Positions 1 through 64,000 of a stretch of DNA of 64,000 nucleotides are shown one piece after another (position 1 is the first letter of the stretch; every line of letters begins with the position of its first letter). The stretch is from Wenyingzhuangia fucanilytica (GTDB lineage Bacteria; Bacteroidota; Bacteroidia; Flavobacteriales; Flavobacteriaceae): the NCBI RefSeq assembly GCF_001697185.1, contig NZ_CP014224.1, positions 620,001 to 684,000 of the forward strand. The letters are read 5' to 3'. Below the pieces are notes generated by a model. It saw only the letters and a program-made list of their open reading frames with translations, made no database searches and was not told the DNA's origin. A program made the position numbers and the translations under genes.

Positions 1-893
1 ATGTAACCTTGTTGACAGAAAATATAGACAACGGTTTAAAAGGATATAATTACGAAATTATTTATGTTGATGATTGTTCTACAGACAATACTCGTAAAGA
101 GGTAAAAGATTTAAATCATCCTAAAGTAATTTTGGTTGAACTTAGAAAAAACTACGGACAAAGTTCTGCTATTGCTGCGGGAATTGATATTGCCAAAGGA
201 GCGTATATTATTACGATGGATGGAGATTTACAAAACGATCCATCGGACTTACCTGCGATGTTAGACAAATTGATAGAAGATGATTTGGATATGATAACAG
301 GGATTCGTCAAAAAAGACAGGATAATTTTTTAAGAACTTTACCCTCTAAAATTGCGAATTACATCATTAGAAAAACTACGGGTTTACATATTACAGATCA
401 TGGTTGTGCTATTAAAATTTTTACAGCCGAAACTGCAAAAGGATTAAAATTATATGGAGAAATGCACCGTTTTATTTCTTTGGTTACTTTTATGAATGGA
501 GCAAGAATATCAGAAATGCCAGTAAAACACCATGCTCGTCAATTTGGAGTTTCTAAATACGGATTGGGGAGAACTTTTAAGGTGATTAATGATTTGTTAT
601 TGATTTTATTTCAACGTAAATACTTGCAAAAACCTATTTATCTATTTGGAAATATAGGGTTGAGTTTTGCTGGAGTAGGAATGTTAATCAATTTTTATTT
701 GTTAATTCTTAAACTTTTAGGTGAAGATATTTGGGGAAGACCATTATTGATTTTAGGAGTGATGTTAGTCGTGATGGGAATTCAGTTTTTTACCGTTGGA
801 ATTATTATAGATTTGTTGATGAAAACTTATTACGAGTCTCAAGACAAACGACCATACAACTTAAGAAAAGTAACTACTTTTGAAAAAATATAA
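1..893 (+). CDS. Family 2 glycosyltransferase, polyprenyl-phosphate sugar transferase type (5' end cut by window)
   Basis: The frame is open to the left edge without a proper N-terminus (the usual beta-strand and nucleotide-binding start is missing), so the gene begins outside the window. Visible GT-A motifs are VDDCSTDNT and MDGDLQNDP, the nucleotide-sugar and metal-binding aspartates. Two hydrophobic segments near the C-terminus (roughly the last 90 residues) match the DPM1/ArnC-like subgroup, which transfers sugars to polyprenyl phosphate at the inner face of the cytoplasmic membrane. The next gene overlaps its end by 14 bp and encodes a flippase-like protein, a common pairing. Sugar and acceptor cannot be told from the sequence. 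Confidence 0.85.
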   Translation, partial: VTLLTENIDNGLKGYNYEIIYVDDCSTDNTRKEVKDLNHPKVILVELRKNYGQSSAIAAGIDIAKGAYIITMDGDLQNDPSDLPAMLDKLIEDDLDMITGIRQKRQDNFLRTLPSKIANYIIRKTTGLHITDHGCAIKIFTAETAKGLKLYGEMHRFISLVTFMNGARISEMPVKHHARQFGVSKYGLGRTFKVINDLLLILFQRKYLQKPIYLFGNIGLSFAGVGMLINFYLLILKLLGEDIWGRPLLILGVMLVVMGIQFFTVGIIIDLLMKTYYESQDKRPYNLRKVTTFEKI

Positions 894-1773
894 AGTAAAA
901 AAAATAGCAGGAACAGTATTAAAAATAGGAGTGAGCGTACTCCTATTTTACTTTGTGGTAACTAAAATATCTTTTGCAGAGGTATTTAAGATTATCAAAA
1001 ACAGCAATGTCTTGTTATTGCTTTTAAGCGGTGTTTTTTTACTTTTATCTCAGTGGGTCTCTTCCATTAGGTTAAACACTTTTTTTCATTCCTTAGGTTA
1101 TCACTTGTCTAACAAAAGCAATCATGTGTTGTATTTAATAGGAATGTTTTACAATTTTTTTATTCCTGGAGGAATAGGAGGTGATGCTTATAAAGTTTAT
1201 AAGCTTCATAAAAAGTTTGATTGGAATGTTAAAAAATTATCTGCCGCCATTTTTATAGATCGCTTTTTAGGATTGACTGCTATTGGAATGTTATTGGTTT
1301 TGTTGGCAGTTCCTTTTGTACAATCTTTAGGATGGATTTCTTCAAATTTTATATTGATTGGAGTAGCAGTTTTGTTGTTGATTTTAATTCCATTAATGGC
1401 TTTTGCCTTGGTGCAAAAACTTTTTCCCTCATTTAAAAAAGTTTACATTAAAACTTTAGGCTTGTCTTTAGTAGTGCAAACACTACAATTAATTTGTGTG
1501 TATTGTTTGGTCTTAAATTTTAATGTGGTTTCTGATTTGTTTGCCTATTTATTAGTGTTTTTAATTTCGGTAATTTTATCAATAGTTTCTTTTGCAGGAA
1601 TTGGGGTAAGAGAATTTGTGTTTTATCAAGCAGCAGATTTACTACATTACAACAAAGATATTTCAGTAGCTATTGGTTTACTGTTTACTTTTTTAACAGC
1701 ACTATTATCATTAATTGGAGTTTTCTTTCAGCTTAAAAAGGTGAAATTATCTCTACAAGAAAAAAATAGTTAA
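880..1773 (+). CDS. Lysylphosphatidylglycerol synthase TM-region/UPF0104-type membrane protein
   Basis: A 297-residue integral membrane protein with about eight hydrophobic segments, including the family-like FFIPGGIGGDAYKVY and SFAGIGVREFVFY stretches. It lacks the soluble aminoacyl-transferase half of MprF, so it is the stand-alone membrane domain (YbhN type). The start is a TTG overlapping the preceding glycosyltransferase by 14 bp; the first in-frame ATG lies far inside the conserved part. Overlap with a GT2 gene suggests joint work on a lipid-linked sugar at the inner membrane. The molecular function is not established for most of the family. Confidence 0.75.
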   Translation: MKKYKVKKIAGTVLKIGVSVLLFYFVVTKISFAEVFKIIKNSNVLLLLLSGVFLLLSQWVSSIRLNTFFHSLGYHLSNKSNHVLYLIGMFYNFFIPGGIGGDAYKVYKLHKKFDWNVKKLSAAIFIDRFLGLTAIGMLLVLLAVPFVQSLGWISSNFILIGVAVLLLILIPLMAFALVQKLFPSFKKVYIKTLGLSLVVQTLQLICVYCLVLNFNVVSDLFAYLLVFLISVILSIVSFAGIGVREFVFYQAADLLHYNKDISVAIGLLFTFLTALLSLIGVFFQLKKVKLSLQEKNS

Positions 1774-1811
1774 CTAGCTGTTTTTGTGTGTGCTTACTTA
1801 AAAATATTTTG

Positions 1812-1819
1812 TATATTTG
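1812..1819 (+). promoter_or_regulatory. Bacteroidota -7 element of the rpsA promoter
   Basis: TATATTTG fits the TAnnTTTG -7 consensus of the flavobacterial primary sigma factor. It lies about 120 bp before rpsA. A possible -33 TTG lies at 1784-1786, spaced 25 bp and thus wider than usual. The transcript would carry a leader of about 115 nt in which GCGAG (1832-1836) can pair with CTCGC (1892-1896). Whether that leader is regulatory is unknown. Confidence 0.5.
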
Positions 1820-1941
1820 CAGTCCTTTTTGGCGAGCTAGGTTAAGAAAAGGAATAAAAACAATTTAATTTAACATCTTTAGTTGTTGTTACTCGCTCTA
1901 AAAACATAACTATCAGCTAGATACAAATTATTTTTAGACAC

Positions 1942-3735
1942 ATGTCTGAAGCAAACCAAAACGCAGCGGAAGCTCAAGAGCAAGAAACTGTACAAGTAAA
2001 CCCACAAGAATTTTTAGCAAACTTTAACTGGCATAAATACGAAGAAGGTATTGATGAGGTTGATGAAGCTCAATTAAAAGAGTTTGATGCTGCATTAGAA
2101 GGAACTGTAGGTTTCGTAAATGAGCGTGATGTAATTGAAGGAACTGTAGTTCGTATTACTGACCGTGACGCGATCATCGATATTAACTCTAAATCAGAAG
2201 GAGTTATTTCTTTAAACGAATTCCGTTACAACCCTAACTTAGCTGTTGGAGATAAAGTAGAGGTTTTAGTTGATAGAAGAGAAGATCACTCAGGACAATT
2301 AGTATTGTCTCACAAAAAAGCAAGAGTAATCAAAGCTTGGGATAGAGTTATTGCTGCTCAAGAATCTGGTGAAGTAGTTAACGGATACGTTAAGTGTAGA
2401 ACTAGAGGAGGTATGATTGTTGATGTTTTCGGAATTGAAGCATTCTTACCAGGATCTCAAATTGACGTTAAGCCAATTAGAGATTACGATCAGTATGTAG
2501 ACAAAACAATGGAATTCAAAGTTGTAAAAATCAACCACGAATTTAAAAACGTTGTTGTATCTCACAAAGCTCTTATCGAGGCTGATATCGAAGTTCAGAA
2601 GAGAGAAATCATTTCTGGATTAGAAAAAGGTCAAGTATTAGAAGGTATTGTTAAAAACGTTACTTCTTACGGTGTATTCGTAGATTTAGGAGGAGTTGAT
2701 GGTTTAGTACACATTACTGACTTATCTTGGTCAAGAATCAACCACCCATCTGAGGTAGTTGAATTAGATCAAAAATTAAACGTAGTAATCTTAGACTTTG
2801 ATGACAAGAAAACTAGAATCCAATTAGGATTAAAGCAATTGTCTCAACACCCTTGGGATGCTTTAGATGCTAACTTAACTGTTGGTGATAAAGTTAAAGG
2901 AAAAGTAGTTGTTTTAGCTGATTACGGTGCATTCATCGAAGTTGCTGAAGGAGTTGAAGGATTAATCCACGTTTCTGAAATGTCTTGGTCTACTCACTTA
3001 CGTTCTGCACAAGATTTCGTAAAAGTAGGTGATGAGGTTGAAGCTCAAATCTTAACTTTAGATAGAGAAGAGCGTAAAATGTCATTAGGTATTAAGCAAT
3101 TACACCCAGATCCATGGGCTGATATTACAGCTAAATACCCTGTAGGTTCTACTCACAATGGTATTGTACGTAACTACACTAACTTTGGTGTGTTTGTAGA
3201 ATTAGAAGAAGGTATTGATGGATTGGTTTACATTTCTGACTTATCTTGGACTAAGAAAATTAAGCACCCATCTGACTTTGTTGCTGTAGGTGATAAATTA
3301 GATGTACAAGTGTTAGAATTAGATGTTGAAAACAGAAAATTAAACTTAGGACACAAACAAACTCAAGATAACCCTTGGGATGCTCACGAAGCGAAGTTTG
3401 CTTTAAATACTGATCATGAAGGAACAGTTAAAGAGAAAAACGACAAAGGAGCTGTTGTAGACTTTGAAGATGGAGTTGAAGCATTTGTACCTGCACGTTT
3501 ATTAGAAAAAGAAGATGGTTCTAAAATCAACAAAGGAGATACAGCTACTTTTAAAGTAATTGAGTTCTCTAAAGAATTTAGAAGAATTGTAGCTTCTCAC
3601 ACTGCTACATTTAAAGAATCTGAAGCTAAAAACGTAAAAGCTCAAGCTAAGAAGGTTGAGTCTAGCGAAAAATCTACTTTTGGAGATATCGCTGGTTTAG
3701 CAGATTTAAAAAAGAAAATGGAAGAAGGTAAATAA
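1942..3735 (+). CDS. rpsA: 30S ribosomal protein S1
   Basis: A 597-residue protein built of consecutive S1 (OB-fold) RNA-binding repeats. Typical repeat signatures recur, such as GVFVDLGGVDGLVHITDLSW, GAFIEVAEGVEGLIHVSEMS and GVFVELEEGIDGLVYISDLS. The acidic N-terminus and lysine-rich C-terminus are typical of Bacteroidota S1. It helps mRNA bind to the 30S subunit. The ATG at 1942 follows a long leader and agrees with the usual N-terminal length. A strong hairpin terminator follows, so it is probably monocistronic. Codon choice is visibly uniform, as in highly expressed genes. Confidence 0.97.
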   Translation: MSEANQNAAEAQEQETVQVNPQEFLANFNWHKYEEGIDEVDEAQLKEFDAALEGTVGFVNERDVIEGTVVRITDRDAIIDINSKSEGVISLNEFRYNPNLAVGDKVEVLVDRREDHSGQLVLSHKKARVIKAWDRVIAAQESGEVVNGYVKCRTRGGMIVDVFGIEAFLPGSQIDVKPIRDYDQYVDKTMEFKVVKINHEFKNVVVSHKALIEADIEVQKREIISGLEKGQVLEGIVKNVTSYGVFVDLGGVDGLVHITDLSWSRINHPSEVVELDQKLNVVILDFDDKKTRIQLGLKQLSQHPWDALDANLTVGDKVKGKVVVLADYGAFIEVAEGVEGLIHVSEMSWSTHLRSAQDFVKVGDEVEAQILTLDREERKMSLGIKQLHPDPWADITAKYPVGSTHNGIVRNYTNFGVFVELEEGIDGLVYISDLSWTKKIKHPSDFVAVGDKLDVQVLELDVENRKLNLGHKQTQDNPWDAHEAKFALNTDHEGTVKEKNDKGAVVDFEDGVEAFVPARLLEKEDGSKINKGDTATFKVIEFSKEFRRIVASHTATFKESEAKNVKAQAKKVESSEKSTFGDIAGLADLKKKMEEGK

Positions 3736-3756
3736 TTCCTTTTTTTAATATCATTT

Positions 3757-3792
3757 AAAAGCTGTTTTGGGTTTCCAAAACAGCTTTTTTTT
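3757..3792 (+). terminator. Rho-independent terminator after rpsA
   Basis: A perfect 14-bp stem (AAAAGCTGTTTTGG and its complement, 3757-3770 with 3775-3788) around a 4-nt loop, followed by a T run. Confidence 0.9.
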
Positions 3793-3852
3793 ATCTCTAA
3801 TTTGTATATTTGAACTTTCTTAAAACTAACCTTTTTTAAAATATAATTTTTT

Positions 3853-4707
3853 ATGATATTAATAGCAGATGGTGGGTCAACCAAAGTAGATTGGATTGCA
3901 TTAAATAGCGACAAAACAGAAAGATTTAAAACTAGATCTGAAGGGTTAAACCCAGCTATTGTAAGTAAAGAAACTTTAAAGAAAAGGGTGTTAGATAATA
4001 TTAACTTAGGTCCTTTAAGAGATGAGGTTACTCATGTATATTTTTACGGAGCAGGTTGTGGTACCCCTAAAGCTATTGCTGCTCTAAAACAGGTTTTTCA
4101 AGAGATTTTTGTACATGCAGAAATTGTGGTGGCAGAAGATATGTTAGCAGCTGTGTATGCAGCTTCTGAAGCAGAACCAGCAATTGTTTGTATTTTAGGT
4201 ACGGGTTCTAACAGTTGTTATTTTGATGGTAAAGAAGCTAAATCTGCAACAGCCTCTTTAGGTTGGGCAATTATGGATGAAGCTAGTGGTAATTATTTTG
4301 GTAAACAATTGATTAGAGATTACTACTACAAAATTATGCCTGAAGAAATTAGAACTAAGTTTGAAAATGATTTTAATTTAGAAGACGATTATATCAAACA
4401 CGAATTGTATCAAGGAGAAGCTCCAAATACCTATTTAGCAAGTCATGCTGCTTTTATGTTTGATTTTAAAGATCATGATTATATTACAGGATTGATAGAA
4501 AATGGAGTTGATGAATTTTTCCGTTATAGAGTATTGCCTTATGGAAAAGGTCAAGAAACACCAATTTACTTTATTGGTTCAGTAGCTTTCTATTTTTCTC
4601 ATATTATTGAAAAAGTTGCTGCAAAATATCAATTAAATTTTGCAGGAGCAATCAAACGTCCAATAGACAATATGATTGCTTATCATAAAAAATACTTAAT
4701 TAAATAA
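3853..4707 (+). CDS. BadF/BadG-type ATPase, N-acetylglucosamine kinase-like
   Basis: A 284-residue ASKHA-fold kinase. The N-terminal phosphate loop is ILIADGGSTKVDW, and CILGTGSNSCYFDG forms the second ATP-binding signature. Length and motifs match the eukaryotic-like GlcNAc kinase group common in Bacteroidota, which would phosphorylate GlcNAc (or a related amino sugar) in the cytoplasm, for example during murein recycling. It stands alone between two terminators, so context gives no further hint. Substrate is inferred from family resemblance only. Confidence 0.8.
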   Translation: MILIADGGSTKVDWIALNSDKTERFKTRSEGLNPAIVSKETLKKRVLDNINLGPLRDEVTHVYFYGAGCGTPKAIAALKQVFQEIFVHAEIVVAEDMLAAVYAASEAEPAIVCILGTGSNSCYFDGKEAKSATASLGWAIMDEASGNYFGKQLIRDYYYKIMPEEIRTKFENDFNLEDDYIKHELYQGEAPNTYLASHAAFMFDFKDHDYITGLIENGVDEFFRYRVLPYGKGQETPIYFIGSVAFYFSHIIEKVAAKYQLNFAGAIKRPIDNMIAYHKKYLIK

Positions 4708-4720
4708 GTGTTACACACAA

Positions 4721-4750
4721 AAAAAGGATACTGATTTCAGTATCCTTTTT
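4721..4750. terminator. Bidirectional terminator between convergent genes
   Basis: A 14-bp inverted repeat (AAAAAGGATACTGA at 4721-4734 with its complement at 4737-4750) ends in A/T runs on both sides and lies between the kinase gene and the convergent minus-strand gene ending at 4765. Confidence 0.88.
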
Positions 4751-4764
4751 TTATGAATTAATAA

Positions 4765-5538
4765 TTATCGTTTCTTATTTTTTTTAGCATCATCATTACT
4801 AGCTTTTACGTATTTGGTATTGTTACTAGTTCTTCTGTATGAATTGCTGTTTTCTCTATAGCTTTCTTTTTTATTGCGGTCTTGTTTTTTAAGTTCCTTA
4901 CTGTTGTTTTCTCTTTGTTTGTTTTGAGAGTAGCCTCTTTGGTTTGAATATTTTCTATTTGGTTGTTTTTTAGTTGAGTGACCATATGATCTTTTTACAA
5001 CAGTGTTATTTCTGTATGGTTTATTATATACAATAGTTCTTCTTACAACAGGTCTTTGATAAGATTGGTAACAAGGTCTGTAGTTGATGTTATAGCGGTT
5101 TACATAACCTCTTCTGTTGTGAACAGCTCCATATGAGGTATAGTATATATTAAGGTTTCCAATATTAGATACCCATCCTTGGTAATTGTAGTTAATGTTA
5201 ACATTACCAATTCTTGTTACTTTTCCATAGTGGTTATAATATATGGGAGTCCTTTCAATTTGTACAATGGCTCCGTACCTATCTTTTTTAATATAAGGCT
5301 CGTAATGGTAACCAGAGTTAAAACTAATATTGATGTTTCTTGTATTTATAGAGACACCACTTGTAGGTTGACGAATGATATTAAAATCAAATTCTCCATT
5401 GCTAAAAACAGCGTATTCTACCCCATTTTCAATAAATATAAATGGCTTTTGTGAAGTAGATTTATAATCAGTATTTGTTGCATTTGCTGTAAGACTTAAT
5501 AATAAACAACCAGATAAAAATAAATATAAAGTTTTCAT
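4765..5538 (-). CDS. Secreted basic protein of unknown function
   Basis: A 257-residue protein with a clear signal peptide (MKTLYLFLSGCLLLSLTANA). The middle (about 40-150) is rich in Tyr and Asn with repeating short strands such as GNVNINYNYQGWVSNIGNLN, suggesting a beta repeat. The C-terminal 100 residues are highly basic and low-complexity (Arg, Lys, Asn, Ser), possibly for binding nucleic acid or anionic polymers. Related orphan proteins are common in flavobacteria, but I cannot assign a function. It is a single-gene unit with paired inverted repeats just upstream (5565-5595). Confidence 0.7.
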   Translation of the reverse strand: MKTLYLFLSGCLLLSLTANATNTDYKSTSQKPFIFIENGVEYAVFSNGEFDFNIIRQPTSGVSINTRNINISFNSGYHYEPYIKKDRYGAIVQIERTPIYYNHYGKVTRIGNVNINYNYQGWVSNIGNLNIYYTSYGAVHNRRGYVNRYNINYRPCYQSYQRPVVRRTIVYNKPYRNNTVVKRSYGHSTKKQPNRKYSNQRGYSQNKQRENNSKELKKQDRNKKESYRENSNSYRRTSNNTKYVKASNDDAKKNKKR

Positions 5539-5564
5539 GATGTATTGTTTTTAGTGAGACAATA

Positions 5565-5595
5565 TTTCTGTATCTACAGAAACCTAACATAGGTT
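5565..5595 (-). promoter_or_regulatory. Two adjacent perfect palindromes upstream of the secreted basic protein
   Basis: TTTCTGTA-TC-TACAGAAA (5565-5582) is a perfect 8-bp inverted repeat and AACCTA-ACA-TAGGTT (5581-5595) a perfect 6-bp one. They overlap by 2 bp and sit 27-57 bp before the ATG of the minus-strand gene. They could be operators for a dimeric regulator or a hairpin in the leader. No regulator is identified. Confidence 0.45.
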
Positions 5596-5656
5596 AGAAG
5601 CCAAACAACGTGCCAAAATCTTAAATCATTGTTTTTTGCTTGTTTAGCAAAACAAA

Positions 5657-5693
5657 AAACCGACTGTATTTTTTGTAAAATAACAGTCGGTTT
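5657..5693 (-). terminator. Terminator of the porin-like/rsmE/murF run
   Basis: The arms AAACCGACTGT (5657-5667) and ACAGTCGGTTT (5683-5693) are perfectly complementary. On the minus strand the hairpin is followed by a T run, just past the murF stop. Confidence 0.85.
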
Positions 5694-5720
5694 AAACTTT
5701 TATATCTTGATGTTTTGTCT

Positions 5721-6980
5721 TTATAAAAGATCGAGAATTCTTTCTAAAGCCATTCCTCTAGATCCTTTAATTAAAAGAGTTGTGTCATTAAAATCGGCAT
5801 CAAAATTATTTTTTAAATCTTCAAAAGAAGTATAGAATTTAGCACCTTCAATTTTTTGATTGTAAAAATGGGCTCCTACAAAAATAACCGAGTTAAAATT
5901 ACAGGATAATACTTTGTCTACAATTGCTTTGTGTTCTTTACTGCTAGTTGTTCCAAGTTCAAACATATCTCCTAAAATAACAGCTTTAGCATTTTGGTTA
6001 AGAGCATTAAGATTGTCTATAGCAGCTGCCATACTTGTAGGATTGGCGTTGTAAGCATCTAAAATTATATGCGTGCTTCCTTTCTCTATAATTTGAGAGC
6101 GGTTGTTTTCTGGTTTGTAGTTTTCTATTGCTTTCTTAATATTTTTACTAGTAATGTTAAAATGTTGACCAATAGCTATGGCCGCAATAATATTATTATA
6201 GTTGTACTTTCCAATTAAATTACTTTGGATTACTGCTCCTTTATGGGCTATTTGTACATAGGGAGTTAACTCTAATAAAGGTGTATCATGCGGGTTGATA
6301 TATACACATTCACAATAATCAGATTGTTCTACTTGAATTTTATCTTCTTGGTTTACAAAAGCAATTCCTTCGGCATTAGCAATATAATCATACATTTCAG
6401 ACTTCCCTTGTATAATTCCTTCTTCAGAGCCAAAACCTTCTAAATGGGCTTTTCCAAAGTTGGTAATGTATCCAAAGTTTGGAGCTGCAATAAAACACAA
6501 ATGCTGAATTTCTTTTAAATGATTAGCTCCCATTTCTACCACTCCAATTTCAGTTTCGTTAGTCATGTTTAACAAAGTTAATGGAACTCCAATATGATTG
6601 TTTAAATTCCCAATAGTTGCATTTACTTTGTATTGAGTAGCAAGAACTTCTCTAATTAATTCTTTGGTAGTGGTTTTTCCGTTGCTTCCTGTTAAAGCAA
6701 CAATAGGGATTCCTAAATACTCACGATGACAATGAGCTAAATGTTGTAGTTTTTCTAAAACATTATCAACCAAAATAGTTCTTTCATCAATGTAAAAATC
6801 TTTTTCATCAATAATTACATAAGCGGCTCCTTTTTCTAAAGCAGCTTGTGCAAAAGTATTACCATTAAAGTTTTCTCCTTTTAAAGCAAAAAAGATAGCT
6901 CCATTGGTAATTTTTCTAGTATCGGTAGTAAAGTTTTGTTTCTGATTTAAAAACAATTCGTGTAAATCTGCTGTTTTCAT
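5721..6980 (-). CDS. murF: UDP-N-acetylmuramoyl-tripeptide--D-alanyl-D-alanine ligase
   Basis: A 419-residue Mur ligase that adds D-Ala-D-Ala to the UDP-MurNAc-tripeptide, the last cytoplasmic step of peptidoglycan precursor synthesis. The ATP-binding loop is ALTGSNGKTTTKELI (about residue 105), followed by the central-domain motif GVVEMGANHLKEI and the C-terminal-domain ILDAYNANPTSM characteristic of MurF. Full length. It follows rsmE by 6 bp in the same direction and is the last gene before a terminator. Confidence 0.95.
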   Translation of the reverse strand: MKTADLHELFLNQKQNFTTDTRKITNGAIFFALKGENFNGNTFAQAALEKGAAYVIIDEKDFYIDERTILVDNVLEKLQHLAHCHREYLGIPIVALTGSNGKTTTKELIREVLATQYKVNATIGNLNNHIGVPLTLLNMTNETEIGVVEMGANHLKEIQHLCFIAAPNFGYITNFGKAHLEGFGSEEGIIQGKSEMYDYIANAEGIAFVNQEDKIQVEQSDYCECVYINPHDTPLLELTPYVQIAHKGAVIQSNLIGKYNYNNIIAAIAIGQHFNITSKNIKKAIENYKPENNRSQIIEKGSTHIILDAYNANPTSMAAAIDNLNALNQNAKAVILGDMFELGTTSSKEHKAIVDKVLSCNFNSVIFVGAHFYNQKIEGAKFYTSFEDLKNNFDADFNDTTLLIKGSRGMALERILDLL

Positions 6981-6986
6981 AGATGA

Positions 6987-7691
6987 CTATAATAAGGTCA
7001 TTAAAGAAGTGATATAAACCCCTGCGGTTTCGGTTCTTAATCGGTTGTGACCAAGAGTTACAGGAATAAAATTTAGGTCAAGTGTTTTTTGAATTTCTTT
7101 TGGAGTAAAATCTCCTTCGGGTCCCACTAACACTAAAATATCATTTTCGGGTTTGGCAATGTGTTGTAAAAATTGTTTGTTGTTTTCGTCTTCACAATGC
7201 GCAATAAATTTTTGACTAGCTTTTTGATTTTTTAAAAAATCATCAAACAATATTGGTTCGTTAAAAACAGGTACATAAAGTTGTAGGGATTGTTTAACAG
7301 CAGATTGAATAATTTTTTTCATTCTATCTACTTTAATTACTTTCCTTTCGGAGTTTTTACAAATAATTGGAGTGATTTCATCAATACCAATTTCTACAGC
7401 CTTTTCTAAAAACCATTCATACCTATCGTTTAATTTGGTTGGGGCAATAGCAATGTGTAAATGAAAAGGACGGTTTTTGCTTTTATGCTCTGTTTTAATA
7501 ACATTTACCGTACATTTTTTTTCGTTGGCAAAAGATATCTCAGTAGTATAAAAATGTCCATTTCCATCGGTAATAAACACAGTGTCTCCTTCAGATTTTC
7601 TTAATACTTTAATCAGATGTCTACTTTCTTCTTTGTCAAAAATAAAAGTAGTATCTGTGGGTTTTATATGTTCGCTAATAGATAATATCAT
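6987..7691 (-). CDS. rsmE: 16S rRNA (uracil(1498)-N(3))-methyltransferase
   Basis: A 234-residue SPOUT-fold methyltransferase with the trefoil-knot motifs LVGPEGDFTPKEI and LGHNRLRTETAGVY that bind S-adenosylmethionine. It methylates N3 of U1498 in 16S rRNA. The N-terminal PUA-like part carries the ESRHLIKVLRKSEGD signature. Normal length. It lies between a porin-like gene (12-bp gap) and murF (6-bp gap), probably one transcript. Confidence 0.95.
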   Translation of the reverse strand: MILSISEHIKPTDTTFIFDKEESRHLIKVLRKSEGDTVFITDGNGHFYTTEISFANEKKCTVNVIKTEHKSKNRPFHLHIAIAPTKLNDRYEWFLEKAVEIGIDEITPIICKNSERKVIKVDRMKKIIQSAVKQSLQLYVPVFNEPILFDDFLKNQKASQKFIAHCEDENNKQFLQHIAKPENDILVLVGPEGDFTPKEIQKTLDLNFIPVTLGHNRLRTETAGVYITSLMTLL

Positions 7692-7703
7692 AAGGTAAAA
7701 GGA

Positions 7704-8780
7704 TTAGTAGCTTAAGATTACATCTTCTAAAGGTTCTTTTTTCTTCTTCTTCTTTTTCTTCTTCTTTTTGGCTTTCTTTTCTTTTTTAGGCTTTTCTTCT
7801 TTTACAGTTTTTTTAGATTCTTTCTCTTTAGGAGCCTCTTCAAGAAGCGTATCTATAAATTCGTCTTCTTCAATAATTTCTTTTTCTTTTTTGGCTTTAG
7901 GAGCTTTTTCTTCTTTAGGTTCATCAATATATTCCCATCTATCATAATGTCTGTCTATTCTAAAGGCGAGATTTAAGCCTACTTCGTGTCCTGAAATTTT
8001 ATTACCGATGGCTGCATTATAATGAATTCCAATCGCTAAATCTTTGTTAACAAGAAATGGAGTACCAACTCCTACATTAAAGAAATCAAAATCTGTTAAA
8101 TGATGATATCTGAACTGAAAATAAGGATTGAATCTTCTTGCCACCACATAAGAGGAAGAAATAGAATAAATAAATTCTTGATAAGCTTCTCCAATATATT
8201 TTAAATCGAACTGATTGTTGATGCTTAGTTTTTTATTGATGTTGTTTTGCGCAATAAGACTAACACTACCGGTAGTTGTATTTTTGTTAAAATCTGTATT
8301 ACTCAAAGGAGTGTTAACATAAGCAGCAATACCAATGCTAGGAATTAAACCGTTGTATTTAAATCCGTATCGTCTTTTCCAACTCTTTTTTAATTCAGGA
8401 CTTTCCTTGTTTACATGGTGGTACAACAAATATTTTAATCCTATAGACAGATCTTCTGTTCCTAAAATTTGGTTAGATGCACCGTTTAGGGTTACATCAC
8501 TAGAAGTAAATCTGTGTTTTAAAGTAGCTTGTAATCTTTCTGACCAAAATCCGTATTGAAGGTTGATATCATTGCTAAAAGAACTAGCTTTACTGTTAAT
8601 GTTTTGATTGTTATTATTGTTGTAAAACAAAGTGTTTTCTACCTGAAAAACTCGCCTACCTACAGCATAAGGTGTTTCTGTATCACCAGGCGTATTGGCA
8701 TTTATAATGCTTGTGTACTGGGCATGATTTGTGTTGGTAAATAAAATAAAACAAAAAATGCAGAGAAGAATTCGATTCAT
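7704..8780 (-). CDS. Outer-membrane beta-barrel protein with a lysine-rich tail
   Basis: A 358-residue protein with a signal peptide (MNRILLCIFCFILFTNTNHA). It is followed by about 250 residues of alternating amphipathic strands containing NTPGDTETPYAVGRRVFQVE, as in the flavobacterial transporter/phenol-degradation MetA-like porin group. The final 75 residues are acidic and basic low complexity, ending in an unbroken run of about eleven lysines followed by EPLEDVILSY. The tail is encoded by a purine/pyrimidine-biased tract (about 7735-7920) that could slip during replication. First gene of the rsmE-murF run. The substrate is unknown. Confidence 0.7.
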   Translation of the reverse strand: MNRILLCIFCFILFTNTNHAQYTSIINANTPGDTETPYAVGRRVFQVENTLFYNNNNNQNINSKASSFSNDINLQYGFWSERLQATLKHRFTSSDVTLNGASNQILGTEDLSIGLKYLLYHHVNKESPELKKSWKRRYGFKYNGLIPSIGIAAYVNTPLSNTDFNKNTTTGSVSLIAQNNINKKLSINNQFDLKYIGEAYQEFIYSISSSYVVARRFNPYFQFRYHHLTDFDFFNVGVGTPFLVNKDLAIGIHYNAAIGNKISGHEVGLNLAFRIDRHYDRWEYIDEPKEEKAPKAKKEKEIIEEDEFIDTLLEEAPKEKESKKTVKEEKPKKEKKAKKKKKKKKKKKEPLEDVILSY

Positions 8781-8878
8781 GAAAACAGAAAAATTATTAG
8801 CTGTAAATATAATATTTTATAGTAGAGCGGGTAGGTTCGTTTTCAAATTATTATTTTTGAACAACTAAAGAGAAATCA

Positions 8879-9133
8879 ATGCAAGAAGCCGGATTTATAA
8901 ATTTTATTAGAACACTATTAATTATACTTGCCGTATATTATATTTTTAAGTTTTTCGTAAAATATGTGATACCTGTATTGTTGGTGAATTACGTTCAGAA
9001 AAAAACAGGGCAGCAAGTTAAGAAAGAACCTGTTGAAAAAGAAGGAACAGTAACTATAGAAAGAAAACCATCACAAAACAATAGGGTAGATGATAGTGTT
9101 GGAGAGTATGTAGATTACGAGGAAATAGATTAA
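8879..9133 (+). CDS. DUF4834-type small membrane protein
   Basis: An 84-residue protein with one N-terminal hydrophobic segment (TLLIILAVYYIFKFFVKYVIPVLL without a break) and a charged cytoplasmic tail. Length, position and tail resemble the DUF4834 family, which in flavobacteria commonly precedes a yfhO gene, as here (18-bp gap). Function unknown. Confidence 0.75.
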   Translation: MQEAGFINFIRTLLIILAVYYIFKFFVKYVIPVLLVNYVQKKTGQQVKKEPVEKEGTVTIERKPSQNNRVDDSVGEYVDYEEID

Positions 9134-9151
9134 TTCCAAAACAAAACAATT

Positions 9152-11566
9152 TTGAAAAAAACATTTAATGTAAAACAGGTTGCTGTTTATATAGGTGTAA
9201 TTATAGCTTTTAGCATAGTTGCCCTTTTTTATTTTAAGCCAGTTTTAAAAGGATATAAAATATTCCAAAGTGATATTGCTCAGTTTAGAGGAATGTCTAA
9301 AGAACTTAAAGATTACAGAGAACAAAACGGAAAAGAAGCTTTTTGGACAGATGCTGCTTTCGGAGGAATGCCATCGTACCAATTAAGTACTTATTACCCT
9401 AATGATTATATTAAAAAGTTAGATGGTGTGATTCGTTTTTTACCTAGACCTGCAGATTATTTGTTTCTGTATTTTCTAGGATTTTTTGTTTTACTTACTG
9501 TTTTAAAATTCGATTGGAAATTAGCCTTAATTGGTTCCTTAGCTTTTGGATTTTCTACTTATTTTATAATTATTCTAGGAGTTGGGCATAATGCAAAAGC
9601 TCATGCTATTGGCTATATTCCTTTAGTATTAGCGGGAGTGTTACTACTTTTTCAAAAAAGATTTGTGCTTGGATTTGTATTAACAGCCATTGCAACTTCA
9701 TTAGAAATGCAAGCTAGCCACCCACAAATGACCTACTATATGTTGTTTATGTTGTTGTTTGTTGGTTTGTTTTTTGTGTTAGAACAGCTTAAAAAAGGGA
9801 CTATAAAAAGTTTTATAAAACCTATTTCTTTGGTAGTATTAGCTATGGTTATTGGTTTGTTAACCAATGCACAAAGCTTGTTGGCAACCAAAGAATATGC
9901 AGCTCACAGTACACGTAGTAAAAGTGAATTAACCGTTACTCCTGATGGAAAACCAAAAGAAGTTACTACTGGTTTGAGTAAAGACTATATTACAGAATAC
10001 AGTTACGGAATTTTAGAAACTTTTAACTTAATGCTTCCTCGTTTGGTGGGTGGAGCCAATAACGAAGATTTAGGAACAGACTCTAATACTTATCAATTTT
10101 TAGCATCAAAAATAGGAGCAGGTCAAGCAGCACAATTTTCTAAAAGCGTACCTACTTATTGGGGGAATCAACCCATTGTAGCAGCACCAGCTTACATTGG
10201 AGTGGTGTTTGTTTTCTTGTTTTTTATAGGATGCTTTTTAGTAAAAGGTTGGATTAAAAAAGGTTTAATAGCAGCAACCATATTTTCAATATTATTAAGT
10301 TGGGGTAAAAACTTTGGTTTTTTAACCGATTTGTTTATTGATTATATGCCAATGTACAACAAGTTTAGAGCAGTATCTTCTATTCAAGTGATTGCAGAAA
10401 TTTGTATTCCTTTATTAGGAATGTTGGCTTTAAAAGAGTTGTTTTCTGATACAGTTTCTAAACAAGAAAAAATAGAGTCTGCTAAAATAGCAATCATTAT
10501 TGTTGTTGGAATTTTAATCATTTTTACATTTTTTGGAGGAATGTTGTTTTCTTTTTCTGGATTAAATGATGGGTATTACAATCAACAAATTCCTGGTTTT
10601 TCAGGAGCTTTAAAGGCAGACAGAAAAGCAATTTTATTTGCAGATGGAATTCGCTCTATTGTTTTAGTAGCTTTAACAGTTGGTGTTTTATGGATGCTTG
10701 TAAACGCTAAAATTAAAAAGCAATACGGAATTTTAGTATTGGGAGCTATTTTGTTATTTGATACTTTAACTATTGCCAAACGTTATGTAAACGATGATAA
10801 TTTTTTACCAGCAAACAAAGTAGAAAAACCATTTTCACCATCATCAGCAGATAAACAAATTTTACAAGACAAAGGTCATTATAGGGTAGCCAATTTTAGT
10901 GGGAATTTTATGAATGATGGAGCTACCTCGTACTATCACAAATCAATAGGAGGGTACCATGCTGCCAAACCACGTAGATATCAAGAATTGGTAGATTATC
11001 AATTGTCTAAAAATAACATGCAAATCATCAACATGTTAAATACCAAATATTTTATTGTGTCATCAGAAGATGGAGCGCCTCAAGCTCAAAAAAATCCTGA
11101 TGCCAATGGAAATGCTTGGTTTGTAAATAATATTATATCTGTTGATAACGCAGATGATGAAATTTTTGCTTTAACTAACTTTGACTCTAAGAAGGATGTG
11201 GTTATCAACACCCAAGACTTTAAAGTACAGCCTACAGAGGTGGATAGTACTGCTACCATTCAATTAATTTCTTATGAACCTAATGAATTGGTGTACGATT
11301 ATCAATCAGAAAAAGCACAATTGGTAGTGTTTTCAGAAATGTACTATCAGCCAGGATGGAATGCCTATGTAGATGGAGAGTTAACACCACATTATAGAGC
11401 AGATTATGTGTTAAGAGCTATGAATGTTCAGGCAGGAAAACATAAAATTGTTTTTAAGTTTGAGCCTAAAGTAATTCAACAAGGTTCTAAGCTAAGTTTG
11501 GTGGGGTATGGTTTGTTAATTATAGTGTCTGGAATATTAATATTTACTCTAAGAAAAAAAGACTAG
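9152..11566 (+). CDS. YfhO-family membrane protein (glycosyltransferase-like)
   Basis: An 804-residue protein with about twelve to fourteen hydrophobic segments across the first 560 residues, and a C-terminal soluble domain ending in a further membrane helix. The C-terminal stretch with YQPGWNAYVDGELTPHYRADYVLRA, interrupted here only for length, is typical of the YfhO family. In firmicutes, members take part in glycosylating cell-wall polymers; in Bacteroidota the role is inferred. The start is a TTG in good context (TTTTGAAAAAAACATTTAA); no suitable ATG lies nearby. It stands first in a run with two GT4 genes, wecB and a flippase, so surface polysaccharide assembly is likely. Confidence 0.82.
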   Translation: MKKTFNVKQVAVYIGVIIAFSIVALFYFKPVLKGYKIFQSDIAQFRGMSKELKDYREQNGKEAFWTDAAFGGMPSYQLSTYYPNDYIKKLDGVIRFLPRPADYLFLYFLGFFVLLTVLKFDWKLALIGSLAFGFSTYFIIILGVGHNAKAHAIGYIPLVLAGVLLLFQKRFVLGFVLTAIATSLEMQASHPQMTYYMLFMLLFVGLFFVLEQLKKGTIKSFIKPISLVVLAMVIGLLTNAQSLLATKEYAAHSTRSKSELTVTPDGKPKEVTTGLSKDYITEYSYGILETFNLMLPRLVGGANNEDLGTDSNTYQFLASKIGAGQAAQFSKSVPTYWGNQPIVAAPAYIGVVFVFLFFIGCFLVKGWIKKGLIAATIFSILLSWGKNFGFLTDLFIDYMPMYNKFRAVSSIQVIAEICIPLLGMLALKELFSDTVSKQEKIESAKIAIIIVVGILIIFTFFGGMLFSFSGLNDGYYNQQIPGFSGALKADRKAILFADGIRSIVLVALTVGVLWMLVNAKIKKQYGILVLGAILLFDTLTIAKRYVNDDNFLPANKVEKPFSPSSADKQILQDKGHYRVANFSGNFMNDGATSYYHKSIGGYHAAKPRRYQELVDYQLSKNNMQIINMLNTKYFIVSSEDGAPQAQKNPDANGNAWFVNNIISVDNADDEIFALTNFDSKKDVVINTQDFKVQPTEVDSTATIQLISYEPNELVYDYQSEKAQLVVFSEMYYQPGWNAYVDGELTPHYRADYVLRAMNVQAGKHKIVFKFEPKVIQQGSKLSLVGYGLLIIVSGILIFTLRKKD

Positions 11567-11570
11567 TTTC

Positions 11571-12770
11571 ATGCGTATAGGAATGATTTTAGACAAAACG
11601 TTTCCTCCTGATCCAAGGGTTGAAAACGAGGCTTTATATTTAATTGGAAAAGGATTTGAAGTCTATTTGTTTTGTTTAACCTACGATGAAAGTGAAATAG
11701 GATTAACAGATTACAAAGGCATTCATGTTGTACGTTATTTAAGCAACGATTTTTTGTATAAAAGTTCTGCTTTAGCCTATACTTTTCCTTATTACAAAAC
11801 CAAAATGAGCGCTAAAATCAAAGAGTTTATTTTGTTGTATCAAATTCACGTACTTCATGTGCATGATATTCAAATTGTTAGTGCTGCGTATAAGGCTTGT
11901 AAGGTTTTTAAAATTCCTTATGTTTTAGATTTGCATGAAAACAGGCCAGAAATCATGAAAGTTTATCCTCACTTAAAAAAAGGAGTAGGAAAATGGGTTA
12001 TTGATATTGAAAGATGGAGAGCAGCCGAAGAAAAATATGCCAAATTTGCTAAAAGGGTGATTGTAGTTACTCAAGAAGCAAAAGATGAGTTGCTAGAAAG
12101 AATTCATATTCCTGCAAAAAAAGTTGAGGTTTTACCTAATACTGTTTTAAAAAAGTTTTATACCGAATACGAATTAGAGGAAAGTATTCATACCAAATTC
12201 CAAGATGATTTTGTGTTGTTGTATATAGGTGATACTGCTATCCGTAGAGGATTGTTAACCGCTATAAAAGCAATTCCGGTTTTAAAAGAAACCATTAAAA
12301 ATATCAAATTGGTTGTGGTTGGTAAAAGTACCGAAGATCCTATTTTACTAGCAGAGGTAGAAAGACTAGGAATTCAAAATTATGTAAGTTTTGAAGGTTG
12401 GCAAGATGAAAAGTTATTCCCTTCTTATATTATCTCCTCAGATATTTGTATTTCTCCTTTGCATAGAAACAAACATCACGATACTACTTATGCCAATAAA
12501 TTGTTTCAGTACTTAAGTTTTAAAAAACCGCTTTTGGTGAGTGGTGCTAGTGCGCAGAAAAAGTTAGTTAAAAAGCAAGGTGTTGGACTTTGTCATAAAG
12601 CAAAAGACACTAATGATTTCGCCAATCAGGTATTAAAATTTTATAAAAACCCAACTTTGATGAAAGAGATGGGAGAAGCTGGAGCAATGTTTGTTCACAA
12701 AGAATTTCATTGGGCTAAAACAGCTAAAACACTTGGCAAAATATATAAAAAAATAAAAAAGACTAAATGA
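11571..12770 (+). CDS. Family 4 glycosyltransferase
   Basis: A 399-residue GT-B fold enzyme. The N-terminal domain carries DKTFPPDPRVENEA, frequent in flavobacterial GT4 enzymes. The C-terminal domain has the nucleotide-sugar-binding region around LLYIGDTAIRRG and SDICISPLHRNKHHDTTYANK with the retaining-GT4 pattern. It is cytoplasmic and likely adds a sugar to a lipid-linked surface glycan. Its stop overlaps the next glycosyltransferase start by 4 bp (ATGA), indicating translational coupling. Confidence 0.85.
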   Translation: MRIGMILDKTFPPDPRVENEALYLIGKGFEVYLFCLTYDESEIGLTDYKGIHVVRYLSNDFLYKSSALAYTFPYYKTKMSAKIKEFILLYQIHVLHVHDIQIVSAAYKACKVFKIPYVLDLHENRPEIMKVYPHLKKGVGKWVIDIERWRAAEEKYAKFAKRVIVVTQEAKDELLERIHIPAKKVEVLPNTVLKKFYTEYELEESIHTKFQDDFVLLYIGDTAIRRGLLTAIKAIPVLKETIKNIKLVVVGKSTEDPILLAEVERLGIQNYVSFEGWQDEKLFPSYIISSDICISPLHRNKHHDTTYANKLFQYLSFKKPLLVSGASAQKKLVKKQGVGLCHKAKDTNDFANQVLKFYKNPTLMKEMGEAGAMFVHKEFHWAKTAKTLGKIYKKIKKTK

Positions 12771-14023
12771 AAGTTTTAGTCATTACATATTATTGGCCTC
12801 CTGCAGGAGGGTCTGGCGTACAACGTTGGTTAAAGTTTGTAAAATATTTACAAGATTTTGGTATAACTCCTGTGGTTTACACGGTAGAAAATCCAGATTA
12901 TCCAATTGAAGATGCTACATTATGTGATGATGTTCCTAAAGGAATAGAGGTGATTAAACAACCTATTTGGGAGCCTTATCAGTTGATGAATGTTTTTTCT
13001 AATCAAAAAAAAGTAAAAACAAGTGCAGGTTTTTTAGGTACCAAAAAAAGTTTGCTTTCTAGGGTTGCAACTTATATACGTGCTAATTATTTTATTCCAG
13101 ATGCTCGTATGTTTTGGATTCAACCATCAATTACTTTTTTAGAAAAATATTTATCAGAAAATAAGATAGATGCCATTATTTCTACAGGCCCACCTCATAG
13201 TACTCATATGATTGGTTTAGGACTTAAAAAGAAATTAGGTATTAAATGGATTGCCGATTTTAGAGATCCTTGGACAGAAATAGATTATTTTCATCAATTG
13301 CCTTTAACTCAAAAATCCATCAAAAAGCACGAAAGTTTAGAACAAGAAGTTTTAAAACATGCAGATGAGGTTTTGGTGGTGGGGAATCAAATGAAAAAAT
13401 CATATGATGTGTTTTCTAAAAATGTACACGTCATCACCAATGGTTTTGATGGCGAATTAAGTCAGCAAAAAGAATTAGACAAAGCATTTACAATTACTCA
13501 TGTAGGAATGCTTAATGCCGATAGAAATCCTTTGGTTTTGTGGGAAGCATTATCAGTCTTAAAAGGAAAGATAAATTGTAAAATTCAATTTATTGGGAAA
13601 GTTGCCCCCGAAGTAAAAGAGAGTATTAAAAAATATAAACTTTTAGATTACGTAACTTTTGTAGATTATTTACCGCATGATGAGGTGAAAAAATATCAAC
13701 AAAAATCCCAAGTATTATTGTTAGCTGTAAATAATGTGCCAAGTGCTAAAGGAATTGTGACTGGAAAAATATTTGAGTATTTACAGGCGCAAAGACCTAT
13801 TATAGCCATTGCTCCCACGGATGGAGATTTGGCAATGATATTGTCAAATTCTAAAGCAGGTTTTGTGGTAGATTTTAATGAAGTAAACAAGTTAAAAGAA
13901 ATACTTGTAGATTTACATGAACAATACTGCTCAAAAGGATTAACAGTAAATTCGGTTGGTGTGGAACAATATCATAGAAAAGCATTAACAGAGCAATTGG
14001 CAAACATTATATTAAGGAGTTAA
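12767..14023 (+). CDS. Family 4-like glycosyltransferase
   Basis: A 418-residue GT-B protein starting with the typical YYWPPAGGSGVQRWLKFVKY loop that binds the donor, followed by a second Rossmann domain with HVGMLNADRNPLVLWEAL and VTGKIFEYLQAQRPIIAIAP. This group is widespread in Bacteroidota polysaccharide clusters. It is coupled by a 4-bp overlap to the upstream GT4 and followed 14 bp later by wecB. The sugar specificity is unknown. Confidence 0.85.
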   Translation: MKVLVITYYWPPAGGSGVQRWLKFVKYLQDFGITPVVYTVENPDYPIEDATLCDDVPKGIEVIKQPIWEPYQLMNVFSNQKKVKTSAGFLGTKKSLLSRVATYIRANYFIPDARMFWIQPSITFLEKYLSENKIDAIISTGPPHSTHMIGLGLKKKLGIKWIADFRDPWTEIDYFHQLPLTQKSIKKHESLEQEVLKHADEVLVVGNQMKKSYDVFSKNVHVITNGFDGELSQQKELDKAFTITHVGMLNADRNPLVLWEALSVLKGKINCKIQFIGKVAPEVKESIKKYKLLDYVTFVDYLPHDEVKKYQQKSQVLLLAVNNVPSAKGIVTGKIFEYLQAQRPIIAIAPTDGDLAMILSNSKAGFVVDFNEVNKLKEILVDLHEQYCSKGLTVNSVGVEQYHRKALTEQLANIILRS

Positions 14024-14037
14024 GAACCTGAGGAGTT

Positions 14038-15162
14038 ATGGATGGGAAACCTACAACCGAGAACCAACAACCAGTTATCAAAATAGTTACCATATTAGGA
14101 GCAAGACCACAGTTTGTAAAAGCTGCGGTATTGAGTAGAGTGATTGTAGAGCACAATGAAATTGAAGAAGTAATTGTTCATACAGGCCAGCACTACGACA
14201 ACAATATGAGTATGGTCTTTTTTGAGGAAATGCAAATACCAGTTCCTAAATACAATTTAAATATCAATGGTTTAAGTCATGGTGCCATGACTGGTCAAAT
14301 GTTAGCTAAAATAGAAGAAGTATTGTTGTTTGAAAAACCAGAAGCTGTGGTGGTTTATGGAGATACTAATTCAACTTTGGCAGGAGCTTTGGCGGCTCAA
14401 AAATTAGGAATTAAAGTAGTACATATAGAAGCAGGATTGCGATCTTTTAACATGTCTATGCCAGAGGAGGTAAATAGAATTGTTACCGATAGAATTGCCA
14501 ATTTATTATTATGTCCAACACAAACGGCTATTGATAATTTAGAAAAAGAAGGATTTAGAAATCACGATATTAAAATTGTGAATTCTGGGGATATTATGAA
14601 AGATGCAGTGGAATTCTATGGAGCTTTATCGCAAGAAAAAGCTACGGTTTTAGAAAAGCATCAATTAAAGCAAAATGATTTTGTATTGGCTACTATTCAC
14701 AGACAAGAAAATACAGATGATATCAACGCATTAAAAGGAATTTTTGAAGGGTTACTAGCAATTCATCAAAATAAAGAGGTTGTGATGCCTTTGCATCCTA
14801 GAACAAAATCTATTTTAGAAAAACATCAATTAACTTATCCTATAACTTTTATAGATCCTGTTGGTTATTTTGATATGTTGGCATTGTTGCAAAATTGTGC
14901 TTTGGTAATTACGGATAGTGGAGGTTTGCAAAAGGAAGCCTTTTTTAATAAAAAAGCCTGTGTCATAGCTCGTGAAGAAACTGAGTGGGTTGAGTTGGTA
15001 AATAACGGATTTGCTAGCTTGGTAGGGAGTGATACACAAAAAATGAAAGAAGCTTATCAATATCATATTTCTAAACAACATGATTTTTCTATGTCATTAT
15101 ATGGAAATCAAGTTGGTCAAGCTATTTATAAGGAAATAAAAAAGTTGATTATTCAAAAATAA
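14038..15162 (+). CDS. wecB: UDP-N-acetylglucosamine 2-epimerase (non-hydrolysing)
   Basis: A 374-residue epimerase interconverting UDP-GlcNAc and UDP-ManNAc for surface polysaccharides. Motifs are LGARPQFVKAA, HTGQHYDNNMS, VVYGDTNSTLAGA and VHIEAGLRSFNMSMPEEVNR, with the catalytic residues of the fold. The ATG used gives about a dozen residues before the usual IVTILGARPQF start; these (MDGKPTTENQQPVIK) are not conserved, so initiation may be looser than annotated. Member of the polysaccharide cluster. Confidence 0.93.
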   Translation: MDGKPTTENQQPVIKIVTILGARPQFVKAAVLSRVIVEHNEIEEVIVHTGQHYDNNMSMVFFEEMQIPVPKYNLNINGLSHGAMTGQMLAKIEEVLLFEKPEAVVVYGDTNSTLAGALAAQKLGIKVVHIEAGLRSFNMSMPEEVNRIVTDRIANLLLCPTQTAIDNLEKEGFRNHDIKIVNSGDIMKDAVEFYGALSQEKATVLEKHQLKQNDFVLATIHRQENTDDINALKGIFEGLLAIHQNKEVVMPLHPRTKSILEKHQLTYPITFIDPVGYFDMLALLQNCALVITDSGGLQKEAFFNKKACVIAREETEWVELVNNGFASLVGSDTQKMKEAYQYHISKQHDFSMSLYGNQVGQAIYKEIKKLIIQK

Positions 15163-15174
15163 TTAGGGGTTCTA

Positions 15175-15207
15175 GCGTAGTCTAGTACAAGTGCATCTCG
15201 ACTACGC
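15175..15207. repeat. Intergenic hairpin repeat
   Basis: GCGTAGTCTAG (15175-15185) and CTCGACTACGC (15197-15207) form an 11-bp stem with one mismatch, followed by TCGATGACC. Similar short TCGACTTCGCTCA-type sequence occurs at 61713-61725. It lies between wecB and the flippase gene and looks like a dispersed intergenic repeat. Whether it acts as a terminator is unclear because no T run follows. Confidence 0.5.
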
Positions 15208-15284
15208 TCGATGACCAATACTTGAAAATCGATGATTGATGAGTGGTGGACAAAAAATCGAAGAACGATAAACGAAACATAAAG

Positions 15285-16763
15285 ATGGGAATTGTTTTAA
15301 AAGAATCATATAAAAATACAGTTACCTTGCTTATTGCTATTTTGGTAGGAGCTATCAATACCTTGTTTTTATATGTTTACTTTTTAGATACCGAGTATTA
15401 CGGTTTGGTAACCTTCCTGTTATCTACAGCGTTTATTTTAAAACCTTTAATGGCTCTAGGAGTAAATTATAGCGTAGTAAAATTTTTCTCATCATTTACC
15501 AATAAAGAAGAAATAGATAAGTTTTTAAGTTCAGCCCTTTGGTTTCCTTTGTTGCTTGTAATTCCTTTAGGAGTTATTTGTGCATTTTTTTACGATGCTA
15601 TTTCAGAGAGTTTGTCTAAGGAAAATCCGTTGGTAAAAAATTATACTTATTTAATTTTTTTGGTAGCTCTGGCAACTGCCTATTTTGAAATATTTTATGC
15701 TTGGGCAAGGGTACAGTTAAAATCGGTTTTTGGAAATATATTAAAAGAACTTTTTGTAAGGTTAGCTGCAACAGTTTTGTTGTTTGCTGTTTATTTTAAA
15801 TGGATCAATAGTCATCAATTTGTATTGTGCTTAACGGCAGCTTATTTTTTACAAATGTTTATCATGATGTGGTTTGCATTAAAATTATACAGACCTCATT
15901 TTAGTTTTGGAGTCCCGTCAAATTTTAAAGAGATTGTAAAGTATAGTCTGTATATTATTTTAGCAGGTTCTGCTGCAACTATTTTGTTGGATATAGATAA
16001 ATTTATGATTCCACAAAAAGAAGCCATAGAACAAGTAGCCTTTTATGCAGTGGCAGTTTATATAGGAACAGTAATTGAAATTCCTGGTAGAGCTATGAGT
16101 CAAATCGTTCAACCTTTAACAGCCAAAGCTATTAACGAAAAGAATGATGATGAGGTGTTAGGCTTGTATAGAAAAACAGCAATCACTTTGTTACTTGCTT
16201 CGGGATTAATTTTTGTTTTGGTAAACGCTAATTTAGCATCTATTTATGCTTTTTTACCTCAAAAATACACTGGTGGTTTTTGGGTGGTGTTGATGATTTC
16301 TACAGCTAAATTGTATCATATGTTTTTAGGGAATAATGGAGCTATTATTTCTAATTCAAAACACTATAAAGTTTTACTTCCCTATGGATTAGGAATGGCT
16401 GTTTCGGTCATATTTTTAAACAATTGGTTGATAGATTTTATGGGGATTAATGGTGCAGCTTTAGCAACTTTAATTGTGGTTCTTATTTTTAACACTATTA
16501 AATTATGGTATGTAAAAAGTAAGTTTAATATTCAGCCAACTACTATTAAAACATGGATTGCATTGTTTTCTATTTTTCTTTTAACCTATATAGGGGTGAT
16601 GTTTAATTTTAAGTTTCATCCCATTATTAATATATTGATAGAATCTATTCTTTTAGGAGTAATTTATCTTTTTGTAGTGATTCATTTTCAGTTGTCTACA
16701 GATATTACAGCTGTTTATCATCAAATAAAGTTAAAACTGAAAAAGTATTTTTTTTTAGGGTGA
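15285..16763 (+). CDS. Polysaccharide flippase (Wzx/MATE-like)
   Basis: A 492-residue protein from the ATG at 15285 with about twelve to fourteen membrane segments in the MOP-superfamily pattern. It would move lipid-linked repeat units across the inner membrane. An upstream in-frame GTG at 15243 would add 14 charged residues (VDKKSKNDKRNIK). I prefer ATG 15285 because MGIVLKESYKNTVTLLIAIL is the common start of this group. It is the last gene of the polysaccharide cluster and is followed directly by the rpsF promoter. Confidence 0.85.
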   Translation: MGIVLKESYKNTVTLLIAILVGAINTLFLYVYFLDTEYYGLVTFLLSTAFILKPLMALGVNYSVVKFFSSFTNKEEIDKFLSSALWFPLLLVIPLGVICAFFYDAISESLSKENPLVKNYTYLIFLVALATAYFEIFYAWARVQLKSVFGNILKELFVRLAATVLLFAVYFKWINSHQFVLCLTAAYFLQMFIMMWFALKLYRPHFSFGVPSNFKEIVKYSLYIILAGSAATILLDIDKFMIPQKEAIEQVAFYAVAVYIGTVIEIPGRAMSQIVQPLTAKAINEKNDDEVLGLYRKTAITLLLASGLIFVLVNANLASIYAFLPQKYTGGFWVVLMISTAKLYHMFLGNNGAIISNSKHYKVLLPYGLGMAVSVIFLNNWLIDFMGINGAALATLIVVLIFNTIKLWYVKSKFNIQPTTIKTWIALFSIFLLTYIGVMFNFKFHPIINILIESILLGVIYLFVVIHFQLSTDITAVYHQIKLKLKKYFFLG

Positions 16764-16769
16764 TGGTTT

Positions 16770-16799
16770 TTGAGAATGGATATAAAATCATTATATTTG
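16770..16799 (+). promoter_or_regulatory. Promoter of rpsF-rpsR-rplI
   Basis: TTG (16770-16772), a 19-bp spacer, and TATATTTG (16792-16799) match the Bacteroidota -33/-7 consensus closely. The rpsF ATG follows about 33 bp after the -7 box, so the leader is short. Confidence 0.75.
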
Positions 16800-16832
16800 C
16801 AGCCGATTTAAATTTAATTAAAAACAATCATT

Positions 16833-17171
16833 ATGAATCATTACGAAACTGTTTTCATTTTGAATCCCGTTTTATCTGACGTTCAGGTAAAGGAAACAGT
16901 ACAAAAGTTCGAGGACTATTTGGTTTCTAAAGGTGCCGAAATGTTACATAAGGAAGATTGGGGGCTAAAGAAGTTAGCTTACACAATCCAAAAGAAAAAA
17001 AGTGGATTTTACCACTTATTTGAGTACAAAGTTGCTGGTGAAGTAATTGCTCCTTTTGAATTAGAATTTAGACGTGACGATAGCGTTATGCGTTACTTAA
17101 CTGTAAAGTTAGATAAGCACGCTGCTGCATGGGCTGAAAAAAGAAAGTCTAACTTAAAATCTGCGAAGTAA
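16833..17171 (+). CDS. rpsF: 30S ribosomal protein S6
   Basis: A 112-residue protein of normal length. It starts [16 protein letters not shown], with the S6 motifs [20 protein letters not shown] and [17 protein letters not shown]. It binds 16S rRNA as a pair with S18. First gene of rpsF-rpsR-rplI (2-bp gap to rpsR). Confidence 0.97.
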
Positions 17172-17173
17172 TT

Positions 17174-17470
17174 ATGGCAAATATAGATCAACAAGCAAAA
17201 GGAGGATCTAAAGGAGATGTAAGATATCTTACTCCATTAGACATCGAAACTAAAAAAGAAGCTAAATACTGTAGATTTAAGAAAAAAGGAATCAAATACA
17301 TCGACTATAAAGATGCAGATTTCTTAATGTACTTAGTAAACGAGCAAGGTAAAATTTTACCAAGACGTTTAACAGGAACTTCTTTAAAATACCAACGTAA
17401 AGTGGCTCAATCTATCAAGAGAGCTCGTCACTTGGCATTAATGCCTTATGTTGGAGATTTATTAAAATAA
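17174..17470 (+). CDS. rpsR: 30S ribosomal protein S18
   Basis: A 98-residue protein with the S18 core [20 protein letters not shown] and the basic segment [20 protein letters not shown]. The N-terminal extension (about 20 residues) is usual in Bacteroidota. It partners S6 on the platform of the 30S subunit. Confidence 0.97.
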
Positions 17471-17484
17471 ATAAGTAGACTATC

Positions 17485-17931
17485 ATGCAAGTAATATTAA
17501 AACAAGACGTTGAGAACTTAGGGTTCACAGACGATATCGTAGAAGTAAAGAGCGGTTACGGACGTAACTTTTTAATTCCTACAAGAAAAGCTGTTTTAGC
17601 AACTGAGTCTGCTAAAAAAGTATTAGCAGAAACTTTAAAGCAACGTGCTTATAAGGAAGCTAAATTAGTTGAGCAAGCTAACGCTACTGCAGAGGCTATC
17701 AAGGCATTAGAGATTAAATTGACTTCTAAAGTAGGTCAAGGAACTAAATTATTTGGTTCTATTTCTAACATTGATGTTGCTGAAGCTTTAGAAAAAGCTG
17801 GACATTCAATTGAGAAAAAATTCATCAAAATAGCTGGAGGTTCTATCAAAAGAACTGGAAAGTATACTGCTGCAGTTCGTTTACACAGAACTGTAACTGT
17901 TGATTTAGAATTTGAAATTATTGCTGAATAA
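17485..17931 (+). CDS. rplI: 50S ribosomal protein L9
   Basis: A 148-residue protein with the L9 signature VEVKSGYGRNFLIPTRKA in the N-terminal RNA-binding domain, a linker helix and a C-terminal domain. Normal length. It closes the rpsF operon before a terminator. Confidence 0.97.
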   Translation: MQVILKQDVENLGFTDDIVEVKSGYGRNFLIPTRKAVLATESAKKVLAETLKQRAYKEAKLVEQANATAEAIKALEIKLTSKVGQGTKLFGSISNIDVAEALEKAGHSIEKKFIKIAGGSIKRTGKYTAAVRLHRTVTVDLEFEIIAE

Positions 17932-17954
17932 TTTATTCAACAATTAAATATATT

Positions 17955-17992
17955 AAAAAGCTCACTTCCTGTATTGGATAGTGAGTTTTTTT
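17955..17992 (+). terminator. Terminator of rpsF-rpsR-rplI
   Basis: The inverted repeat CTCACT / AGTGAG, flanked by A and T runs, forms a hairpin followed by seven T. Confidence 0.85.
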
Positions 17993-18033
17993 ATGAAAAA
18001 TAGTTTTTGGTATTTTTCTAAGATTTTTACTTT

Positions 18034-18068
18034 TGATACCTGATACCTGATACCTGATACCTGATAAA
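18034..18068 (+). repeat. Heptamer tandem repeat abutting a start codon
   Basis: TGATACC is repeated four times (18034-18061) followed by a fifth variant unit TGATAAA (18062-18068), directly before the ATG at 18069. It occupies the place where the translation initiation region should be. Confidence 0.9.
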
Positions 18069-18542
18069 ATGAAATACATTCAATTAACCAAAGAACAATT
18101 AGAAGAATTACACGAAGAGTTTGCTACTTTTTTAGCTTCGCAGCAAATAGATGTAAAAGAATGGAATGATATTAAAGCTAACAAGCCAGAGGTTGCTGAT
18201 GAGGAAATTAATATTTTTAGCGATTTGGTTTGGGAGGATGTTTTATCTAAAGCTGAGTATATAGAGCATTTTTCTAAATCTAGCATCAATTTGTTTTATT
18301 GTACAGAAGGGGTAATTCAGAGAATCATGATTAAATCTAATGATGAAACGGTTGATTTATCTACTCAAGAAGGAATTCAGACTTTATTAAACAATCCTAA
18401 GAGCAATCAGTTTGAGTTTTTTAAAGGGGCAAAAAAATATGCTAAGGAAAGAAACTTGGAAATTTTTGATTTGATTTTAAAAGGTGCAAGTATTAACAAA
18501 GAAGGAGCTTTGTATCAAAATTTCAAGAAATTTGTAGATTAA
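18069..18542 (+). CDS. DUF6495-like cytosolic protein
   Basis: A 157-residue acidic protein with no signal peptide or membrane segment. The start MKYIQLTKEQLEELHEEFAT and the central WEDVLSKAEYIEHF resemble a small Bacteroidota-only family (DUF6495 as I recall it). Function unknown. It is followed 6 bp later by trmH and is probably cotranscribed. Heptamer repeats form its immediate leader. Confidence 0.7.
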   Translation: MKYIQLTKEQLEELHEEFATFLASQQIDVKEWNDIKANKPEVADEEINIFSDLVWEDVLSKAEYIEHFSKSSINLFYCTEGVIQRIMIKSNDETVDLSTQEGIQTLLNNPKSNQFEFFKGAKKYAKERNLEIFDLILKGASINKEGALYQNFKKFVD

Positions 18543-18548
18543 GTATTT

Positions 18549-19229
18549 ATGGTAGATCAACAATTAGTATCTTATTTAGAGGAGTTTGTTACTGAAGAGC
18601 GCAAAGCGTTGTTCAAACAAGTTCTAGAAAACAGAACAAAACACTTTACTGTGGTGTTAGAAGATTTGTATCAAAAACACAATTGGAGTGCAGTAGTGCG
18701 TAGTTGTGATGTTTTTGGAATACAAGATATTTATACCATAGAAAATAAATACAGCGCTTATATTTCTAATGGGGTTGGAAAAGGGGCTCAGAAATGGGTA
18801 GATTTTCATAGGTTTAAAACCAGAGAAAACAATACCCAAGATTGTGTTGATGAGTTAAAAGAAAAAGGATATCAAATTATTGTAACTACACCCCACGAAG
18901 ATTCTTCTTTTGTGTCAGACTTTGATATCACTAAAAAATCAGCCTTTGTTTTTGGAGTAGAAGGAGCGGGAGCTTCAGACTTAATTATGAATAAAGCAGA
19001 TGGATATTTAAAAATACCTATGTACGGCTTTACAGAAAGTTTAAATGTGTCTGTAGCTGCAGCCATTACTTTGCAAAATACTACAGAGAGGTTACACAAA
19101 TCTGATATAGATTGGAAACTTACTGATGAACAAAAAGAAGGACTTTATTTAAGTTGGTTAGAAAAATCTATAGGTTCTGTAAAACACATCAAGGAGAGAT
19201 ATTATAAGGAATTAGAAAATAAAAAGTAG
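18549..19229 (+). CDS. trmH: tRNA (guanosine-2'-O)-methyltransferase TrmH-like
   Basis: A 226-residue SpoU-class SPOUT methyltransferase. The three knot motifs are visible: NWSAVVRSCDVFGIQDIY, FVFGVEGAGASD and IPMYGFTESLNVSVAAAI. The N-terminal helix and the C-terminal SYLSWLEKS-like tail match TrmH, which methylates the ribose of G18 in tRNA, rather than the rRNA enzyme RlmB. Full length. Confidence 0.9.
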   Translation: MVDQQLVSYLEEFVTEERKALFKQVLENRTKHFTVVLEDLYQKHNWSAVVRSCDVFGIQDIYTIENKYSAYISNGVGKGAQKWVDFHRFKTRENNTQDCVDELKEKGYQIIVTTPHEDSSFVSDFDITKKSAFVFGVEGAGASDLIMNKADGYLKIPMYGFTESLNVSVAAAITLQNTTERLHKSDIDWKLTDEQKEGLYLSWLEKSIGSVKHIKERYYKELENKK

Positions 19230-19278
19230 GGTTTTTTATAAGTTGATTGTTTTAGGTATATAACTTAAAACAATTAAA

Positions 19279-20127
19279 ATGAACTTACTTTTTAATCCAA
19301 TAGCATTATTTCTATGTTTTTTCATGGTCGTTTCTTGTAGTAAAGATACGATGACCTCTATTGAAGATGATGAAATAGAAAATGTAGAAGATACAGATAA
19401 TGAGGATTCAGACAACTCAGATGATTCTTCAGAAGAAGGAACATTACATGCTGCTTTTTCAGATTTTTCTTCGGATATCGATATTGTTTTGATTGATAAC
19501 AATACAGTTTCTATTGAAACAGATGGTTTGCCAAACCACACTTCTCCTTATTGGTCTCCAACGCATGATTTATATGTGGCGCCAACAGTAGCTACAGAAT
19601 CTCGTATGTCTCCAGGATATATTGATGATTTTGAAGGGACTTATGCTTTACAAGTATCTACCCATCCACAAAAAGCTGCACAAACTACTGCTACTTCTTT
19701 AGGAGCCATTGGTATTTCTGTTAGTGGAGGTGTAATTTACAATCAAAACGAGGCAGGAAATATTCAGATTACCCAAAATGTAGCATCAGGTTTAGATTAT
19801 TCAGGTGCTCATACAGGACCTACAAGTTATCATTATCATTTTGAACCTACTGCATTTTCTGATGATGATGCTAATTTGGTTGGAATTATTGCTGATGGTT
19901 TTTTCTTATACGGGCGTAAATGTACTTCAACCGGAACTTATCCAACAGATTTAGATGCTTCTAATGGACATAGCTCGACCACTGTTCATAATACAGAAGG
20001 AGAATATCATTATCACATAGGTAATACTACTATTTACAATAAATATTACGTGAATTTTACTGGAGATTATCAAGGAACTCCTTATTCTATTTCGGGTGGA
20101 AATGCTGGAGGTGGGCAAAGACCTTAA
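19279..20127 (+). CDS. YHYH-domain lipoprotein
   Basis: A 282-residue lipoprotein (lipobox ending at Cys20, FMVVSC) followed by an acidic low-complexity linker of about 35 residues, which should hold the domain away from the membrane. The rest carries two histidine clusters, SYHYHFEPT and GEYHYHIGN, the hallmark of the YHYH domain, plus GIIADGFFLYGRKC. The histidines suggest metal binding, which is inferred. It is followed by a MORN-like lipoprotein and a SCO1-like protein, so a role around copper or respiratory-chain assembly is possible. Confidence 0.8.
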   Translation: MNLLFNPIALFLCFFMVVSCSKDTMTSIEDDEIENVEDTDNEDSDNSDDSSEEGTLHAAFSDFSSDIDIVLIDNNTVSIETDGLPNHTSPYWSPTHDLYVAPTVATESRMSPGYIDDFEGTYALQVSTHPQKAAQTTATSLGAIGISVSGGVIYNQNEAGNIQITQNVASGLDYSGAHTGPTSYHYHFEPTAFSDDDANLVGIIADGFFLYGRKCTSTGTYPTDLDASNGHSSTTVHNTEGEYHYHIGNTTIYNKYYVNFTGDYQGTPYSISGGNAGGGQRP

Positions 20128-20137
20128 TATTGATAAG

Positions 20138-20719
20138 ATGATGAAATATTTTAAAATCTTATTATTTATTTTAAGCTGTATAGCTTGTAAACCCTCAAAC
20201 CAAAAAAAAGATGGGGTAAAGTTTAGTACTGTTAGTTACGATAGTTTAGTAAAGAATACTACAAATGGCTTAATGATGTATAATGGTACATTATTTACAG
20301 GTGTGGCAAAATTGTATGCTGATGATAGTAGAAGTTTAAAATATTTTGTGACTTATCAAGCTGGATTAAAGAACGGTACTTGTAAGCGATGGTATGACAA
20401 TGGAAATATAAATTACGAAACCCAATATATAAAAGGACGTAAACAAGGCTTGACTAAAATTTGGTATAAAAACGGGCAATTGCAAAGTGAATCAACTTAT
20501 TACAAGGGAGTTTTACATGGTAAAGAACAAGTTTGGTATCCAACTGGTGAATTACAAAAAGAAAGAAACCTTGTGTATGGTCAGGAGCAGGGGATGCAAA
20601 AGGCTTGGCGAAAAAATGGAAAGTTATATGCTAATTACGAAGCCGTTAATGGAAGAATTTTTGGGTTATTAGGTGCTAATATGTGTTATGAGGTAGAAAA
20701 TGAAAAAGTTAAAAAATAG
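20138..20719 (+). CDS. MORN-like repeat lipoprotein (YwqK-type)
   Basis: About 193 residues from ATG 20138 (a second ATG follows directly). Lipobox LSCIAC gives an acylated Cys near residue 17. Repeats of the form NGxxxxExxYxxGxxxGxxKxWYxNGxL run from about residue 75 to 175, as in toxin-antitoxin-annotated YwqK proteins; that name is a weak annotation and no toxin is present. Starts 10 bp after the YHYH gene and overlaps the next gene by 20 bp, so the three are one unit. Confidence 0.8.
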   Translation: MMKYFKILLFILSCIACKPSNQKKDGVKFSTVSYDSLVKNTTNGLMMYNGTLFTGVAKLYADDSRSLKYFVTYQAGLKNGTCKRWYDNGNINYETQYIKGRKQGLTKIWYKNGQLQSESTYYKGVLHGKEQVWYPTGELQKERNLVYGQEQGMQKAWRKNGKLYANYEAVNGRIFGLLGANMCYEVENEKVKK

Positions 20720-21359
20720 TATAATTATTCTTGTTGGCTTGTTGCTTTTAGGAGCTTGTCAATCCAAAAAACAAACAGGGAGTAGGGTAAATAAATTACC
20801 GTATTATAAAGAAGCTAGTTTTACTCCTTATTGGAATTTATCAGAAAGTGAATTAAAAACATTTCATACAATTTCAGATTTTAATTTGATAGATCAATCA
20901 GGTCAAAAAATATCAAATAAAACATTTGATGATAAAATTTATGTGGTAAACTTTTTCTTTACCACTTGTCCGGGAATTTGTCCTAAAATGACTAGTAATT
21001 TATCAATGGTACAAAAGGCTTATTTAAAAGATAAAGAGGTGTTAATTTTATCTCATTCTGTTACTCCATCTATAGATTCTGTTGAGGTTTTAAAACATTA
21101 TGCAGAAGTTAATGATATACAACAAAACAAATGGTTTTTAGCTACAGGAAGCAGAAAAGAAATTTATGATTTAGGAAGAAACTCTTATTTTATTGAAGAA
21201 GATATGGGAGAGGAATTAAAGGAAGATGATTTTTTACACACAGAAAACTTTGTGTTAATAGATAAAAACAAACATATAAGGGGAATCTATAACGGACTTA
21301 ATAAAACTGCTACGCAACAATTAATTATTGACATTAAAACATTAAAAGAGGCCCATTAA
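20700..21359 (+). CDS. SCO1/SenC-family lipoprotein
   Basis: A 219-residue thioredoxin-fold protein anchored by a lipobox (LLLLGAC, Cys20). The copper-binding motif is FTTCPGICPKM (CxxxC) and the distal histidine lies in DFLHTENFVLID, so all copper ligands of SCO proteins are present. It probably delivers Cu(I) to the CuA site of cytochrome oxidase or reduces its cysteines. Translationally coupled (20-bp overlap) to the MORN-like gene. A terminator hairpin overlaps its final codons. Confidence 0.9.
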   Translation: MKKLKNSIIILVGLLLLGACQSKKQTGSRVNKLPYYKEASFTPYWNLSESELKTFHTISDFNLIDQSGQKISNKTFDDKIYVVNFFFTTCPGICPKMTSNLSMVQKAYLKDKEVLILSHSVTPSIDSVEVLKHYAEVNDIQQNKWFLATGSRKEIYDLGRNSYFIEEDMGEELKEDDFLHTENFVLIDKNKHIRGIYNGLNKTATQQLIIDIKTLKEAH

Positions 21360-21369
21360 GAGCCTCTTT
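21345..21369. terminator. Bidirectional terminator at convergent gene ends
   Basis: AAAGAGGC (21345-21352) pairs with GCCTCTTT (21362-21369). It overlaps the SCO1-like stop and reaches the end of the convergent minus-strand gene at 21370. Confidence 0.75.
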
Positions 21370-21672
21370 CTATTTAAATTTTAGGATTGCATTTTTAGGA
21401 TTGTCTATATCGTAATAAACGGTATAAGTACTATCGAGTACTTTATTTTTTAAATGCATAGGAACTTCTTGTTTTTTGTGATATTCAACGCTATCAACAG
21501 TATAGGTAAATTCACAATAAGGTAATTTACCTCGTTGAAATTCTCTAAGAACTTTTCCATTTGTTGTTTCAGCATCATTTAAAACTTTTTCTTTATAGTT
21601 AAGTTTAATAACAAAAGCTAAAACAACAACAGCGACTATGATAAATGGAAAAATCAATTTATTCATTTTCAA
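21370..21672 (-). CDS. Small membrane-anchored protein of unknown function
   Basis: A 100-residue protein with one N-terminal hydrophobic segment (LIFPFIIVAVVVLAFVIKL) and an extracytoplasmic part with YCEFTYTVDSVEYHKKQEV and YTVYYDIDNPKNAIL, which recalls DUF3592-type domains. Its start overlaps the end of the aldose-epimerase-like gene by 14 bp. Function unknown. Confidence 0.65.
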   Translation of the reverse strand: MKMNKLIFPFIIVAVVVLAFVIKLNYKEKVLNDAETTNGKVLREFQRGKLPYCEFTYTVDSVEYHKKQEVPMHLKNKVLDSTYTVYYDIDNPKNAILKFK

Positions 21673-22546
21673 AATTTATCAATATGGTGTATTCACAATC
21701 AAAGGATTCTTGAGGCTTTAACTTTATAATTCCTTCTTTTTCAGTAAGTTCCTGGTTGTGATCTACATTATCTGCAATTCCATGCCAAGGTTCAATACAA
21801 ATAAAAGGAGATTCTTGATTTTTAGACCAAATACCTAAAAAAGGAAAGTTTTTAAACTCAACACTCATATAAGTATTCCCTGTTGGTTCGTGAATAAAAG
21901 AAACTTGAGAGAATGGGTTAGGATTAAATACGATGGCATCCTTATCAAAAACATCTTTTGGTAATTCTAAAACACCACCTTGTTTAAATACTTTGTGTGT
22001 TTGGTTTCCAATTAAACCACCTTCAATCAGTCTTGCTTCTGGTGTTTCATCATTGTCAAACATCAAAATATATTCTTCTCTTGTTTGATGTTTTTCAAAA
22101 GGACAATTAAATGCAGGATGGCCACCTACTGAAAAATATAAATCTTCTGTTGATGGATTTTCTACTCCATAAGCAGTTGAAAGTCCTGAATTAGAAAGCG
22201 TATAGGTGATGTTAAAAACAAAATTAAAAGGATATACTTTTTGAGTTTCGTCATCAGCAATCAACTGGAAAGTAATGCTATTTTCAGTCTGTTTAACAAC
22301 CGTAAATTCTTTGTCTCTTGCAAAACCATGCTGACCTAGGGAATAGCTCTCGTTTTTGTATTGGTAAGTGTTATTTTTTAAAGCCCCTACAAAAGGAAAT
22401 AAAACAGGAGTATGACGGTTCCAATGTTTTGGATCTCCTTGCCAAATGTATTCTATTTCGTTTTGTTTTAAGCTAATTAACTCTGCTCCTTGAGATTTAA
22501 AAGTAGCTTGTAAGAATTTGTTTTGTAAGGTGTATGTTGTTGTCAT
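21659..22546 (-). CDS. Aldose 1-epimerase-like protein (LacX/YeaD type)
   Basis: A 295-residue galactose-mutarotase-fold protein. Seen: QGDPKHWNRHTPVLFPFVGA, GQHGFARDKEF (conserved His) and FSVGGHPAFNCPF (second His), with a terminal region holding the ICIEPWHGIAD glutamate. These are the catalytic-site positions of the family. It would interconvert sugar anomers in the cytoplasm; the actual sugar is unknown. Part of the minus-strand run from tsaE. Confidence 0.85.
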   Translation of the reverse strand: MTTTYTLQNKFLQATFKSQGAELISLKQNEIEYIWQGDPKHWNRHTPVLFPFVGALKNNTYQYKNESYSLGQHGFARDKEFTVVKQTENSITFQLIADDETQKVYPFNFVFNITYTLSNSGLSTAYGVENPSTEDLYFSVGGHPAFNCPFEKHQTREEYILMFDNDETPEARLIEGGLIGNQTHKVFKQGGVLELPKDVFDKDAIVFNPNPFSQVSFIHEPTGNTYMSVEFKNFPFLGIWSKNQESPFICIEPWHGIADNVDHNQELTEKEGIIKLKPQESFDCEYTILINFENE

Positions 22547-22554
22547 CTTAGGAA

Positions 22555-22983
22555 TTAATTTACTTTAATATCTGTTATAGTAGCAGTGTATTCACATCTT
22601 TCAATAATAAAAGAAAAGTCATTTCTAATTACTTTATCATTTATTTTTTTACCTATGGTAGCATCAATCCAATAATCAGGACAAGGTTTTTGGTGTACAT
22701 GACTTTTATCTCTGTTCCAATCACCTTTGTGTAGTACGTATTGAATATCTAAAGAATCCAAATGGTATTGCTTTAGAACTTCTTTAGCTTTGTCGGATAT
22801 TTTTAAAGTATCTTTTAGTCTAATTTGACTTAAAACCCTAGCGGTAGGACCGTAGTTAAAAGTGGTTCCTTTTTGTTTATTGATGTAGGTTACAGCGACT
22901 ACACCAAGGGCTAGTCCACCAAAATAGTATCCAAATCTTCTTAATAATTTGGCATCAATTTTACTTAGTAATTCTTTAAACAT
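22555..22983 (-). CDS. DUF4258-like membrane-anchored protein
   Basis: A 142-residue protein with an N-terminal membrane segment (YYFGGLALGVVAVTYI). A soluble part follows with VLKQYHLDSLDIQYVLHKGD and FIIERCEYTATITDIKVN, resembling DUF4258 proteins of Bacteroidota. Function unknown. It lies between the alanine dehydrogenase-like gene and the epimerase gene. Confidence 0.65.
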   Translation of the reverse strand: MFKELLSKIDAKLLRRFGYYFGGLALGVVAVTYINKQKGTTFNYGPTARVLSQIRLKDTLKISDKAKEVLKQYHLDSLDIQYVLHKGDWNRDKSHVHQKPCPDYWIDATIGKKINDKVIRNDFSFIIERCEYTATITDIKVN

Positions 22984-23046
22984 TGATTGTAGTTTTCTTG
23001 GGTCAAAAGTAAAGAAGTAGTTTGTATTAAGCGGTCTGTTTACAGA

Positions 23047-24246
23047 TTAAAAAATCAATAAATTGATATCTGTAAAAGGAAAATCAAACCAATCACCTAC
23101 AGCTTTATTGGTTAAAATTCCTTTATACATGTACATTCCACTTCTAATGATATTATCATATTTAACAGCGCTTTCAAAACCACCTTCTTCTCCAATATTT
23201 AGGAGGTAAGGGGTGATGATATTACTAATAGATATTGTAGCGGTTTTTGCGTATCTGGATGGAATATTAGGCACACAGTAGTGAATAATTCCATGTTTTT
23301 TAAAAGTAGGATTGCTATGCGTGGTTAACTCTGAAGTTTCTATACAACCACCTCTATCAATACTAACATCAATAATTACGGCACCTTCTTTCATAATAGA
23401 AACAAGGTCTTCGGATACAACAATAGGAGCTCTGGTTTTTCCTTTAATGGCTCCAATTACAACATCGGCTCTCATTAAAGCTTTTTCTAAAGCTTTGTGA
23501 TGGATGGTAGAAGTGTAAATAGGAATATGTAAATCTTGTTGTAGTTGTCTAAGTTTGGTAATTGAATTGTCAAAAACTTTAATGCTGGCTCCAAGTCCTT
23601 TGGCAGATTTTGCGGCAAATAAACCAACGGTACCTGCTCCTAAAATAACAACCTCACATGGAGGAACACCACTAATGTTTCCTAGTAATCTACCAGATCC
23701 GCCATTTTCTGCATTCATCAATTCAGAAGCGATAAGGATAGAAGCAGTTCCTGCAATTTCACTTAAAGATTTAACGATAGGAAAACTATTGTGTTCATCT
23801 TTAATAAAATCAAAAGCAATGGCGGTAATGCGCTTGTTAGCCAAAGCTTTAAAATAATCTGCGGATTGTGTTTTAAGTTGTAATGATGAAACTAAAAAAG
23901 CTTGTGGCCTCATCAAGTTAATTTCTTCTATAGAAGGGGGAGAAACTTTTAAAATTAAGTAACATTCAAAAACTTCTTTAGCACTGTAAGCAATTTTTGC
24001 TCCCGATTCAGAATATTCAGCGTCAGAAAAGTTAGAGGCTATTCCTGCTCCAGTTTCAATTACAATTTTATGACCTTGTAAAGTCATGGCAGCAACAGCA
24101 TCGGGAGTTAAGCAAACACGTTTTTCTTCGTGACAAGTTTCTTTGGGTATTCCTATAAGAAAATCTCCTTTTTTAGATGGAATTACTAGTCGTTCTTCTT
24201 GAACATGAAACTCAAATTTTCCAAATGCAGCCATACGTTTCCCCAT
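23047..24246 (-). CDS. Alanine dehydrogenase/NAD(P) transhydrogenase-fold protein
   Basis: A 399-residue protein with the AlaDH/PNT N-terminal domain (IGIPKETCHEEKRVCLTPDAV) and a Rossmann domain (VVILGAGTVGLFAAKSAKGLGA). It would oxidise L-alanine to pyruvate and ammonia with NAD+. It differs from classical AlaDH in an N-terminal extension of about 28 residues and in the substrate site: the Lys is kept (ILKVSPPS), but the catalytic His position of classical enzymes appears as Gln in LVSSLQLKTQ. The name is therefore a family call and the activity is less certain. Located next to tsaE. Confidence 0.8.
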   Translation of the reverse strand: MGKRMAAFGKFEFHVQEERLVIPSKKGDFLIGIPKETCHEEKRVCLTPDAVAAMTLQGHKIVIETGAGIASNFSDAEYSESGAKIAYSAKEVFECYLILKVSPPSIEEINLMRPQAFLVSSLQLKTQSADYFKALANKRITAIAFDFIKDEHNSFPIVKSLSEIAGTASILIASELMNAENGGSGRLLGNISGVPPCEVVILGAGTVGLFAAKSAKGLGASIKVFDNSITKLRQLQQDLHIPIYTSTIHHKALEKALMRADVVIGAIKGKTRAPIVVSEDLVSIMKEGAVIIDVSIDRGGCIETSELTTHSNPTFKKHGIIHYCVPNIPSRYAKTATISISNIITPYLLNIGEEGGFESAVKYDNIIRSGMYMYKGILTNKAVGDWFDFPFTDINLLIF

Positions 24247-24273
24247 ATTATAAGATTCAAATACAGGTAAAGG

Positions 24274-24678
24274 TTACTTTAAGATAAGAGTTCTACTGTT
24301 GTCTTGGTTAGTGTTTATTGTAACTACCTGTGCATCTAAAGGTAATAAATTTTCTACATTCTCGGGCCATTCAATAAACGCCCAATGATTGTTGTATAAG
24401 TATTCTTCAATTCCAATATCATAAGCTTCATTTTCGTCTTCAATACGATAAAAATCAAAATGATATAAAACTTCATTACTATTGGTTTCGTATTCATTTA
24501 CCAAAGCAAAGGTTGGAGAAGAACTAATGTTACATCCTAATTCTTTTGCAATTTCTTTAATAAGGGTTGTTTTACCTGTTCCCATAGAAGCATAAAACAA
24601 AATAGTTTTGCTTTTGGTATTAGCAATAATGGTTTTTGCTACCGCTGGTAATTCGTTTAGGTTGTAGGTAATTTCCAT
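24274..24678 (-). CDS. tsaE: tRNA threonylcarbamoyladenosine biosynthesis ATPase TsaE
   Basis: A 134-residue P-loop protein with Walker A ASMGTGKTTLIKEI and the family motifs SSPTFALVNEY, HFDFYRI and FIEWPENV. It supports TsaB/TsaD in t6A modification of tRNAs reading ANN codons. Normal length. First gene of the minus-strand run; tRNA-Leu lies just upstream. Confidence 0.95.
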   Translation of the reverse strand: MEITYNLNELPAVAKTIIANTKSKTILFYASMGTGKTTLIKEIAKELGCNISSSPTFALVNEYETNSNEVLYHFDFYRIEDENEAYDIGIEEYLYNNHWAFIEWPENVENLLPLDAQVVTINTNQDNSRTLILK

Positions 24679-24691
24679 GTTTATTTCTTAG

Positions 24692-24775
24692 TGCACCCAA
24701 CTGGACTCGAACCAGCACGTCCATAAGGACACTACCCCCTCAAGGTAGCACGTCTACCAATTCCGCCATAGGTGC
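24692..24775 (-). tRNA. tRNA-Leu (anticodon GAG)
   Basis: An 84-nt class II tRNA on the minus strand. The acceptor arms GCACCTA and TGGGTGC pair. The anticodon arm is CTACC-TTGAGGG-GGTAG, giving anticodon GAG, followed by a variable arm and a T arm with TTCGAGT. The discriminator is A and CCA is not encoded. Confidence 0.95.
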
Positions 24776-25611
24776 TTGGTCGTAAAAAAATAAATTTTAA
24801 CTGAACGCAAATATATATAAATAGAAATTTTATTTAGGAGTATTTTATAGCTAGATTTTTGGGTGTTTATTTTTGTTAAAAAGGCTTGTTAAGAAATTAA
24901 GCTATTTCTAAGATTCTGAATTATACTAATTTTATAGAGATTATTGTTAGGTTGATAGTATAGTAACGAGAATAGATGGTGATTTTTGGATATTACAAGG
25001 GAGAACTAGAATATTTTTATTTCCATGGCCAGTATCTTAATCAATAAATTGCAAAAATAATTTTAGAACTTCAAATAAAGGTAACCTTCTAGCTAAAATT
25101 GTCCTTTCAAAAATTAAATAACTATCTAAAAGGGGTTCCTTATATCGGAAATCAGTATGTTGAATAATATTAAACTTGTTGATAATTAGATTCTTGAATC
25201 TTTATTTACTTAGGTGTACATTATATAAATTTTAGGGCACATCAACTTTGGTGTAAAGTTGCTAATTTACTTTTCTATTTTCTGAACGGAATTTTAGAAA
25301 ATTTCTCTAATGCAAAAATCTATAGATATAATTACACTAGTCTTGATCTTGTGCTCATACTAGCTATGGGTACATCAATATTTTAATGAATATCCAAATC
25401 CAGTAGATTTGTTGCGGATGGTTAAAATAATAGATAAAAGTAAAGTTGGGATATATTCCAGCTAGATAGTTTTAGTAAAAAAATATGGAGTAAAAACCGA
25501 AAGTTGAAATTCCGATTTATGGACTTTCAAGTGATATGTGTTTTATGAAGATAGAATTTGAAAAGAAGATTAAAGTAAAAAGTTATCATTAATAATTTAA
25601 AATAGAATTTT
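24776..25611. other. 836-bp region without intact gene; boundary of the accessory block
   Basis: No complete gene was found. The first 450 bp are AT-rich with nothing recognised. From about 25198 to 25540, short SusC-like peptide pieces appear in shifting frames (see the pseudogene entry). The promoter of the esterase genes should lie in the last 100 bp, but no clear -33/-7 pair was seen. Confidence 0.6.
25198..25540 (+). pseudogene. Possible decayed 3' part of a SusC-like gene
   Basis: A 60-codon open stretch without a start codon (25198-25377) contains KVANLLFYFLNGILENFSNA and IYRYNYTSLD. In a second frame follows SSRFVADG, then in further frames KSKVGIYSS, LVKKYGVK and KVEIPIYGLSSDM. The order and content recall the C-terminal barrel of SusC proteins (SSRFVEDGSYLRLKN..LGY..), broken by at least two frameshifts and several stops. 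This is read by eye; unrelated AT-rich sequence cannot be excluded. Confidence 0.35.
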
Positions 25612-26508
25612 ATGAAGTGCAATTTTTTTACGTTTTTTAGTATTGCGTTATTAACATTTAGTACCATAAGTTGCAGAACGCAATCTAAGATAAATTCCAA
25701 AGAAGAAGTTCATATTGTGCTATTGGGAGGTCAATCAAATATGTCTGGCGTAGGGCATTTTAAAAGCCTAGATGAAGAAACAATTTCACGTATTAATGCT
25801 CTTTCTAATCGTGTTATGTTAAGTGATACGCAACTCAAAAAATTAATACCACTTTCAGAACTTAAAAATCAAATTTGGGGAAAGGACAGAAGGTCAAAGA
25901 ATTTTGGACCTGAATTGTTTTTAGGTTTAACCTTAGCGGAAAAACATCCAAAGCAAAAGTACTTATTCATTAAAACAGCTCATGGTGGAACGGCATTGTA
26001 TGGGGCGTGGAATCCCAATTGGTCTCTTGAACAGTCTCAAGCTATTGAAAGAGGGGAGTATAAGCAAGGTTTAAAGTTATACAAAATACATATCAACCAA
26101 ATTAAAGCGCAACTAGCAAGATTGGTATCAGAAGGCAAAACCTATAAAATATTGGGCATGGTATGGATGCAGGGCGAAAATGACGGTGCGCTAGATGTTA
26201 GCGCCAAAAATTATGGTAAAAACTTAAAAGAGTTATTAGCAAGTTACCGTAGGGATTTGAATTTGCCTAATCTTCCTTTTGTTGCGGGACAAACAAATTC
26301 GCATTACGGTGTTAAAGGAGGTTCTGATATGGTAAGACAGGGGTTTTTGGATTTTGAAAAGTCTGAAGATCATGTTGCTGTAATTAAAACCCTAAGAGAT
26401 AGTCCGTATACCGATTTTCCAAAGCACTCTGACAATGTGCATTACAATGCAGAAGGTCAAAAAAGATTTGGAATCGCCTTTGCAAAAGCACTAATGACTT
26501 TAAACTAA
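25612..26508 (+). CDS. SGNH-type acetylesterase (SASA/CE6-like), copy 1
   Basis: A 298-residue lipoprotein-like protein (signal ending TISC, Cys21) with the SASA domain. The nucleophile motif is GGQSNM (Ser42), the oxyanion region includes KTAHGGTALYGAWNPNW and MVWMQGENDG, and the His motif is SDNVHYNAEGQK near residue 280. The family removes acetyl groups from sialic acids or plant and algal glycans. Within this PUL it would deacylate the polysaccharide or oligosaccharides at the cell surface or in the periplasm. It shares most of its sequence with the next gene, 44 bp downstream, so the pair arose by tandem duplication. Confidence 0.85.
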   Translation: MKCNFFTFFSIALLTFSTISCRTQSKINSKEEVHIVLLGGQSNMSGVGHFKSLDEETISRINALSNRVMLSDTQLKKLIPLSELKNQIWGKDRRSKNFGPELFLGLTLAEKHPKQKYLFIKTAHGGTALYGAWNPNWSLEQSQAIERGEYKQGLKLYKIHINQIKAQLARLVSEGKTYKILGMVWMQGENDGALDVSAKNYGKNLKELLASYRRDLNLPNLPFVAGQTNSHYGVKGGSDMVRQGFLDFEKSEDHVAVIKTLRDSPYTDFPKHSDNVHYNAEGQKRFGIAFAKALMTLN

Positions 26509-26552
26509 TATTATAAAAAAAATCAAAACTAATATTTTATACTATAAAAATT

Positions 26553-27452
26553 ATGAAAAAGATATTATCAACTTTAGCATGTTTCATTTTAACATTTAGT
26601 ATGCTTGATTGTAGAGCGCAATCTAAAGTGGATTTGAAAAAAGACGTTTATGTTGTTTTACTGGGAGGGCAATCTAATATGGTTGGTTTTGGGAATTACG
26701 ATCAGTTAGATGACAGAACAAAAGCGCGTATTGAAGCAATTTCAAATCGTGTAGCATTAAGTCATTATAAAGGAGATAAAGCATCGCCACTGTCTTATAC
26801 TAAAATTAAGTTGCATGAGAAATATAATCTCACAAAGCGTTTTGGACCTGAATTGTTTTTAGGACTAACACTAGCAGAAAACAATCCAAATCAGGAATTT
26901 TTATTAATTAAAACCGCTCAAGGAGGAACAGCTTTATATGGTGCATGGAACCCAAATTGGTCCGCAAAACAAGCAAAGGAAATAGAAAGAGGAGAGCAAA
27001 AGCAGAACATGAAATTATACGAAAACCATATAAACCAAATTAAAGCACAATTGGCCAGATTAAAAGCTGAAGGTAAATCGTATAAAATCATTGGAATGGC
27101 TTGGATGCAAGGCGAAAACGATGCGAAATTTGAAGCAAGTGCTAGTAATTATGGTAAAAATTTAGGCGTATTGCTTTCAAGTTATCGTAAGGAGTTTAAC
27201 ATACCAAATATGCCATTTGTTGCTGGTCAAACAAACTCACATTATGGTATGAAAGGGGGATCGGATATGGTTAGACAAGGGTTTTTAGACTTTGAAAAAT
27301 CAGAGGATAATGTTGTAGTAATTAAAACCGTACGAGATAGTCCATATACTGATTTTCCAAAGCATCCAGATAACGTTCACTACAATACAGAGGGACAGAA
27401 AAATTTAGGAACTGCTTTTGGAAACGCATTGATTCAATTAAATTCAAAATAA
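26553..27452 (+). CDS. SGNH-type acetylesterase (SASA/CE6-like), copy 2
   Basis: A 299-residue paralogue of the preceding gene. GGQSNM (Ser41), KTAQGGTALYGAWNPNW, MAWMQGENDA and HPDNVHYNTEGQK are all kept, so it should be active. The signal ends SMLDC-RAQS: Asp just before Cys is unusual for a lipobox, so this copy may be cut by signal peptidase I instead and differ in location from copy 1. The region after the nucleophile (residues 60-90) differs most, which may reflect different acceptors. Confidence 0.85.
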   Translation: MKKILSTLACFILTFSMLDCRAQSKVDLKKDVYVVLLGGQSNMVGFGNYDQLDDRTKARIEAISNRVALSHYKGDKASPLSYTKIKLHEKYNLTKRFGPELFLGLTLAENNPNQEFLLIKTAQGGTALYGAWNPNWSAKQAKEIERGEQKQNMKLYENHINQIKAQLARLKAEGKSYKIIGMAWMQGENDAKFEASASNYGKNLGVLLSSYRKEFNIPNMPFVAGQTNSHYGMKGGSDMVRQGFLDFEKSEDNVVVIKTVRDSPYTDFPKHPDNVHYNTEGQKNLGTAFGNALIQLNSK

Positions 27453-27575
27453 AGTTTATTTTAAATAAGTACAAGGTGGCGGTCTGATATAGAAATGTTG
27501 TTTGAGAGCTAATACTTTCATTACTATAAAACTGATTAATTTTGATTGGAATGATTATAATTAAATAAGCAAAAA

Positions 27576-29267
27576 ATGAAAAGCCCTATTTGTTGTGTTA
27601 CCACTTTATTTTTATGTATTCTATATATTCAAGTCAGCGCACAAAAACATGAAAAACAAGTTGTTGAGCGAGAAAGACCTTCAGAATGGAACAATTTAGT
27701 CCTCGGTGGACGTTTTATGGACAGATTTATGCTTATGCCAAATTTAGGAGGCATGACATCCAATACATGGGGCGCAAAAAATGTCATTCCTCGTGATATT
27801 AATAATGGTATAGAAGCCCCAAATTGGTCTTATTGGGGTGGAAATACCAAATTAGACAGAGATGGGAAATACCATGCAATAGTTTGTAGGTGGCCAGAAA
27901 ATGCAGAAAAAGGTCATTTTGAATGGTCGAAATCTACATTAGTACATGCTGTTTCTGATAATTCTTATGGTCCTTATCAAGTAAAAGAAAGTAGAGGTTT
28001 GGGTAAAGGGCACAACCCAGAATGGTATATCGCAAAAAATGGAAAATATGTAGTATATGTTATTGGTGCCCGCTATATATCCGATAGTATTAATGGCGTT
28101 TGGATCAAATCTAAATACACATTTGATGATAGAGACCGTAAAAACACCAAACAGCATAATTACATGCATAATTGTACGTTTACGCAAAGAGAAGATGGTA
28201 GTTTTTTAATGATTAACAGACATGGGCAATCTTGGTTTAGTAAAGATGGGATTTCAACATTTTATCGCGTTTCAGAAACAAATAATTACCCAAAAGTAGA
28301 AGGCAAATTTGAAGATCCATTTGTATGGCGAGACCACGTGCAATACAACATGATTGTTAACGATTGGTTGGGCAGGATGGCTTGGTACTTGCGCTCTAAA
28401 GACGGTGTAAATTGGATCGTAGATCCTGGAGAAGCTTATGCGCCAGGGCACATTTCAAAACATGAAAATGGTGTAAATGAAGATTGGTTTAAATACGAAC
28501 GTGTTAAACTGAATCAAGATAACTATGGAAGAGCGTATCAAGCAAATTTTGCGGTTATCGATACTTTGAAACATTCAGATTTAGGGAACGATAATCACAG
28601 TTCTAAATGGATTGCCGTACCGCTCAACAAGGGTCTTCTCATAAAAGTTGAAAACAAAAAAAATATCAATGCAGATACCAAAGAAATCAGGGTTAGAATT
28701 CTTGCTGAGGATGATTTTAATCCACAAAAAGATATAGATATCAATTCTTTAAGATTTGGTGCTTCAGAAGAAGTCAATTTTGGTAGAGGTAGTAAAGTGC
28801 TAAAAACTGAAAATTCTGGTAAAGATGTCATAGTGACTTTTAACGGCAAAGGCAACGGGTTTACTAAAACTAATTTTGCTGGTAAATTATTGGGTAAATC
28901 AATCAATGGCAAATTGATATATGGCTATTCTAGATTGCCAAAAGTAGATTATGAAGTTCCTATTTTATCTTCTAGATTACCAAAATTTATTCAAACAGAA
29001 AATAGAACAACTATTGAAGTTGATGTTGAAAACTTCGGACAAGTCGCTTCAAAAAAATCATGTTTAAAAGTTATTCTCGTAAACAATTCAGAAAAGGAAG
29101 AAATTTTAGCATCATCTAAAATACCATCTATTGAACCTTTTGAAAAAAATAAAATAAAATTAACCTCGGTTAAAAAGTTCAAAAAAGGAGAAACAGCTAT
29201 TATTAAAACTCTAATAGAGCAGAAAGACATGACCCCCGTTATATTTAAAAAGACTATCGTCTTTTAA
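27576..29267 (+). CDS. Secreted five-bladed beta-propeller glycoside hydrolase candidate (GH43/GH117-like fold)
   Basis: A 563-residue protein with a signal peptide (MKSPICCVTTLFLCILYIQVSA). Residues 30-350 look like a five-bladed propeller: APNWSYWGGNTKLDRDGKYH, GKGHNPEWYIAKNGKYVVYV, MHNCTFTQREDGSFLMINR and GKFEDPFVWRDHVQYNMIV each form a blade with acidic residues typical of inverting hydrolases of clans F and J. Residues 350-563 form a beta-sandwich tail, the end (from about 470) resembling a CARDB-type domain. No exact family can be assigned by eye. In the PUL it is a likely exo-enzyme acting on a galactose, anhydrogalactose or related residue. Confidence 0.65.
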   Translation: MKSPICCVTTLFLCILYIQVSAQKHEKQVVERERPSEWNNLVLGGRFMDRFMLMPNLGGMTSNTWGAKNVIPRDINNGIEAPNWSYWGGNTKLDRDGKYHAIVCRWPENAEKGHFEWSKSTLVHAVSDNSYGPYQVKESRGLGKGHNPEWYIAKNGKYVVYVIGARYISDSINGVWIKSKYTFDDRDRKNTKQHNYMHNCTFTQREDGSFLMINRHGQSWFSKDGISTFYRVSETNNYPKVEGKFEDPFVWRDHVQYNMIVNDWLGRMAWYLRSKDGVNWIVDPGEAYAPGHISKHENGVNEDWFKYERVKLNQDNYGRAYQANFAVIDTLKHSDLGNDNHSSKWIAVPLNKGLLIKVENKKNINADTKEIRVRILAEDDFNPQKDIDINSLRFGASEEVNFGRGSKVLKTENSGKDVIVTFNGKGNGFTKTNFAGKLLGKSINGKLIYGYSRLPKVDYEVPILSSRLPKFIQTENRTTIEVDVENFGQVASKKSCLKVILVNNSEKEEILASSKIPSIEPFEKNKIKLTSVKKFKKGETAIIKTLIEQKDMTPVIFKKTIVF

Positions 29268-29332
29268 TCATAGTCAATTTTGAAATAGAAAACAGGACAC
29301 CTAAATAAGTTTAACTTTTAATAAGAACATAG

Positions 29333-29479
29333 ATGAGATTTATATCATAATATCTATTGCTCACTTTTTTATCAGTACTAGTTTTTAGTATATGAAGCTT
29401 CTGGAACAACACTATATGGGGTACTAAGAATGTGAAATTTCATGAATTGGAAAATAACAGCACCCATATTTTAAAATAA
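29333..29479 (+). pseudogene. Relic of a secreted enzyme gene (signal peptide plus NTxWGxKNV motif)
   Basis: One continuous frame of 49 codons with two internal stops reads MRFIS*YLLLTFLSVLVFS, then I*SFWNNTIWGTKNVKFHEL, then ENNSTHILK*. The first part looks like a decayed signal peptide. NTIWGTKNV resembles SNTWGAKNVIP near the N-terminus of the neighbouring propeller enzyme. It fits a mostly deleted paralogue of that gene. The stretch is short, so chance resemblance remains possible. Confidence 0.4.
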
Positions 29480-29571
29480 ATGAAAAGGAAGATGATAAAA
29501 AAATGATGGTCAATTAGATGCTATTTTAAAGTAGTAATATCCCTTAAATAATATACAGTTTTATAACGATA

Positions 29572-31128
29572 ATGATAAGTTTTAAAAAGAGTTCAAGTTT
29601 AAAAATCAGTACTATTGTAATCAGTACACTTTTCTATACAGCATGCTATGCTCAGAATATTTCTGAAAAAGCTGTCGAAAAACCAAACATCATATATATT
29701 CTTGCAGATGACTTAGGAATTGGAGATGTTCAAGTTTTTAATAAAAATGGAAAGATTAAAACCCCTAATTTAGATCAATTAGCTCTCGAAGGTATGCGCT
29801 TTACAGATGCACATACATCTTCATCTGTGTGCACACCTACTCGATATGGTATCATGACAGGTCGCTATAATTGGAGAACCACACTAAAGAAAGGTGTTTT
29901 AAATGGCACATCTAAAGCACTTATTCCAAAAAATAGAACTACGGTAGCTTCATTATTAAAAAAGCAAGGTTATGATACCGCTTTTATTGGAAAGTGGCAT
30001 TTGGGATGGGACTGGGCAGAAAAGCCAAATGTTAAAGGAAAAGATAGTTATGATTTTTCCAAACCTGTTTCGCATACGCCAAACGATTTAGGTTTTGATT
30101 ATGCATACGGTATTTGTGGGTCTTTAGATATGGCGCCATATATTTATGTAGAAAATAGTAAGCCAACCGCAAAATCAGAAACCATTGCTAATGGTAACAA
30201 GGGTTACGGGTTTTGGAGAAAAGGGCCAGTAGCCGATGATTTCGAACATGAACAAGTATTGCCAAACTTTATCAATAGATCAGTAAAATATATTGAAAGT
30301 AAAAAAAATAGCAAAAAGCCTTTTTTTTTATATGTTCCATTGCCTTCTCCACATACACCAATATTGCCGACCAAGGAATTTCAAGGCAAGTCTGGATTAA
30401 ATCCTTACGGTGATTTTGTGATGATGGTTGATGCCTATGTTGGTAAAATATTTGATATCGTAAAAGCACAAGGAATGGAAAATAACACATTAATCATTTT
30501 TACTAGTGATAATGGAACTTCGGGAAAAGCTAATTTTAAAGCCTTAAAAGATAAAGGCCATGATCCAAGTGCAGGCTATAGAGGTTTGAAAGCAACTATT
30601 TTTGAGGGAGGGCATCGTGTACCTTTCATAGCAAAATGGACAGGCGTTATAAAACCAAATACTATTTCTAATCAAACCATTTGTACTACTGATTTTATGG
30701 CTACTTGTGCAGATATTGTAAATTATAAGTTACAAAATAATGAAGGAGAAGATAGTTTTAGCATGTTACCAATTCTCAAAAATGAAATTATACATGGCGA
30801 TTTTAGAGAAGCAACTGTGCATCATTCAAGTGGTGGGTTTTTCTCTATAAGAAAAGGCCCTTGGAAATTAATATTTTGCAAAGACGATGGTGGTTATAAA
30901 GAACTAAAAAATAGTTCAGAAATAAAGGGACTAGAGTATCAATTGTATAATTTAGAGAATGACCCTTCAGAAAAAAATAATTTATATACCGAAAATGTTA
31001 TTAAATATAAAGAGTTAAAAAACTTATTGAAAAAATACATAAAGGAAGGGAGAAGTACACCAGGAAAAGTTCAACAAAATGATATTATAGATTTCGAGTG
31101 GACACAAATTAATTCTATCATGCAATGA
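29572..31128 (+). CDS. S1-family sulfatase
   Basis: A 518-residue secreted type I sulfatase (signal peptide ending CYAQ). Metal ligands are in YILADDLGIGD. The formylglycine motif is SVCTPTRYGIMTGR, with Cys87 converted to formylglycine by a maturase that is not in this window. Other site residues lie in FIGKWHLGWDW, PLPSPHTPILPT and FTSDNGTSGKANF. It removes sulfate esters from the target glycan in the periplasm. No T9SS tail. Next to the HTCS gene. Subfamily not assigned. Confidence 0.93.
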   Translation: MISFKKSSSLKISTIVISTLFYTACYAQNISEKAVEKPNIIYILADDLGIGDVQVFNKNGKIKTPNLDQLALEGMRFTDAHTSSSVCTPTRYGIMTGRYNWRTTLKKGVLNGTSKALIPKNRTTVASLLKKQGYDTAFIGKWHLGWDWAEKPNVKGKDSYDFSKPVSHTPNDLGFDYAYGICGSLDMAPYIYVENSKPTAKSETIANGNKGYGFWRKGPVADDFEHEQVLPNFINRSVKYIESKKNSKKPFFLYVPLPSPHTPILPTKEFQGKSGLNPYGDFVMMVDAYVGKIFDIVKAQGMENNTLIIFTSDNGTSGKANFKALKDKGHDPSAGYRGLKATIFEGGHRVPFIAKWTGVIKPNTISNQTICTTDFMATCADIVNYKLQNNEGEDSFSMLPILKNEIIHGDFREATVHHSSGGFFSIRKGPWKLIFCKDDGGYKELKNSSEIKGLEYQLYNLENDPSEKNNLYTENVIKYKELKNLLKKYIKEGRSTPGKVQQNDIIDFEWTQINSIMQ

Positions 31129-31907
31129 TTTTAAAAAAAACTAAAATCAAAATTAAAGAAATCAATGTTTAAAAGTTATTTTGTGATTTTTCAAGGTTAT
31201 GCTAAAGGGAAGTGTCCTGGAAATAAAGTACACCTGGAGGCCATCCAGAACTTATGGAAAAAAGACCTCAGTTTAAGAATGTCAAATTAAATTAAGTGAA
31301 TAATCAGTATAAAAATTAAACACAGTCTCTCATAAATAAAAAGCCGAAGATTGTCTGTTTTTTGTACGTGATAAAATAGTTTTATAGATGGTGTTGTATA
31401 ATTAAAATATGTTGTCTAGTGGTTTGCATATTTTCTAATACTTATAAAAACAAGGACTATTTTAGTTATACAGTATGTACTACGAGGCACATTAATTACA
31501 CACAGAGGCACATTGGCAAGATGTATAATATGCAAATTTGACGGTCTAGTTCTTTTTATTTAGGGTGTAATTATATTAAAGTAGTAATTAAAAAAAAGAT
31601 GTGTAGATGGAATGTTTTTGATAATCAATATAGTATGTTAAGTAGTCTTAAGCTAAGGTTTTATACAAGTACTTTTTTTATATTTATAGAGTTAGAGAAT
31701 TTACAGTTTAAATTTAATTAGATGAACATATGAGACCAATATATATAAAACGACTATGTTTTACTTTAAATAGATTTTTGAATAGTTTATATATAAGTTG
31801 ATTTATTCAATTTTCCTTTGAATATATTTTTAATTTTTCACCATACATAATTAATTAGTAATAAAAGTTAATTTAAACTTCTATTTTTTTAAACTGAAAT
31901 TGAAAGC
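31129..31907. other. 779-bp region without intact gene, containing a direct-repeat site
   Basis: No intact gene was found. Around 31235-31290 one frame reads STPGGHPELMEKRPQFKNVK before a stop, which recalls the STPG-type tails of sulfatases such as the one upstream; this is weak. The direct repeat GAGGCACATT occurs at 31484-31493 and 31505-31514. The last 300 bp are extremely AT-rich and should hold the HTCS promoter. Confidence 0.55.
31484..31514 (+). promoter_or_regulatory. Direct repeat with 21-bp period (possible regulator site)
   Basis: GAGGCACATT appears twice, 21 bp apart (two helical turns), the geometry expected for an AraC-type protein. CACAT is also the core of the stronger sites at 40281 and 52738, but the sequence between the repeats differs here. 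It lies 394 bp upstream of the HTCS gene. Confidence 0.4.
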
Positions 31908-34900
31908 ATGTTTATTAAGTTTCTTACCACATCATTAATACTGGCTCTATCGGCTTTTAATATAGTAATTGCTCAACCCAACGTTCTTAAGTCTAAACAA
32001 AACCTTACTATATCAGATGGGTTGGCACACAACGGGGTAACATCATTGATTGAAGATTCATATGGTTATTTATGGATTGGTACTTACGATGGTTTAAATA
32101 GGTATGATGGTTATAACCTAAAAACTTATAAAAACACTTTAGAAGAAGATATATTGGTAAGCAATCGTGTCAGAACTATTTCGGAAGATAGTAAAAGTAA
32201 TCTTTGGATTGGTACCGACAATGGAATCTCTATCTATAATCAGAATACAGAAAAATTCAAAAGTTTATATCCCAATAAACAGAATAAACTCGCTTCAACC
32301 AAATCAATTGTTCGTAAAATTTTGTTTAATGAACAAACAGGTATTGTAGTTTGTGCTACTGAGGGTGATGGCTTGCTTTTGTTTAAAAAAAATCAGGAGT
32401 TTATAAATAAATATATTCCGTCAAAAAAGACATATAGTAAATCGGTCTTGTTTTTTGATGGTATTAACTTAGATAAAGATAATTATCTGTTTGCAACATC
32501 AGTTGGTTTATTGATTTTTAATACAGAAACTAAGATGTTTCAAAGAGTTCTTGATGATGAAGTTAACTATTGTAACGCTGTACTCAAAATAGATAATCAA
32601 AATTTACTTTTAATATTGAAAAGGGGAGTTGCTTTTGTAGGATATAAAAGTGATAACAATATCTACAAGTTTAAAATTTCACATAAGGCTTTGGGGTCGG
32701 ATAATTATAAAAGTGCATCAATAGATACTTTAGGGAATTTATGGTTAGGCTCCTTGAAAAATGGTTTGATCCATATTGATAATATGAACCTGTTAAAAGA
32801 AAATAAACCATATAAATTATCGTTTTATAAACCCAAAAAAGGCTTGTTAAGGTCTAGTACAATATTGGCTGGCCACAAAAATATTTGTTGGTATGGAACA
32901 TTTAATACAGGCTTGCTTAGGTTCGATGTTAAAGAAAACCCATTTAAGAGCTATAATATAGAAATGGATTATGAATATGGTATTCATTCAAATAAAGCAA
33001 CTTCTGTTTCTCCATTGGATGATCATCGAGTTTATTTGGCATCTTACTTATCACAGGATCATGGAGGAGGTTTAGCTTTGTTTAATACAGACTCTCAAAA
33101 GTTTGAGCCTCTTCCATTCGATATTTCAAAGAAAGAGTTAGATTATATTCGGTCGGTTTTTGTTGATAAAGATAATAATACGTGGTTAAAAAGTTCGATG
33201 TACGATTTACAACTTGTAAGGGCGGGGGGGAGCAAAATTGAAGGTATTAATGATGAACGTCTTCATGGTATCACATTGTTCTCCACTACAGAGGATCGTT
33301 ATGGTAATTTATGGATTGCTGGAGGAAAAGGAATTGTCAAAATTAAAAAGCTTAAAAATGGAGATATTAAAGAAATAGAAATTTTAAAAGACAATCCGTA
33401 TTTTAAAAATAATGATTTATTGTATCCTCGTTATATTTACGCAGACCCACTTCATGATTTTGTTTGGATAGGAACAGATAAGGATGGTTTATTTAGAATT
33501 AATGCTGAAAAGGATTTGCCATTAAACCAAGCTAAAGTAAGGCAATTTGTGTCAAATAAAAAGGTTGATCTTTCCATTTCAAGTAATTTTGTTACTTCCA
33601 TTCTAAGATTGCCAAATGATGAGCTGTGGATAGGAACAGAAGGTGGAGGTATTTGTAAGGTTATAGATAGTGATACCAATCCAAAGTTTATTCCATATTC
33701 TGAAAAACATGGGCTGTCAAACAATGTTGTTAAAAGTATTCAGTATGACGATAGTCAGAATTTATGGATTTCTACAAATATAGGATTAAATAAACTTGAC
33801 ACTAAAGAAATGCGATTCCAAAACTTTGATTTGTCCGATGGAGTGCCGTTTGATGATTTTTCATTTGCTTCAACCAAACTTAAAAATGGTTATATGCTGT
33901 TCTCAGGGTTAGATGGTTTTTGTTACTTCAGTCCAAAAGATTTGTTGGATCATGATGCTCTTCCTACCTTGGAGTTTGATGAAGTTAGGCTTTTTAACGA
34001 AATTATTCTTCCGGGAGACACCATTGCAAATAGAGTACTTTACAATAAACGTTTAACGGATCAAGATGAATTGAAATTTCGATATAATGAAAACTTTTTT
34101 TCAATAAAACTCACATCACTTCACTTTTCAAATCCAGATAATCACCATTTAAAATATAGGTTAATGCCGATAAATAAAGATTGGATTGAGATGCCGTCAC
34201 ATCAGCAAACGATATCTTATAATGGTCTTCAGTCCGGAGAATATGACTTGGAGGTTATGGCTTCAAACGCTATGGGTAAATGGACAGAACCCAAAGTTTT
34301 GAAAATTAAAATTTTACCTCCGTTTTGGAAGACAGATTATGCTTACTTATTGTATTTTTTATTTGCCATACTATTTGTCTATATAGTGGTGAAAATCTTT
34401 TCAAGAATACAGGCTTTACAGTATAATCTAAAAATTGAACAGTTAGAAAAAAATCAGGCAGAACAAATAAATGCCGAGAAACTTCGATTTTTTTCCAATA
34501 TTTCACACGAGCTAAAAACCCCAATAACCTTAATATTGGAGCCCGTAAAAATGCTTTTAAAACAGTTTAAAAATAATTCAGAAATTCAAGAAAAACTAAA
34601 CATTGTAAAACGTCAATCTAAAAAGTTAAACCATTTAATCAGTCAGGTACATGATTTTCAGAAAGCTGAGGCTAAGGTTTTAAAAATGAATTATTCAAGG
34701 TTTTGTTTCAATGAATTTGTTGAGGAACTAATTATAGATTTCAATTTTCTAGCTAAGAACGATAATAAAACATTAGAAGTGATTAGTAGCAAAAACAACA
34801 TTGTTGTCTCGGCTGATTGTGATAAACTAGAAAAGATATTTAATAACGTATTAAGTAATGCCTTTAAGTACACAAAAGAAAATGATACCATAAAAGTTGA

Positions 34901-36053
34901 GTATAGTGTTAGCGGTAAAGATTTAGAAGTATGTATATCTGACACCGGTAAAGGTATTGATAGTGAGGATTTAGCACATGTTTTCGAGCGTTTTTATCAA
35001 TCACATAAACAAGATAATGTTTATGCAAGCGGTTCGGGTATTGGTTTGGCATTTGCTAAATTATTGGTAGAGATGCACTATGGGTACATCATGGCAGAAA
35101 GTGAACTGGGTAAGGGGACCCGTATTAAAATTCGTTTACCAATCGTTAAACAGGAAACTGCTAAAAACCAACCAAAAGTAGAAAAGGTTATGCTCATGGC
35201 TGAAAAAGGATTTGAATTTGAAACTCAATTGTTGCCACAGAATAATCCTTCAAATATAGAGATAGATGTTAATTTTTCTGACGCTCTAATTTTTTATGCT
35301 GAAGATAATTCAGATATGAGAAACTATGTATCAAAAACACTTTCAAAATATTATAAATTAAAAACATTTAGCAATGGTCAGGAATGTTTGGATGCCATGG
35401 AAGATGAATGGCCAGATATTGTTATAAGCGATGTGCAAATGCCCGAGTTGAATGGGATGGATTTGTGCAGAAAAATAAAATCTGAAATAAAAACAAGTCA
35501 TATTCCCGTTATACTATTAACAGCTCTTACAAATATTGAAGATAAAATTAAGGGTATTCGTGATGGTGCAGATGCTTATATTAAAAAACCGTTTAACCTG
35601 CAATTACTTATAACTAGAACAGAAACTTTATTAAATAATCGCAAACAATTGCGTGAGCGTTTTCAAATAGGGATTCCGCTTTCTAAAGAAAATAATTTAA
35701 ATAATAGAAATGACAATGCTTTCTTGGAGAAATTTTATAATATCATTGAAGAAAACCTTGATAATCAAGATTTAAATTTAAACGATCTTACAAAAGAACT
35801 CTATCTAAACAGAACTCATTTTTACCAAAAGGTAAAAGCGCTTACCAACTTAACGCCGTTTGAGGTTATTAAGGAGTATAGACTTAAAAAAGCGGCTGGA
35901 TTTCTAGTGCAAAAAGATGTATCTATTACAGAGGTGTGTATTATGACAGGTTTTAAAAGTAGATCACATTTTAGTAGATTGTTTAAGGAGCAATATGGTA
36001 TTGCTCCAAGTAAGTATGTTTCAGATTTAAAAGAAAAATATAAATCTTCCTAA
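31908..36053 (+). CDS. Hybrid two-component system regulator (HTCS)
   Basis: A 1381-residue one-protein sensor and regulator. Order: signal peptide (1-22); periplasmic double propeller with many reg_prop repeats (LWIGTYDGLNRYDGY, LWIGTDNGISIY and others, about 30-720); Y_Y_Y domain (about 740-803); membrane helix (about 810-831); histidine kinase with His867 in NISHELKTPITL; ATPase (SNAFKYT, DTGKGI, GSGIGLAFAKLL); receiver with Asp1175 in VISDVQMPELNG; AraC-type helix-turn-helix (about 1270-1375). Such proteins sense oligosaccharides from the cognate glycan in the periplasm and activate the PUL. All catalytic residues are present. It is the only regulator in the block and so the likely ligand of the repeat sites described here. 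Confidence 0.96.
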   Translation: MFIKFLTTSLILALSAFNIVIAQPNVLKSKQNLTISDGLAHNGVTSLIEDSYGYLWIGTYDGLNRYDGYNLKTYKNTLEEDILVSNRVRTISEDSKSNLWIGTDNGISIYNQNTEKFKSLYPNKQNKLASTKSIVRKILFNEQTGIVVCATEGDGLLLFKKNQEFINKYIPSKKTYSKSVLFFDGINLDKDNYLFATSVGLLIFNTETKMFQRVLDDEVNYCNAVLKIDNQNLLLILKRGVAFVGYKSDNNIYKFKISHKALGSDNYKSASIDTLGNLWLGSLKNGLIHIDNMNLLKENKPYKLSFYKPKKGLLRSSTILAGHKNICWYGTFNTGLLRFDVKENPFKSYNIEMDYEYGIHSNKATSVSPLDDHRVYLASYLSQDHGGGLALFNTDSQKFEPLPFDISKKELDYIRSVFVDKDNNTWLKSSMYDLQLVRAGGSKIEGINDERLHGITLFSTTEDRYGNLWIAGGKGIVKIKKLKNGDIKEIEILKDNPYFKNNDLLYPRYIYADPLHDFVWIGTDKDGLFRINAEKDLPLNQAKVRQFVSNKKVDLSISSNFVTSILRLPNDELWIGTEGGGICKVIDSDTNPKFIPYSEKHGLSNNVVKSIQYDDSQNLWISTNIGLNKLDTKEMRFQNFDLSDGVPFDDFSFASTKLKNGYMLFSGLDGFCYFSPKDLLDHDALPTLEFDEVRLFNEIILPGDTIANRVLYNKRLTDQDELKFRYNENFFSIKLTSLHFSNPDNHHLKYRLMPINKDWIEMPSHQQTISYNGLQSGEYDLEVMASNAMGKWTEPKVLKIKILPPFWKTDYAYLLYFLFAILFVYIVVKIFSRIQALQYNLKIEQLEKNQAEQINAEKLRFFSNISHELKTPITLILEPVKMLLKQFKNNSEIQEKLNIVKRQSKKLNHLISQVHDFQKAEAKVLKMNYSRFCFNEFVEELIIDFNFLAKNDNKTLEVISSKNNIVVSADCDKLEKIFNNVLSNAFKYTKENDTIKVEYSVSGKDLEVCISDTGKGIDSEDLAHVFERFYQSHKQDNVYASGSGIGLAFAKLLVEMHYGYIMAESELGKGTRIKIRLPIVKQETAKNQPKVEKVMLMAEKGFEFETQLLPQNNPSNIEIDVNFSDALIFYAEDNSDMRNYVSKTLSKYYKLKTFSNGQECLDAMEDEWPDIVISDVQMPELNGMDLCRKIKSEIKTSHIPVILLTALTNIEDKIKGIRDGADAYIKKPFNLQLLITRTETLLNNRKQLRERFQIGIPLSKENNLNNRNDNAFLEKFYNIIEENLDNQDLNLNDLTKELYLNRTHFYQKVKALTNLTPFEVIKEYRLKKAAGFLVQKDVSITEVCIMTGFKSRSHFSRLFKEQYGIAPSKYVSDLKEKYKSS

Positions 36054-36205
36054 TACTTTTAGATGAAAATGAAACTTGAAAATAAAAGCCTTTAGCTCTA
36101 CTACTCTACTATATTATTTTTACGTTTAGTAACATAATATAAATTTTAAGACATGTTTTTTGTTATGTGCATTAGTAGTTTTATTTAAAAATAAAACTTA
36201 ACATA

Positions 36206-39121
36206 ATGAAAAATAATTTTACTTTACATCCAATAGTCTTTTTATTGGCAATCTTTTTTGAAATTACTGCACAAGGCAGTTTGCCTTTAAATAAAAATTA
36301 CTATGGTTTTGAAAGTGCAGAATCAGGATGGTCTTCAGAGAACGCTGAAAATTGGTCGTTTACTAACGAAAAAGCATCTCCAGGAACTTATAGCTTAAAA
36401 TATAGTCTATCCAACACATTTAAGGATTCAGGTTTATATAGTATTGAAACTGGTCATACTATTTCAAAAGTACGTTCTTCGGTATCATCTTTAGGAGCTT
36501 ATATTGTAGCGAGTAGTTATGAAGGTATCGTTTTAGGGGTTGGTTATGATGGTACGATCCTTTGGGAGAACAAATTATCGGGGTTTATGAATCACGATTT
36601 GTGGTGCGAAGATATAAATGACGATGGAGTAGATGAAATATTCGCAGCAAATGCCAACGGAACACTTTATTGTTTAAACAGTCTGGGGAAAATTTTATGG
36701 GAATTTAAAGTAAATGATGCGCCTATGTATGGGGTTTGTGTTGTTAAAAAGGATGATATTCCATATGTGGTTTGTGGAGGTTATGATAAAAACGTGTATT
36801 ACTTAAGTGCTGATGGAACTTTAAAACAGACTTTGGAAGCTTCAACATATTCTAAAAATAAAACTTGGGGAGATGTTACTGCACCATCAAATACCCATGT
36901 TACCAATTTTCTTAGAAAACTAAAAAAAGCCGATGGTACGGATATGTTGGCCATTTCAGGAGCAAATAACAATATTCAGATATCTGGCTATATGTATTTT
37001 TTCGAGGTTTTGGGAGAATCACCAACGTCATTCGCAAAAATTAACATAGCCAAGCCCATTGGAGATATGCGTATTGTGGATATAGATGGGGCTCAAAAAG
37101 TTATTATGGGAACAAGTGGCCATATAGGAAGCACTCGTTTTGTTCAAATGAATCCGTTTGATGTATCTGAACCACAAGCAATCATGGATATTAATACGAT
37201 AAAAAGTAAAGTAGGTAATTTTTCTTATAGTGTGGTGCAACCAGAAGTTATACCAGATGGATCAAGCTATAAATATTTCCTTTTACATGGTCCAAACATT
37301 ATTTTGGTAGCACCTGATATGGATCTTTCTAAAGCGGAAGTTATAACTTCTAATTTTGCATTCAATGATATGTGGAAGGAGCCTGTAAACAATAAAATTA
37401 TTTTGGCAAGTGCACAAAGTGGAGGAAGTGCCATCCATGTAATTAATACTAATAATCCAGGATGGAAGGATGCTTTTAAAAATTTATCGCCACCAGGAAA
37501 AATTAAAGCGATACTTAATAACACCACCAAATTGACTGCTAATTTAGCAAATTTCACAAAACCATCATGGGAAAGAAATCCACATGATATTTATTTGTTA
37601 TATGAAAATTTTAAAAACATTAATACAAGTGTTTATAATGCCCCAAAATTTATACCTCAAAATTGGTTTACTACGGTTCAAGACGGGGCTACTTGGAATA
37701 GGGATGCAATGGAAAATGACAGGTATAGAGATAAAAGAGATAAAAGAAAAAAATATATCTTAACTGAAGACCAGGTGGTTAGTAATATGCAGTCTAATTT
37801 TGATGAAAACGGTATTTCATATTGGGGAGGTCATGGTAATGATCCTTATTATTATAGTCTAGAAACCACCAAAAAAGTTATTGATTTTGCGGCAGGTAGA
37901 AAAACAGCACTTATTTATCCCGAATTGGAAGATCATACTGATGATTTCCAGTTTGTAATGGATGATCTTTTTTATCCATTAGCAACTTATGGAGATAATA
38001 AAAATTTGAGTTTATTTATAAGATCAAAAAATATTTTTTGGCAGGGAAATGCTTATTTGCCACAATGGTCAAGGTTATTATCAGGTGAATTTGCACATGT
38101 TTTTGTGCCTTCTATGGAAGAGACTAGCGATAAAACTATGGATCTAAGCCTTTCGGGCAGAATGGGAGTTTGGGCAAGTGGTGCTGTAGACAGTTGGGGA
38201 TCCAGAGCAGTTCCTGATAATATGAGTTATGATCGCTTGCGTCAATACTCATACCAACAGTTGGATAATGCATTTCTAAGACAATTGGTATATGCCGCAG
38301 CTAGTGGTGCACAGTATTTTGATAATTTTGTGAAACCTGTCTTGTTTGAGCAATTACTTGCAAAGGGAGCGTTATTTGTTCCAAAACGTTCAGAAATAGT
38401 AAGTTTTTCTCCAGTGCATTTAAGTATGGTCAATCCAGATACTCATTATTTAAAAGAGGGGACAGACACTAAATGGCTCACAAAATTTGATCAGGATTAT
38501 GAGGATAACAATCCTTTTGTGTTTAGTAGAATGAATGGGTCGTGGCCTGGTGCACCTACAAATTCTTGGGATTTTTCAAATTATGCAGCATGTGTTAAAG
38601 AACGTCGTTTAAACTTTTTACCGTCTTATGAAAATGGTATGGTTTTAATAACACCGCCACAAACTGGAATTTACGCAGATACCGGAGCTATAAGAGCACC
38701 TTTAAAAGATAACCTACATCCTTTGTATAATACGATAATGAAGGAGCATTTTACAGATGGACGCTATTATTACTCTAGTACTGGAGCACAATTTTCTGCA
38801 GACCAGTATCACAAAACTATTAAGGCAGATATTGAAGATGGTGCTACAAAAATTCCATTAACGGTAACAGGAGGTGTTGCTTGGGTAGTAGCACAAACTA
38901 GCCCGACTCATTTAAGGTTAACCATTATTGATGGGGGGTATATCAATCCTAGCCGTAAGATTGCAAAAGTAAGGTTTAATACAGTTAGACCTTCTAAAAT
39001 GACAGATCTTTTAGAAGGAAAAATATTTAGTGTATCAAACTCTTCAGAGATAGAAATTGATATTCCATGTGGATTGTTCCGATTTATTGATATTGAACTT
39101 ACAGCACCTTTATCAAATTAA
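36206..39121 (+). CDS. Large secreted propeller-plus-barrel enzyme, tentatively GH150 lambda-carrageenase-like
   Basis: A 971-residue protein with signal peptide (ending ITAQ). A short module follows (GFESAESGW..SPGTYSLKYS, about 30-80), also found in the three genes downstream. Residues 85-420 form PQQ-like propeller blades (DINDDGVDEIFAANANGTLY, VVCGGYDKNVYYLSADGT). Residues 530-830 look like an (alpha/beta)8 region with YWGGHGNDPYYYS, ALIYPELEDHTDD, FVPSMEETSD and SGRMGVWASGAVDSWGSR; the acidic residues there are candidate catalysts. Length and the N-terminal propeller agree with GH150 lambda-carrageenases (about 940 residues). This is from recall of the architecture, not alignment. Four bp before the next gene, so one operon. 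No T9SS tail. Confidence 0.5.
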   Translation: MKNNFTLHPIVFLLAIFFEITAQGSLPLNKNYYGFESAESGWSSENAENWSFTNEKASPGTYSLKYSLSNTFKDSGLYSIETGHTISKVRSSVSSLGAYIVASSYEGIVLGVGYDGTILWENKLSGFMNHDLWCEDINDDGVDEIFAANANGTLYCLNSLGKILWEFKVNDAPMYGVCVVKKDDIPYVVCGGYDKNVYYLSADGTLKQTLEASTYSKNKTWGDVTAPSNTHVTNFLRKLKKADGTDMLAISGANNNIQISGYMYFFEVLGESPTSFAKINIAKPIGDMRIVDIDGAQKVIMGTSGHIGSTRFVQMNPFDVSEPQAIMDINTIKSKVGNFSYSVVQPEVIPDGSSYKYFLLHGPNIILVAPDMDLSKAEVITSNFAFNDMWKEPVNNKIILASAQSGGSAIHVINTNNPGWKDAFKNLSPPGKIKAILNNTTKLTANLANFTKPSWERNPHDIYLLYENFKNINTSVYNAPKFIPQNWFTTVQDGATWNRDAMENDRYRDKRDKRKKYILTEDQVVSNMQSNFDENGISYWGGHGNDPYYYSLETTKKVIDFAAGRKTALIYPELEDHTDDFQFVMDDLFYPLATYGDNKNLSLFIRSKNIFWQGNAYLPQWSRLLSGEFAHVFVPSMEETSDKTMDLSLSGRMGVWASGAVDSWGSRAVPDNMSYDRLRQYSYQQLDNAFLRQLVYAAASGAQYFDNFVKPVLFEQLLAKGALFVPKRSEIVSFSPVHLSMVNPDTHYLKEGTDTKWLTKFDQDYEDNNPFVFSRMNGSWPGAPTNSWDFSNYAACVKERRLNFLPSYENGMVLITPPQTGIYADTGAIRAPLKDNLHPLYNTIMKEHFTDGRYYYSSTGAQFSADQYHKTIKADIEDGATKIPLTVTGGVAWVVAQTSPTHLRLTIIDGGYINPSRKIAKVRFNTVRPSKMTDLLEGKIFSVSNSSEIEIDIPCGLFRFIDIELTAPLSN

Positions 39122-39125
39122 AGTG

Positions 39126-40241
39126 ATGAGAGAATTATATAAGATAACACTGTTTTTGTTTTTTTTTGGATTGAACCAAATATCATCTCAAATTTTAGAT
39201 CCTATTGATTTTGGCTTTGAAGAAACTTCAATTGCAGATTGGACTCAAACAATAGGATTTACTGAAGAAACTTCTATTGTTGCTTCTGGTTTAAAAAGTA
39301 TGAAGGCCACGTTGCATTATCCGTTATCTAATTCACCTAAACTTCAAACCTACCGGAATTCAGGAACATCCAACGGTACTTTTGCATTAACGGAAGGAAA
39401 TTACAATGCCACAGTTATGGTTTATTTGGAGGGTGAAGTACCTTCTGGGTTGATAATTTCACCAACAGCAGCACCAGTATTTCCAACGTTTACTCTAGAT
39501 GGAGTTGCAAAAAATCAATGGGTTAAACTTACTGTGCCCTTCACAGTTGCTTTAGGGGAGGAACAATTGAATAATTGGGTAATAATTCAATTTACGGGAT
39601 TACCATCTTCAGGTTCAGGTACAGTTTATATTGATGACATTAAAATAGAGCCTGAGATAAATGAAGTGATACCCTATGTGTCTAAAATAGAAACTATAGA
39701 AAATGCATTTTTAAATTTAGATACAGGAAAATATAATTTGGCGCTAAATGTTTGGGTAGATGCTGATGCTACTATGTCAAGTTTCCATACCTATATAGAC
39801 GAACCATTTACGGTTCTTAAATGGGACTTAACGGACGTACCTAAAGACCAATGGGTGGCACTTAATCAAGATTTTGTTTTAGAAACACCGGCAGTGAATT
39901 CAAATTTTAAAATTCAAGTTAACAATAGTCCCGAGTATGGGGGTGGTAAAGGCACTTTTTATATTGATGGCATTAGTGTAACCAATAGTGCCTTGTTAAT
40001 AACGGAGAGTACTTTAGGAGATATTAAAATATTTCCAAATCCTGCCAAAGATTTGCTAAATGTTTGGTGTCCTGTCAACAGCAAAATAACTATTTATAGT
40101 GTGCAAGGCAACGAAATAAATTCAATAACAAGTACTAAAGACCATTTTGAGTTGCCAATTTTAAATTTATCTAAAGGAATATATATTATTAAGTTTTCTT
40201 TTGATGGACAGGTAAGTACCAGAAAGTTAGTAGTTGAATAG
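39126..40241 (+). CDS. T9SS-exported protein with two carbohydrate-binding-like modules
   Basis: 371 residues from ATG 39126 (MRELYKITLFLFFFGLN, a clear signal peptide); a longer frame from 39057 would overlap the preceding gene and lacks a signal. Two jelly-roll-like modules follow: FGFEETSIADWTQ..GTVYIDDIKIE (about 25-175) and a second ending GGGKGTFYIDGISVTN. The end is a type A T9SS sorting domain (IKIFPNPAKDLLNVW to RKLVVE). No catalytic motif is seen, so a surface-attached or released glycan-binding protein is likely. Starts 4 bp after the enzyme gene. Confidence 0.75.
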   Translation: MRELYKITLFLFFFGLNQISSQILDPIDFGFEETSIADWTQTIGFTEETSIVASGLKSMKATLHYPLSNSPKLQTYRNSGTSNGTFALTEGNYNATVMVYLEGEVPSGLIISPTAAPVFPTFTLDGVAKNQWVKLTVPFTVALGEEQLNNWVIIQFTGLPSSGSGTVYIDDIKIEPEINEVIPYVSKIETIENAFLNLDTGKYNLALNVWVDADATMSSFHTYIDEPFTVLKWDLTDVPKDQWVALNQDFVLETPAVNSNFKIQVNNSPEYGGGKGTFYIDGISVTNSALLITESTLGDIKIFPNPAKDLLNVWCPVNSKITIYSVQGNEINSITSTKDHFELPILNLSKGIYIIKFSFDGQVSTRKLVVE

Positions 40242-40280
40242 CTTAAATATAGGTATAGATAAAGTTTATGTATTAATAGG

Positions 40281-40311
40281 CACATGAAATTTACCTATAG
40301 ACATATGAGAT
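40281..40311 (+). promoter_or_regulatory. Candidate HTCS operator, site 1
   Basis: CACATGAAAT, 11 bp, CATATGAGAT: a direct repeat with a 21-bp period. It matches the site at 52738-52768 (opposite strand) at 25 of 31 positions, including the central ACCTATAGACA. It ends 52 bp before the ATG of the gene at 40364. Confidence 0.6.
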
Positions 40312-40363
40312 TTTATGTATCAAACTACATTGCAGACAAAACTATAACTAATTAATAATTTTT

Positions 40364-41209
40364 ATGAAAAAACAATTACTAAAAAAAAGATTCCTTGTTG
40401 CACTTGCTGTTGCATTTACAGGAATCCAAATGAGCGCACAAGCAAATTATAATACCGATGCTTGGGATTTTGAATTAGACGGTGGAGTTAACTGTAATTC
40501 TTCTTGGTGTGATGGAGGTACAGATATTGTTACTGCTTGGAGACAAGTTGCAGGTTTTGAACTATCTTCTGAACAAGCACAATCTGGGACTTACAGTATG
40601 AAAAATGATTTTACAATAACAGCTGATGGAGGAAAACTTCAAACGTGGAGATCTCAAGGGAATGAAGGTAAGGTGGAGATCACTGTTGCGGACCAATATA
40701 CTGCAGTTGCATGGTTCTATATAACTGGAACAGGAATTACAGAAGGTTCAGGTACATTTAGAATGACATTGGAAAATTCTAGGATTGCGGATTTTAATCT
40801 TACGGGACTTCCTATAAATACATGGACAAAAGTAGAAGTTAATTTTAGTACTACTCATGATGCTGGTACAGGTTTTTGGAGTAATATCAATTTTATAAGT
40901 ACGCCAACGGTAGGTTCTATTGTTTATGTTGATAATATAAGTTTTGTGCCAGCTGCAACTTTGAGTGTAGAAAAAAATACTTTAGAAGATGTAGCCGTTT
41001 ATCCAAACCCAACTAAGGAAACATTAAGCATTAATAGTCCTGCAGGAAGTAATATTGTTATATACAACCTTTTAGGAGCAACTGTTAAATCAATCAATAA
41101 TGCGAATGCCTTGCAAGATGTGTCGGTTTCAAATTTAAAAAGTGGTATGTACATGGTAAGAGTTACTAATAATGGTAAAGTTTATCAAGATAAAATCATC
41201 AAATTATAA
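40364..41209 (+). CDS. T9SS-exported protein with one carbohydrate-binding-like module
   Basis: A 281-residue protein with a signal peptide (ending MSAQA). A single jelly-roll-like module follows (about 27-200: WDFELDGGVN..GTYSMKNDF..GSIVYVDNISFVP), then a type A T9SS sorting domain (VAVYPNPTKETLSIN to DKIIKL). No catalytic motif is apparent. It shares the FE..W..SGTYS.K start with its neighbours. It has its own upstream region with the candidate operator, so it may be strongly induced. Confidence 0.75.
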   Translation: MKKQLLKKRFLVALAVAFTGIQMSAQANYNTDAWDFELDGGVNCNSSWCDGGTDIVTAWRQVAGFELSSEQAQSGTYSMKNDFTITADGGKLQTWRSQGNEGKVEITVADQYTAVAWFYITGTGITEGSGTFRMTLENSRIADFNLTGLPINTWTKVEVNFSTTHDAGTGFWSNINFISTPTVGSIVYVDNISFVPAATLSVEKNTLEDVAVYPNPTKETLSINSPAGSNIVIYNLLGATVKSINNANALQDVSVSNLKSGMYMVRVTNNGKVYQDKIIKL

Positions 41210-41363
41210 AAAAGTATTAATGGCGGAAAAAATATGGTTTTGTAACTTAAATTACTATCCTCTCTATTTTCTATTAAGAAATTTGTTTTAACTGCCATCT
41301 AAAAAATTGAACGAGACATTTTGTATTATAAAATATTAATATTATAAACTAAATTTAATTAAA

Positions 41364-41864
41364 ATGAAAAAAGTATTATTTGTAGTAACCGTAATTGTTT
41401 TTAGTGTAACAGGAGTTACAGCTCAAGAAGTTCAGGAAAGCTTTGAAAAAGGAAGTAAAGGGTGGTGGACACCATCTAAGCAAGTGTGGTCGGTTTCTAA
41501 TGATAAGGCTTCCGAGGGGAAGTCAAGTTTAAAATTTAATTGTTCTCAATTCCCTGAGGGTGCTAAGGGTATTAAATATCAGAATGTAGGTATGAAATTA
41601 TCTGCAGGTACCTATAAGATAACGGCGAAGGTATTTGTTGAAGAAAACTCAAAGGTAACAGGTTTTAGTATAGCAACAATGAAGCCTTTCAAAACTGTGA
41701 GTATTAAATTTACAAAGCTAGCTAAAGGAGAATGGGTAGATGTGGAACAAGAAATTACATTAGAAAAAGATGCTTCAAATGTAGTAATAAATGTTTCATC
41801 TAATCCAAAGTGGGGTGGAACAGGTACCTTTTACTTAGATGATTTAAAATTTATTAAATCATAA
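41364..41864 (+). CDS. Small secreted carbohydrate-binding-like protein
   Basis: A 166-residue protein: signal peptide (ending GVTAQ) and one jelly-roll-like module (QESFEKGSKGWWTPS to GGTGTFYLDDLKFIKS). It matches the second module of the 371-residue protein at 39126 (shared GTYKITAKVFVE-like, WVDVEQEITLE and GGtGTFYLDD). Unlike its two neighbours it lacks a T9SS tail, so it should remain in the periplasm or leave by another route. Confidence 0.7.
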   Translation: MKKVLFVVTVIVFSVTGVTAQEVQESFEKGSKGWWTPSKQVWSVSNDKASEGKSSLKFNCSQFPEGAKGIKYQNVGMKLSAGTYKITAKVFVEENSKVTGFSIATMKPFKTVSIKFTKLAKGEWVDVEQEITLEKDASNVVINVSSNPKWGGTGTFYLDDLKFIKS

Positions 41865-41922
41865 TATTATTTAGTAGTATTAAAATGAGTCGTCCTAAAA
41901 TAAGTTGACGATTAAAAAATAT

Positions 41923-42165
41923 TTAATGCAGAGCTTTTAAAAGCTCTGCATTTTTGTTGTGTATAAAATTAGGTGTTTTATAATTTAAACTTAAGTGAGG
42001 TCTTTTTGTGTTATATATTTCTACAGTTTGTTCAATTAGCTTTTGTAACTCTTGTTTAACTATTCCATTAATCCTCTCAGCTAAAGCATTTTGATAACAA
42101 TCATAACCCTCAGTCATTGAAGATTGAATGTTATTATTTCTAAGTTTCTCTTGGTAAACTTCAGC
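41923..42165 (-). pseudogene. IS3-family transposase, C-terminal fragment
   Basis: About 78 C-terminal residues of an IS150-type transposase: the last catalytic Glu region QNALAERINGIVK, then IYNTKRPHLSLNYKTPNFIH. Homology begins abruptly near 42160. A further stretch of roughly 12-18 residues usually found between NGI-KQE and the LQKLIE helix is missing in frame, so the fragment carries an internal deletion as well as a lost N-terminus. Confidence 0.8.
41927..41955 (+). terminator. Perfect 24-bp palindrome with T tail
   Basis: TGCAGAGCTTTT and AAAAGCTCTGCA (41927-41950) form a perfect palindrome followed by TTTTTG. It overlaps the last codons of the transposase fragment and can end transcription of the upstream binding-protein gene. 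Confidence 0.7.
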
Positions 42166-42211
42166 AAGAGATTCCAAAATTAAGAAAAATGTACTGAGGT
42201 AAATATTTTTT

Positions 42212-42304
42212 GGCAATAGGATATGGAGCTTGGAGTACAAGGAGCATAGCATAGTAGATGAAGTGATGAATGAGTATTTAGAGCATCATCATAAGTCAAA
42301 TTGA
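42212..42304 (+). other. Short open stretch, possible 3' remnant of an unknown gene
   Basis: 31 codons read GNRIWSLEYKEHSIVDEV and on to EYLEHHHKSN before a stop. No start codon fits and no family is recognised. It lies between the IS fragment and the terminator of the next gene, so it may be debris from the same rearrangement. Confidence 0.25.
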
Positions 42305-42340
42305 GAAAACACTAATTTTATAGTTGAATAGAAAGAAAAA

Positions 42341-42357
42341 GGGGAACTTAAGTCCCC
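42341..42357 (-). terminator. Terminator of the GH116/RbsD-like unit
   Basis: GGGGA and TCCCC arms around ACTTAAG; on the minus strand they are followed by TTTTTCTTTC, just past the end of the RbsD-like gene. Confidence 0.7.
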
Positions 42358-42409
42358 AATAAAACAAAACTCTATACTTTTAGTGCAGAGTGATTTAGTT
42401 AAATAATAT

Positions 42410-42991
42410 CTAAATAGATTCCGAGATTTTATCACGAAGTTGTTTTTCAGCTACATCATTCCAATATTTACAATCTAACTGAAAGAATACAGAGGTATAA
42501 GGAATATTTAAGTTAGTTTTTATTACTAAGACATTAAATTGATCAGAAGTTTTGCTTAGCATTGATATAATGTCGTCATGCATCACTTTATTTAAATTAC
42601 TTTTGTCAAATATGCCCATTAGTGAATCTCTATATGCTGTAATACCTTTTGCTGCATTTTCATTTACATAATCAATTTCCTTATCCAAATAAATAATAGG
42701 TTTTACATGCTTTTGCTCATTAAGTATGGACATTACTTTTTTTAGGGTTTCAATCTGACCTAATGGACTTCTTAGCATTGTTATACCAAGGCTACTTTGA
42801 AGTGGATAGGCTTCATCAACTACTACTATCCAATTACGGTGACCAAAACGCTTTATTTTCTCTTCGACTATATCATCCCAATTTTCAGTATCATCTGCAA
42901 TGGGTCGATTTGATTGTAGTGTCTTATCATTTGAGTCAATACACCCCACTAGTAAGGTAAATGTTAACAATATAACAATATATTTCATCAT
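42410..42991 (-). CDS. RbsD/FucU-like lipoprotein (possible sugar mutarotase)
   Basis: A 193-residue lipoprotein (lipobox LLVGC, Cys17). The rest resembles the RbsD/FucU fold: FGHRNWIVVVDEAYP corresponds to the GH-x2-hhhhDxxxP motif of D-ribose pyranase and L-fucose mutarotase (active-site His and Asp), and VIKTNLNIPYTSVFFQLDCKYW to their C-terminal Thr..PYTN.. strand. Family members are normally cytoplasmic. A lipid-anchored version in a PUL suggests anomer or ring conversion of released sugars in the periplasm. It starts 3 bp after the GH116-type gene stop, so the two are coupled. Assignment is by motif only. Confidence 0.55.
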   Translation of the reverse strand: MMKYIVILLTFTLLVGCIDSNDKTLQSNRPIADDTENWDDIVEEKIKRFGHRNWIVVVDEAYPLQSSLGITMLRSPLGQIETLKKVMSILNEQKHVKPIIYLDKEIDYVNENAAKGITAYRDSLMGIFDKSNLNKVMHDDIISMLSKTSDQFNVLVIKTNLNIPYTSVFFQLDCKYWNDVAEKQLRDKISESI

Positions 42992-42994
42992 CTT

Positions 42995-45778
42995 TTATTT
43001 TAATTGAATGCTAAGCTTATCATTTTTATTCAGCTGAACAGTTTGATCAACGTTGATACTAACTATGTCACCCTTCTGTTCAAAGGAAGCTTTTAAACTT
43101 TTACCGTTTAAATGAATATCTAGTTGCTTTACCGTTTTCCCTGGAGTAACATTTAAATTAATGGTATTAAGCATTAGTTTTCCATAGGCTAAATGAATTG
43201 ACCCTGTTTGAATATTATTGGTTTTGGTCTGTGAATAATTACCCCAACCCTCTGAAGCCGAAAAGAAACTTTTAAAATTTTCAGGTGTTAATTTTGGGTT
43301 ATATCCTATAATACCTTTTGGTCCGTTATAGGTAAATCCACTTATTGAAAGTAGTACATTCCATGAGTGCATCGCTCTCGAGTAGTGGTCAGAACCTTCA
43401 ATCTCATTCCAAGGATTTCGCTTTGTTCCATTATATCGGTCATGAATGGAGCGAATAACAACAAGTCCCTCTTTTACCAGTCCTTCGTTAATCATATCAC
43501 AGCTCGCTTCATATTCCAATCCTGTCCATATATTCGCCTTGTCATGCAGGTTTTCAAAATTTTTTGGAGGTGTTTTTGGCCAACTTCCGTTTACCATGGC
43601 ACCTTCTCCAATTGCTGCTAGGGTTCTATGCTTTGGTTTTTGGAAATTGTAAACAGTACCAATATCGGGCGTGTAGTTATATTGGTAAATACTATTTGCT
43701 GCCGTTAAACAATGCTGTTGAGGTAGAATATAGCCCAAACCTAGTTGATGTGCCCAATTTTGACCAAAAAGTTGTTGGGCATCACATCCAGTACTTATAT
43801 AATAATTTGGTGCGCCATTATTGAACCCCTTTATAAAAGCTTCGGCATTACTATCAATAACCTCTGGTGAACTAAATCCGTTTCTAATCCCATTATCACT
43901 TTTAAAACCTGTAGGGTATAAGTGCACATAATACTCTCCGTTCCACATGTGCTCATTCATAAATGTACTCCCTGTTTCAAAAATAGCATGGTATCTTTTT
44001 GCTAAGTTAAATTCACCTTGTACTTTTGCCATTTCTTCAGCAGCTCTTAACGCGGCAAGATATAACGTATTATTATACGGATTAGGCCCATACCACATCG
44101 GATCCCAAAACGTTTGTTTACCTTCCAGAACACCATTTGGCTCTAGTCCTATTTCGGCACCATCTTTAAAAATATGGTACCCAATAGCCATTTTAACCTT
44201 ATCCCAAATAGCATCTAAAAAGGTATTATCTTTTGAATTTAAATGCTCACGATAAGCTTTTAGTACATAACCACTTTGCGCATCGGAAGCATAACTATGG
44301 ATAGCATTGGGGTCGTTAGCACCATATCCACGAAAATTAATCCTTCCCGATTTGCTATAACCAGAATATGGCTCATCTTCATTAAAATCTTGCAGCAAAC
44401 GCACAGAACGTTCCAACTCAGGAAATAGTTTTGATATGGCCGTTACAAAATTATATACATGTCCGCAAGTACCTTGACAAAACCCGATACCTTCATAAGC
44501 GTATAGCCTTCCATTTTTCCATATAGCTATATTCCCCGCTGCCAAAGTAGATACGGGCATGGTAATTCTATTGGCAAGCCAATACGGTAAAGAGGTGTTG
44601 TGATATGTGTTTCGGAAATGTTTGGTATCCGAATAAAGCGCGTTAAAATTAGCGCTCACGTAAGATGCGACATCAAAAGCATTAGTGTACCAATTATTAT
44701 AAAGATGACCTACCCAACCAGGAGCTTCGTCTCGGGCTTGTTTATAACGTTTCCCATTTTCATAAGCATTTGGAAAATACCAAGTCACTAAAAAAGTAAC
44801 TACTTTCGTTTTATTAGGAGCCACTTTTATATGAGATACTACTTGACCACCAATAGCAGTTTCTGAAGTATATGATTGTTTTGAGTTCTTTATTTTTTCA
44901 CCTTTTTCCCATTGTTGAAGAAATGTTTCATTTGAAAGATTGGAAACAAGAACGTTGGCATTTTTATCTAATACCGATAAAGAAAATCCTCCCAATTGTG
45001 GGTGTTTCATAACGGATTCAGACGTATCCTTAGGATTCATCTCTAAGGAAAGACCTTTCACGCCTTTAGATTTCATAATAGTATTAGTGTAGCTGACCTT
45101 AGACTTGATAGGAAACTCTATGTTCTTTAGCCATCCGGATAATGCCACTTCTACCGATTTATCAGAAGTATTTTTTATGGAATAGCGAATAACTGTTACA
45201 GGGTTGGAAGAACTTCTCAAATTAAGAGGAACAAATGGTGAAAAAACCTCAGATTTTATTTCGATAGGAAGTTTCCCATTTTTTTTCTGGTAGGTTAGCT
45301 GAGACATTGGGTATTCTCCAATAAATTGAATGTCATCAAAGTCTTGATGATTCAATCGAAGCACTTTATAATTTCCAGAAGCTTCTTTAATACGAATGGA
45401 AAAAGCATTATTCACTTTAGATTCGAGAACCACGGGGTTTATGTAGTTATATCCAGACGATAGTCCGTGACCAGTATTAGGTTGTTGCATTTGGTTATAA
45501 ACGGATTCTGTAAAAACTAATTTACCTTCCCCTGTTATTTCTACTTGACCAGTACCTATACCACCACAGGGCATAGCAATGTATTTAAGCTCTTCATCGT
45601 TATAAATTTTCTGTTCTCCTTTTTCTAAAAGAGACTCTATCCATTTATTGTCTAATCCTTTGTTTATAGGAATATAAGGTTTATTTCCACTTACTTGAGC
45701 TAAAAGCAATAGAGGCATAAAAATGGTTATAATGGCTATTGCAGTATCTGTTGTTTTAAATTTTAAATTTATTTTCAT
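42995..45778 (-). CDS. GH116-type glycoside hydrolase (secreted)
   Basis: A 927-residue protein with a hydrophobic signal region (about 12-33). The N-terminal beta-sandwich begins with IAMPCGGIGTGQVEITGEGK, the hallmark of GBA2-like GH116. The (alpha/alpha)6 domain holds YEGIGFCQGTCGHVYNFVTA (nucleophile Glu region), GCDAQQLFGQNWAHQLG (acid/base Asp) and WNEIEGSDHYSRAMHSWNVL, so the active site looks intact. Characterised GH116 enzymes are beta-glucosidases and beta-xylosidases acting with retention; the substrate here is unknown. It lacks the CD of most sequences before HYSRAM (GSD instead). Confidence 0.85.
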   Translation of the reverse strand: MKINLKFKTTDTAIAIITIFMPLLLLAQVSGNKPYIPINKGLDNKWIESLLEKGEQKIYNDEELKYIAMPCGGIGTGQVEITGEGKLVFTESVYNQMQQPNTGHGLSSGYNYINPVVLESKVNNAFSIRIKEASGNYKVLRLNHQDFDDIQFIGEYPMSQLTYQKKNGKLPIEIKSEVFSPFVPLNLRSSSNPVTVIRYSIKNTSDKSVEVALSGWLKNIEFPIKSKVSYTNTIMKSKGVKGLSLEMNPKDTSESVMKHPQLGGFSLSVLDKNANVLVSNLSNETFLQQWEKGEKIKNSKQSYTSETAIGGQVVSHIKVAPNKTKVVTFLVTWYFPNAYENGKRYKQARDEAPGWVGHLYNNWYTNAFDVASYVSANFNALYSDTKHFRNTYHNTSLPYWLANRITMPVSTLAAGNIAIWKNGRLYAYEGIGFCQGTCGHVYNFVTAISKLFPELERSVRLLQDFNEDEPYSGYSKSGRINFRGYGANDPNAIHSYASDAQSGYVLKAYREHLNSKDNTFLDAIWDKVKMAIGYHIFKDGAEIGLEPNGVLEGKQTFWDPMWYGPNPYNNTLYLAALRAAEEMAKVQGEFNLAKRYHAIFETGSTFMNEHMWNGEYYVHLYPTGFKSDNGIRNGFSSPEVIDSNAEAFIKGFNNGAPNYYISTGCDAQQLFGQNWAHQLGLGYILPQQHCLTAANSIYQYNYTPDIGTVYNFQKPKHRTLAAIGEGAMVNGSWPKTPPKNFENLHDKANIWTGLEYEASCDMINEGLVKEGLVVIRSIHDRYNGTKRNPWNEIEGSDHYSRAMHSWNVLLSISGFTYNGPKGIIGYNPKLTPENFKSFFSASEGWGNYSQTKTNNIQTGSIHLAYGKLMLNTINLNVTPGKTVKQLDIHLNGKSLKASFEQKGDIVSINVDQTVQLNKNDKLSIQLK

Positions 45779-45891
45779 TTTTGCTATTTAATTATCCAAT
45801 ATTTTCTCATTATTACTTTTCAAAATCTATTAAAGTTCAAATTTTATGCTTAAATCAAAAAAACGATTCAAGCTTTAGCAGTTCGATTTTT

Positions 45892-47388
45892 TTAATGATT
45901 TATATAATTTGGATTGGCTTTGGGAATTACTGCATTGGTGCTTTTGAGATATTTAGAGAGGTCTTTTTGCATTTCTAAGACTTTATCAGGCATCGATTTT
46001 GCTAAATTGTTAGTTTCACCGATATCTTTAAATACATTATATAGAAGAACATCTCCCTGATGATAATCTACAATCAATTTATATTCACCGTCTAGCATAG
46101 CACTTGTAGGATAGCTTCCCTCGCCCTGATAATGTGGAAAGTGCCAATATAATTTGCGACTGACTAAATCACCACCTTTAATTAAAGGGACAAGACTAAC
46201 TCCGTCTTGATGTTGTTTAGGTAACAAAGGTTGTCCAACCATCTCTAAAATAGTAGGGTAAAAATCGGTGCTTGTGACCGCTGTTTCATTATGCATGCCA
46301 AACTTGGTTACACCTGGCCAATGTATTAATAAAGGTGTACGTAAACCTCCGTCAAAATTAAAAGTTTTTCCACCTCTTAAAGGCATTACGGCTGTGGGTG
46401 GTGAATGAAAAAAAGCGGTTCTACCACCATTATCGCCAGTAATAATGATTATAGTATTTTCAAATTGACCAATATTCTTTAGATGCTTAACAAGTTTACC
46501 AATATTTTCGTCCAATGTTGCTAACTCTCCCGCATAGTCTGGAGAATCTTGACGACTATTATATGGCTGATGCGCATAAGGATCATTAATTTTTCGCTCT
46601 TCTTCTGAAAGTTTTGGAAGTTTTTTAGCTTTTTCGGTAAACTTTTCCAACTCATCTTTTTTTGATGCTATTGGTGCGTGCATAGCAAAATGAGACAAAT
46701 AGAGAAAGAAGGGCTCAGAACGTTTTTTATCAATGAATTCTATGGCACTTTGCGTTAATAAATCCGTGAAATTATCACCTGCTTTGGCATTAGGAAAATA
46801 TTTTCGACCTCTGAATGGGTAGAACATAGAGCAACTATTTTCTTCAATAACTGCTTGTTGGGTTGAAAACCCATGAGCAGCAGGACCGCCTGTTTTTTTA
46901 AACTTACCCATGTGCCATTTTCCAAAAAAACCAGTATCATAGCCAACACTTTGGAGTGCTTCTGCAAGTGTGGTTTCATCATTACTAATCCCTTGAACTT
47001 TTGGGGCAGGGCATAAAACCTTTTGTGCGGATGCTGGCTTTCCTGGCCAATCAGCTCTTCCTGGTAACCACTGCGTAACGCCATGCCTTGCTGGATTTTT
47101 ACCTGTTATGATACTTACTCTAGTAGGTGAACACATGGGGCTTGGTGTATAGCAACGATCAAAGCGCATAAATTCTTTAGATAATTTATCCAAATTTGGA
47201 GTTTCATAAAATGTGGAGCCATTGTACCCAACATCGTTCCATCCAAAATCATCAATTAAAATAAAAACAACATTAGGTTTTTTTGAGGTTTGCGCACAAG
47301 CTGTATGTACTAATAATAGTAAAACAATAGCTATTAGGATTTTCGGAAAGGTGGCTAGTGTTTTGATTAGCGGTTTTATTCTTTTCAT
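45892..47388 (-). CDS. S1-family sulfatase
   Basis: A 498-residue secreted sulfatase (signal ending TACAQ). Metal site VVFILIDDFGWNDVGYNG; formylglycine motif SPMCSPTRVSIITGKNPARHG with Cys86; further site residues in FFGKWHMGKFKK, LSHFAMHAPI and ITGDNGG. It differs clearly from the S1 sulfatase at 29572 (insertions, motif surroundings), so the two probably hydrolyse different sulfate positions. Downstream lies the GH116/RbsD-like pair (113-bp gap); upstream a 501-bp region with decayed sequence. Confidence 0.93.
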   Translation of the reverse strand: MKRIKPLIKTLATFPKILIAIVLLLLVHTACAQTSKKPNVVFILIDDFGWNDVGYNGSTFYETPNLDKLSKEFMRFDRCYTPSPMCSPTRVSIITGKNPARHGVTQWLPGRADWPGKPASAQKVLCPAPKVQGISNDETTLAEALQSVGYDTGFFGKWHMGKFKKTGGPAAHGFSTQQAVIEENSCSMFYPFRGRKYFPNAKAGDNFTDLLTQSAIEFIDKKRSEPFFLYLSHFAMHAPIASKKDELEKFTEKAKKLPKLSEEERKINDPYAHQPYNSRQDSPDYAGELATLDENIGKLVKHLKNIGQFENTIIIITGDNGGRTAFFHSPPTAVMPLRGGKTFNFDGGLRTPLLIHWPGVTKFGMHNETAVTSTDFYPTILEMVGQPLLPKQHQDGVSLVPLIKGGDLVSRKLYWHFPHYQGEGSYPTSAMLDGEYKLIVDYHQGDVLLYNVFKDIGETNNLAKSMPDKVLEMQKDLSKYLKSTNAVIPKANPNYINH

Positions 47389-47889
47389 TTTTTAGAAATT
47401 TAATAGTCTTATATAAATATTATTCATATAGATTGAATGATAATGTTATTCAGATAACCCAAGCGTCATTGACTTATCATTGTGCTAGTACTAGATATGC
47501 TAATAAATTTTTGGAAGGGGCTTAGGGGGGGCTTTTTCAGAGAACTACTCGTTATTAGTTGGTTACTTTTCGTATAATGAATATGATGTATTAAAGGTGT
47601 TTTTCCATCAGTGTACCATGATTCCCATAGCTAGTCGTCCGATTTGTTTATTGGGTAACACATAAATTACAGAGCCATCTGTAGCAAGGATATGTGGTAC
47701 TACCAACCATACAAAATGTTGGTATGTTTTCTGAAGTTTCAATGATATTGATTCAATAGCCTTAATATTTTCATGTTTATCCAAAACAGAACCTGAGAGA
47801 TTAAAAATAGTTATGATACAGTTGATAACTGTTTATATAAAGTCTCAGGTCTTGTTTTGGCATTAATATTCAAACATGTACATCACATA
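47389..47889. other. 501-bp region without intact gene
   Basis: It holds the promoter region of the minus-strand sulfatase. Most of the remainder (about 47530-47850) reads, on the minus strand, as protein-like sequence broken by a stop and a frameshift (see the pseudogene entry). The stretch GGGGCTTAGGGGGGGC near 47517-47532 is unusually G-rich for this region. Confidence 0.5.
47530..47850 (-). pseudogene. Decayed coding sequence of unknown family
   Basis: On the minus strand about 70 codons stay open: CIITIFNLSGSVLDKHENIK, then AIESISLKLQKTYQHF and VWLVVPHILATDGSVIYVLP, then NKQIGRLAMGI, followed by a stop. In the next frame WYTDGKTPLIHHIHYTKSNQ and further codons continue. The sequence looks like real protein in one frame changing to another, but I do not recognise the family. 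It has no start codon in a useful position. Confidence 0.35.
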
Positions 47890-50373
47890 CTATCCTTGAT
47901 CTAATATAAGTTCTTCACCTGCCTTTAAGGATACGTTTTCTGTAAGTATTTGACCATTAACCATTAACTTATCTAGTTTTAATTCCCCAGAGGTCAGTTT
48001 TAAAAGAATAGGTTCGCCAATACTAGCATCTATTATACCACTAGCATGTGCAGTAAAAAAGGGTAACCTGTACGGAGGTTCTAATTTAGGTGAGAAAGCT
48101 AAGACCCCTTCGGAAGCATTATATTGTTGACCACTAAGTGCCATTGGAATACCCCATAACATTAATTGTCTACCATAGTGTGAATTGGTATGCGGATAAC
48201 CAGTTGATGCAGATGTAAGATCTGCATAGTCCCATTGATCGTTGATGTTTGTACTCCAATGTTCAATAACTTTTTTGGCTTGTTCCATGCTTTGGTTAGG
48301 CTCCATACCTAAGTATAAGTTTAAAATAGTCCAATGGATACTACCTGCTTGCCAAATGGTATTATTTACGCCAGATGCTGAATGGTCTTTATATTTATAA
48401 CTGTGAGGAAGTACCTTAAGGCCATAAGGTGTTTCTCCAACTGAAATCTCGGATGCTAAATGAGATTTTAGCAATGTAGAATCCATTAGTTCGCCAAGCC
48501 CTAACATATAACTCCAAACTTGCGCAAATTGTGTATCTACATGTAAATCATCATTGTTTTGTTTTTTTACGTTCCACCAATTACGAAAATATTTGCCTGT
48601 CCAAAATTTTTCTTTTAGTGTTTTTTGGGCTGTAGTGATGTTGTCTTTACAAAGTGTCACAAGCTCATCGTCACCATAAATTTTACCCAATTCCATAGTT
48701 GCTTTTAATGCTGCCAAGTGCATAAAGGCGTTATATGATACTAGATCCTTTCTACCAAAACCAGAAAGGTCATAGGTAGCTGCAAGACGGTTTGGTAATC
48801 CCAAACTTTTCGATCGTTCTATTTGCCATAAAGCAGCACGTTTTACATGTGGCCACATGCTATCTACAAATGCTTTGTCATTATCCCACTTGTAAGTTGC
48901 ATACACACTTAGAATAAAAGAAGGGTTACAATCTCCAAGAACTCTTCCTGGGCTAGGATGATCTAATTTGTCTTTTGTCCTTCTTGTCCATAATTTTTCA
49001 GGAATGTATCCATTTTCTCTTTGAGCATTACCATGTGCGCTAATAATGCCTTTTTTCAACTCTGGAAAAAATAAATCGTAAGGCAAGGTTCGTGAAAAAT
49101 CGATGTGGATAGGATTGATGTTTGGACATGCAAATGACTCCCATTGTCTAAACCTATTGTCTTTAGTCCAAAAACTTGTTTTAGTAATCGTAGCTGTACT
49201 ATTTACCATCGCGTCTTGTAACCATTCGGGTAATGTATTGTCAAAGCATATCGCATTCCAGTCCAATATATTTTCCCAAGTTTTTGGTAAACGATTAAGG
49301 GCTTTGTTAACAACATCAGTACTATTGTCAAATAATTCGGTGTAGTAGTTACCTACGATTTCTACCGAAATTGGTCGATTAGGAAAATACCAACCTAATG
49401 CTATAGTTATGGTGCGTGTTTCACCGGGTTTTAAATTAGCTTGAGCACTTAAAGCACCATACGCACCAGAAGTTTTATCAGGGGTATTAAAAGCACCATT
49501 TTCATTAAAGGTATTCCATAATACATTTAAATCATCAGCTACTGCATAAGTGACTTTGTCTGCGCCATTAGCTGCTAAGGTCATATTTCCACTTGCGGGT
49601 TCTGTACCGTCTTTTGTTAACACTAAACCGTTTTCTACTTTAAAATTACCTTTAATATGGTTTGGAAGATTGAATAGAAAAGATGTTTGCGCTGATGTTT
49701 CGTTAGGATTGTGAAGCTCAATACTAAAAAGTGCACAGGGCGTAGCCGATGCTTTTGGATCTCTTATCTTATATTCAGAATAGGCGTATAATTTAGCTTC
49801 TACAGGAAGTTTTGAGTCCGTTAAAGTTAATTTAGAAACTGGAAAAGATCCTGAATACTCAATTTGATCAATAGCAGGTAACCCTTTTGGTGGGTGGGTG
49901 CGGAGCGTAGTCGCTACCACCTCTTTATTTTTTTCTTTAACCCATAACCCCATAAAAGCATTGTTAAGTTGGGTTTTTCTATTTCCTGTTGCTGGTGAAT
50001 TGTTAAAAATATCCCAATCCTGAAAACTTCCATCTGCTCTTAACTCCACAGAGCCTGCTCCAAAACCACCTAAAGGAATAGCTGAACGCATTCCTGATGG
50101 TGTTTCAACTTTTAATGTGTCCTTAATTTCGAATAAATACTCAGGACCATCGAAACGTCTATAGAACTCATTTGATTCTGTATAATAACCGTTAATGGCT
50201 ATCCTTTCAAACTTCATATCTTTAGAAACAGTTCCCTTATTTTTAAAAACCATTTTATCGGTAAACTTTTTAAGAGATATACTAGTATTACTATGGTTAT
50301 CTTCTTTACAGGAACTCGTTGCTAGTCCTAATGCAATGAGCAAGAGATAAATACTATTTTTTTTAACTTTCAT
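47890..50373 (-). CDS. GH116-like (DUF608-type) lipoprotein
   Basis: An 827-residue lipoprotein (lipobox ATSSC, Cys22) with the GH116 N-terminal signature MRSAIPLGGFGAGSVELRAD and an (alpha/alpha)6-type second half (LQDAMVNSTATITKTSFW, GRVLGDCNPSFILSVYATYK, DTQFAQVWSYMLGLGEL, HYGRQLMLWGIPMALSGQQY). Compared with the GH116 at 42995 the GTCGHVYN-like segment is replaced by QWESFACPNINPIHIDF, so the catalytic Glu assignment is uncertain, and D(T)QFAQVW would hold the acid/base. It probably attacks a different linkage. It follows the GH2 gene by 57 bp and is likely cotranscribed. Confidence 0.75.
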   Translation of the reverse strand: MKVKKNSIYLLLIALGLATSSCKEDNHSNTSISLKKFTDKMVFKNKGTVSKDMKFERIAINGYYTESNEFYRRFDGPEYLFEIKDTLKVETPSGMRSAIPLGGFGAGSVELRADGSFQDWDIFNNSPATGNRKTQLNNAFMGLWVKEKNKEVVATTLRTHPPKGLPAIDQIEYSGSFPVSKLTLTDSKLPVEAKLYAYSEYKIRDPKASATPCALFSIELHNPNETSAQTSFLFNLPNHIKGNFKVENGLVLTKDGTEPASGNMTLAANGADKVTYAVADDLNVLWNTFNENGAFNTPDKTSGAYGALSAQANLKPGETRTITIALGWYFPNRPISVEIVGNYYTELFDNSTDVVNKALNRLPKTWENILDWNAICFDNTLPEWLQDAMVNSTATITKTSFWTKDNRFRQWESFACPNINPIHIDFSRTLPYDLFFPELKKGIISAHGNAQRENGYIPEKLWTRRTKDKLDHPSPGRVLGDCNPSFILSVYATYKWDNDKAFVDSMWPHVKRAALWQIERSKSLGLPNRLAATYDLSGFGRKDLVSYNAFMHLAALKATMELGKIYGDDELVTLCKDNITTAQKTLKEKFWTGKYFRNWWNVKKQNNDDLHVDTQFAQVWSYMLGLGELMDSTLLKSHLASEISVGETPYGLKVLPHSYKYKDHSASGVNNTIWQAGSIHWTILNLYLGMEPNQSMEQAKKVIEHWSTNINDQWDYADLTSASTGYPHTNSHYGRQLMLWGIPMALSGQQYNASEGVLAFSPKLEPPYRLPFFTAHASGIIDASIGEPILLKLTSGELKLDKLMVNGQILTENVSLKAGEELILDQG

Positions 50374-50430
50374 TTCGTATAGTTTTTAAATTTAATTTAT
50401 AGATATTTATTGTTAATTAGAAAAACTTGA

Positions 50431-52629
50431 TTACTGTCCAAAACCACCATCTCCCTTTATACGATCTTTAATACCAATTTCAGGCTTAAGGGATTTTGCA
50501 TTAGGATCAAAAGTCCAAATTGTCTGGTCTTTTATAGTTTTTCCGTTCTTTTTAACCGAGACTTCAATCCTGTTTTTACCCTTTTTAAGGGTAATGTCTT
50601 CCCATATTACAGTTTTAAAGTCATTTGTTTTAGCTGTGCTTATGGTTTTTCCGTTTACTTTTAATTTTACGGCATCAGAAATATTGCAGTATATTTTTAC
50701 GGGAGTTTTGGCACTAGTTCTAATAGTATGACGTTTACTCGTAATGTGCAGAACAGGTTGCTTAGACCAATTCGCTTTATAAAAGAAAAAAGCATCTTTT
50801 TTAATTTTTCTATCGAAAGTAACTAGCCCTTTGTCGTTGATTCCTTCTTGACCGCCTTCCCTGCGTTTAGCAGCGCTAAAATCGAACATGTTCCAAACAA
50901 AAGATCCCCATATATAAGGTGTTTGACTGTAACGAGCCCATGAGGCCTCATGAACTATACTTTGCCATTCTTCAGGATGCCAAAAATCTCTTGGAACGGG
51001 TTGGTTTGGGTTTTGCTCGTGGTGTTCTATATTTGCACCTGCACCATATTCGCTAAAGCAAAATCCACCATGTTGGCTAGTGGGTTGATATTTGTCCCAC
51101 TGTGTTGGATTATATAAATTTTCAATAGAGTCATACCATCCAGGATAGCGGTTCCAACCTAAAATATCTGGAATTCGGTTCATTTGTGGAGAGGCATAAT
51201 GACTGGTTGCTGCAACTGTTGGTCTTGTAGGATCTTCAACAGATGCTAAGTTTTCTAAATCTACAAAATCTCGATGCGGATCATTCCTGCTAACATGAAC
51301 CTCATTAAACAAGCCCCAAGCAAAAACACTAGGGTGATTTATTTGTTGGCGGATCATATCCAATAATTGATTTCTAGAGTTGGTCACGAAGTCATCATGT
51401 TCTTTTATACTTCCTACTTGCGGAATTTCAGACCATACAAGTAAACCTGCTTTATCACATAAATCCATCAAATAATCACTATGCTGATAGTGGGCACATC
51501 GTAAGGCATTTGCACCCATTTCGGTAATTAATGCAATATCCTCTTCTAAATCTTTATTAGAAACTGCCCAACCTTTATTTTTTCTATCTTGATGTTTAGA
51601 TACACCTTTTAAGCGATATGGTTTTCCGTTAAGAAAAAAACCTTTATCTGGGTCAATATTAAATGATCTTAAACCTATATTTTGCGAGATTTTATCAATT
51701 GTTTTTCCTTTGGATTTAAGAGAGATGACACCTTTATATAAATAAGGGTCAATAGTTCCCTGCCATAAGTGTGGGTTTTTTATGTGTAATTGAAGCTTAA
51801 AAGGAATGGTTAGATTAGGGGATAGGTTTATTTGATGGGTTTTAGATACTACTAAATTTCCTTTATCATCATATATGTTTGCTTCCAAATCAAACAAACC
51901 ATCGGGAAGTGTTTCATTTAGCTCTTTAGGAAAATGATTGAATTTTAGACCTTTATCTGTACTGTTAGATATCCAAGCTGTAATATCTAAAACAGCCTTT
52001 TCTTCTGAAACATCTGTTTGAAGCCATTTTATACCTGAACTCGCATGATCGGTTAGGTTGAAACAAATATCAGCGGTTTCAATAAGATGCACAGAACGAT
52101 AAATACCTCCATAAATATTAAAATCCCCACCTAATGGTGCAATACTATTATCAAATTCGTTAGAAGCTTTTACAGCAAGTATATTTTCTTTTTTTGCATT
52201 TAGATGTTCGGTTATTTCAAAACAAAACGCACCAAAACCCCCCATGTGGTTTCCAATGTTTTTTCCGTTTAAGTAAACTTCGGCTTTGTAGCCTACAGCT
52301 TCAAAACGAAGAAAATAGCGTCTCCCGGTTTTGGGTTCAATATGTAGTTTTTTTCTATACCAACCTGGACCTCGGTAATATTTTTTGTCGCCTTTTTCAG
52401 CGGTTTCCCAACCCCAGTTATGAGGAAGGTTTAGCAGTTCCCATTCGGAATGATTAAAGTTTTCTTTTTCAGCGTCTGAAATATCTCCTTTTTGAAAAAA
52501 CCAACCCTCGTTAATAATTTGATCGGTTCTATTATTATGCTGTTGACTATAAATTGTATTTACCCATATAAAAGAAAACAATGTCAGAATTGTTAATAGA
52601 TATGTTTTTCCGTACTTCAAGTGTTTCAT
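50431..52629 (-). CDS. GH2 beta-galactosidase-type glycoside hydrolase
   Basis: A 732-residue secreted enzyme (signal peptide about 1-28). Domain order is typical: sugar-binding domain (LRFEAVGYKAEVYLNGKNIG, PLGGDFNIYGGIYRSVHLIE), Ig-like domain, then the TIM barrel with GVSKHQDRKNKGWAVS, WGLFNEVHVSRND (acid/base Glu443) and FCFSEYGAGAN (nucleophile Glu527), and a C-terminal beta domain. GH2 covers beta-galactosidase, beta-glucuronidase and others; the NE.H and SEYGA context favours the beta-galactosidase group common in algal galactan PULs, which is inference. First gene of a unit with the GH116-like lipoprotein. Confidence 0.92.
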   Translation of the reverse strand: MKHLKYGKTYLLTILTLFSFIWVNTIYSQQHNNRTDQIINEGWFFQKGDISDAEKENFNHSEWELLNLPHNWGWETAEKGDKKYYRGPGWYRKKLHIEPKTGRRYFLRFEAVGYKAEVYLNGKNIGNHMGGFGAFCFEITEHLNAKKENILAVKASNEFDNSIAPLGGDFNIYGGIYRSVHLIETADICFNLTDHASSGIKWLQTDVSEEKAVLDITAWISNSTDKGLKFNHFPKELNETLPDGLFDLEANIYDDKGNLVVSKTHQINLSPNLTIPFKLQLHIKNPHLWQGTIDPYLYKGVISLKSKGKTIDKISQNIGLRSFNIDPDKGFFLNGKPYRLKGVSKHQDRKNKGWAVSNKDLEEDIALITEMGANALRCAHYQHSDYLMDLCDKAGLLVWSEIPQVGSIKEHDDFVTNSRNQLLDMIRQQINHPSVFAWGLFNEVHVSRNDPHRDFVDLENLASVEDPTRPTVAATSHYASPQMNRIPDILGWNRYPGWYDSIENLYNPTQWDKYQPTSQHGGFCFSEYGAGANIEHHEQNPNQPVPRDFWHPEEWQSIVHEASWARYSQTPYIWGSFVWNMFDFSAAKRREGGQEGINDKGLVTFDRKIKKDAFFFYKANWSKQPVLHITSKRHTIRTSAKTPVKIYCNISDAVKLKVNGKTISTAKTNDFKTVIWEDITLKKGKNRIEVSVKKNGKTIKDQTIWTFDPNAKSLKPEIGIKDRIKGDGGFGQ

Positions 52630-53537
52630 TCTAATTTTTATGTTTTTGGATTAGTTTTAAATTTTTGTGGGTATTTGATATCTCGATAAAAGTTATTTGA
52701 TAGACCCAATCATTTCAAATTTCAGCTAATTTCGATTATTTGATGTGTCTATAGGTTTATTTGATGTGTACTAGAATAATTTACTATTCTTTCTAAAGGA
52801 TTTGGAAGGTTACTGAACTACCAGGTGATATAGTTATTAAGTTAGAAAAATATCAGATACTAAATAAATAATACATTTTAGATTGAATTAAAAACTTCTT
52901 TTTAAGCCAAACATTTTTAATGGTAAAAGAAAATATGGGGGGGATTAGCAGGAGTGTCGATTACTTATAAAATCTAAAATCACTAAAAATCACAAATTTA
53001 GAGAAGTCTTAATTTGTTGATATCTCCCTAGCTAACGTAGAGAAAATTAAACCCTGAATTTAGGTAATAGGATGAGGTATCGTTATTGGATATTCTTTTT
53101 TTCAAACTCTGACTTGGTGTATTTTATTTAAATGGTGAATTAATAAAATAATAAGAATTGAATCTTAACAAGGTATACAACAATTTAAAGCATAAGTCAT
53201 TTTTAGAGAAAGTATTATATAGGAAATAACTATAACGTAATTTAAGAATAAGCCAAATTACAGGAGTTTTCCAGCGATGAAGTATTTTGTTTAGGGTAGT
53301 AGATATCTAAGGATTTACTACTAGGTACGCTTTATAAATTATTAGACAAGTCAAATGTATGGTTAGTTTTAAATTTACATTTTAACTAATAAAAACACGA
53401 TAAAATAATGAAAAACATACTTATTAAAGACTCAGGATAACGTATCTGTAAAAACAAAAGCAATACACTAAATAAAAAAACTGATTTTCTTGACAACGAA
53501 AAGGAGGTTAGTTAAACAACAAACTAATTTAAAATTA
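52630..53537. other. Divergent 908-bp region between the GH2 and SusC units
   Basis: No gene was recognised. It contains the candidate operator at 52738-52768, oriented towards the GH2 gene. The remainder (52780-53480) is AT-rich with no long open frame. It should also hold the SusC promoter, for which no clear -33/-7 pair was seen. Confidence 0.6.
52738..52768 (-). promoter_or_regulatory. Candidate HTCS operator, site 2
   Basis: On the minus strand: CACATCAAAT, 11 bp containing ACCTATAGA, CACATCAAAT. It is a perfect 10-bp direct repeat with a 21-bp period and 25/31 identical to the site at 40281. It lies 108 bp upstream of the GH2 start and has the same orientation relative to its gene as site 1. 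Confidence 0.65.
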
Positions 53538-56500
53538 ATGAAAATGAACAAACTATTAACGAGAAAAAAGTTGTTAGGTAATTTTTTACTGATGCTATTT
53601 TTTATCATCCTCAGTAGTGCTATGGAGGTGCGTGCTCAAGATTTAACTGTAACAGGAACTGTAACAAGTGCCGAAGATGGAATGCCTATTCCTGGAGTTA
53701 CTGTTCTTAAAAAAGGTACTACCGCAGGTGTTCTTACAGATTTTGATGGAATATATACAATTCAAGCTAAAACAGGTGATGTCCTACAATTTCGATATTT
53801 AGGTATGGAAGAAAAGGATGTCGTAGTTAGTAAATCTACTATAAATTTGGAAATGACTTCTAGTATAGAAGATTTAGATAAAGTGGTTGTTATAGGATAT
53901 GGAACCGTGAAAAAGAAAGAAGTAACAGGGGCGGTTTCTAGCTTGAAATCTGAAGATATAGAGCAAGTTGTTACATCAGATTTAGGAACGGCGTTGCAGG
54001 GGCAAATGGCAGGTGTTAATGTCATCGCTAGTTCTGGACAACCAGGAGCTGAATCTGAAATTCTAATTCGTGGTATAACTACAGTTTCAGGGAGTAATAC
54101 GCCCCTTTACATTGTTGATGGTTTAATACAGGATGGGGATCCTGGTATAAGCCCAAACGAAATACAATCTATAGATGTTTTAAAAGATGCAGCCTCAACG
54201 GCAATTTATGGAACTCGTGGTGCAGCGGGGGTTATATTGATTACAACTAAGCAAGGAGAAAAAGGTTCTTTATCGGTAAGAGCTAATTCTAGCTACGGTA
54301 TTCAACACCTTAGCGGTACGCCAACGCGATTGATGAATGCTAACCAACAAACCTATTTTGAATTAGTTCAAAATAGAAATTCATCAAGCCTAGGGTTGCA
54401 AGATGATGAAATAGATATTATTGGTTTAAGTCCAAACAAATTACAGTTAGATACTAATCTTTTTAAGCGTATTGTAATAGATAACCAACCCACACAGAAT
54501 CATTCTGTAAATATATCAGGAGGAACAAAAGATATAACATATAGTGTAACCACTGGTTTATATAAAACGGAAGGGACTTTGGTTAATTCCAATTTTGAAC
54601 GGTTTAATATAAGAGCCAATACAACATATAAGCATGATAAATGGGATATTAGGGCAAGTGTTTCAATAGCTAACGAAAATACAAATTATGCTCCTGGAGG
54701 ATTAACAACACAAATAATTAAATATTCTCCATTAAGGCAAGATTTAACTACTATAGCTCCTGACGAAGTTATTGTGTCAGAAGGGGGATTGGATGGTGTA
54801 ATTACAGGATGGGTATTAGAAAGCTTTGAAAATGAAAGTACTAAAGACGTAGTTAAAAATCAAACTAATTTAAATTTAAATTATAATTGGACCAAAAAAT
54901 TAAAATTATCATTAAGATACGGTATATCTACAATAAACGAATACAGGCACACATTTAACCCATACAGGGAAGTAATCGATGTATTTGATAATGATTTAAG
55001 TCCAAATGCCAGTAGTGGAGTTTCAAACGCTTCTCTAAGACGATATAATAGAAGTTTAGACCTTTTTGCAACTTATAAGTTTAATATAAAAAACGATCAT
55101 AATTTTACACTAACAGGAGGTGCAACTTTTGAAGATTATATAGCGGAACAGTATAGGGCAAGTAGATTAGGAGTTCTAGACAACAGCATTAAAGTTTTAA
55201 ATGGTACGAGTATAAGCCCGGAAGTAAGCTCTGGTAGAGATACCCGTCATAAAATTCAAGGTGTCATAGGAAGATTACAGTATGGGTATAAAGGGAGATA
55301 TTTATTAAGTTCTAGTATAAGACGCGATGCTTCATCTAGATTTTCTGAAGAATATCGATCTAATTTATTTCCTTCTACAGCGTTTGCTTGGAATGTATCT
55401 GATGAGAATTTTTGGAAGCCATTTAAAAGAACAGTCAATAACGCTAAATTTAGGGTGTCTTACGGAGAAGTAGGGAATGAGAGTTTTGGTGATTATGCGT
55501 TTGATGCTTCTATTACACCTAATATTGATTATGTTTTCGGATCAGACTCTTTTACAAACGGGGCTATTCAAACAGCTTTTGCCAATGAAGCGATTAAGTG
55601 GGAGACGTCTATTCAAACAAATTTTGGTTTAGATTTAGGTTTTTTTAAAAACAAGTTCACCTTAAGTGCAGAATATTACGACAAGACAAATAAAGATATG
55701 TTGTTTCCAATTGTTACGCCTGGTTCTGCAGGTGGTGGAGGTAATGCTCAGGTTATCCTTAACGTAGGAAACATGACAAATAAAGGACTTGAGTTAACGG
55801 CAGGTTACAAAACTAATATAGGAAAGTTGAGGTTGAAAATGAATGGAACCTTTACTACAAATAAAAATAAAGTAACAAGAATCAATGGGTTAGGAGGGTT
55901 TGCCTACACCAATGATTCAGGATTAATTCAGGGTGCAAGAGGGGCTTCCCAAGTAACTACTTTAGCTGAAGGGTATGAAGCTGGTGCTTTTTTCTTATAT
56001 CCAACAGATGGTGTAGTTAATACGCAAGAAGAATTAATTGAATACCAGAAAATTGATCCAAGTGCTAGATTAGGAGACTTAAAGTATGTTGATACAGATT
56101 TAAGTGGAAATATTACAGATGCCGATAGAGTTTATAGCGGAAGTGGGTTACCAGAATACGAAATAGGTTATAATATTAATGCAAGCTACAGAGGATTTGA
56201 TGTGTCGATGAACTGGTATGCCGCATTAGGACATGAAATTATGAATGGTTCAAAAGCAACTGCTTTTGGTTTTGGTAGACATGAGGACTTAGTATATCAA
56301 TGGTCCGAAGCGAATCCAACCTCAAATATTCCAGCATATAGAGGACAAGTTAATAATCACGCAAATTATAAAGGGTATACTGATTTATGGTTAGAAGATG
56401 GAGATTATTTACGATTAAAACAAGTGACTCTAGGTTATAGTTTTTCTAAAAAAGTTACAGAAAGCTTGGGGTTTAGTAAGTTAAGATTGTACGCGTCTGC

Positions 56501-56636
56501 ACAAAACCCACTTACTTTTACAAATTATTCTGGGTTTAATCCAGAAGTAGGTGGGAGAATAACAAGTAGAGGATTAGATAAAGGGAATTACCCAATTACA
56601 TCATTATACTTAGTTGGTCTTAATTTAAACTTTTAA
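53538..56636 (+). CDS. SusC-family TonB-dependent transporter
   Basis: 1032 residues from ATG 53538; an earlier TTG at 53490 is unlikely because it adds a charged segment before the signal peptide. After the signal (ending VRAQ) comes a carboxypeptidase-like beta domain (VTGTVTSAEDGMPIPGVTVL), then the plug (KVVVIGYGTVKKKEVTGAVS, LYIVDGLIQDGDPGISPNEI, VLKDAASTAIYGTRGAAGVI) and a 22-strand barrel ending LYLVGLNLNF. Imports oligosaccharides through the outer membrane with the SusD lid, powered by TonB. No FecR/sigma signalling extension. Followed by SusD after 12 bp. Confidence 0.97.
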   Translation: MKMNKLLTRKKLLGNFLLMLFFIILSSAMEVRAQDLTVTGTVTSAEDGMPIPGVTVLKKGTTAGVLTDFDGIYTIQAKTGDVLQFRYLGMEEKDVVVSKSTINLEMTSSIEDLDKVVVIGYGTVKKKEVTGAVSSLKSEDIEQVVTSDLGTALQGQMAGVNVIASSGQPGAESEILIRGITTVSGSNTPLYIVDGLIQDGDPGISPNEIQSIDVLKDAASTAIYGTRGAAGVILITTKQGEKGSLSVRANSSYGIQHLSGTPTRLMNANQQTYFELVQNRNSSSLGLQDDEIDIIGLSPNKLQLDTNLFKRIVIDNQPTQNHSVNISGGTKDITYSVTTGLYKTEGTLVNSNFERFNIRANTTYKHDKWDIRASVSIANENTNYAPGGLTTQIIKYSPLRQDLTTIAPDEVIVSEGGLDGVITGWVLESFENESTKDVVKNQTNLNLNYNWTKKLKLSLRYGISTINEYRHTFNPYREVIDVFDNDLSPNASSGVSNASLRRYNRSLDLFATYKFNIKNDHNFTLTGGATFEDYIAEQYRASRLGVLDNSIKVLNGTSISPEVSSGRDTRHKIQGVIGRLQYGYKGRYLLSSSIRRDASSRFSEEYRSNLFPSTAFAWNVSDENFWKPFKRTVNNAKFRVSYGEVGNESFGDYAFDASITPNIDYVFGSDSFTNGAIQTAFANEAIKWETSIQTNFGLDLGFFKNKFTLSAEYYDKTNKDMLFPIVTPGSAGGGGNAQVILNVGNMTNKGLELTAGYKTNIGKLRLKMNGTFTTNKNKVTRINGLGGFAYTNDSGLIQGARGASQVTTLAEGYEAGAFFLYPTDGVVNTQEELIEYQKIDPSARLGDLKYVDTDLSGNITDADRVYSGSGLPEYEIGYNINASYRGFDVSMNWYAALGHEIMNGSKATAFGFGRHEDLVYQWSEANPTSNIPAYRGQVNNHANYKGYTDLWLEDGDYLRLKQVTLGYSFSKKVTESLGFSKLRLYASAQNPLTFTNYSGFNPEVGGRITSRGLDKGNYPITSLYLVGLNLNF

Positions 56637-56648
56637 AAAGAAAAAAAT

Positions 56649-58433
56649 ATGAAAAACACAAAATATTTAATATTCATTTTTATGTTTTGGCACTTGGTGT
56701 CTTGTAATGATGAATATCTTTCAGAAAAAAATCCTAACGAAATTTCCTCAGGAACGTTTTGGAAAAATTTAAAAGATACAAATACAGGTTTGGTAGCAGC
56801 TTACAATGCGCTTTTAGATGAAGATATTTATGCAATTATTCAAGAAGGACTTAGGTCTGATATGGGATGGCCAGGATATGGAAGGCCTATTGGATCAGAT
56901 GAAAATTTACGCAATTTTTATGAGTTAAACTATACAAACAGTGATGGGTATGTCCAGAATAAATGGAATGCCGCATATACAGCAATATTTAGAGCAAATC
57001 AAGTAATAAGGGCACTTGAAAATATAGAGGAAACTACCTCTGAAGAAGAAAAAGAATTATGGTTATTACAAATGGGACAAGCTAGGTTTATTAGAGGACT
57101 TATGCATTTTTATCTGCATTCCGCTTATAATAAAGGAAGTATAATTATTAGAGATGAAGTTCCAGTTAATCCAGAGGATTTCAATAAACCATTATCTCCA
57201 TCAGAAGATGTTATTAAGTTCTTTAGACAAGATTTGGAATATGCATATTCAAATTTACCTGCGCAATATGAAAATCCTACTCAAAATGATGGTCGCATTA
57301 CTAAAGGAGCTGCTGCTGTTATTTTAGGTACTAGTTATCTATATGAAAAGAATTATGATACAGCTATAATTTATTTTGATGATATTATAAACGATATAAC
57401 TGCAGATTATGGGTATAAACTAGTAGAGGATATGAGTTTGTTATTCACTGAAGCAGGAGAGCATAATGATGAATCTATTTTGGAATTAAATTATACAAAA
57501 GACTTTAGAACAGATATAGGTGTTTGGGAGCCATATGGTTTATCCAATCAATTAGCATGGGCAGTTCCAAGCAACAAAGGACCTTTATTACCTGCATGGA
57601 TTATTAATGCTTATAAAAGTGAGAACCTAGATACTTTAGATGATAGAAATTATGTTGATGATCCAGACTCTCCTACTGGACGTTCTTTACGTCCTGTATC
57701 TTTAAGAACTTCTGCTATGGTCGGAATTGTTGATGATGATGTGTCTTTATTTTCTGACCAAGTAACTGGCTTACAAATTAGAATAAGTACCAATGGATGG
57801 GGTTTTGGTGTCTATAAAAAATATACTAATCATGATTTAAGTCCAGAAGAAGTAAGTTCAGACCCTAGGGGGGCTAGGGCTTCTGGTAAAAATATTATAT
57901 TAAACAGATTAGCCGATGTCTATCTTATGCAGGCTGAGTGTTTTATTAAAACAGGAGATATAGACGGTGCTTTAGAACTTATTAATGCAGTAAGACATAG
58001 GTGGGCTTTAGAATTACTTGGTCCTGAAAATCCTAAATGGTCAAACTCATCATTTGATTTGGAAAATTATAACGAACAGTCTCTTATGGAGCATCTTATG
58101 TTTGTAGAAAAACCTTTAGAAATGTCTTTAGAAGGGCATCAAACACGTTGGATTGATTTAAGAAGGTGGGGCATGTTAGGAGTAAATTTTCAAAACCTAT
58201 CAAATAAAACCTTTTATGCTAAAACTGTTACAATAAAAGATTTGGAAGGAAATCCTGTAACTAAATTTAATTCATCTATTACTGAAGATCCTGGAACTGC
58301 TTCTGGATTAAGTATCATAGATTATGAATATGATGAAAAAGCAGCCAATTATAATCCTGAACTTCATGATTATTTACCTATACCATTAGGTGAAATAATG
58401 AGAAACTCAAATATTAATTTAAATGATAACTAA
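56649..58433 (+). CDS. SusD/RagB-family surface lipoprotein
   Basis: A 594-residue lipoprotein (lipobox HLVSC, Cys19) with the SusD helical repeat core (NPNEISSGTFWKNLKDTNTG, GQARFIRGLMHFYLHSAYNK, TKGAAAVILGTSYLYEKNYD) and the C-terminal RLADVYLMQAECFIKTGD and LEGHQTRWIDLRRWG. It forms the lid over SusC and binds the glycan at the surface. Last residues are NDN; the next gene's ATG follows one base after the stop. Confidence 0.96.
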   Translation: MKNTKYLIFIFMFWHLVSCNDEYLSEKNPNEISSGTFWKNLKDTNTGLVAAYNALLDEDIYAIIQEGLRSDMGWPGYGRPIGSDENLRNFYELNYTNSDGYVQNKWNAAYTAIFRANQVIRALENIEETTSEEEKELWLLQMGQARFIRGLMHFYLHSAYNKGSIIIRDEVPVNPEDFNKPLSPSEDVIKFFRQDLEYAYSNLPAQYENPTQNDGRITKGAAAVILGTSYLYEKNYDTAIIYFDDIINDITADYGYKLVEDMSLLFTEAGEHNDESILELNYTKDFRTDIGVWEPYGLSNQLAWAVPSNKGPLLPAWIINAYKSENLDTLDDRNYVDDPDSPTGRSLRPVSLRTSAMVGIVDDDVSLFSDQVTGLQIRISTNGWGFGVYKKYTNHDLSPEEVSSDPRGARASGKNIILNRLADVYLMQAECFIKTGDIDGALELINAVRHRWALELLGPENPKWSNSSFDLENYNEQSLMEHLMFVEKPLEMSLEGHQTRWIDLRRWGMLGVNFQNLSNKTFYAKTVTIKDLEGNPVTKFNSSITEDPGTASGLSIIDYEYDEKAANYNPELHDYLPIPLGEIMRNSNINLNDN

Positions 58434-58434
58434 A

Positions 58435-60159
58435 ATGAAAAATTTAAGATATTTAATAATAGTTTTTACTTTAATTTTTGTTTATAGCTATGATGATGAG
58501 AGTGATGCATTGCCTCCAAGTTTTCAAGATGCTACTTGGGTTACTAATGTTCGACCTTCAGATGATTATGTAATAGTAAAAGGAGAAGATATTTCTTTTA
58601 GAGATTTATCTCAAGGTGCATTAACTCATCAATTTATTATAGAAGAGGGAAATCATTTTTTATATAGTGGTTATAAAAATAATGATTCTCTACCACTTTT
58701 TATAAATAAAAATCTAGGAACCGTATCTATAGACAAAGATGCGCATGTGTTATTTTTAAATCAAGGAATTAATAAAGTAACACTAAGGAATACATTTAAA
58801 GACTCCATTAGTTATAAAGGAGCAGTTGTTATTCCTGCATTCAAAGAAAATGATGTTTGGGTTATAGAGAAAACTTGGGAAATAGATGTTTTTGGAGATT
58901 TATTGCCAGCTTTCAAGGTTTTAGATAAAAATGGAGATGAAATTATAAATGTTACGGCTACTGATGAAGTTTCAAGAAAAGACGAAGATACATGGCCTGT
59001 TATAAATGTTGAAGCAGGAGATGCTTTAACTTATATTGATTTAACAACAGAAGATAGGCCAACTGGAAGAAATTGGTCTCTTACTAGAGCGAAAACTTCT
59101 ACTACTACAGATTCTATAGTCTCAGCAGGATATTTTTCGTTGGGTACTTTTACGGCAGGTACTTTTACCTCTAGTAGAGGGGGAGACTTCCCAGTAGGAA
59201 GAGGCTCTAAGATTATACCTTTAAAAATAAATGTGGTTCCATCATCTCAACCTTTTGTTTATAATGCAGATGGAGGTATGTTAGAAAGCCCTGATGAAGT
59301 TATTACTTTTGGTGTTACAGGGGAATTAGTGCCATTTACAGGAGAGGAATCTAGTTTTACAGTTAATGTTAAAAATGCAGATAATGGATTTGACAAAGAT
59401 ATTGCAGTAACATCAGCAAAGATAAACGCAGATGATGCAACTAAAATAGATTTAAAGTTGGCAGAGCCAATATATAATTCGGATGTTGTTACGGTATCAT
59501 ATGCAGGAAGTGGCATTAAATCGGTAGATACAAGAGATTTATTAGCTTTTGGACCTATTGAAGTAAGTATGGATGAAGGTTTCAATTTATTTGTACCAGC
59601 ACTAGAATCGTATGCTAGTATTGAAGATGGTTCATCAAACGTTTGGGGTGCATATTGTAACGGTTGTTGGGTAGGAAAACCAACCAACTCTCATGATGGA
59701 GATGGAAATGCAACTGAAAACTTTTATTTTACTAGAGGAATGGCTACGGCTGATAATTATCAAGTATCTGATGGAGATGCTTCTATGAGATATATTTCTC
59801 CGAGTACTGGTATAACAGGGGGTAGAACTATACAATTCACAAAATTCAAAAATTTGGATTTGCCAGCTGGAAGGTATAAAATGCGTATGGATGTTTTTAT
59901 GGTTGCAGGAAATACGATGTCTGGTATAAATATGTGGTTTAAAGGACCAAATGTTAATGCATTTTGGGATTTGTCTCCGGGTACTGTTGCTAGAGATGAA
60001 TTTGTAACAGTAGAAAATGTAATTGATTTTAGCGTGTCACCAACTTCAGATAGATTTGATATTCAGGTTAGGGATATTGATAATCCCAATGGGCTGTCGT
60101 CAACACAGGAATTTTATTTTGATAATTTAGTAATCCTACCTATTGAGTTAAGACCTTAA
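58435..60159 (+). CDS. Surface glycan-binding protein (SusE/F position) lacking a lipobox cysteine
   Basis: 574 residues from ATG 58435. Beta-rich: an N-terminal PKD/SusE-like part (about 25-260), a middle segment with SSFTVNVKNADNGF and DVVTVSYAGSGIKS like SwmB-type domains (about 290-375), and a C-terminal carbohydrate-binding-like module (NVWGAYCNGCWVGKPTNSHD to EFYFDNLVILPIELRP). The N-terminus MKNLRYLIIVFTLIFVYSYD looks like a lipoprotein signal, but the expected Cys is Tyr19 (TAT instead of TGT), so it may not be lipidated. Binds the PUL substrate at the surface by position. Followed by a terminator. Confidence 0.75.
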   Translation: MKNLRYLIIVFTLIFVYSYDDESDALPPSFQDATWVTNVRPSDDYVIVKGEDISFRDLSQGALTHQFIIEEGNHFLYSGYKNNDSLPLFINKNLGTVSIDKDAHVLFLNQGINKVTLRNTFKDSISYKGAVVIPAFKENDVWVIEKTWEIDVFGDLLPAFKVLDKNGDEIINVTATDEVSRKDEDTWPVINVEAGDALTYIDLTTEDRPTGRNWSLTRAKTSTTTDSIVSAGYFSLGTFTAGTFTSSRGGDFPVGRGSKIIPLKINVVPSSQPFVYNADGGMLESPDEVITFGVTGELVPFTGEESSFTVNVKNADNGFDKDIAVTSAKINADDATKIDLKLAEPIYNSDVVTVSYAGSGIKSVDTRDLLAFGPIEVSMDEGFNLFVPALESYASIEDGSSNVWGAYCNGCWVGKPTNSHDGDGNATENFYFTRGMATADNYQVSDGDASMRYISPSTGITGGRTIQFTKFKNLDLPAGRYKMRMDVFMVAGNTMSGINMWFKGPNVNAFWDLSPGTVARDEFVTVENVIDFSVSPTSDRFDIQVRDIDNPNGLSSTQEFYFDNLVILPIELRP

Positions 60160-60200
60160 TTATAAAAAATATGAAAACCTAGTTTTTCGATTAATCAAAT

Positions 60201-60240
60201 AAAAGCCTGCTAAGTAGTGTGTTTACTAGTAGGCTTTTTT
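60201..60240 (+). terminator. Terminator of the susCD unit
   Basis: AAAAGCCTGCTA (60201-60212) pairs with TAGTAGGCTTTT (one G-T pair) and is followed by a T run. It separates susCD and the binding protein from the GH105-type gene. Confidence 0.85.
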
Positions 60241-60374
60241 AACTAGCAGAACCGAATTAAGCAGAGGCTATTGTCTAATAATTTTGCTTTAAAAGGAAAT
60301 AATTTTGAAGAAAAAGCAGGTGTTTAAATTGTACAGTTTAAAAGAAGATATTGGTTAATATATAAATATAACAA

Positions 60375-61523
60375 ATGAGTTTAAGTATAAAGAAAAGTAA
60401 ATTATTCTTTTTAATTATAGTAATTATAATTCAAAAAAGTTATGCTCAAAAAGAAAAAATCACTCTTAAAAGTGTATATACTATAACAAAAAAGGTAACA
60501 GATTGGCAAATTGAAACATTTGATGAAATGGGAAAGTATCGAGCCTTACCAACCCAAAATTTAAAACATTTTCATCACCGTAAACGTTACAAAGATGTGG
60601 TATGGAATTGTGGTGTTTTGTATTCAGGAATTTTAGAATGGAATACTATAGCTAAAGATAGTGTCTATGATTCATGGTTGCTAAATATAGGATATAGAAA
60701 TGGATGGAGGTTAGATGATCATAGGTCTGTTTTTAATGCCGATAATCACACTGTTGGATATGCTTATATTCAATTATTTCAACAAGAAAAAGATAGTATG
60801 ATAATTCAACCTTTATTAAAAGGCTTTGATAAAATTTTGGAAACTTCAGAAAAAGAAAAATCCTATTGGACTTGGGCAGATGCTTTGTTTATGTCTCCTC
60901 CAGTATGGGCTTCTTTAGGAGATTTAACTGGAAATCTAAAATATTTATCTTATATGGATAAACAATACCGTTTGACTTATAAACATTTATGGAATGCTAA
61001 AGATCAACTTTTTTATAGGGATAAAGCACGTATAAAAAATAGAGAAAAAAATGGAGCAAATGAATATTGGTCAAGAGGAAACGGATGGGTTTTTGGGGGA
61101 TTGACCTATATGCTACCACATTTACCTGAAAATTGGGAGGGGCGAGAATTTTATATAACCTTATTTCAACAAATGGCAGAGGCTTTAAAAAAGACACAAC
61201 GTACAGATGGAACTTGGTCTATGGGAATGATGGGTGATGAAAAAGATTATCCTGTAAAAGATGTAAGTGGTTCTAATTTTTTTGTTTTTGGACTGGCTAG
61301 AGGTGTTAATATGGGGATTTTAGATAAAAAAACCTATGATCCTATTATTCGTAAAGGATGGAAAGCATTAACTAGCTGTGTACGAGAAGATGGTTTGGTC
61401 GGTTATGTTCAAGGAGTAGGTGCTGCTCCAGGTGAAGCATTTGCAAATTATACAGAAGTATATGGTACTGGTGGATTTATCTCAGCGGGAGCTGAAATGT
61501 ATAAATATCTATTAAACGATTAA
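60375..61523 (+). CDS. GH105-type unsaturated glycuronyl hydrolase
   Basis: A 382-residue protein with a signal peptide (ending KSYAQ) and the (alpha/alpha)6 fold of GH105/GH88. Seen: VVWNCGVLYSGILEW, RLDDHRSVFNADNHTVGYAY, YWTWADALFMSPPVWASLGD (catalytic Asp) and NEYWSRGNGWVFGGLTYMLP. These enzymes add water to 4,5-unsaturated uronic acid residues left by polysaccharide lyases. No lyase is encoded in the window, so the substrate either comes from a lyase elsewhere or the activity differs. Length is normal. It has its own promoter region after a terminator. Confidence 0.88.
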   Translation: MSLSIKKSKLFFLIIVIIIQKSYAQKEKITLKSVYTITKKVTDWQIETFDEMGKYRALPTQNLKHFHHRKRYKDVVWNCGVLYSGILEWNTIAKDSVYDSWLLNIGYRNGWRLDDHRSVFNADNHTVGYAYIQLFQQEKDSMIIQPLLKGFDKILETSEKEKSYWTWADALFMSPPVWASLGDLTGNLKYLSYMDKQYRLTYKHLWNAKDQLFYRDKARIKNREKNGANEYWSRGNGWVFGGLTYMLPHLPENWEGREFYITLFQQMAEALKKTQRTDGTWSMGMMGDEKDYPVKDVSGSNFFVFGLARGVNMGILDKKTYDPIIRKGWKALTSCVREDGLVGYVQGVGAAPGEAFANYTEVYGTGGFISAGAEMYKYLLND

Positions 61524-61690
61524 TAGTAAGTAGACTACTTGATGTTAAATTTTTTAAAAAAATGAATGAGAGTCAATGTACTTGGATATGACGTGTAGAG
61601 AGCTAGTAATATTAAAGTAGTTAGGATGGATTTAAGGGCGGTCAGAAGGTTTCTCAGGTTCCTTTTATAATTGTAGAGACTTCATAGTGA

Positions 61691-61803
61691 ATGTGACCGG
61701 GCTGGGGCTCACTTCGACTTCGCTCAGTATAAACTTCTCGCCCAATTATATAATAAAAAAGCCTCCCTAAAAAAGGAGGCTTTATGTGACCGGGCTGGGG
61801 CTC
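61691..61803. repeat. 20-bp direct repeat derived from the tRNA-Lys 3' end
   Basis: ATGTGACCGGGCTGGGGCTC occurs at 61691-61710 and, within and next to the tRNA-Lys 3' end, at 61784-61803. The copies are identical, 93 bp apart, and diverge immediately on both sides. This is the geometry of a tRNA-end attachment site, or of a partly duplicated tRNA gene. Confidence 0.85.
61757..61783 (-). terminator. Terminator downstream of tRNA-Lys
   Basis: AAAAGCCTCC (61757-61766) pairs with GGAGGCTTT (61775-61783). On the minus strand a T run follows, right after the tRNA-Lys 3' end. Confidence 0.85.
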
Positions 61804-61859
61804 GAACCCAGGACCCTCTCCTTAAAAGGGAGATGCTCTACCAACTGAGCTACCAGGTC
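61787..61859 (-). tRNA. tRNA-Lys (anticodon TTT)
   Basis: 73 nt on the minus strand. Acceptor arms GACCTGG and CCCGGTC pair (one G-T), D arm GCTCAGTTGGTAGAGC, anticodon arm TCTCC-CTTTTAA-GGAGA giving TTT, T arm CTGGG-TTCGAGC-CCCAG. The discriminator is A and CCA is not encoded. Confidence 0.97.
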
Positions 61860-61955
61860 AATGAGAGTGCAAATATAATAGTTTTTTTTAGGCATGAAAC
61901 TTTTTTTAGCTAGTTTTTTCCTTGATATTTGTGTTCTTTAATATTAGCGTTTAAA

Positions 61956-62468
61956 ATGATGAAATTAGTTTTGTTAGGGTATATGGGCTGTGGTAAATCG
62001 GCTATTTCAAATGCATTGAGTAACTCTTTGAATTTGAAAAGAATAGACTTAGATGACTATATAGAAGAGAAGGAAGGAAAAACAATTGCTGATATTTTTA
62101 CAGAGCGTGGTGAAATTTATTTTAGAAAATTAGAAACAGCTTGTTTACAAGAGTTATTAGATAGTAATGAAGAATTTATTCTTTCTCTAGGAGGTGGAAC
62201 TCCATGTTTTGGAAACAATATGGAAATCATCAATCAAAAATCTACCTCTGTTTATTTAAGCGCAAATATTCCAACATTAGTAATAAGATTGTTACCAGAA
62301 AAAGCCAAAAGACCTTTAATTGCTAGAATTGAAGATGAAGAATTAGCAGAGTTTATTGGTAAACACTTGTTTGAAAGACGTCATTATTATTTACAAGCAA
62401 AAATTGCAGTATCTGTAGATAATAAGCCTGTTCAAATTATTGCGGATGAAATAGCTATGGCTTTATAA
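61956..62468 (+). CDS. aroK: Shikimate kinase
   Basis: About 170 residues from ATG 61956 (a second ATG at 61959 is equally good); a longer frame from 61929 is unlikely. P-loop GYMGCGKSAIS, shikimate-binding IDLDDYIEE and FTERGEIYFRKLE, then SLGGGTPCF and the lid RPLIAR. Phosphorylates shikimate at the 3-OH in aromatic amino-acid synthesis. Divergent from tRNA-Lys and convergent with the next gene (1-bp gap). Confidence 0.95.
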   Translation: MMKLVLLGYMGCGKSAISNALSNSLNLKRIDLDDYIEEKEGKTIADIFTERGEIYFRKLETACLQELLDSNEEFILSLGGGTPCFGNNMEIINQKSTSVYLSANIPTLVIRLLPEKAKRPLIARIEDEELAEFIGKHLFERRHYYLQAKIAVSVDNKPVQIIADEIAMAL

Positions 62469-62469
62469 A

Positions 62470-62970
62470 TTAACACAAATAAGCCACAGACTCTTTTTCA
62501 TTACTAAAATCAACTTTAATAGTTTCTTGTAAAGAAGTAGATAAAGAAATTCCTTTAAAATCTGCTTTTACAGGATATTCTTTGTGATTACGGTTAACCA
62601 AAACAGCTGTTCTAAAAGAGGCTAAAGGTACTTCTAAAAAATGTTTAACTCCATAAATTAAAGTCTTACCAGAATTTAAAACATCATCAATTAAAACTAC
62701 ATGTTTATTGGTGTATTCTTCTTTAGAGATACTTGTTGTTATGGGAGCTAAAAGATCTTTTTTATCTAAAATAACTTCGCACAAAGTAATATTTAATTCA
62801 GAAATTTGTTCTAAATGGTTTTTAATGTGTTGTGCAAAAACAAATCCATTCCCATTAATCCCAGCCAAGATAATTTCATCAACATCACAGTGACTTTCTA
62901 AAATTTGAAAAGCAATTCTTCTTGTTTTTTGAGTAATTTCTAGATGATTTAAAATAATAGACTTGTTCAT
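62470..62970 (-). CDS. Phosphoribosyltransferase-fold protein (PyrR-like)
   Basis: A 166-residue type I phosphoribosyltransferase with the PRPP loop VVLIDDVLNSGKTLIYGV and the N-terminal TRRIAFQILE and IILAGINGNGFVFA strands. It resembles PyrR, the pyrimidine regulator/uracil phosphoribosyltransferase, but flavobacterial members are usually annotated only as phosphoribosyltransferase. It lies 12 bp after the Hsp15-like gene in the same direction. Confidence 0.85.
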   Translation of the reverse strand: MNKSIILNHLEITQKTRRIAFQILESHCDVDEIILAGINGNGFVFAQHIKNHLEQISELNITLCEVILDKKDLLAPITTSISKEEYTNKHVVLIDDVLNSGKTLIYGVKHFLEVPLASFRTAVLVNRNHKEYPVKADFKGISLSTSLQETIKVDFSNEKESVAYLC

Positions 62971-62982
62971 GTAATAATGAAT

Positions 62983-63369
62983 TTAATTTTCTGATTCAAA
63001 GTTATTGTTTTCTTGGTATTCATCTATATCTCTTCGATCTTTTTTACTAGGTCTACCAGCACCTTTTTGGCGGTAATAATCTTTAGAGTATTTTAAAAGA
63101 TCTAAATGATCAAAAGCTTCTTTTGGAGTGGTGTCTTTTCTGTATAAATCTACCAATTTAGCCCCAACTCTGTTAAGTGGAATATCTAAAACTTCTAACT
63201 GATAATTGATTTGGTTTTTGCGAACAATTAATTTTTCACCAATATACACCTCTTTAGAAGGTTTGGCATTAACATTGTTAATCTTAATATGACCTTTTTT
63301 ACATGCCTCAGTTGCTAAAGATCGAGTCTTAAACATTCTAATGGTCCATAAATATTTGTCAATTCGCAT
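62983..63369 (-). CDS. S4-domain RNA-binding protein (Hsp15/HslR-like)
   Basis: A 128-residue protein starting MRIDKYLWTIRMFKTRSLAT, the S4 RNA-binding motif, followed by GHIKINNVNAKPSKEVYIGE and a basic tail (GAGRPSKKDRRDIDEY) like Hsp15, which binds free 50S subunits carrying nascent chains. Pairs with the phosphoribosyltransferase gene. Confidence 0.9.
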   Translation of the reverse strand: MRIDKYLWTIRMFKTRSLATEACKKGHIKINNVNAKPSKEVYIGEKLIVRKNQINYQLEVLDIPLNRVGAKLVDLYRKDTTPKEAFDHLDLLKYSKDYYRQKGAGRPSKKDRRDIDEYQENNNFESEN

Positions 63370-63440
63370 GCGTTATTTTTGTTTGTTTCTTTCTGCTAAG
63401 ATATGAAAATTGTAAATTGCGAGTTCTAAAACGTTCAATA

Positions 63441-64000
63441 ATGAATTTTAAAAAAATATGTTTAGCCCTAGTGGCATCAATTATATTCAGTTGTACTCCT
63501 GATACAATAGAAACATTTGACCATGCGGCACAGTATGTAACAGAAAAACCTATTGTGGATGAGTATTTGGCAACGCATTATTTTGATGATGTTGATAAAG
63601 AAATTAAAGAGATAGATGCAAACCAAACAGCTTTGATAAACGATGCTAACCTGCAAGCTTTGTCTACCAACTATAATGATGTTGATTATGTAATGTACTC
63701 ATATGTATATGAACAAGGACAAAATGAGGATGTAAGAGATCAAAATGGTAACCCTAGAGGTGAAGATGCCGTAGTTAGAGATGTAGTAGGTAGCCCTGAT
63801 AGAGATGACTTAGTAAATGTAGCCTATAAAGTATTTTCATTAGATGGAGAAGTTTATGAAGAAAGTAAAAGAAGTGATGGATTCTTATATTTAGATTCTT
63901 TAATTGAAGGATGGAGAATAGGAATGGCTGTTTTTAGAGGTGGTTATTCTAATGAGGATGACTCTGAAGTGTATAGAGAATACACAGAAACAGGAAAAGG
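63441..64000 (+). CDS. FKBP-type peptidyl-prolyl isomerase lipoprotein (3' end cut by window)
   Basis: The frame is open from ATG 63441 to the right edge (186 codons), so the gene is incomplete. Lipobox IIFSC gives an acylated Cys18. After a linker region, VNVAYKVFSLDGEVYEESKR and LIEGWRIGMAVFRGG match the FKBP fold (hYxxxLxDGxxFdss and vIxGwxxgl). It probably acts as a periplasmic or outer-membrane folding helper, as in the GldI-like group of flavobacteria, though GldI identity is not shown. Confidence 0.8.
   Translation, partial: MNFKKICLALVASIIFSCTPDTIETFDHAAQYVTEKPIVDEYLATHYFDDVDKEIKEIDANQTALINDANLQALSTNYNDVDYVMYSYVYEQGQNEDVRDQNGNPRGEDAVVRDVVGSPDRDDLVNVAYKVFSLDGEVYEESKRSDGFLYLDSLIEGWRIGMAVFRGGYSNEDDSEVYREYTETGK

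Follow-up and report, generated by a model that had tools for sequence, protein, structure and literature searches.

How carrageenans of the kappa, iota and lambda types are catabolised has already been established. GH150 enzymes are described as active on lambda-carrageenan only and S1_15 sulfatases as 6-O sulfatases (PMC12549532), and passages of PMC11760155 on subfamily S1_16 describe 4-O activity on kappa oligomers. Uronate-bearing galactans of the Gigartinales, including Schizymenia, have been reported chemically, according to a section of PMC3148497, and no paper was returned by a search of the open-access literature that combined glucuronogalactan with polysaccharide utilization.

We analysed a 64,000-nucleotide stretch of the Wenyingzhuangia fucanilytica genome (the window) that carries a large polysaccharide utilization locus (PUL). 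The genes named in a preliminary description of this DNA, an HTCS regulator, SusC/D, two S1 sulfatases, two SASA esterases, GH2, two GH116 and a GH105-type enzyme, are all present as long intact open reading frames (Table 1) and most of the cluster's genes are backed by Pfam family matches in a scan of 19 proteins of the window. Comparisons were made with 349 genomes of the same family, coded G000 (the own genome), G004, G008 and so on. Family membership, paralogy, synteny and motifs were taken from the sequence, and from here on activities, compartments, order of steps, co-regulation and substrate are what we infer. Similarity of the flank to G002 and G005 stops at about the tRNA-Leu, and the interval between tRNA-Leu and tRNA-Lys holds other PULs, or is nearly empty, in sister species.

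Table 1 Features of the locus with their coordinates in the window and the basis of each assignment
Feature	Position	Strand	Basis or remark
tRNA-Leu	24691..24775	-	Left island edge; ARAGORN
SASA-type carbohydrate esterase 1	25612..26508	+	SASA 1.6e-32; 52%/48% to main lambda PUL SASA pair
SASA-type carbohydrate esterase 2	26553..27452	+	SASA 3.8e-33; 55%/51% to main lambda PUL SASA pair
Propeller glycosidase candidate, 563 aa, CARDB-like C-terminus	27576..29267	+	GH117-like propeller, candidate
S1 sulfatase, S1_15-like, predicted exo-6-O	29572..31128	+	Pfam 1.6e-49; C-T-P-T-R
HTCS, 1381 aa	31908..36053	+	Pfam; 54% to HTCS of main lambda PUL
Predicted GH150 lambda-carrageenase, third lineage, 971 aa	36206..39121	+	CGLA Pfam domains, tree
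Secreted binding-like protein, T9SS tail	39126..40241	+	Por_Secre_tail 2.4e-12
Secreted binding-like protein, T9SS tail	40364..41209	+	Por_Secre_tail 6.5e-14
CBM4_9-like binding protein	41364..41864	+	CBM_4_9 6.4e-4, below cut-off
IS integrase remnant	41923..42252	-	rve_3 3.1e-14; junction of left and right blocks
RbsD/FucU-like putative lipoprotein	42410..42991	-	RbsD_FucU 6.2e-4, 20.7 bits, below 25-bit cut-off
GH116/DUF608, 927 aa	42995..45778	-	Pfam; nearest solved relative exo-beta-D-arabinofuranosidase
S1 sulfatase, S1_16-like	45892..47388	-	Pfam 2.5e-56; C-S-P-T-R
Orphan GH116-type enzyme, 827 aa	47890..50373	-	Pfam (GH116/DUF608)
GH2 with beta-hexuronidase N-x-K motif	50431..52629	-	NCBIfam LacZ4 and alignments
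SusC-type transporter	53490..56636	+	Pfam; SusC tree
SusD-type binding lipoprotein	56649..58433	+	Pfam; 50% to main lambda PUL
SusE-position protein, 578 aa	58423..60159	+	47-48% to G042/G004 counterpart; 34% to main lambda PUL
GH88/105-type enzyme, divergent	60375..61523	+	Pfam 2.3e-68, 231.2 bits vs cut-off 26.6
tRNA-Lys	61786..61859	-	Right island edge; ARAGORN

The 971-residue propeller/barrel enzyme is predicted to be a GH150 lambda-carrageenase. All three CGLA Pfam domains are matched, the propeller (Beta-prop_CGLA, 5.8e-133, 443.7 bits), the middle (CGLA_M, 3.9e-186, 619.1 bits) and the C-terminal domain (CGLA_C, 2.1e-37, 127.5 bits), against cut-offs near 27 bits, and in the alignment the protein deviates at three columns where 19 other GH150 sequences agree. 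It falls in a third GH150 lineage in the tree, and its closest relative (60%) sits within the big lambda PUL of G008. Because this enzyme is a GH150 we read the cluster as a lambda-carrageenan-type PUL. The own genome holds a second, larger GH150 PUL (the main lambda PUL, G000:C1:1965-2037 kb) with three GH150-type genes, GH110, GH127 and GH42-like enzymes and eleven sulfatase-like genes. Its HTCS (54%), SusC (58%), SusD (50%), SusE (34%) and SASA proteins (48-55%) are paralogues of those in the window, whose SusC/D and HTCS thus have counterparts that lie beside a GH150. The view that the gene set fits no standard algal polysaccharide system does not survive these matches of endo-enzyme, regulator, transporter and esterases; the combination is indeed unusual in departing from the published lambda cascade, but its core is lambda-type.

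The small secreted proteins, three in number and two with T9SS tails, also have lambda-system relatives. The first is listed as an open reading frame from 39057, but the Met at 39126, beyond the stop codon of GH150, is its probable start; it shares 32% and 42% identity with two main lambda PUL proteins. The second (40364) is 32-39% identical to three proteins encoded next to GH150 in G008, and for the third (41364) the matches, at 30-39%, are local and lie next to GH150 in both G000 and G008. The propeller protein at 27576 has no Pfam family match above cut-off, and a smaller relative of it is present in the main lambda PUL.

The regulator lies in the left half of the cluster and the transporter in the right. 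The HTCS proteins of the window and the main lambda PUL belong to the same clade of 11 (support 100/100). The window's SusC forms a clade with those of G117, G004 and G042 (98/98), the sister group of the clade that holds the main lambda PUL's SusC, and in G117 this SusC shares a 40-kb stretch with a GH150. Nine other SusC proteins at least 55% identical to the window's were found, and in seven of the eight of their loci that were read SusC has a lambda-type HTCS, 45-55% identical to that of the window, no more than about 11 kb away, the G004 locus having none in the 40 kb read. Since such SusC and HTCS genes are paired in these loci, the left-half HTCS can be linked to the right-half SusCDE, and the paralogy of HTCS, SusC, SusD and the SASA pair to the main lambda PUL ties the two halves together. 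A point against such a link is that no clear promoter motif common to both halves was found.

The RbsD-like gene lies next to the 927-residue GH116. This GH116 resembles the exo-beta-D-arabinofuranosidase ExoMA2: it scores 187.9 bits against PDB 8ic6 and 65.5 against the next structure, its catalytic Glu and Asp are kept in all 23 aligned sequences and match the ExoMA2 pair in the alignment, and counterparts of ExoMA2 His446 and Arg483 can be seen there by eye, with numbering offset by 4 from that in the relevant part of PMC10509167. Two orthologues (62-64%) occur in G280 and G214, where the RbsD-like gene adjoins GH116 as it does in the window; neither is among the GH150-positive genomes, and in G280 the pair lies 10-16 kb from araA, araB and araD. 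The RbsD-like protein itself has a weak Pfam score (20.7 vs 25 bits) and a structure model at only pLDDT 42.9. The conservation of this pair, together with the IS remnant at the junction, would suit a lambda module (the left half with SusCDE and HTCS) that gained an unrelated furanoside module (RbsD and GH116) by insertion; the right SusC/D/E and left HTCS nevertheless appear to form one lambda-type system and no further regulator or SusC/D pair that could serve the GH116 genes is present in the window, so that we think this arrangement unlikely. As for the suggestion that two substrates are served at once, the regulator and transporter core speaks against it, and it is possible for the RbsD-GH116 pair, given that its two close relatives sit in genomes without a GH150 match. 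The other GH116-type enzyme is an orphan, with matches at 1e-40 in one of the 349 genomes (the own genome only) and a terminal branch of about 5 in the tree; it keeps Glu412 and Asp535.

Both SASA proteins keep the GQSN and D-x-V-H motifs. Because the main lambda PUL also has a SASA pair they are no mark of a special substrate, and of the proposal that the glycan is acylated it stands that the SASA genes are part of the system. Labelled by their PDB neighbours and not by SulfAtlas, the sulfatase at 29572 is S1_15-like (S1_15A 9bas and S1_15B 9bau among its best matches; 3.5e-70 to S1_15A vs 1.3e-16 to S1_8A 9bb9) and that at 45892 is S1_16-like (360.5 bits over residues 36-495 to 9fo1, a kappa-carrageenan sulfatase S1_16; 9.3e-107 to S1_16 vs 1.5e-22 to 9bb9). 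Both are far closer to non-S1_8 structures than to S1_8A, and no S1_8-type 2-O-sulfatase was found in the window. The mu/nu-like carrageenans are a precursor type bearing 4- and 6-sulfate. Such a substrate, instead of lambda, would agree with one sulfatase like the 4-O enzymes on kappa oligomers, one like the 6-O enzymes and none of the 2-O type seen, but GH150 is described as lambda-only, S1_16 includes 6S-GalNAc enzymes too (in passages of PMC11760155) and the subfamilies are assigned from PDB neighbours, which leaves it quite improbable.

The GH2 scores 688.3 bits against the LacZ4 beta-glucuronidase model (NCBIfam NF050095), under the curated cut-off of 950. In loop 8 it has N-x-K, described as a beta-hexuronidase motif in a passage of PMC12243196, in register in all five PDB relatives printed and present in four of five GH2 proteins compared here, that of G057 having H-D-K instead. 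As it carries this motif the GH2 is no evidence for galactose, and the step from sulfatases plus GH2 to a sulfated galactan was unsound in its GH2 part. Nor is the motif specific to the variant PUL, since an N-x-K GH2 (34%) also lies within the big lambda PUL of G008.

The GH88 has as its best PDB match 4ce7, an unsaturated 3S-rhamnoglycuronyl hydrolase (1.6e-56). This could point to ulvan, a reading contradicted by the GH150 assignment, the lambda-type HTCS and SusCD and the fact that none of the 19 window proteins scanned matched a lyase family in Pfam (an absence that the preliminary description had also noted), and one we find barely credible. The enzyme forms a long branch in the tree and differs at 16 columns where 19 relatives agree (R118S, H121N, D124N and 13 others), keeping D123 and D169, both among 69 invariant columns. 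In G004 and G042 the genes after SusCDE encode a LacZ4-type GH2, a GH88 and a lyase-like Hepar_II_III protein, with a GH110-type gene, a SASA gene and an HTCS at 52% in addition in G042; in G117 the GH88/lyase-like pair sits apart from the SusC/GH150 locus. Nothing close to this lyase-like gene occurs in the own genome (best 23%, 4.2e-7). With such a gene missing and GH88 changed at 16 invariant columns the unsaturated-uronate branch may fail here, which weakens the deduction of unsaturated uronates from GH105. A uronate element in the substrate, as first proposed, is plausible given the N-x-K motif and the loci in two genomes that combine a sister SusC with GH2, GH88 and the lyase-like gene. 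The same features of GH88, the absent partner and the IS remnant might instead mark a decaying or recently reshuffled island in which drift has set in for GH88 and some of the accessory genes. The open reading frames are however intact, SASA, sulfatases and both GH116 enzymes retain catalytic or signature residues, GH2 retains N-x-K and GH150 is off at just three conserved columns, and decay therefore seems to us distinctly improbable.

On balance we lean, if only slightly, towards a variant lambda-carrageenan-type PUL, one system that supplements the main lambda PUL. The preferred substrate of the variant would most likely be a decorated lambda-type galactan that bears uronate (cf. Gigartinales sulfated glucuronogalactans) and not plain lambda-carrageenan. 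GH150 and the T9SS and CBM-like proteins would bind and cut this galactan extracellularly, with import of oligosaccharides by SusC/D and sensing by HTCS. In the periplasm SASA, the S1_15-like (6-O) and S1_16-like sulfatases, the GH2 beta-hexuronidase, the GH116 enzymes and perhaps GH88 would strip the decorations, and core oligosaccharides would pass to the GH110 and sulfatase cascade of the main lambda PUL. A redundant PUL for plain lambda-carrageenan, in which the odd enzymes remove minor neutral side groups or nothing essential, would account for the lambda-system relatives of GH150, HTCS, SusCD, SASA and the S1_15-like sulfatase and for the presence in G008's big lambda PUL of both the closest GH150 and an N-x-K GH2; the window lacks GH110 and an S1_8-like 2-O-sulfatase, its SusC belongs to a distinct sister clade and its GH150 to the third lineage, and we rate this possible but rather unlikely.

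More speculatively, and with considerable doubt, the genes may jointly form an as yet undescribed catabolic system for red-algal sulfated glucuronogalactans. The third GH150 lineage and the distinct SusC/D subclade would take in the uronate-bearing galactan, GH2 would remove uronate, a furanose freed by the GH116 furanosidase would be converted to the pyranose by the co-conserved periplasmic RbsD-like lipoprotein, and the orphan GH116-type enzyme and a GH88 departed from unsaturated uronates would act on further linkages. The cluster and its G004/G042 relatives give a concrete candidate gene set for uronate-bearing red-algal galactans, and the cluster offers a third GH150 lineage, an orphan GH116-type enzyme, a putative furanosidase with its RbsD-like partner, and one genome with two GH150 PULs.

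Compared with known systems, the G004 (C23) and G042 (C2) loci resemble the window in SusC (65-67%), SusD (58-63%), SusE (47-48%), LacZ4-type GH2 (37-39%) and GH88 (49-51%) and differ in their Hepar_II_III lyase-like gene; the 40 kb read at each locus contained neither a GH150 nor a GH116 match. The main lambda PUL shares HTCS, SusC/D/E, a SASA pair, GH150, secreted binding-like proteins and the smaller propeller relative, but BLAST found nothing there that matched the GH116, GH88 or RbsD-like genes of the window, and that PUL has GH110, for which (GLAA-B) no match was obtained among the 19 window proteins. The GH150-based carrageenan loci of P. carrageenovora 9T and Flavobacteriaceae bacterium S85 (Gobet 2018, PMC6262041) are like the window in that respect and, as reported, contain both GH2 and GH110; the main text of that paper never uses the terms GH116, GH105 or acetylesterase. 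Judged from its genes the cluster is non-canonical relative to the published lambda cascade, with a third-lineage GH150 and neither GH110 nor an S1_8-type sulfatase, both of which occur in the lambda-CarPUL of Pseudoalteromonas distincta U2A (Vickers 2025, PMC12549532). With that locus the window shares a GH150 endo-enzyme, an S1_15-like sulfatase and a GH2, which in the window has the beta-hexuronidase motif, and to it the window adds SusCD/HTCS, two SASA, two GH116, GH88, the RbsD-like protein and the propeller candidate.

The island is, as read from its genes, a real, variant lambda-carrageenan-type PUL, and there is a strong case for assigning it to the GH150/lambda system. The window spans G000:C1:620001-684000 in a single-contig 3.43-Mb genome (G000), and the genes named in the preliminary description proved to be intact ORFs lying where it had placed them, most of them backed by Pfam (19 proteins scanned). 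One protein that had been described as a propeller/barrel enzyme had to be corrected to GH150. Three domains of the lambda-carrageenase CglA are recognised in it, the middle one at 619.1 bits, the propeller at 443.7 and the C-terminal one at 127.5, and because all three scores are far above the Pfam cut-offs, which are near 27, the product is on its domain content a GH150 enzyme.

Coordinates of the features discussed in the window, in the rest of its genome (G000) and in relatives
Feature	Coordinates	Remarks
tRNA-Leu/tRNA-Lys island	window 24691-61859	about 37 kb between tRNAs
GH150 enzyme	window 36206-39121	971 residues
Surface-polysaccharide biosynthesis genes	window 9152-16763	YfhO, two GT4-type glycosyltransferases, UDP-GlcNAc 2-epimerase, Polysacc_synt (flippase-type)
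Main lambda PUL	G000:C1:1965-2037 kb	
Further large sulfatase-rich cluster	G000:C1:740-800 kb	stretches L284, L080, L285
Divergent GH150-type gene	L033:15626-18331	~900 aa
RbsD-like gene and propeller-protein homologue	L167:9214-11560	Arenibacter certesii

A search of 99 relatives returned six GH150 matches within G000. Besides the window copy there are near full-length copies at 2011 kb (53% identity) and 2016 kb (50%), a more divergent GH150-type gene at ~1981 kb that is matched in two pieces, and a last match that is short and weak. In the GH150 tree the window's enzyme and one from G008, a relative, form a third lineage (100/100) outside the two main groups, and in an alignment of 20 the window protein deviates at 3 conserved columns where the other 19 of 20 agree, the remaining proteins deviating at 0 to 18. 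The divergent GH150-type gene, about 28-30% identical to the window's, is present in G000, G002, G004, G006, G008 and G057, and a divergent GH150B with 26% identity to CglA is described from Pseudoalteromonas distincta U2A (PMC12549532). Small secreted proteins akin to the window's T9SS-tailed/CBM4_9-like ones were seen repeatedly adjoining GH150 in G000 and G008 (stretches L035 and L038) and may represent a carrageenan-binding family.

We read 80 kb at the main lambda PUL and scanned ten of its otherwise unannotated proteins. It contains three GH150-type genes, GH110 (GLAA-B domains), GH127, GH42-like enzymes and SASA and GDSL esterases, and on a recount eleven of its genes match the S1 sulfatases of the window. 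Identities between the window and this PUL are 54% for HTCS, 58% for SusC, 50% for SusD and 34% for the protein in the SusE position, and two adjacent SASA genes are 48-55% identical to those of the window. The HTCS, SusC/D/E and SASA genes are thus paralogous to those of the main PUL and the window therefore holds a paralogous lambda-type system. As a similar SASA pair is found there, we dropped the earlier idea that SASA marks a special acylated substrate.

In the main lambda PUL SusC/D/E adjoin the HTCS; in the window they are split, the HTCS standing in the left half and SusC/D/E in the right half beyond an RbsD-GH116-S1-GH116-GH2 block, and an IS remnant marks where the left and right blocks join. 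At an identity of at least 55% the window SusC has nine others among 19 chosen genomes, and eight of these nine loci were read, G006:C2 being left out. A lambda-type HTCS, 45-55% identical to that of the window, lies within ~11 kb of SusC in seven of the eight, the last (G004:C23) having only a cut ORF with 27% identity to the window HTCS at the edge of the stretch. Because seven of eight related loci hold a nearby lambda-type HTCS, gene arrangement favours the left HTCS and right SusC/D/E being one system. A promoter-motif search was run on 23 upstream regions from the left half, right half and main PUL with three k-mer settings and eight shuffles each, and two of the three settings gave no common motif above the shuffles. 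The third (24-mers, at most 6 mismatches) gave one AT-rich main-PUL promoter word in 7 other regions, which was discounted as a motif with the shuffles reaching a maximum of 6. Since nothing convincing came from this search, we only infer co-regulation of both halves.

The interval between the two tRNAs was compared in the six other genomes of the genus. The same flanks lie less than 2 kb apart in G002 and G005 with one long ORF between them, an aldehyde dehydrogenase in G002, and are about 29, 33 and 48 kb apart in G003, G001 and G004, where other PUL genes fill the interval, among them GH43 and GH127 (G003) and sulfatase-like genes (G004); the flanks of G006 fall on separate contigs. In this genus, PULs appear to be exchanged at the interval. 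No exact direct repeats of at least 12 bases were found between the island edges. The propeller protein was rejected as a lambda-only marker, its relatives being found in 238 stretches; the 80 retained (49-59%) span Bacteroidota, Planctomycetota and other groups, and only some of the closest are in lambda-type loci.

The closest SusC proteins (65-68%) are those of G004:C23 and G042:C2, where SusC/D/E occur with a LacZ4-type GH2, a GH88 and a protein of 618 or 623 aa with a heparinase II/III C-terminal domain; the G042 locus additionally carries a GH110-type gene, a SASA gene and a lambda-type HTCS. GH150 was not found in the stretch read at either locus. In a tree of 28 SusC proteins the window, G117, G004 and G042 group together (98/98), with the main lambda clade as their sister, and in G117 this SusC shares one stretch with a GH150, while the gene for the heparinase-type protein adjoins a GH88 on contig C43, apart from the GH150 locus. 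The heparinase-type protein may be either a lyase or an oligosaccharide dehydratase, an activity known from ulvan degradation (PMC8511951), and a close homologue of it is missing from the window's genome, where the best match is 23% (4.2e-7). Among 20 genomes picked by hand, 3 have the gene at an identity of at least 62%, a count that includes the genome it was taken from. All 3 are GH150-positive, a co-occurrence rejected as statistical support because 15 of the 20 are GH150-positive anyway.

The window GH88 retains D123 and D169. Its terminal branch has a length of 1.1, the median being 0.23, in a tree of 21 sequences that does not resolve its exact placement. It shows 16 deviations at positions where 19 relatives agree, each relative showing 0 to 3, and because of these deviations and the long branch it is not a safe indicator of unsaturated uronates. 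The idea that a GH105 enzyme proves such uronates was dropped, given the 16 changed positions and the lack of the lyase-like gene. The window GH88 may reflect a new specificity or drift. Its use as a carrageenan-specific marker was rejected with matches at 1e-60 in 37 of 349 family genomes (290 complete, 237 genera; equal tallies suggest the same set across searches). Eight close GH88 relatives (L288, L290, L291, L293-L297; 45-53%) are ~800-aa fusions (801-811 aa).

The longer GH116-type protein (GH116-927) has as its closest structure the exo-beta-D-arabinofuranosidase 8ic6 (187.9 bits, the next at 65.5), and all 23 sequences aligned share its catalytic Glu and Asp. Counterparts of the His and Arg called distinctive by the authors who described that enzyme (PMC10509167) were seen by eye in the alignment. 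Orthologues above 60% occur in two of the 349 genomes, both outside the GH150-positive set; an RbsD-like gene adjoins both, and the one in G280 is 10-16 kb from L-arabinose genes. A furanosidase may here have a converter of ring forms or anomers as its partner, the RbsD-like protein, whose RbsD Pfam match is under the cut-off and whose fold model (pLDDT 42.9) is too poor for use. In A. certesii an RbsD-like gene (39%) stands directly before a homologue of the window propeller protein, a second pairing of this kind of protein with a glycosidase candidate. The shorter GH116-827 retains the catalytic pair and, at 1e-40, matched nothing but itself in the 349 genomes; a pattern scan of genome contigs gave 9 hits with 0 confirmed. 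The further sulfatase-rich cluster of G000 holds two genes of the GH116 type, and one of its sulfatases shares 53.5% identity with the S1_15-like one of the window.

Ulvan was rejected as the substrate given the GH150 and the lambda-type HTCS and SusC/D. A decorated lambda-type galactan is the most likely substrate, a reading we give about an even chance, and the galactan plausibly carries uronic acid; uronic-acid-bearing galactans are reported in Gigartinales (PMC3148497). The window GH2 most resembles the LacZ4-type beta-glucuronidases (688.3 bits, under the 950 cut-off), and its N-x-K motif lines up with that of all five PDB relatives whose alignments were printed. This motif is described as setting group I GH2 beta-hexuronidases apart from beta-galactosidases, some hexuronidases being without it (PMC12243196), and it should be read with caution because a motif-bearing GH2, 34% identical to the window's, is also held by the big lambda PUL of G008. 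A literature search judged by titles found no carrageenan PUL with GH116, though one may exist in print beyond it. The lambda cascade of P. distincta U2A is reported to comprise GH150, GH110, GH2, S1_8 and S1_15 enzymes (PMC12549532). In comparison the window is without GH110 among the 19 proteins scanned, and its sulfatases 29572 and 45892 (ORF starts) match S1_15 and S1_16 structures respectively, far better than S1_8.
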